Notes under the pieces: generated by a model
Database searches by the model: none
Seen by the model: the letters and a program-made list of their open reading frames with translations, nothing else
What the model was told of the DNA's origin: nothing
Source: a bacterium
Lineage (GTDB): Bacteria; UBA9089; CG2-30-40-21; SBAY01
Assembly: GCA_040757115.1 (NCBI GenBank)
Contig: JBFLYA010000042.1
Coordinates: 6,395-23,235, forward strand
Direction of reading: 5' to 3'
DNA length: 16,841 nucleotides
Translations under genes and position numbers: made by a program
Part shown: piece after piece, positions 1 to 16,841 of the stretch
Layout: each line of letters starts with the position of its first letter
Numbering within the stretch: the stretch's first letter is position 1

Positions 1-15
1 AGTAACTTCTCCTTG

Positions 16-347
16 GTAGGAAAATAAGACCTGATGAATAAGGGATTGCGACGTAAAAATCTGTCTTCATTATTTATTAACCTCTTGATGTAGGAAAATA
101 AGACCTGATGAATAAGGGATTGCGACATTTTAATTCTCCTATATGTCCTCAATTTCATTTCTTGTAGGAAAATAAGACCTGATGAATAAGGGATTGCGAC
201 AATTAAAGAGAGGATTCGCTGCGAATCGGTTTCTCCGTAGGAAAATAAGACCTGATGAATAAGGGATTGCGACTCTATATAATAGATGATAAGAAAAAAT
301 TTTTTTATTTGTAGGAAAATAAGACCTGATGAATAAGGGATTGCGAC
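16..347 (+). CRISPR. CRISPR array, five identical 37-nt repeats
   Basis: Five identical repeats lie at 16-52, 90-126, 164-200, 237-273 and 311-347. Each begins GTAGGAAAATAA and ends GGGATTGCGAC. The spacers are 53-89, 127-163, 201-236 and 274-310 (37, 37, 36 and 37 nt) and share no similarity. Bases 1-15 are the end of a further spacer, so the array continues off the left edge. The 3' end ATTGCGAC resembles the ATTGAAAC-type handle of type I/III crRNAs. The degenerate repeats lie to the right. Both facts suggest transcription on the + strand with the leader outside the window. No cas gene is visible, so the type cannot be assigned. Confidence 0.97.
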
Positions 348-353
348 GAAGAA

Positions 354-386
354 AACGGGGCTCGGGACTCGGGACTCGGGACTCGG
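354..386 (+). repeat. CGGGACT-type heptamer tandem repeat, left flank
   Basis: Four to five consecutive copies of a heptamer close to CGGGACT lie between the last perfect CRISPR repeat and the ribosome binding site of the four-helix-bundle gene. The complementary form CCCGAGCCCCG appears just after the gene stop (770-780), so the gene is bracketed by inverted heptamers. The GC-rich composition contrasts sharply with the A+T-rich surroundings. Confidence 0.85.
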
Positions 387-403
387 GGAAAAAGGAGGGT
401 GAA

Positions 404-760
404 ATGAAAGATTATAAGGAGTTAGAAGTATGGCAGAAAGCTACTGATTTAGTAGTAGAAATATACAAGGAAACGAAATCTTTTCCTCAAGAGGAAAGGT
501 ATGGATTAACCTCACAGATGCAAAGGGCAGCCATTTCAGTTTCAGCAAATATAGCTGAAGGGTGGGCTCGAGGCTCAACGAGAGAATATATTCAATTTTT
601 GATGATAGCCAGAGGTTCTCTGATGGAATTAGAAACACATCTGATTATCTCTAAAAGATTAAGTTACATTCAACCTCAGGTTTTAGAGGGGATGGAAAAA
701 AGGATAGTGAGTATTTGTATGATGTTGAATCGTTTGATTCAAAGTCTCAAGAAACATTAA
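404..760 (+). CDS. Four-helix bundle protein (23S rRNA intervening-sequence protein family)
   Basis: The 118-residue product belongs to the small helical family named after ORFs in 23S rRNA intervening sequences (also called the S23 or four-helix bundle family). The biochemical role is unknown; related proteins pair with nucleic-acid enzymes, for example Avd in diversity-generating retroelements. Recognisable family features are the start KDYKELEVWQKA, the central block ERYGLTSQMQRAAISVSANI followed by AEG (residues 31-53), and a C-terminal leucine/methionine-rich helix. The start at 404 is chosen because AAAGGAGGG lies at 391-399, just upstream. An in-frame ATG at 329 lies inside the last CRISPR repeat and would only translate repeat sequence. 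The length matches the family (about 115-125 residues), so the gene looks intact. It stands alone inside the CRISPR trailer, flanked by inverted GC-rich heptamers, which suggests insertion as cargo. Confidence 0.9.
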   Translation: MKDYKELEVWQKATDLVVEIYKETKSFPQEERYGLTSQMQRAAISVSANIAEGWARGSTREYIQFLMIARGSLMELETHLIISKRLSYIQPQVLEGMEKRIVSICMMLNRLIQSLKKH

Positions 761-787
761 TTTCTCTTCCCGAGCCCCGAACTTAAC

Positions 788-811
788 GACCTGATGAATA
801 AGGGATTGCGA
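788..811 (+). repeat. Degenerate CRISPR repeat (3' two-thirds), trailer copy 1
   Basis: The sequence from GACCTGATGAATAAGGG to TTGCGA matches the last 25 nt of the array repeat except the final base (G for C). The first 12 nt of a normal repeat are replaced by CCCGAACTTAAC. It is separated from the last perfect repeat by 440 nt holding a four-helix-bundle gene. Degenerate repeats are typical of the leader-distal end of an array. Confidence 0.85.
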
Positions 812-900
812 GAAAGAAAACGGGACTCGGGGTCCGGGACTCGGGACTCGGGGGAAATTCCCCGTGCCCCGAGCCCCGCGTCCCGTGTCCCGAACTTAAC
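812..900. repeat. GC-rich heptamer hairpin, gene-less counterpart of the 348-787 unit
   Basis: After AAAGAAAACGGGACTCGGGG the left arm carries CGGGACT-type heptamers. A short GAAATTCC turn follows. The right arm then has the complementary CCCCGAGCCCCG and CCCGTGTCCCG motifs, ending in CCCGAACTTAAC at the next degenerate CRISPR repeat. The same opening (AAGAAAACGGG) and the same ending (CGAACTTAAC) bound the unit carrying the four-helix-bundle gene, so this looks like the same element without cargo. Confidence 0.8.
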
Positions 901-925
901 GACCTGATGAATAGGGGATTGCGAC
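901..925 (+). repeat. Degenerate CRISPR repeat (3' two-thirds), trailer copy 2
   Basis: This is a 25-nt match to the repeat 3' portion with one substitution (AATAGGGG for AATAAGGG). The 5' third is again replaced by the same CCCGAACTTAAC. The shared replacement in both copies means the trailer was built by duplication or by two insertions with the same right boundary, not by random decay. An 89-nt GC-rich hairpin (812-900) separates it from trailer copy 1. Confidence 0.85.
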
Positions 926-946
926 AAGAAAAACAAAAATGAAAAT

Positions 947-970
947 TTTTCGACCTGTGCAGGTAGAAAA
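947..970. repeat. Short palindrome TTTTCGACCTG / CAGGTAGAAAA
   Basis: Two 11-nt arms with one mismatch surround a TG centre. The half-motif TTCGACCTGTG recurs near 1122-1132, so two copies bracket the 1010-1081 hairpin. Function is unknown; no gene is visible in this stretch. Confidence 0.6.
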
Positions 971-1009
971 TTAAGGAAGCAGATTTTTAATAGTAAGCGG
1001 GTGGATTTA

Positions 1010-1081
1010 GTAAGCGGATTTAACGGATTTAGCGGAAAAAGAAATAAAAAAAAATCCGCTCAATCCGTTTAATCCGCTTAC
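1010..1081. repeat. Long inverted repeat, 27-bp arms (GTAAGCGGATT type)
   Basis: The arms at 1010-1036 and 1055-1081 are complementary at 25 of 27 positions, with an A-rich loop. Each arm contains the semi-repeated word GCGGATT or ACGGATT. Partial extra copies (tagtaagcgggtggattt at 992-1009; a decayed GTAATCTGTTTAATCAGCTTAC at 1092-1113) lie to each side. This is a dispersed-repeat hairpin, not a gene. Confidence 0.8.
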
Positions 1082-1146
1082 AATAAAAAAATGTAATCTG
1101 TTTAATCAGCTTACAAAAAAATTCGACCTGTGAAATAGAAATATTT

Positions 1147-1279
1147 GTGTAAGAAGGGGGATAAGGGGATAAAGGAGATATGGAGATATCAGAGCTAAAG
1201 AAAAGGCAGATTTTAGAAAAGTGGAATTAGAATAATATCCCCTTATCTCCTTAATCTTCCTATCTCCTTTTCGGACACC
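1147..1279. repeat. Inverted repeat of GGAGATAAGG-type words
   Basis: The left arm (about 1147-1190) opens with GTGTAAGAAGG and continues with imperfect GGGATAAGG and GGAGATAT words. The right arm (about 1234-1279) contains the complement and ends in GGACACC. The same architecture, with the same GTGTAAGAAAGG start, recurs at 8956-9151. No coding potential is seen. Confidence 0.7.
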
Positions 1280-1343
1280 AAGTAGTGGAGTATAATTTTG
1301 TTTTCCCATGTCGATTTTTTTTATTCTGAGATAAACATTTTAC

Positions 1344-1372
1344 TTGCAAATTTTTAATTTATATGTTATTAT
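1344..1372 (+). promoter_or_regulatory. Candidate sigma-70-type promoter upstream of tRNA-Glu/purH
   Basis: TTGCAA (1344-1349) and TATTAT (1367-1372) are separated by 17 nt in an A+T-rich stretch. Transcription would run rightward through the GxxExxY remnant and then the tRNA and purH. No better promoter is visible closer to the tRNA. Confidence 0.4.
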
Positions 1373-1402
1373 TAATCAGATGACTAAATAGTTACATTAA
1401 AT

Positions 1403-1610
1403 GTAACTATTCACCACGAAGGGTACGGAGAGCACGAAGTGAAATTTGATGAATTATCGAATAGAGTCATTGGATGCGCTATAGCGGTGCATCGAACTCT
1501 TGGACCAGGTTTGCTTGACACCGTGAAGAGTGATAATTCACAATTGACAATTCACCATTCACCATTATTAAGGAAATTTAGGGAAAAAATTGTGAATGGT
1601 GAATAGTTAC
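1403..1610. repeat. GTAACTATTCACC-bounded inverted-repeat element with GxxExxY remnant
   Basis: The left end GTAACTATTCACC (1403-1415) is matched by its exact complement GGTGAATAGTTAC at 1598-1610. The 208-bp interior carries the N-terminal part of a GxxExxY gene and an imperfect inverted CAATTCACCATTCACC motif. The right end stops 12 nt before the tRNA gene. The left end abuts another outward-facing copy, giving the perfect 11-bp palindrome at 1387-1411. Confidence 0.75.
1439..1606 (+). pseudogene. GxxExxY protein, N-terminal remnant
   Basis: Reading from GTG at 1439 the translation is KFDELSNRVIGCAIAVHRTL followed by GPGLL, the characteristic first 25 residues of GxxExxY family proteins (function unknown, about 125 residues). 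After this the frame continues into unrelated dispersed-repeat sequence (DTVKSDNSQLTIHHSP) and stops at 1606, after 56 codons. The GxxExxY core and C-terminus are missing. The frame is open upstream into the inverted-repeat arm, as GxxExxY genes often read through such arms. I regard it as a non-functional fragment. Confidence 0.8.
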
Positions 1611-1622
1611 CATTAAATCAAT

Positions 1623-1698
1623 GTCCCCATCGACTAGAGGCCCAGGTCACCACCCTTTCAAGGTGGCAGCGGGGGTTCGAATCCCCCTGGGGACACCA
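1623..1698 (+). tRNA. tRNA-Glu(UUC): tRNA-Glu, anticodon UUC
   Basis: The 76-nt cloverleaf has acceptor stem GTCCCCA (1623-1629) paired with TGGGGAC (1688-1694), discriminator A and an encoded CCA (1696-1698). The anticodon stem is CCACC/GGTGG (1650-1654, 1662-1666) with loop CTTTCAA, giving anticodon TTC at 1657-1659. The T arm is GGGGG-TTCGAAT-CCCCC. purH starts 24 nt after the CCA end, so the two may share a transcript. A repeat element ends 12 nt upstream. Confidence 0.97.
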
Positions 1699-1722
1699 GT
1701 TTTATCTTAAGGTAAAAATGAA

Positions 1723-3261
1723 ATGATTAAGGTTAAACGAGCATTAATTAGTGTTGCAGATAAACAAGGATTACTTAATCTGGCAAATTACCTGGTCCAG
1801 ATAAATGTTGAGATTATTTCCACAGGTGGCACTTCTAAAACCCTGCAAGAGGCAGGAATACCTGTTATTCCTGTTTCAGCAATAACTAATTTCCCGGAGA
1901 TGTTAGATGGAAGGGTAAAAACATTACATCCTAATATCCATGCAGGAATTTTAGCTCAACGCACATCAGAACATCTTAAACAACTTGAAGAACACAATAT
2001 TAAACCAATTGACTTAGTTATTATTAATCTTTATCCCTTTGCCAAAACCATTGCTAAACCCAATGTTACCTTAGAAGAAGCCATTGAAAATATTGATATT
2101 GGCGGTCCAACGATGATTCGTGCTGCGGCTAAAAATTATAATTATGTCGGCGTAATCACCTCTCCTGAAAGATATGAAGATGTTCTTATGGAACTTAAGA
2201 AAAATGATGGTTGTTTATCATTAGAATTAAGTTATAAATTAGCCTGTGAGGCATTTGCTCACACCGCTCAATATGATGCCATTATCCATCAATATTTAGA
2301 AAAAGATTTATTCCCTCAAACCTTAAATTTAACTTATCAAAAGGCACAATCCTTAAGATATGGTGAAAATCCTCATCAGCAAGCCGCATTCTATAGAAAT
2401 CCACAAAACACTATCCCGGGAGTCAGTAATGCAAAACAACTGCACGGCAAAGAACTCTCTTACAATAATCTCTTAGACCTTGATTCGGCATTAGAATTGG
2501 TCAAGGAATTTGAAGAAGATTTTGCCTGTGTTATCGTCAAACATAATAATCCTTGTGGAGTAGCGGTAACAGATAATCAACTCACAGCATATCAACTTGC
2601 TTATGAAACAGATTCAACATCTGCTTTTGGGGGAATAATTAGTTTTAATCAAGGTGTAGAAAAAGATACCGCAGAAGAATTGGTTAAAACATTTATTGAG
2701 GCAATTATTGCCCCTGGATTTACGAAAGAGGCACTTGAAATCCTTAAAACAAAAAAGGACTTGAGGCTTTTGGAAGTAGCTCCCTGGCAAAGAAATCCCT
2801 CATATCCACTTCACTTAAGAAGTGTTGTTGGTGGATTACTTATCCAGGAGTCTGATGTCCAAAAAATCACAGCTCAAGATTTTAAAGTAGTCAGTAGACG
2901 ACAACCTACACCACAAGAAATAAAGGCAATGCTTTTTGGTTGGAAGGTAGTAAAGCATATCAAATCTAATGCTATCGTTTTATGCAAAGGAGATAGAACT
3001 CTGAGTATAGGTGCAGGTCAAATGTCAAGAGTAGATTCGGTGAAAATTGCTATTAATAAAGCAGGAAGTAACGCCTTTGGAAGTATTATGGCTTCAGATG
3101 CCTTTTTTCCTTTTAGAGATGGAATTGACCTATCTGATAGAGCGGGTGTTAGAGCCGTAATTCAACCCGGCGGCTCCATTAGAGACGAAGAAATAATCAA
3201 GGCAATAGATGAATATGGTATGGCAATGGTATTTACTGGTGTGAGACATTTTAGACATTAG
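1723..3261 (+). CDS. purH: Bifunctional AICAR formyltransferase / IMP cyclohydrolase
   Basis: This cytoplasmic enzyme performs the last two steps of de novo purine synthesis. It transfers a formyl group from 10-formyl-THF to AICAR and cyclises FAICAR to IMP. The 512-residue length is normal. Residues 1 to about 145 form the methylglyoxal-synthase-like cyclohydrolase domain (STGGTSKTL at 33-41, LDGRVKTLHPNIHAGIL at 61-77). The rest is the AICAR transformylase domain, with the signature LRYGENPHQ (211-219), the catalytic Lys-His in KHNNPCG (273-279), and the family's C-terminal ending RHFRH. The usual motif is KHTNPCG, so Thr is Asn here. The start at ATG 1723 gives the standard IKVKRALISVADK N-terminus; the upstream Shine-Dalgarno is weak (AAGGTAAAA). 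No other pur gene is in the window. It directly follows tRNA-Glu. Confidence 0.98.
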   Translation: MIKVKRALISVADKQGLLNLANYLVQINVEIISTGGTSKTLQEAGIPVIPVSAITNFPEMLDGRVKTLHPNIHAGILAQRTSEHLKQLEEHNIKPIDLVIINLYPFAKTIAKPNVTLEEAIENIDIGGPTMIRAAAKNYNYVGVITSPERYEDVLMELKKNDGCLSLELSYKLACEAFAHTAQYDAIIHQYLEKDLFPQTLNLTYQKAQSLRYGENPHQQAAFYRNPQNTIPGVSNAKQLHGKELSYNNLLDLDSALELVKEFEEDFACVIVKHNNPCGVAVTDNQLTAYQLAYETDSTSAFGGIISFNQGVEKDTAEELVKTFIEAIIAPGFTKEALEILKTKKDLRLLEVAPWQRNPSYPLHLRSVVGGLLIQESDVQKITAQDFKVVSRRQPTPQEIKAMLFGWKVVKHIKSNAIVLCKGDRTLSIGAGQMSRVDSVKIAINKAGSNAFGSIMASDAFFPFRDGIDLSDRAGVRAVIQPGGSIRDEEIIKAIDEYGMAMVFTGVRHFRH

Positions 3262-3317
3262 ATTATTAGTTTCCTTATCCCCTTTATTTCCCTTTTCTGA
3301 TTTTAAGCACTAAGCAA

Positions 3318-3342
3318 AGGAGGTGATAAAAAAAGTATGTAA
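3318..3342 (+). other. Very strong Shine-Dalgarno followed by an ATG-TAA start-stop
   Basis: AAAGGAGGTGAT (3317-3328) is an almost complete complement of the 16S rRNA 3' end. The first ATG after it, at 3337, is immediately followed by TAA. No reading frame of any length follows. It may be the remnant of a gene whose body was replaced by the repeat element starting at 3339, or a minimal start-stop site. Confidence 0.4.
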
Positions 3343-3360
3343 GAGTTCAGATAGGATAAA

Positions 3361-3455
3361 TAGGGCTTCACGAAATTATAAACTAAGTAATCGGTTAAAT
3401 GGTAACTGGTAACTAATTACCATTCACCAGTTACCAATTACCAGAAATAAGGAGA
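3361..3455 (+). repeat. Dispersed direct repeat TAGGRCTTCACGAAATTA, copy 1
   Basis: About 95 nt, closely similar to 3841-3925 and exactly 480 nt apart. It consists of the opening TAGGGCTTCACGAAATTA, a run of GGTAACTGGTAAC words and their complements TTACCAATTACCAG, and an ending AAGGAG. In both copies this ending falls at the ribosome binding site of the next reading frame, here the GxxExxY fragment. Confidence 0.75.
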
Positions 3456-3465
3456 AAGGGAGAAG

Positions 3466-3549
3466 ATGGAGAAGTGGAGAAAAGAAGAGTTAAGTGATAG
3501 GATTATTAATGCCTGTATTAATGTCCATAAAAAGTTAGTCTCGTGTTGA
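3466..3549 (+). pseudogene. GxxExxY protein, second N-terminal remnant
   Basis: Twenty-seven codons starting MEKWRKEELSDRIINACINV and continuing HKKLVSC before TGA. The segment EELSDRIINACINVHKKL is the typical beginning of GxxExxY proteins, which would continue with GPGLLES. Here the frame turns into repeat sequence and stops at once. GGAG (about 3450) precedes the start. Only the first 20% or so of the gene is left, within the 3339-3826 repeat island. Confidence 0.7.
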
Positions 3550-3840
3550 ACAAATAACGCACGGAATTTGATTCTGGTAACTGGTGATTGGTAACTGGTA
3601 ATTAAATACCGTTCGGCTGAGCTCAGGACGAAACTATTTAACCAATTACCAGTTACCAATTATCCGTTTGCAGGTTACGAAACCTGATGATGCCCCGTGC
3701 AAAACTTACTCAACACGACATCAGGATTGATGTCCGAAGGGTGGAGCAAGAAAAAGTTTGAGCCAATTCTCCCTTTTCCCCATTTCTCCTTGTTTACACT
3801 TCTAATGTATAGCCCTGAACGGTTACAAAAATATTTTCAA

Positions 3841-3925
3841 TAGGACTTCACGAAATTAAAAGCAAGTAACTGGTAAATGGCAACTAATTACCATTCACCA
3901 ATTACCAATTACCAAATAAAAGGAG
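3841..3925 (+). repeat. Dispersed direct repeat TAGGACTTCACGAAATTA, copy 2
   Basis: Second copy of the 3361-3455 repeat, immediately outside the right terminus of the 3339-3826 island. Its last bases (AAATAAAAGGAG) supply the Shine-Dalgarno of the C11 protease gene at 3935. Confidence 0.75.
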
Positions 3926-3934
3926 GATAAAAAA

Positions 3935-5425
3935 ATGTTAAAAAGAATAAGTATCTTTTTAGGAGTAGTGATTTTAAGCGGGTTTATTGGGATAGCAAAT
4001 TTAGAGGCACAAGATTATGGAATCGATATCTCCACAAATCAATCGGGTTATACCTCAGGGGATACCTTGATAGAAAGTGCCCATCTATGGAACTCAACTT
4101 TAGAAAATAAAGTTGTAGATATAAAAAATTGGGTTAGTTGTCCTTCACCAGTGGGATTAATCTCAATTCATAACATTCCGGGGTTTTCATTACCCGCTGG
4201 GTTTGATTTCACCGGGGATGTATTTTCCTATGTATTTGGAGGTTCTGAGCCAGAAGGAACATACAGTCTGGGAGCAAGATTAATTCATTCTGTTACTGGT
4301 GATATTTTAAGTCAGGATTTTGCCCCATTTAGTTTTGGCCCTGTTGCTATGAAGGAATGGACCTATCTGGTCTATATTGCGGCGGATAATAATTTAGAAG
4401 ATGCAGGGATTGATGATTTTCTTGAAATGGCAACAGTTGGCTCGAGTGATGATGTAAATATAGTTGTTCAGTTTGACCGTATTTCCGGGTATGATACAAG
4501 TTATGAAGATTGGAAAACTACAAAGAGATTTTTAATTACGCCGGGTATGACGCCGACACCAGCAAATGCTTTAATGGACATAGGTGAGGCAAATATGGGC
4601 GATATGCAGGTATTAAAAGACTTTGTGGAATGGGGAATGACCAATTATCCTGCAAATAAATATGCCCTTGTGCTCTGGAATCACGGCAGTGGCATATTGC
4701 CAAAATTGGGAGAACAAGCAGTCAGAGGTGTATGCTGGGATGATACAAATGGTGGTTATTTAACGATGGATGAGGTAGAAACAGCACTCTCTGGCAAAAT
4801 GATGAATTTCTTAGGTTATGATGCGTGTTTGATGGCGATGATTGAGGTTGCTTATGAACCTAAAGTCTCATCAGAGATAATGGTGGGTTCGGAAGAAACC
4901 GAGCCATGGGATGGTTGGCCATATGACCCAATTCTGGCACAACTGGTTGTTAATCCGGGTATGGATGCCGCTTTCTTAGGTTCAATTACGGTAAGAGAGT
5001 ATATTAATTCTTATGCAGGGGATCCTTATGTAACATTATCTGCGATCCAGACTACAGCCGCTCTGGATAATTTAGCCACTGCGGTAAGTAACCTGGCAGA
5101 TGCGATGGTTGCCTGCGGACAATGGACTAACATTAAAGCCGCTCGCTTAGCCGCAGAAGACTTTGGAACTGGCGTTGACCTCTATGATTTTGCCGAAGAG
5201 ATTTACTATCGAGTTACAGACCCTACGGTTCAAAGTGCCGCAATAGCGGTAGGAAATGCGATTAATAATGCGGTCATTGCCGAAGCACATTACTCAGGTC
5301 ATCCAGGTGCCCATGGGATAGTTATATATTTCCCAACCACCGGTCCTTCAGCAAGTTATCTTTCGACTAACTTTGCAATTAATACAACCTGGGATGAATT
5401 TTTAGCTGAATACGCAACCCATTAA
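3935..5425 (+). CDS. Secreted C11 family (clostripain-type) cysteine peptidase
   Basis: The 496-residue product is a predicted exported endopeptidase of the clostripain family (C11, clan CD), which cleaves after basic residues or processes other secreted proteins. Residues 1-26 form a signal peptide (KR, then a hydrophobic stretch to about 22, ending LEAQ). Residues about 27-135 look like a beta-sandwich domain (DISTNQSGYTSGD opening). The peptidase core follows: WTYLVYIAADNNLE (142-155), the catalytic His in LVLWNHGSG (His250), and the catalytic Cys in GYDACLMAMIEVAYE (Cys298). Near the end, GAHGIVIYFP is also family-typical. The start has a good Shine-Dalgarno (AAAGGAGG, 3919-3926) contributed by a dispersed repeat. 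The gene stands alone between two repeat islands, so its partner or substrate cannot be inferred. It is intact, with both dyad residues present. Confidence 0.92.
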   Translation: MLKRISIFLGVVILSGFIGIANLEAQDYGIDISTNQSGYTSGDTLIESAHLWNSTLENKVVDIKNWVSCPSPVGLISIHNIPGFSLPAGFDFTGDVFSYVFGGSEPEGTYSLGARLIHSVTGDILSQDFAPFSFGPVAMKEWTYLVYIAADNNLEDAGIDDFLEMATVGSSDDVNIVVQFDRISGYDTSYEDWKTTKRFLITPGMTPTPANALMDIGEANMGDMQVLKDFVEWGMTNYPANKYALVLWNHGSGILPKLGEQAVRGVCWDDTNGGYLTMDEVETALSGKMMNFLGYDACLMAMIEVAYEPKVSSEIMVGSEETEPWDGWPYDPILAQLVVNPGMDAAFLGSITVREYINSYAGDPYVTLSAIQTTAALDNLATAVSNLADAMVACGQWTNIKAARLAAEDFGTGVDLYDFAEEIYYRVTDPTVQSAAIAVGNAINNAVIAEAHYSGHPGAHGIVIYFPTTGPSASYLSTNFAINTTWDEFLAEYATH

Positions 5426-5443
5426 TCAATACAAAGTAAAAAT

Positions 5444-5689
5444 GTAACCGTTTAGGTAATCCTTTACCGCAGAGACGCAGAGAAACAGAGAGGAAAATAT
5501 CTTTTTTTCGTGTTTATCGCGTTCTTCGGTGTTTAAAAAGGCTTAAAAACAGTTAGTCAAAAGTAAGTATTAAAAGATTAATAAACAACGAAAGCCTCGA
5601 GAGGCACACAAAAAAAGGAAATTTCTGTCTCTGGTGAATAGATTTTAATTTTTTCTCTGCGTCTCTGTGTCTCTGCGGTGAACAGTTAC
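5444..5689. repeat. GTAACC-bounded element with CCGCAGAGACGCAGAG arms (decayed GxxExxY element)
   Basis: The left end GTAACCGTTTAGG is followed by ACCGCAGAGACGCAGAGAAA. The right end carries the complement (CTCTGCGTCTCTGTGTCTCT) and finishes GCGGTGAACAGTTAC. The interior has no open GxxExxY gene. However, the sequence before the right arm (AATAGATTTTAATTTTTTCT, 5636-5655) equals the last codons, stop and arm of the GxxExxY element at 14592-14883, read from the other strand. It also holds a 62-bp perfect copy of 9165-9226. Most of the gap 5426-5789 is this element. Confidence 0.75.
5608..5669 (+). repeat. 62-bp perfect direct repeat, copy 1
   Basis: Identical over 62 nt to 9165-9226. It begins ACAAAAAAAGGAAATTTCTG and runs through GGTGAATAGATTTTAA into the CTCTGCGTCTCTGTG arm. 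It is the right half of a GTAAC-bounded element. Confidence 0.9.
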
Positions 5690-5789
5690 CCATCTCCTTT
5701 CTTACGCTTAAGAAAGACTTCTCTAAAATCCTACTTCTTCCCATTCCTGAGATAGAGTTATTATTTACTTAAGGAGTAAAAAATAAATC

Positions 5790-7109
5790 ATGAGGTATCA
5801 TTTTGTCGGTATTGGTGGAAGTGGAATGAGTGCCTTAGCCCAAATACTTTCCGACGCTAATGTCTCAGGCTCGGATAGATATTATGATTCAGGCATTAAT
5901 ACCGAACTTTTTGATAAACTTAAAACTGCAGGAATCTCTGTATTTAAACAAGATGGTTCTGGAATTAAAGAAGATGTTAATAAAGTCATAGTCTCTACCG
6001 CTATTGAAGATGACAATCCTGATATTAAAAAAGCCAGAGAGAAAAATATACCTGTTATGAGGCGGGCAGAACTATTAGCTGAGATTTTCAATGCCAGTAA
6101 GGTAGGAATTGCCGTTACCGGCACAAGTGGGAAAACAACTACTACGGCAATGATTGGCTTTATCCTGCATCAACTTGGGTTAGCACCAACGATTATCAAC
6201 GGCGGGATAATGAAAGATTTCAACAATAATTGTTTGAAAGGTAATTCAGAATTAATGGTCATCGAGGCAGATGAAAGCGATGGTTCTTGTGGTTTATATA
6301 AACCAACTATTGGCGTGGTGACAAATATTCACCTTGACCATAAATCCTTAGATGAACTGGAAGTTATTTTCTCCAAATTTGCCACAAATGTTAAAGAAAC
6401 GCTTATTTTAAATGCAGATTGTCATCCAGATTTAAAATCAAAAACGAGTTTTGGCATTGAAAAAAAGGCAACCATTCATCCAACAAAATTAAAATTATAC
6501 CCACAAAAATCTCATTTCTCCCTTGAAAATACCCAATATATCCTTCCCTTACCGGGAATTCATAATGTTTATAATGCTTTAGCGGCTATTGCCGTGGTTA
6601 AGACTTTAGGTTTTAGCAACAAAGAAATAAGTGAAGCGTTGGGTAAGTTTAAAGGGATAAAAAGGCGATTTGAGATAGTCGGCAAAAAAAAGGGAATTAC
6701 GGTCATAGATGATTATGCCCATAATCCGGACAAGATTAAAGCCACACTTATTACCCTTAAAGGACAGTTCCCAAAAGTTATCGTTATTTTCCAACCACAT
6801 GGTTTTGGTCCAACTCGATTATTAAAACAAGGATTTATCCAGGTATTTAAAGAAGAATTAAGACCACAGGATATTTTATATATGCCAGAGATTTACTATG
6901 TCGGCGGCACAGTGACAAAGGATATTTCTTCAAATGACATTATTATCGCTTTGCAAAAAGAGGGTTTACAGGCAATCTATTGCCCGGAGCGAAGAAAGAT
7001 AATTCCTCAGGTTATTGAAAAGGTTTCATCTGGCGATGCGGTAATCATTATGGGAGCACGGGATGATACCTTATCTAAATTTTGCCTGGATATTTTAGCG
7101 GAATTATAG
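5790..7109 (+). CDS. MurC-like Mur ligase (divergent)
   Basis: The 439-residue product has the three Mur-ligase domains. An N-terminal Rossmann domain starts HFVGIGGSGMSALAQIL (4-20). The central ATPase has P-loop TGTSGKTTTT (110-119), EADESDGS (159-166) and TNIHLDHKSL (178-187). The C-terminal ligase domain has LPGIHNVYNALAA (254-266) and DDYAHNPDKI (307-316). MurC adds L-alanine to UDP-MurNAc in the cytoplasm; the N-terminus and EADESDGS favour MurC or Mpl-type substrates. Three signature positions differ from ordinary MurC: GTSGKT instead of GTHGKT, AHNP instead of AHHP, and FQPHGFGPTR instead of the QPHR(Y/F)xRT type. It is also slightly short and is not in a mur/fts cluster. It could therefore be a second, recycling or paralogous ligase rather than the main MurC. 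AAGGAG at 5771-5776 precedes ATG by 13 nt. Confidence 0.8.
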   Translation: MRYHFVGIGGSGMSALAQILSDANVSGSDRYYDSGINTELFDKLKTAGISVFKQDGSGIKEDVNKVIVSTAIEDDNPDIKKAREKNIPVMRRAELLAEIFNASKVGIAVTGTSGKTTTTAMIGFILHQLGLAPTIINGGIMKDFNNNCLKGNSELMVIEADESDGSCGLYKPTIGVVTNIHLDHKSLDELEVIFSKFATNVKETLILNADCHPDLKSKTSFGIEKKATIHPTKLKLYPQKSHFSLENTQYILPLPGIHNVYNALAAIAVVKTLGFSNKEISEALGKFKGIKRRFEIVGKKKGITVIDDYAHNPDKIKATLITLKGQFPKVIVIFQPHGFGPTRLLKQGFIQVFKEELRPQDILYMPEIYYVGGTVTKDISSNDIIIALQKEGLQAIYCPERRKIIPQVIEKVSSGDAVIIMGARDDTLSKFCLDILAEL

Positions 7110-7113
7110 CAGT

Positions 7114-7168
7114 TATAGTGGTTATTAGTCAAAATCTCTATGAGAACTTTTTGTTAATAACTACTATA
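7114..7168. terminator. Hairpin between convergent genes, probable bidirectional terminator
   Basis: TATAGTGGTTATTAGTCAAAA (7114-7134, split here as TATAGTGG and TTATTAGTCAAAA) pairs with TTTTGTTAATAACTACTATA (7149-7168), with few mismatches. It lies just past the Mur-ligase stop and covers the stop codon of the leftward CNNM gene. It has T/A-rich flanks but no long U tract. Confidence 0.5.
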
Positions 7169-8171
7169 CTTTCTCTTCAGGATACCCATCGTGTATTTCT
7201 CCGACTATTTCTTCTAATAAATCCTCCATAGTGACTATTCCAACTATTTTTTTAGATTCATCTTTGACAATAGCCAGTTGGAGATGCCTTTTCTGAAATT
7301 CTTTAAGCAGGTCGTTGATTTTTTTAGAAGGCAAGACAAAATAAGCCGGTTTAATTAATTTTTGCCAGTTAGTCTGATTTTTAAGGCTGATTAGAAAGTC
7401 TTTAACATGAAGGATGCCGATAATTTCTTCTCCTTTATAAACAGGCATTCTCGAATGGCCTTCTTTAATCATCAAGGATAAGATTTTATCTGTGGAGTCT
7501 TCGTCTATTTTCACACAAACCATCTTATTTTGTGGCGTCATTACTTCCTCTACCTTATGGTCACCAAATTCAAAGATAGAATGAATTAGTTTTTGTTCAT
7601 GTGCCTTTAACACCCCTTCTCTTGCCCCAATGTCAACTATTGTTCTAATTTCTTCCTCAGTCAACTCCTTGTCTTTAATAAAAAATTTATGTTTTTCTAT
7701 TAACAGAATGATTAAATGAGTTAGCCAGGATAAGACTATTTTCAATGGAGCTAAGAGGATGGAGAAATACCGCAGAGGATATGTAACCCAGGGGGCAATT
7801 TGAGAGGATTTTGTAGCGCCAAGTGTAATTGGGACAATCTCACCAAAAAATAAAATTAAAATTGTCATCACAAAAATAGCCAATCCGGTGGCTATTACCT
7901 CGTTAATGCCAATTTTCCCACATAAATTAATGGCGATAAATGTCGCTATGGATGAGGCAGTAATATTAACCAGAGTAGTTCCGATTAGAAGGGTTGTCAG
8001 AAGTTCTTTGGGATTTTCTAATAACCTTGAAATTCTCTTTTGTGCCCTATCACTTAGCTGTTTTATTTTTAACTTTGATAGAGCAAAAAGAGCCGCCTCT
8101 GCCCCGGAAAAAAAAGCGGATAAACATAAGAGTATCCCTATACAAATCAGGAATAAGATTAAATTATCCAA
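7164..8171 (-). CDS. CNNM/HlyC-CorC family protein: DUF21 transmembrane domain plus CBS pair
   Basis: An integral membrane protein of the CNNM/CorC family, linked to Mg/Co transport or efflux. Residues 1 to about 160 are the DUF21 domain with several membrane segments (4-24, 58-82, 93-112, 136-158). It keeps SGAEAAL (22-28) and GEIVP (110-114), but the usual Lys after GEIxP is Ile here. Residues about 205-325 are two CBS domains (EEVMTPQNKM at 208-217, GIVTMEDLLEEIVGEI at 311-326). The protein ends soon after (335 residues), so the C-terminal CorC/HlyC domain common in 400-440 residue homologues is absent. The start is TTG at 8171, the first possible start after the in-frame stop of the upstream gene (8175-8177). 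GTGGGAT, inside the upstream gene's last codons, may serve as ribosome binding site. Translation is probably coupled to the DgkA-PAP2 gene, 3 nt away. Confidence 0.9.
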   Translation of the reverse strand: MDNLILFLICIGILLCLSAFFSGAEAALFALSKLKIKQLSDRAQKRISRLLENPKELLTTLLIGTTLVNITASSIATFIAINLCGKIGINEVIATGLAIFVMTILILFFGEIVPITLGATKSSQIAPWVTYPLRYFSILLAPLKIVLSWLTHLIILLIEKHKFFIKDKELTEEEIRTIVDIGAREGVLKAHEQKLIHSIFEFGDHKVEEVMTPQNKMVCVKIDEDSTDKILSLMIKEGHSRMPVYKGEEIIGILHVKDFLISLKNQTNWQKLIKPAYFVLPSKKINDLLKEFQKRHLQLAIVKDESKKIVGIVTMEDLLEEIVGEIHDGYPEEKV

Positions 8172-8174
8172 AAA

Positions 8175-8879
8175 TTATCCCACCCCACAGATTACAAAGA
8201 TTAAAAGTGTAATTAATCCGCCAACTAAAGCACCAATAACTACTTCTTGCAAGGAATGAATTCCTGTTTTCCATCTAGTGTGACAGAGTAAAATCGCAAC
8301 AATCAGCACCAGTAAAGAAATAAATATATTTCTACTAACAAATGTAACAATTACCCAGATACAAAAGCTAACCGCACTATGACCTGAAGGCATTCCACCT
8401 CTCAAAAAAGTTCCTTTGCCAACACAGGCTTTAATTGCAACCACCGCGATTAAGACTAAAGATAAACTGACAAAGGACAGATGTATGGGATTATATTCTG
8501 TTCTTATTACCACTGGAGAAGGAAGATGTATTCGATTGTATAAGATTAAATAACCAATAGATAAAGCAATTATCGAGGCAATCAATACTGCTCCGGCACC
8601 AATATCTTTAGCCGTGCCTGCGACTTTATGATGGGTATCAATAATTAAATCAACAATGGATTCTATTGCGGTATTGAGCATTTCACTAATTAACACTAAA
8701 CCAATGGCAAAAAAGATTGCCACTAATTCAATTCGAGTTAAATCTAAGAATAAACTTGCCAGTAAAACAAGCACCATTACGGAGACATGCAATTGCATAT
8801 TGCGTTGTGTCTTTAATCCATGAATAATGCCTGATATGGCAAAATTAAAGCTATCGGATAAGCCTTTAAATAGTTTCAT
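8175..8879 (-). CDS. DgkA-type lipid kinase fused to a PAP2 phosphatase
   Basis: A 234-residue membrane protein with two enzymes in tandem. Residues 1 to about 120 are a complete diacylglycerol/undecaprenol kinase of the DgkA family, with AISGIIHGLKTQRN (14-27), EMLNTAIE (66-73) and KDIGAGAVLIA (91-101). Residues about 130-234 are a PAP2 domain: KGTFLRGGMPSGHSA (155-169) contains motifs 1-2, and R202-x5-H208-x3-E212 is motif 3, where the final acidic residue is Glu instead of the usual Asp. In Gram-positive-type systems the kinase makes undecaprenyl phosphate from undecaprenol, and PAP2 enzymes make it from the pyrophosphate. The fusion would therefore feed one lipid-carrier pool from two sides (inference). 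dgkA beside ybeY/pgpH/phoH is the conserved gene order. The upstream Shine-Dalgarno is poor (GGGCGAGA). Confidence 0.92.
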   Translation of the reverse strand: MKLFKGLSDSFNFAISGIIHGLKTQRNMQLHVSVMVLVLLASLFLDLTRIELVAIFFAIGLVLISEMLNTAIESIVDLIIDTHHKVAGTAKDIGAGAVLIASIIALSIGYLILYNRIHLPSPVVIRTEYNPIHLSFVSLSLVLIAVVAIKACVGKGTFLRGGMPSGHSAVSFCIWVIVTFVSRNIFISLLVLIVAILLCHTRWKTGIHSLQEVVIGALVGGLITLLIFVICGVG

Positions 8880-8929
8880 TTTTTTATCTCGCCCTATTTT
8901 GATAATTGGTAAATGGTAATTAAATATCG

Positions 8930-9166
8930 GTAACCGTTCAGGCTATATATCAAAAGTGTAAGAAAGGGGATAAGGAGATAAGAGTGATATGGAGATAAGA
9001 TAATAGAAATAGATTGAAATTTATAGAAATAGGTAGAAATTGATTGTGGAAAACAACAAATTTCCATAAATTTCTATTAGTTTCTATTAATTTCAATTTT
9101 TTTAATAATATCTCCCTATCTCCTTAATCTCCACATCTCCTTTTGTTACACCACCTGAACGCTTAC
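8930..9166. repeat. GTAACCGTTCAGG-bounded nested inverted-repeat element
   Basis: Outer ends GTAACCGTTCAGG (8930-8942) and CCTGAACGCTTAC (9154-9166) are complementary at 12 of 13 positions. Inside are GTGTAAGAAAGGGGATAAGG and further GGAGATAA words (8956-8999), paired with ATCTCCTTAATCTCC words ending GTTACAC (to 9151). The core has TAGAAATAGATTGAAATT-type words with their complements around 9000-9100. The whole element could fold into one long hairpin. It separates ybeY from the dgkA-PAP2 gene and has no coding potential. Confidence 0.75.
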
Positions 9167-9248
9167 AAAAAAAGGAAATTTCTGTCTCTGGTGAATAGAT
9201 TTTAATTTTTTCTCTGCGTCTCTGTGGCATCTTGCGGTGAACGGTTAC
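9165..9248. repeat. Right half of a GTAAC-bounded element (62-bp perfect repeat, copy 2)
   Basis: 9165-9226 is identical to 5608-5669. After a short divergent stretch it ends GCGGTGAACGGTTAC (9234-9248), the same terminus as at 5689 and 14883. The left half is missing; it abuts the right end of the 8930-9166 element. The rest of the gap to 9269 has only AACCAATTACCAATTA-type repeat words. Confidence 0.85.
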
Positions 9249-9269
9249 GCCATTTTAACCAATTACCAA

Positions 9270-9719
9270 TTATCCGTTTGCTGTAACCAATTTAAGTATT
9301 TCTTCCATTCTCACAACCATTGGTTCTTCTGGTAAATTCTGCGGGCTATGGTCATAGCCTAAAATATGCAATATCCCATGAATTAAAAGGATAGTCAGTT
9401 CTTTTTCAAAACTATGTTTATATTCCTTTGCCTGGCGCAAAACGGCATCCAGAGAGATAATAATTTCACCTAATAAGAGCCTATCCAAAAAGTTGATGCT
9501 TCCATTAATTTTTCCATAGCCAAAGGCTAAAACATCTGTTGGTTTATCTATCCGGCGGTATTCTTTATTTAACCTTTGAAGCAGTTCATCATCTCCTAAG
9601 ACAATACTTACCTCGCCATTTGAGATGCCTTCATATTTCAGGGCAGTTTTAACTATCTGTTTAATCCAATTTGCCTTGAACTTCTTGTTTATCTTGTTGA
9701 GAATTGACACCTTTAACAT
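9270..9719 (-). CDS. ybeY: Endoribonuclease YbeY (rRNA maturation)
   Basis: A 149-residue single-domain zinc metalloprotein that acts on rRNA 3' ends and in 70S quality control in the cytoplasm. The zinc motif HGILHILGYDH supplies His114, His118 and His124. KPTDVLAF (59-66) and GEIIIS (84-89) are the other family blocks. Length is typical. The start at 9719 gives the expected first strand (LKVSIL). It has GGAG about 10 nt upstream, and it overlaps the 3' end of the upstream 7TM-HD gene by 59 nt, indicating tight co-transcription. The position between pgpH and dgkA is the conserved arrangement in many bacteria. Confidence 0.97.
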   Translation of the reverse strand: MLKVSILNKINKKFKANWIKQIVKTALKYEGISNGEVSIVLGDDELLQRLNKEYRRIDKPTDVLAFGYGKINGSINFLDRLLLGEIIISLDAVLRQAKEYKHSFEKELTILLIHGILHILGYDHSPQNLPEEPMVVRMEEILKLVTANG

Positions 9720-11958
9720 CTTGAGTTTGCTCCGTAAATAGTGGAGATGGTTGTTGTTCCTTTTCTGGATATTCTACTCTGGCATGAAACAAGGTGATTA
9801 GAACCCTGGTGAATGCCTGGCTAATCTTATTTAAGTCTTTTAAAGTCAAGTCACATTCATCCAATTCGCCACTAATAAATCTATCATCAATGATTTTTTT
9901 AACCAATTTTTCAATTCGGGATGTTGTTGGTTTTATCAAAGTTCTGGAAGCGGCTTCGCAGGAATCAGCCAACATCACAATTGCCGCTTCTTTACTTTGA
10001 GGTTTTGGACCTAAATATGAGAATTCTGTCTCCTTAAATTCTTGTTCTTCGGTTGTCTCTTTTTCCCTTGCCTGATGATAAAAATAAGCCATAACCGATG
10101 AACCATGATGTTGTTGAATAATTTCGATAATTTCGTGCGGCAGACGATTTCGTTTAGCCACTTCAACACCGTCTTTGATATGGGAACGCAGGACTGAGGC
10201 AGAGAGTGTCGAACGCAGGACTTCATGGCGATTTCGTTCGAATTCTGTCTGGTTTTCTATAAAATACTCTGGTCTAATCATTTTACCAATATCGTGGTAG
10301 TAAGATGCGACTCGGGTTAATAAATAGTTAGCGCCAATAGCATTTGCTCCAGATTCAGCTATATTTCCGACTAAAAGGCTGTGGTGATAAGTTCCCGGGG
10401 CTTTCAATAGTAAATTTTTTAGAAGTGGGGCATTTAAGTCTGAGAGTTCAAATAAGGTAAAATTAGTGGCAATATTAAAAATACGCTCTAAATATAATAG
10501 TGACCCCATAGCAATAATAGTGGCGATAATTCCATTAGCTAAACTACCCAAAAGAAGATTTTGCTGGAGTAGTCCAAATGACTCCTGCCGAAACAGGCTA
10601 TAACTAACAATGATTACACCCTGAGCAATTGCGGCGGCCACGCCAGCTCGAATAAGGTCACCCCTTAACTTTAATTGTGATGTTGTATAGACAGCGGCTA
10701 AACTACCAGCAACAAAAAGCAAGACAAATTCCATCCGCTCACCGACTAAAAGACCCACGCAGATATTTAAAATGACGGTGACAAATATCGCTATTTCCTG
10801 ATTAAGTAAAACAGATAAAAGAATGGCAAAGGCACTCATTGGCATAAGGTGAAAAGGTAGATTAGTTGTTGAAATAACCTTAGCCAGGGCTATTGCCGTG
10901 ATAATTATTAATCCAATCAGGCTTAAGTTTTTATTACGGATTAAAAGTTGGGATTGATATTTATAAAGGTAGATAAACGATAAGATTATCAATATGTATA
11001 TCAATAAGATAAATCCTAAATTCCTTGTTGTTATCGCCGCACTGCGGTGTTTGGACAATTCGGCTAATTTCATCGCCGCATCCCTATCTACTTTCTCTCC
11101 TTCGCCAACAATCTTCTCCCCTTTACTTACCTTGCACCGGATAGGTTTCACGCCTTTAATTGCCTCTTTAGAGGCTTTTTTCGTCTCTTTTTCATTAAAT
11201 TTTAAATTTAGCACAAGATAATTTTTAGCCAATTCAAATACCCCATCTTGAACTTTAGAAGAAGATATTCTCTTTGGATATAGTGGTGAAGATTCAGGTA
11301 AATCATTCAGGAAAAAGAAGTTTTCCGTTGTCTCAACTAATTTTTCTGATGTTCCATCTGTGGCAAGAATTCTTAATCTGATTCCAATAATAGTGTCTTT
11401 TGATAATTTATCTTTCGGGATATTGGTTATTCCATAGGTTAGCCAGGTTTTTAATAGTAAAGTTATATCTTCTTCTATTTCAGAAAGTTCTGGGTAATTT
11501 AGAATAGCCTTTAAATTTTTATCTGAAAGATTGATATTTGGGAATTTTTCTCTAAATTTTAAGCAGGTTTTTTCTAATTCAAACTTTTTTTCCTCCTTTA
11601 TTTTTCTTGTTTCTTCAAATAAATTCTTTATTTTTGGAAGGACAGATGGGATAACTTTCAGGTCTAAGTTATAAACAGGATTAACCTTAGCCACAGCGGA
11701 TTCCCTTGCCACTTTAGTCATAAAGGTATTCTCATATAAAAAGTCATAAGGGGCTTTAATAAGATTTGGACTGACTTCTGTTTCTTTAGGGTAGGGGGTG
11801 ATAATTAAATTAGGGGTGATAAGTAGCGATAAAATGCCCAATATCAATATGATTAATAGAGTCCTGCCTGTTTTTTTACCTAAAAAAACTGATTTTAACA
11901 GGGGAATATATTTTGAAACCCTTTCTTGTTCAAATATTTTATGTCCCTTTCTTCGCAT
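9661..11958 (-). CDS. pgpH: 7TM-HD phosphohydrolase, PgpH-like (probable c-di-AMP phosphodiesterase)
   Basis: A 765-residue membrane protein of the PgpH/YqfF family, whose studied members hydrolyse cyclic di-AMP. An N-terminal membrane segment (about 33-55) is followed by an extracytoplasmic 7TMR-HDED domain (about 60-305), then a run of seven or so membrane helices (about 313-492). The cytoplasmic HD domain has GTYHHSLLVGNIAE (His525-His526), the metal-binding YYHDIGK (His555-Asp556), QQHHGSS (615-621) and ADSCEAASRT (664-673). The start was set at ATG 11958 because GAGGAG lies at 11966-11971, seven nt upstream. An ATG at 11973 is in frame, but that Shine-Dalgarno lies downstream of it. With the 11958 start the gene overlaps phoH by 20 nt. 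This implies c-di-AMP signalling; the cyclase is not in the window. It could instead act on another nucleotide. Confidence 0.93.
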   Translation of the reverse strand: MRRKGHKIFEQERVSKYIPLLKSVFLGKKTGRTLLIILILGILSLLITPNLIITPYPKETEVSPNLIKAPYDFLYENTFMTKVARESAVAKVNPVYNLDLKVIPSVLPKIKNLFEETRKIKEEKKFELEKTCLKFREKFPNINLSDKNLKAILNYPELSEIEEDITLLLKTWLTYGITNIPKDKLSKDTIIGIRLRILATDGTSEKLVETTENFFFLNDLPESSPLYPKRISSSKVQDGVFELAKNYLVLNLKFNEKETKKASKEAIKGVKPIRCKVSKGEKIVGEGEKVDRDAAMKLAELSKHRSAAITTRNLGFILLIYILIILSFIYLYKYQSQLLIRNKNLSLIGLIIITAIALAKVISTTNLPFHLMPMSAFAILLSVLLNQEIAIFVTVILNICVGLLVGERMEFVLLFVAGSLAAVYTTSQLKLRGDLIRAGVAAAIAQGVIIVSYSLFRQESFGLLQQNLLLGSLANGIIATIIAMGSLLYLERIFNIATNFTLFELSDLNAPLLKNLLLKAPGTYHHSLLVGNIAESGANAIGANYLLTRVASYYHDIGKMIRPEYFIENQTEFERNRHEVLRSTLSASVLRSHIKDGVEVAKRNRLPHEIIEIIQQHHGSSVMAYFYHQAREKETTEEQEFKETEFSYLGPKPQSKEAAIVMLADSCEAASRTLIKPTTSRIEKLVKKIIDDRFISGELDECDLTLKDLNKISQAFTRVLITLFHARVEYPEKEQQPSPLFTEQTQDVKGVNSQQDKQEVQGKLD

Positions 11959-12904
11959 CTTCAAACTCCTCATAGGCTTTAATTATATCCGAGACAAGGC
12001 GATGTCTGACAACATCAGTTTTATCAAAATAAACAAAACTAATTCCCTCAATTGCGGACAAAATAGTTTGGATTTCAACTAAGCCGGAGATTGAAGTTGA
12101 CGGCAGGTCTATCTGGGTAATATCTCCGGTAATCACTGCCTTAGAGTCAAAACCTAATCTTGTCAAAAACATCTTCATTTGCTCATGTGTTGTATTTTGT
12201 GCCTCATCTAAAATCACGAATGAGTCATTAAGAGTCCGTCCTCGCATAAAGGCTAATGGTGCGACTTCAATCACCCCTTCATTTAATAAATAATGGAATT
12301 TCTCTATCCCAATCATATCAAAAATGGCATCATACAAAGGTCTTAAGTATGGGTCAACTTTATCCAGCATATCCCCGGGTAGAAATCCTAATCTTTCTCC
12401 AGCCTCAATTGCTGGTCGAGTCAGGATAATTCTTGCCACCTCTTTTTTTAACAAACTTGAGACCGCCATCGCCACGGCTAAATATGTTTTACCCGTGCCC
12501 GCAGGACCTATGCCAAAAACAATATCATATTGTTGAATTGCCTCGATATACCTTCTTTGTCCCAATGTTTTTGGTCTAATTGGCTTTCCTCGTTCAGAGA
12601 CATATATTGCCTCCTGAAAAACAGAGACAAGGTCTATATTTTTACTCTGGCTGAGCATTTTTAATGAATATTTTATCTCAGGTGTGCGGACAACATGGCC
12701 TGAGTGAAAGATTGATAACAGATCTTCCAATAGTTTCTTTATTGAATGAACATCTTTATTTTCTCCTTTAATGATTAATTCATTGCCTCTTGAGATGATT
12801 TTAGTTGTTGGAAATTCCTCCCGAATGAGGCGTAAATTCTCATCATTTCTACCTAAGATGTTCACTACTTCTTCATCATTGGCAAAGATAATTTTTTCTT
12901 CCAT
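11939..12904 (-). CDS. phoH: PhoH family ATPase
   Basis: A 321-residue cytoplasmic protein. Residues 1 to about 70 form a KH-like RNA-binding region (VVNILGRNDENLRLIREEFP). The P-loop ATPase domain has IGPAGTGKTYLA (132-143, Walker A), FVILDEAQNTT (229-239, Walker B) and LTRLGFDSKAVITGDITQID (248-267), all standard PhoH/YbeZ blocks. PhoH-like proteins associate functionally with YbeY in RNA metabolism, and here phoH, pgpH and ybeY overlap in one operon. ATG 12904 follows the stop of the membrane-fusion gene by 6 nt, with GAGGGACG just before it, suggesting translational coupling. Length is normal and both Walker motifs are intact. Confidence 0.97.
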   Translation of the reverse strand: MEEKIIFANDEEVVNILGRNDENLRLIREEFPTTKIISRGNELIIKGENKDVHSIKKLLEDLLSIFHSGHVVRTPEIKYSLKMLSQSKNIDLVSVFQEAIYVSERGKPIRPKTLGQRRYIEAIQQYDIVFGIGPAGTGKTYLAVAMAVSSLLKKEVARIILTRPAIEAGERLGFLPGDMLDKVDPYLRPLYDAIFDMIGIEKFHYLLNEGVIEVAPLAFMRGRTLNDSFVILDEAQNTTHEQMKMFLTRLGFDSKAVITGDITQIDLPSTSISGLVEIQTILSAIEGISFVYFDKTDVVRHRLVSDIIKAYEEFEDAKKGT

Positions 12905-12910
12905 CGTCCC

Positions 12911-13945
12911 TCATTCTCTCACCTTCATTCCCTCTTTTAGTTTAAGACTTCCAGCAGAGAGAATTATCTTATCCTGCGGTGTGAGACCAAAGATTATCTC
13001 TGTTTGATTTTGATTAGTTATGCCTATGCGGACAACTCGTTTTGTGGCAACTCCATCTTTATAAAGATAGACAAAACTTTGCCTGCCTTCTTTAAATATT
13101 GCCTCAGAGTCTAAAAGAACAACATTCTCTTTATGCTCGGTTAATATTTTTACTTCTACCCGTTTTCCTAATTTTATTTCAGGTAGTTTTTTAGAGGTAT
13201 CCAATTCAATTATAACTTTAGAACTTACTTCTTCAGGTTGAATAGACTTGACATATCCAGACAATTCTAAATCCTCAAGTTTAATGGACGCATCCTGACC
13301 TAACTTTACCCTTCTCGCATCAATACTTAAGAGATTGACAGATACCTGCAATTTCTCTAAGTCAACTATTTTCATTAAAACTTCATTTTGGAGAACATAC
13401 TGCCCTGGTAAAACTCTTTTTTCTATAACTGTTCCTGAATGAGGGGCTAAATAAATTAAGTTATTTAGTTGTTCTTGAGCAAGTCTCAGGTTTTCAAGAG
13501 ATATATTTTTTTCGACTAAAGCCTTTTTATACGCACTTTCACTATTTTTAACCTCGTCTTCTAATACCTCTTGTTTTCCATAAAGCCCTGTAGTTGTTAT
13601 TAATAATTGTTCTGCCTGTATCAGTATCCTTTTTGTTAGGTCTAATTGTGATTGTGCCTCTTTAACCATTTTTTCTGCCTCCTGTTGATTAAAGATAATA
13701 AGTTCCTGTCCAGAGGTAACATTATTATTTTCCTCAACCAAAACTTTATCTACCACGCCCTTAGCCTTCGCACAAATTTCTGTTTTAAGTTGGGCATCTA
13801 TAGTTCCGGTGGTTAAGAGGCAAGAATCTATTTTACTGATAGTTGGTGTAATTATTCTTACCTTTGGAAATTTTACTCCTCTAAAAATCACCAGACAAAT
13901 TATCACGCAAGTAGCAATAAAAAACAGCCCGATAAGTTTTTTCAT
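12911..13945 (-). CDS. Efflux periplasmic adaptor (HlyD/MacA-type membrane-fusion protein)
   Basis: A 344-residue adaptor protein that would link an inner-membrane transporter to the outer envelope. An N-terminal anchor or signal segment (residues 4-21) is followed by lipoyl half-motifs (about 52-88: AKAKGVVDKVLVEENNNVTS; and about 166-196: LAPHSGTVIEKRVLPGQYV), which flank an alpha-helical coiled-coil hairpin (about 88-162). A beta-barrel and a membrane-proximal domain (about 198-340) follow, ending in the family's AGSLKLKEGMKVRE. Its cognate transporter (RND pump or MacB-type ABC transporter) is not in the window. It sits between a HIT gene and phoH in the leftward operon, which is not a usual position. 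AAGGGG about 7 nt upstream supports ATG 13945. Use of such an adaptor suggests a two-membrane envelope (inference). Confidence 0.9.
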   Translation of the reverse strand: MKKLIGLFFIATCVIICLVIFRGVKFPKVRIITPTISKIDSCLLTTGTIDAQLKTEICAKAKGVVDKVLVEENNNVTSGQELIIFNQQEAEKMVKEAQSQLDLTKRILIQAEQLLITTTGLYGKQEVLEDEVKNSESAYKKALVEKNISLENLRLAQEQLNNLIYLAPHSGTVIEKRVLPGQYVLQNEVLMKIVDLEKLQVSVNLLSIDARRVKLGQDASIKLEDLELSGYVKSIQPEEVSSKVIIELDTSKKLPEIKLGKRVEVKILTEHKENVVLLDSEAIFKEGRQSFVYLYKDGVATKRVVRIGITNQNQTEIIFGLTPQDKIILSAGSLKLKEGMKVRE

Positions 13946-13982
13946 TATTTCCCCTTTTTACAGATTTTCAGACAGACAGATT

Positions 13983-14480
13983 CTAACTTCTCGCCTCTGT
14001 CTTTAGAAATGCCTCTTTAAACTTCTTCAGCGTTTCATTTGGGTCTTCGATAATGACTCGTGCCTTACCTACAATATCAATAAGTCCAATCTCATTTCTG
14101 TATCTTGGAATGATGTGAAGATGAAGATGTTCAATACTTGCTCCACTGACATAACCTATGTTATAACCAACATTAAATCCTGACGGAGAATAAAGTTTTT
14201 CGATAATATTTAATGTCATCGTTGTTAAATTATTAAGTTCTAATACCTGGTCATCGCTGAGTTGTCTTGGGTCGATTAGATGCTTTTTCGGGAAAATCAT
14301 TAAATGTCCTGGATTATATGGATAGAGATTAAGCGAGATGATAAAATGCTTTGTGTGATAAATATCAAGTTTCGTTACCTTTGGGTTTCTTTTATTAATC
14401 GCACATAAGATACATTTTACCTTTGGTTTATTTCCTTTTACATAGGATAGTTTATCCGGGATAAATAGATGTGTTTCCAT
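13983..14480 (-). CDS. HIT domain nucleotide hydrolase/phosphorylase
   Basis: A 165-residue HIT-superfamily enzyme resembling the Ap4A phosphorylase-like branch with a zinc site. KCILC (Cys23, Cys26) with downstream histidines probably binds zinc. NPGHLMIFPKKHL (56-68) and the catalytic triad IEHLHLHIIPRY (His118, His120, His122; 117-127) are diagnostic. Substrates are probably dinucleoside polyphosphates or nucleotide conjugates; the exact one cannot be told. It is the first gene of the leftward cluster. A consensus promoter lies at 14496-14523, so its leader would be only about 9 nt and there is little Shine-Dalgarno. The next gene, the membrane-fusion protein, starts 37 nt after its stop. 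Confidence 0.92.
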   Translation of the reverse strand: METHLFIPDKLSYVKGNKPKVKCILCAINKRNPKVTKLDIYHTKHFIISLNLYPYNPGHLMIFPKKHLIDPRQLSDDQVLELNNLTTMTLNIIEKLYSPSGFNVGYNIGYVSGASIEHLHLHIIPRYRNEIGLIDIVGKARVIIEDPNETLKKFKEAFLKTEARS

Positions 14481-14495
14481 TTTTTTCTATTTAAG

Positions 14496-14523
14496 ATTAT
14501 ACCATTTAAGACAAGAAAGTCAA
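14496..14523 (-). promoter_or_regulatory. Sigma-70-type promoter of the leftward HIT-phoH-ybeY cluster
   Basis: On the minus strand, TTGACT (14523-14518) and TATAAT (14501-14496) are separated by 16 nt. The start of transcription would fall near 14489, giving a leader of about 9 nt before the HIT ATG at 14480. Confidence 0.8.
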
Positions 14524-14591
14524 GAAAAATTTAAGTAATTATTTACCCGGGTGAAGTGAGACAGACTTTTTTACACAATTTCTGCCATAAT

Positions 14592-14883
14592 GTAACTATT
14601 CACCGCAGAGACGCGGAGACACAGAGAAAAAATTAAAATCTATTGGCTATACGCTTAATTCCATCTCTTAGAACAGAAACATTAAAATTGATCAATAAAC
14701 CTATCCTTTTATTCATCATTTTTAGATAGGTTAAAAGTTGAGCTTCGTGAATCGGAAGTAGTTGCTCGACTGCTTTTAATTCTACGATAACTTTTTCTTC
14801 AACTAAAAGATCTATCCGGTATCCACAATCTAATTTAAATCCTTTTTTCTCTGTTCCTCTGCGTCTCTGCGGTGAATAGTTAC
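14592..14883. repeat. 292-bp element with 41-bp terminal inverted repeats and GxxExxY cargo
   Basis: The left end (14592-14632) and the right end (14843-14883) are inverted copies matching at 38 of 41 positions. Both read inward as GTAACTATTCACCGCAGAGA, then CGC, a GAG-containing stretch, and ACAGAGAAAAAA. Between them lies the C-terminal half of a GxxExxY gene on the minus strand, whose stop abuts the left arm and whose frame opens through the right arm. The element sits between two oppositely directed promoters. No transposase is present. Confidence 0.9.
14633..14845 (-). pseudogene. GxxExxY protein, C-terminal half
   Basis: Minus-strand translation gives KGFKLDCGYRIDLLVEEKVI, then VELKAVEQLLPIHEAQLLTY, LKMMNKRIGLLINFNVSVLR and DGIKRIANRF before the stop at 14633-14635. 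This is the conserved second half of GxxExxY proteins (restriction-endonuclease-like fold proposed for the family; function unknown). The first half, with the LSxxxIGAAxEVHxxLGPG block, is missing. The open frame runs instead into the inverted-repeat arm (NYSPQRRRGTEK) without a start codon. The coding part has no internal stop or frameshift, so truncation is recent or the fragment is maintained. Confidence 0.88.
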
Positions 14884-14901
14884 GCCATAATTATAAAATT
14901 C

Positions 14902-14931
14902 TTGACAATTTAATTAATAATGTGATATAAT
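14902..14931 (+). promoter_or_regulatory. Sigma-70-type promoter of the J-domain gene
   Basis: TTGACA (14902-14907) and TATAAT (14926-14931) are separated by 18 nt. Transcription would start near 14938, leaving about 14 nt before ATG 14952, with GAAGAGA as a weak ribosome binding site. Confidence 0.8.
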
Positions 14932-14951
14932 AAATACTGAAGAGAATAATA

Positions 14952-15650
14952 ATGATAAAGAGTAAATCAGCGTATTATAAGGTATTAAACTTAAATCCTA
15001 TGGCTAATTTAGAGGAGATAAAGAAGGCTTATCGCCAATTAGCCAAGGTCTATCATCCTGATTTAAATCCAGGCAGGGAAAAGGTTGCTGAAGAGAAATT
15101 TAAAGAGATAGCCGAGGCGTATGATGTTTTAAAAAAGTCTGCACCATCTGAAGTAGGTATTCCTCGATATACAGCACCGCAACCTCCACCAACACAAGAA
15201 AAATATCCATTTGAGCAAGATGCTTTTACTAATTTTGCTTATTATCCAACAACCTCATACCGCGATATATTTATAAATGTCTTCCTGACATTTAATTTCT
15301 ATTTAAGTCTGGGGATTTTGGTATCTGCACCTTTTTTACCTTTACCTGGTGCGGGAAGTGAAACAGTGTATTCATTGTGTGGCTCTTTAATCGTATTATA
15401 TCTATTTTTTACCTATCAAGGATATTTTATTACCGGGTGGTTTTTTGGGATATTGGCATTATTGGGTTGGTTACCGGTGGTTCTGGGTGAGTGTTCGTGG
15501 AAGGTAGGAATCTTTGCCTCAGCCGCTCCACTTGGCGCGATATGTAGTGCAAGCATTACAGGCATACTTTATCTTTGCTTTAAACTTACTCAAGCGGCTA
15601 TCGAGGGGGCTAAAAATGTCTACTTTTACCTCGCTTTACCAAAGAAATAA
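14952..15650 (+). CDS. Membrane-anchored J-domain (DnaJ-like) protein
   Basis: A 232-residue protein with an N-terminal J domain (about 5-62: [20 protein letters not shown], with the DnaK-stimulating HPD at 35-37). A proline-rich linker follows (68-85, [14 protein letters not shown]). The remainder is hydrophobic, with about four membrane segments (106-128, 136-156, 158-179, 186-212). The J domain would face the cytoplasm and recruit DnaK to the membrane. There is no zinc-finger or substrate-binding domain of canonical DnaJ, and the membrane part is not one I recognise. Its own promoter (14902-14931) drives it, and it appears monocistronic. The 3' end is followed 4 nt later by a repeat element. 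A role in membrane-protein quality control is only a guess. Confidence 0.88.
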
Positions 15651-15654
15651 AGTA

Positions 15655-15839
15655 GTTATTCAGCCACGGATTAGCACGGAGAAAGAGCAGAGGGCAGAAG
15701 GCAGAGGGTAGAGGGCAGAAGGCAGAGGGCAGAGGACAACAGGAGGAAAAACCTTCAGCCTAATTACGGACACGGATACCGGACACGATTTACGAATTTT
15801 CAGTGTTTCATCTGTATCCATTTGTGGCTGAACAGTTAC
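15655..15839. repeat. Inverted-repeat element GTTATTCAGCCAC / GTGGCTGAACAGTTAC
   Basis: The left end GTTATTCAGCCACGGATT (15655-15672) and the right end GTGGCTGAACAGTTAC (15824-15839) are complementary apart from a small deletion. The interior holds an imperfect tandem of AGAGGGCAGAAGGC words (15688-15735) and rearranged CACGGATACCGGACACG words. It matches the GTAACYRTTCA terminus pattern of the other islands. No gene is visible here. From 15840 to 15987 I see only A+T-rich sequence and one weak short frame. Confidence 0.7.
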
Positions 15840-16001
15840 AGATAATTTTACATTTTGATATGTAATTTTTATATTTGCTTTTTGCATTTTTATCTTTGGA
15901 GGAAATTGATAAAAATAGAGGTTTTAAATACCCGCTTAAAAACTACAGTTTCCTATTTTTGCAGAACTCTACAACCTTAACAATAATGGAGGTGATGACC
16001 A

Positions 16002-16514
16002 ATGCTATGTGATGTCTGTCAAAAAGAAGAAGCAACGATATTTTATAAAGAAATGGTTAATAATAAATATTCAGAAATGCACCTATGTGAAAAATGTGCC
16101 TATGAACAAGGGGTAAAAAAATTCCAACTCCCTTCGGCAATTACTAATCTCCTTTCGGCTCTAACTGAATTAAGTCCAGAGGCATTACCCAGGCAAATGG
16201 TAGAGAAAAAATGCCCGGGGTGTAATTCTACTTATTCAGATTTTCGTGAACGAGGAAAGTTAGGTTGTAGTCAGTGTTATCAAGCATTTAATGAACCATT
16301 AGCAGATATCTTACGAAAGATTCATGGCAATATTCAACACATTGGTAAATCACCACTTAAAGTCGCGGTAACACAAACACAAGATATGACTAAAATAAAA
16401 GAGATTGAGGCACTCCGTAAGGCGTTAGATGAGGCGGTTAAAAGAGAAGAATATGAAGAGGCGGCTAATTTACGAGATAAAATTAGAGATTTAGAAAAAG
16501 AAATAGCATCTTGA
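16002..16514 (+). CDS. McsA-like zinc-finger/UVR-domain protein
   Basis: A 170-residue protein with the architecture of McsA, the activator of the protein-arginine kinase McsB. Four CxxC pairs lie at Cys3/6, Cys29/32, Cys71/74 and Cys89/92. The N-terminal pattern CDVCQKEEATIFYKE and the second finger CPGCNSTYSDFRERGKLGCS are typical. A C-terminal UVR motif (about 134-169, ALDEAVKREEYEEAANLRDK) follows. McsA/McsB mark proteins for ClpCP in Firmicutes and several other phyla. The gene has an excellent Shine-Dalgarno (GGAGGTGAT, 15988-15996) 5 nt before ATG. In most genomes mcsB follows directly. Here the next 327 nt contain no reading frame resembling a guanido kinase, so either mcsB lies further away or this protein acts alone. 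Confidence 0.9.
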   Translation: MLCDVCQKEEATIFYKEMVNNKYSEMHLCEKCAYEQGVKKFQLPSAITNLLSALTELSPEALPRQMVEKKCPGCNSTYSDFRERGKLGCSQCYQAFNEPLADILRKIHGNIQHIGKSPLKVAVTQTQDMTKIKEIEALRKALDEAVKREEYEEAANLRDKIRDLEKEIAS

Positions 16515-16530
16515 TTATAGCAAGGAGAAA

Positions 16531-16735
16531 CGGACATGAGCCAAGGCTCACAAAGGGCAATGAAAATGGGAGAAGGACAACCCCCTAACCCCCTTTATTA
16601 AGGGGGAATATGTGTTCTAAACCAGAGGATACGAGTCTGTGGATACTATACTAATTCGCTAATCTCTAATTCACTAATTCGCTATTTTCAGGGGAAACGG
16701 GCATGTTCACAGGAGTGGACACAAAGTCTTATGGT
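16531..16735 (+). repeat. Two related motifs GGAGAAACGGACATG / GGGGAAACGGGCATG with hairpins
   Basis: Two copies of a GAAACGGRCATG motif lie near 16535-16546 and 16696-16707. Each is followed by a small inverted repeat (TGAGCC-AA-GGCTCA; TGTTCAC-AGGA-GTGGACA) and then CAAAG. The stems differ in sequence but keep pairing. CTAATTCGCTAAT-type repeat words fill the gap between them. The rest of 16515-16841 shows no gene. Confidence 0.4.
16589..16606. repeat. CCCCCTT-TATT-AAGGGGG hairpin
   Basis: A perfect 7-bp stem with a 4-nt loop, preceded by a partial copy (CCCCCTAA, 16581-16588). It lies 75 nt after the McsA-like gene. No T tract follows, so it is more likely a dispersed palindrome than a strong rho-independent terminator, although it could still end the transcript. 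Confidence 0.6.
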
Positions 16736-16841
16736 GAAATGTCAAGTAAAAAATTAAGTTTTTTTAAAAATATTTTTCTTGACTTATATCCCTAAAAAGG
16801 CACAAAAATAGTATGTTCGGATACAAGTGAATTTTTTAAAT

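Follow-up and report, generated by a model that had tools for sequence, protein, structure and literature searches.

Intergenic repeat islands with GTAACYRTTCA ends are very likely non-autonomous IS66-family transposons, many with GxxExxY stem-loop cassettes

The terminal repeats of IS66 elements are 20-30 bp long, and neither 8-bp duplications nor clean empty sites are expected for REP/RAYT systems. IS66 ends begin with GTAAGCG and are accompanied by 8-bp duplications (PMC11946415), and IS66 entries with 8-bp duplications are also given in PMC3281130. For the intervening sequences (IVS) of 23S rRNA, mobility has been proposed, not shown, and has been a question since the early 1990s (PMC4990558).

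We analyzed a 16,841-bp stretch of DNA, here called the window, in which a preliminary description had seen GTAACYRTTCA as the shared terminus of nearly every intergenic repeat island. Matches to this motif at up to 2 mismatches numbered 40 in the window vs 15.0 +/- 4.3 in shuffled sequence, and 0 of 200 shuffles reached 40. Nine matches were exact (1403+, 1600-, 3816-, 5679-, 8930+, 9238-, 14592+, 14873- and 15829-). The 462 contigs of the genome (4.32 Mb) together contained 1065 exact copies, 525 forward and 540 reverse, as compared to 22 copies of the reversed pattern (9 forward and 13 reverse), clearly contradicting the idea that the terminus is not enriched genome-wide. When 60 other genomes were compared, the sister species had 1074 exact copies, genomes from other genera in its family and order 27-307 and the rest of the phylum 2-717, while other phyla were at about the control level except for a few genomes with some pairs. 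In a contig scan that left out the window's own genome, the CCGCAGAG-type end was detected on one Deltaproteobacteria MAG contig only. Terminal inverted repeats (TIRs) are common to many copies, one of the features by which IS66-type miniature transposons (MITEs) and mobile insertion cassettes (MICs) are recognized.

The inward-facing pairs listed earlier were confirmed in position with small corrections to two left ends. In the second pair (3339) the left end reads GTAAGAGTTCA, with 2 mismatches to the motif. In the last pair it lies at 15652, 3 bp off the 15655 given earlier, and reads GTAGTTATTCA, also with 2 mismatches; a single mismatch was seen in each of the ends at 5444 and 9166. The statement on "nearly every" island holds for six of them; these ends do not enclose the repeat blocks at ~346-925 (CRISPR plus IVP cassette), 940-1320 (CGACCTGTG repeats) and 16520-16720. 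Rfam detected only a tRNA in the window. The features of the window are collected in Table 1.

Table 1. Repeat islands, gene remnants and cassette of the window
Feature	Position	Strand	Evidence or remark
MITE, 208 bp, CCACGAAGG-type interior	1403..1610	.	exact TIRs and 8-bp duplication
Duplication CATTAAAT of island 1403-1610	1395-1402 and 1611-1618		
N-terminal remnant of GxxExxY gene in island 1403-1610	1439-1531	+	GxxExxY E 5.6e-5
488-bp element, bounded by GTAAGAGTTCA / TGAACGGTTAC	3339..3826	.	duplication AAAAGTAT / AAAAATAT
GxxExxY N-terminal remnant in island 3339-3826	~3466-3546	+	SDRIINACINVHKKL common to intact copies L040/L043
246-bp element, CCGCAGAGACGCAGAG type	5444..5689	.	duplication gone
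237-bp MITE, GGCTATATATC...GTGTAAGAAAGG interior	8930..9166	.	inserted at AAAAAAAG within older CCGCAGAG-type element
Right half of older CCGCAGAG-type element	9167..9248	.	G001 comparison
292-bp MITE	14592..14883	.	duplication GCCATAAT at 14584-14591 and 14884-14891
C-terminal part of GxxExxY gene in island 14592-14883	14648-14863	-	
Old element, GCCACGGATTAGC-type interior	15652..15839	.	left part common to G001; duplication gone
IVP cassette	346..785	+	CTCGGGA-repeat arms; adjoins CRISPR repeats; related in architecture; not bounded by GTAACYRTTCA
Four-helix-bundle protein gene in IVP cassette	404-760		TIGR02436 / PF05635 23S_rRNA_IVP

Target duplications were scored directly outside GTAAC...GTTAC and the expectation was obtained by shuffling pairs. 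In 411 kb, 35 inward pairs lay less than 700 bp apart, and 13 of these carried an identical 8 bp directly outside vs 0.44 expected; no other duplication length from 2 to 13 was enriched among the same 35 pairs. G008, which belongs to the same phylum but to another family, gave 8 of 37 pairs vs 0.16 expected. In 781 kb, elements with exact duplications measured 158-546 bp and none of them was autonomous; the sole 8-bp-flanked pair over 550 bp, 6468-9166 in the window, was rejected as a chance pair. Elements number in the hundreds, occupy ~3% of the sampled genome and are placed intergenically, with long ORFs on both flanks in only 1/31 and 5/56 elements. The search for target-site duplications that had been suggested was positive in the window, with exact 8 bp at 1403/1610 and 14592/14883 and AAAAGTAT/AAAAATAT at 3339/3826. 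These duplications, missed in the preliminary description, decide that the islands are transposon insertions.

To this the sister genome G001 (same genus; collinear with much of the window at 96-99% identity) added the precise pairs of empty and occupied sites that had been looked for. Three of the six window islands are precisely absent from G001, with a single 8-bp target copy kept. Without island 1403-1610, G001 reads ...GTTACATTAAATCAATG..., holding one CATTAAAT; its contig C92, without 14592-14883, holds one GCCATAAT; and in place of 3339-3826 the junction is AAAAGTAT joined to TTTCAATAGG. Further occupied/empty pairs were detected in both directions in the fetched parts of both genomes, and several of these empty sites were gap-free across all 240 bp tested at 97-99% identity. 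This comparison shows that the elements moved recently. Folding the islands, as had been proposed, resulted in near-complete, very stable stems (z ~ -12), and an immobile regulatory or structural repeat that arose by convergence, such as a terminator or processing hairpin, would suit such strong folding and the intergenic placement. Two genomes 96-99% identical differ in the precise presence or absence of elements flanked by target duplications, which refutes this as the main explanation and leaves it practically no probability, though single copies may have been co-opted for such roles. Maintenance as hairpins, also suggested earlier, is not needed to explain the ends, although the stems are indeed very stable.

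As IS66 ends combine GTAAGCG with an 8-bp duplication, and GTAAGCGTTCA is a common end variant in the window genome, we tested IS66 transposases as the partner. A near-complete IS66 gene at L079:893-2455 (PF03050, E 1.9e-39) lies between GTAACCGTTCAGG and CCTGAACGGTTAC and contains two stop codons. The other IS66 matches in this genome are four fragments, some at contig ends, suggesting that intact copies may be absent from the assembly. Intact IS66 genes were found in two relatives, one of 522 aa in G005 (L084) between GTAACTACTCAGG and CCTGAGTAGTTAC and one of 468 aa in G004 (L085) between GTAACCGTTCACA and TGTGAACGGTTAC. Pfam detected DDE_Tnp_IS66 and zf-IS66 in both, with the zf-IS66 of L084 below the Pfam cut-off. 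Two lineages of IS66 transposase genes have ends that agree, over 13 nt, with the two most frequent MITE end variants (GTAACCGTTCAGG, 54 termini, and GTAACTATTCAGC, 32 termini, in 781 kb). A transposase with the same termini, which the preliminary description had proposed to seek, is therefore represented by one broken gene (L079) and two intact ones (L084 and L085). The autonomous copies have GTAACCG/GTAAGCG starts with a left-right match of only ~11-15 bp, and the end common to islands and IS66 copies measures ~11-13 bp vs the 20-30 bp described for IS66. No exact 8-bp duplication was detected at L079, L084 or L085, copies that may be old or rearranged. PF03050 had no match in the termini-rich relatives G008, G013 and G015, and G004 has an intact IS66 gene yet few termini, indicating that the abundance of termini does not follow the transposase genes present today. 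An IS1595 transposase was also considered as partner and none was found in the genome.

A RAYT-like mobilizer had been the other suggestion, in which REP-like palindromes are spread by a Y1 (HUH) transposase. The copies are indeed numerous, palindromic and intergenic, and the genome has six Y1_Tnp matches, but 0 of the 6 Y1 genes lie between inward GTAACYRTTCA ends, which instead enclose an IS66-type DDE transposase, and the exact 8-bp duplications, together with the clean empty sites, also argue against this route, making it highly improbable. Together the duplications, the empty sites and the same ends around IS66 transposase genes make it very likely that the islands are non-autonomous IS66-family transposons, TIR-bounded and 8-bp duplicating: MITEs of ~160-550 bp, and MICs where the gene is intact. 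The same evidence supports the earlier view of one modular TIR family that lacks a transposase and is mobilized in trans. Judged from sequence, IS66 TnpC is the probable agent that moves the elements in trans. GTAACYRTTCA would be the outermost part of the TIR recognized by the transposase, TnpC supplied in trans would cut at these ends, and each insertion duplicates 8 bp of a target that is mostly AT-rich and intergenic.

The gene found inside the elements belongs to the GxxExxY family (TIGR04256; PF13366, PD-(D/E)XK superfamily), with 68 matches in the genome, ~20 of them near full length. Similarity to GxxExxY was detected in 58 of 215 elements, and full-length copies between the ends occurred in elements of 459-511 bp. 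One 496-bp element (L040:1410-1905) has an intact 131-aa GxxExxY ORF and a perfect duplication, ttatacac. The short MITEs at 14592-14883 and 1403-1610 hold C-terminal and N-terminal pieces, respectively, and island 3339-3826 contains nested palindromes beside a remnant that alone had no match in the profile library. Among diverged full-length copies (L029, L030 and L031) dN/dS was 0.08-0.11, demonstrating purifying selection on the gene. The CGACCTGTG outer repeat also encloses GxxExxY cassettes, and no target duplication was found there. A literature search, with most subscription papers outside its scope, found no link between GxxExxY and MITEs.

These observations raise the possibility that the GxxExxY protein is itself the mobilizer and the IS66 association secondary. 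No other gene was seen within the elements; this one is under purifying selection, its product falls in a nuclease-like superfamily (PF13366), and stem arms flank its copies whether or not IS66-type ends are present. However, many subfamilies with 8-bp duplications show no trace of GxxExxY, the same ends enclose IS66 transposase genes, and GTAA ends with 8-bp duplications fit IS66. We therefore consider this unlikely and retain mobilization by IS66 TnpC as the probable route.

The sister genome also captured how interiors are exchanged. On G001 contig C63, the outer flanks of 8930-9248, TAAATATCG and GCCATTTTAACC, enclose an intact CCGCAGAG-type element. In the window genome the 237-bp GGCTATATATC element, which has many copies at least 95% identical in G001, sits at AAAAAAAG inside this CCGCAGAG-type element, whose left half is lost. 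Nested insertion followed by recombination between two identical left ends would have removed the left half of the host element, and this explains the lone right end at 9248. At the 5444-5689 site, G001 has a shorter TIR-less hairpin, the right half of which persists in the window after 5689. Nesting and half-loss, plus the variety of cassettes, account for outermost ten bases that are alike around second layers that are not. The "exchangeable interiors" of the preliminary description are swapped at least partly by nesting then half-loss, but they are not arbitrary, as many are GxxExxY stem-loop cassettes, either intact or with internal deletions. Most short interiors would have come about as GxxExxY-carrying cassettes lost internal parts and as copies with common ends nested and recombined.

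To assess the arms of the cassettes, 200 bp upstream was tested against 200 bp downstream for inverted arms, with the 99% level of shuffles as threshold. Inverted arms bracketed GxxExxY genes at 20 of 24 loci in other genomes and 13 of 19 in the window genome, and genes of the 23S intervening-sequence protein (IVP; TIGR02436) at 24 of 30 loci and, when a further set was built around another genome, at 20 of 30. Ordinary ORFs of the window genome, used as control, had such arms in 4 of 205 cases. The arms are short tandem repeats, with period 7 in 19/21 and 13/18 IVP arms and period 8-10 in 20/25 GxxExxY arms, and many unrelated genomes have GxxExxY and IVP genes set in a similar way between arms built of 7-10-nt tandem units. 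In the window genome the cassettes lie within IS66-type ends, within CGACCTGTG repeats or without either. One candidate IVP-cassette insertion (L069:15726) proved to be a tandem rearrangement and not a clean insertion. No link between heptanucleotide arms and IVS was found in the literature search, most subscription papers again being outside its scope. We infer that these cassettes form a class of their own and of greater age, some members of which gained a vehicle here in IS66-type ends. Tentatively, and with somewhat less than even confidence, GxxExxY and IVP genes may form a single class of selfish stem-loop cassettes, so far undescribed and spread through many phyla, in part within IS66-type termini, with the rRNA IVS as best-known special case. 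This class would be defined by a stem with degenerate tandem-repeat arms, mostly of 7 nt for IVP and 8-10 nt for GxxExxY, and a loop that contains a short ORF.

One step explains most intergenic repeats of this uncultured lineage, and snapshots from a sister genome show MITE interior exchange by nesting and then half-loss. IS66 mobility is now linked to GxxExxY genes, a regular architecture common to the cassettes and 23S rRNA intervening sequences is exposed, and the mobility of ORF-in-stem elements becomes testable through empty-site comparisons. The tandem-armed cassettes are the least familiar part and the most worth following.

Compared with known systems, the islands resemble REP/BIME sequences with RAYT in being numerous palindromic intergenic repeats, but differ in their 8-bp duplications and DDE-transposase ends, with no Y1 gene between the ends. 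They have the same ends as single-ORF IS66 elements, and the points of agreement with that group are a PF03050 DDE transposase with a zf-IS66 match in the partner genes, ends starting GTAA(C/G)CG, and 8-bp duplications; unlike IS66, the islands have no transposase and a common end of ~11-13 bp, and the intact IS66 elements of relatives have no tnpA/tnpB ORF of 100 aa or more. As in the 23S rRNA IVS (PMC4990558), an ORF of ~120 codons sits in the loop of a long stem, and IVP cassettes occur in the same genome. However, the cassettes are intergenic and not in a 23S rRNA helix, their arms are 7-10-nt tandem units, and the MITEs carry GxxExxY, not IVP, within IS66-type ends. In form the islands are like MITEs and MICs, which are short, bounded by TIRs, flanked by target duplications, devoid of transposase and present in many copies, some with a passenger gene. 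The islands differ from these in making up ~3% of the genome, with more than 1000 termini and several subfamilies at once, and in having as interiors GxxExxY stem-loop cassettes and what deletion has left of them.

The window gene for the 23S-intervening-sequence protein (IVP), a four-helix bundle, carries arms of CTCGGGA repeats and is immediately preceded by a CRISPR repeat. Downstream of this cassette two partial CRISPR repeats were found, and between them lies a second pair of arms without a gene. The arrangement looks as if the cassette had entered a CRISPR array and had then been duplicated or recombined there.

Coordinates of the cassette, CRISPR repeats and other recurrent repeats
Feature	Window	Other loci
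CRISPR repeat	309-345	
IVP gene with CTCGGGA-repeat arms	within 346-925	
Partial CRISPR repeats, GACCTGATGAATAAGGGATTGCGA	~788 and ~900	
TTTCGACCTGTG(A/C)AAT... terminal repeat	940-1320	L032, L036-L038, L048, L170, L190
CAAGGAGAAACGGACATGAGCCAAGGCTCACAAAGGGCAATGAAAATG repeat	16520-16720	L069:15726-16280; L185 near 10048
CCGCAGAG-type element end, exact		L194 6693-6720

The TTTCGACCTGTG(A/C)AAT... sequence is a second high-copy terminal repeat that also encloses cassettes of the PD-(D/E)XK-superfamily gene GxxExxY, and no target duplication was found for it. A further recurrent repeat, CAAGGAGAAACGGACATGAGCCAAGGCTCACAAAGGGCAATGAAAATG, adjoins tandem-armed hairpins. The CCGCAGAG-type end occurs in a MAG labelled Deltaproteobacteria (B33_G16), a phylum other than that of the window; horizontal spread, a binning error or mislabelling may account for this.

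GxxExxY was matched 20 times in G008, a relative from another family of the phylum. Those on contigs C3, C10, C52, C62, C78, C85, C146, C166 and C177 are N-terminal fragments of ~40-55 codons, which suggests an amplified deletion derivative. In other genomes (L195-L218) inverted arms of period 8-10, with units including CGCAGAGA, GCAGATTAC and CACGAAGA, lie on both sides of GxxExxY genes. IVP genes in unrelated genomes (L224-L253, L274-L303) also lie between inverted arms; these consist of tandem repeats whose period is mostly 7, and the pattern was seen again in a second genome set.

Follow-up and report, generated by a model that had tools for sequence, protein, structure and literature searches.

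What kind of element places half of a nuclease gene between two inverted repeats, and do the repeats belong to the gene? The question is raised by a 292-bp element (14592..14883, without strand assignment) in the window, that is, the whole 16,841-nucleotide stretch of bacterial DNA analyzed here. Comparison of its copies and of the corresponding locus in a sister species identified it as a mobile element, namely a GxxExxY module with an internal deletion. It is flanked by genes for an HIT-like and a DnaJ-like protein, one on each side. The left arm (14592..14632, plus strand) contains GTAACTATTCACC and iterations of CGCAGAGA, CGCGGAGA, and CACAGAGA, and has an IS66-like GTAAC tip, as found by repeat search and comparison with ISDge4 (PMC12898284). 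The right arm (14843..14883, minus strand), also located by repeat search, is the left arm inverted; the two 41-nt arms are complementary at 38 of 41 positions (93%), as the initial annotation had reported. Profile matches assigned the interior (14633..14863, minus strand) to the C-terminal half of a GxxExxY/PDDEXK_3 protein, covering about positions 46-115 of TIGR04256 (51-115 in the profile alignment itself), with scores of 85.1 bits for TIGR04256 (cut-off 35) and 82.3 bits for Pfam PDDEXK_3 (PF13366; cut-off 22; 4e-23).

The gene remnant had been described as abutting one arm with its stop codon, reading into the other arm as an N-terminal extension, and lacking its start region without being interrupted, and each of these points held. 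Its stop codon, which appears as TTA in the plus strand at 14633-14635, adjoins the left arm, the right arm translates in frame as SPQRRRGTEKK, and there are no internal stops. About the first 48 residues are missing, including the GxxExxY motif and E22, and the complete active site (E22, D62, E72-x-K74, Q86), which is kept by intact paralogues, is not present in the window copy. The nuclease is the sole ORF of the 292-bp element, as it is of full-length modules; no transposase is encoded, and the element is therefore not an autonomous insertion sequence, which requires one.

The source genome (G000, a 4.32 Mb draft in 462 contigs) contains six full-length copies of the 292-bp form, including that of the window, with 98-100% identity. 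The five further copies, together with the identical 8 bp outside both ends, showed that the element is not a chance arrangement. The same genome also contains, at C97 and C129, full-length 459-bp parents with an intact frame of 137 residues. By sequence comparison, the 292-bp form corresponds to the 459-bp form minus 167 bp at the gene's 5' end, the remainder meeting at a GAGAAAA|AAGGATTT-type junction. In the sister species (G005), one locus has the 292-bp form at the exact position where the source genome has the 459-bp form. The half gene of the initial annotation is thus not an ancestral half but a deletion derivative that later spread as a non-autonomous element. The 292-bp copy is a MITE-like passenger, a shortened copy of a wider module.

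The element moved recently by transposition, as demonstrated by 8-bp target duplications and by empty sites in the sister species, whose flanks were about 95-100% identical to those of the source genome at the compared sites. The window copy is bounded by GCCATAAT on both sides (14584..14591 and 14884..14891, both plus strand), and the sister species has a single GCCATAAT at the left flank of this site, followed by other sequence. Perfect 8-bp duplications occurred at 6 of 17 tip-bearing elements, including the window copy and a second element at 1403-1610, and mismatched pairings of flank 8-mers gave no match in 20,000 shuffles. Two of the duplicated sites were empty in the sister species, each with a single copy of the target (AATTTCGT and ACATTTTA). 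The duplication was rejected as a universal feature, being absent at 11 of the 17 elements. Among those that could be compared between the two species, two lie where 407 or 52 other bp stand in the sister genome, which suggests adjacent deletion or replacement; two others represent the same insertion, common to both genomes.

The ends point to the IS66 family. In ISDge4, a member of this family, the ends are GTAACTGCTCAGCA and the repeat is 8 bp long (PMC12898284), and IS66 insertions in Frankia are likewise accompanied by 8-bp repeats (PMC11946415). The 292-bp element carries GTAACTATTCACC at both ends, forming a terminal inverted repeat with a GTAA tip, and its 8-bp duplication and the empty sites in the sister species (outright at two sister sites, at the left flank for the window copy) are as expected of IS66-type MITEs; the GTAAC tips and 8-bp duplications thus fit IS66-family elements. 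The sole IS66 transposase found in the draft source genome lies between GTAACCGTTCAGG inverted ends and is interrupted by stop codons. The GTAACCGTTCAGG end occurs 642 times in this genome, versus 3 times for the reversed pattern. We infer that an IS66-type transposase acting in trans moved the tip-bearing copies, and such an enzyme is sufficient to account for the GTAAC-tipped copies in the source genome. Similarity to IS66-family (ISBst12-group-like) MITEs extends to the GTAAC-tipped inverted ends, 8-bp duplications, internal deletion, high copy number, and the broken related transposase in the same genome. Unlike such MITEs, the interior is not a deleted IS66 but a GxxExxY module with its own iterated arms, and GTAAC tips are missing from most GxxExxY modules elsewhere. 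At sampled loci of the source genome, on which genome-wide arm pairing is also based, GTAACCGTTCAGG sites belong to hundreds of short elements, often 170-550 bp apart, with varied interiors. Several contig ends lie close to GTAACCGTTCAGG ends, so these elements may break the assembly.

Other repeat elements occur in the window. The second GxxExxY-derived element (1403..1610, plus strand) has a CACGAAG-type left arm, an N-terminal fragment (KFDELSNRVIGCAIAVHRTLGPGLLD), and GTAACTATTCACC ends, and is bounded by the 8-bp target duplication CATTAAAT (1395-1402 and 1611-1618). A third remnant (1147..1272, plus strand) has GGGATAAGG-type inverted arms around the C-terminal tail of the L016 lineage (AKEKADFRKVELE followed by the stop codon); GGGATAAGG-armed GxxExxY copies (L016-L018; about 1124-1320 in the window) are bracketed by inverted CGACCTGTGAAATAGG, an outer end of a second type. 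A CGCAGAG-arm element without a gene (5444..5689, without strand assignment) has GTAACCGTTTAGG and GAACAGTTAC ends, and a one-arm partial copy of the same repeat family (9165..9248, minus strand) is identical to positions 5608-5669 over 62 bp. At 329-893, inverted arms of iterated GGGACTC units enclose a four-helix-bundle (S23-like) gene, which is located within a CRISPR-like array or at its end. The repeat of this array (GTAGGAAAATAAGACCTGATGAATAAGGGATTGCGAC) occurs five times between about 16 and 347, and partial copies of it are present at 788-812 and 901-925. Inverted iterated repeats with TGGTAAC and TGGTAATT units (3390-3930, 8899-8938, 9258-9281) resemble the arms around four-helix-bundle genes. 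At 15660-15887 and 15684-15739, a spurious-looking ORF consists of a repeat translation (LPSALYPLPSALCSF) over GGGCAGAAGGCAGA iterations, which are probably a further arm type.

The initial annotation had suggested that GxxExxY genes are the cargo, or the origin, of the inverted arms, and had given CCGCAGAGACGCAGAG as the arm motif. To examine intact genes, we searched 84,980 species genomes and retained the best 80 GxxExxY loci of one scan, a Bacteroidota-heavy set that also spans Planctomycetota, Acidobacteriota, Chloroflexota, Proteobacteria, Verrucomicrobiota, and others. Of these best 80, 77 were testable, and at 55 of them the inverted arms scored higher than the 99th percentile of controls with the same geometry within the same loci, a threshold that about 1% of controls pass. 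In a larger set comprising the scan loci, genomes of the source organism's own phylum, and additional copies taken from 23 named genomes, 140 of 173 GxxExxY genes lay between inverted arms (median score 39), versus 1 of 76 neighboring ORFs (median 18), so that flanking of intact genes was consistent. The distribution of the arms also followed the gene: across 60 Flavobacterium species, arm motif counts increased with GxxExxY counts (rho 0.60, uncorrected for phylogeny and genome size), and the 11 gene-less species held 5 arms in total versus 482 in the 49 others. CCGCAGAGACGCAGAG is a real arm motif but one of many, each GxxExxY lineage having its own.

The arms consist of three to four iterations of a unit of ~7 bp, the commonest being CRCNRAG, with starts mostly 8-10 bp apart; units of other lineages include C-R-C-N-G-A-T, CRCGAAT, ACAGGAT, and the G-rich GGAGAAA, GGATAA, and GGAAAA. 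Positions C1, C3, A6, and G7 are near-invariant. The two arms of a module differed at 9.2% of unit bases versus 34.7% of spacer bases (p=1e-30), a comparison in which left arms were chosen by motif pattern and the agreement of the right arm is the independent part. Between genomes, arm similarity rose with protein identity (Spearman 0.35; the highest of 200 permutations was 0.09). Arm pairs from the same genome were no more alike than between-genome pairs at equal protein identity, on which ground we rejected the reading that a house repeat spread throughout the genome had merely captured the gene. On a tree of 140 proteins, the arm classes required 30 changes versus 61 when shuffled, with none of 200 shuffles as low, and the G-rich class clustered across three genomes. 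The motif class thus tracks the protein tree and not the host genome. Shared descent of linked DNA contributes to this covariation, and deep clades still keep a class. The covariation could reflect joint inheritance of linked DNA instead of recognition.

Intact copies retain G19, E22, Y25, D62, E72-x-K74, Q86, and Y90, and substitution ratios indicate that the gene is under purifying selection (median dN/dS of 0.11 over 56 pairs). The predicted structure (pLDDT 96) was nearest to SSO0001, LHK-Exo, lambda exonuclease, and AddAB, with modest E-values (best 2e-3). The fold class is firmly predicted to be PD-(D/E)XK, Cas4/lambda-exonuclease-like, over ~120 residues, and the function is assigned more tentatively.

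The modules are present or absent as units at given sites. One intergenic site compared in 61 Flavobacterium species was empty (0-30 bp) in many, filled by a CACAGAG-armed GxxExxY module in some, by a different, CACGAATT-armed lineage in others, and by a CACAGATT-armed copy in one species; decayed copies also occurred. A second Flavobacterium site showed empty, filled, tandem, and arm-only states. Modules lay directly 3' of the preceding gene, which was co-directional in a ratio of 103:12 and whose stop codon was a median of 6 bp from the arm; the downstream neighbor was co-directional in a ratio of 64:35. Within tight biosynthetic operons (L170/L222 and L180/L228), presumably trpE-trpG and carA-carB as we read their sequences, GxxExxY modules follow the upstream stop codon immediately. 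Several modules of the source genome (L012, L014, L015, and L019), as well as modules in other genomes, have no IS66-like tips, and dispersed sister copies without GTAAC tips in the sister species lose homology at or near the arms. GxxExxY was not found among 50,697 phage records and was present in 8 of 72,556 plasmids; viral contigs were considered as the source of the L014 and L019 lineages, and none was found.

The same plan surrounds a second gene family. Genes of the four-helix-bundle family (TIGR02436), to which the S23 protein of 23S rRNA intervening sequences belongs, were present in 22 of 22 tested genomes, and 59 of 70 were enclosed by inverted arms that consist of iterated 6-8-bp units and have motifs other than those of GxxExxY. 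The arm architecture is therefore not exclusive to GxxExxY, and, since S23 modules encode no nuclease, arms do not require the GxxExxY nuclease. The proposal that GxxExxY is the cargo or origin of the repeats thus stands as regards consistent flanking but not as regards exclusiveness: GxxExxY is the owner of CRCNRAG-type arms and not the only source of such arms. These data suggest a module class broader than GxxExxY alone. S23 modules showed no arm-protein covariation below 50% identity, which counts against joint inheritance as the explanation of the covariation in GxxExxY modules.

We consider it fairly probable that the locus combines two layers, a MITE copy moved by IS66 and a selfish nuclease module with cognate arms. 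In the first layer, a 459-bp GxxExxY module lost 167 bp from the 5' end of its gene, and the 292-bp remainder (GTAAC...GTTAC) then transposed to at least six sites with 8-bp duplications, presumably through the action in trans of an IS66-type transposase. In the second layer, the parent would be a selfish module without a transposase, a single nuclease gene bounded by inverted arrays of a lineage-specific motif, present or absent as a unit and dispersed within genomes, whose position just after stop codons may cause little harm. Its nuclease would recognize the iterated motif as end DNA, a hairpin, or a single-stranded form and would process the module ends for propagation or retention, as suggested by motif conservation and protein-arm covariation. 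Judged from these sequence patterns, the arms most likely serve as the target of the module's own nuclease. The more general proposal, that GxxExxY modules form a widespread class of minimal selfish elements whose RecB/Cas4-like nuclease recognizes its own arms and drives spread without a transposase, and that at least two gene families, including S23, follow this plan, is a tentative one, to which we give somewhat less than an even chance.

If the modules and arms were instead ordinary MITEs moved by resident DDE transposases, the nuclease being inert or host-serving cargo, the IS66-like tips and 8-bp duplications of the young copies in the source genome would be expected, as would the second outer end type (CGACCTGTGAAATAGG) around L016-L018 copies. 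This explanation is rather unlikely, as tips are absent from modules in other genomes and from L012, L014, L015, and L019, tip-less sister copies cease to match at or near the arms, the nuclease is under purifying selection, and arm class follows the protein. An element acting at the RNA level, with arms that base-pair once transcribed and a gene-bearing loop that RNase III removes from the operon mRNA, making an insertion behind a stop codon harmless, would accord with the bias toward co-directional upstream neighbors with a nearby stop codon and with the shared architecture of the S23 family, which is known from RNase III-cut elements (PMC4990558). Arm mismatches, however, showed no excess of G-U-preserving changes (177 versus 161, p=0.41; 48 versus 67 for S23), so that G-U asymmetry lent no support to selection for RNA stem pairing, and complementarity was kept at motif positions but not in spacers; we consider this explanation improbable. 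Least credible, and very unlikely, is that slippage and template switching produced the arms secondarily around whatever gene had been inserted, without a specific partner. This would accord with the frequent occurrence of iterated units and near-palindromic solo hairpins and with the many unrelated units of S23 arms, but motif bases are kept while unit spacing varies between 8 and 10 bp, motif class is stable across deep protein clades, and hardly any control gene had arms.

With the preferred two-layer explanation, only the 292-bp copy belongs to a known kind, the MITE. RAYTs are HUH tyrosine transposases whose small gene is flanked by inverted short repeats with gene-less relatives scattered in the genome. 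GxxExxY modules share the single small DNA-processing enzyme gene, inverted short repeats, and scattered gene-less relatives, but the fold matches were to PD-(D/E)XK exonucleases and not to an HUH transposase, and the arms are iterated 7-mers, not REP hairpins. Free-standing homing endonuclease genes are small nuclease genes at fixed sites, with neither a transposase nor inverted iterated arms; they resemble the modules in gene type, presence or absence at fixed sites, and lack of a transposase, and differ from them in having no such arms and in the Cas4/lambda-exonuclease-like fold of GxxExxY. In 23S rRNA intervening sequences, the ends are complementary and are cut by RNase III (PMC4990558). 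Like the modules, they comprise one small ORF between complementary ends without a transposase, are patchily present, and reuse the same sites, and chromosomal S23 genes carry the same iterated-arm architecture; by contrast, GxxExxY is a nuclease whose arm motif follows the protein lineage, and its modules lie between protein genes and not in rRNA. The 292-bp element itself lies outside 23S rRNA and carries a PDDEXK_3 remnant, not S23. No description of the GxxExxY module and none of six arm sequences were found in the literature searched, which excluded most subscription papers and in which GxxExxY was mentioned in two papers and PF13366 in one. As the parent module is not an insertion sequence, a RAYT/REP system, or an rRNA intervening sequence, and no description was found, this class, occurring in very many bacteria, appears to be undescribed.

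These results bring GxxExxY and four-helix-bundle genes, both annotated in many genomes without known function, into one kind of module. The arms are a source of spurious protein termini and of repeat families, and such modules account for many dispersed repeats of the source genome. The lineage-linked motif makes it testable whether a nuclease acting on its own flanking motif may allow a gene to spread without a transposase.
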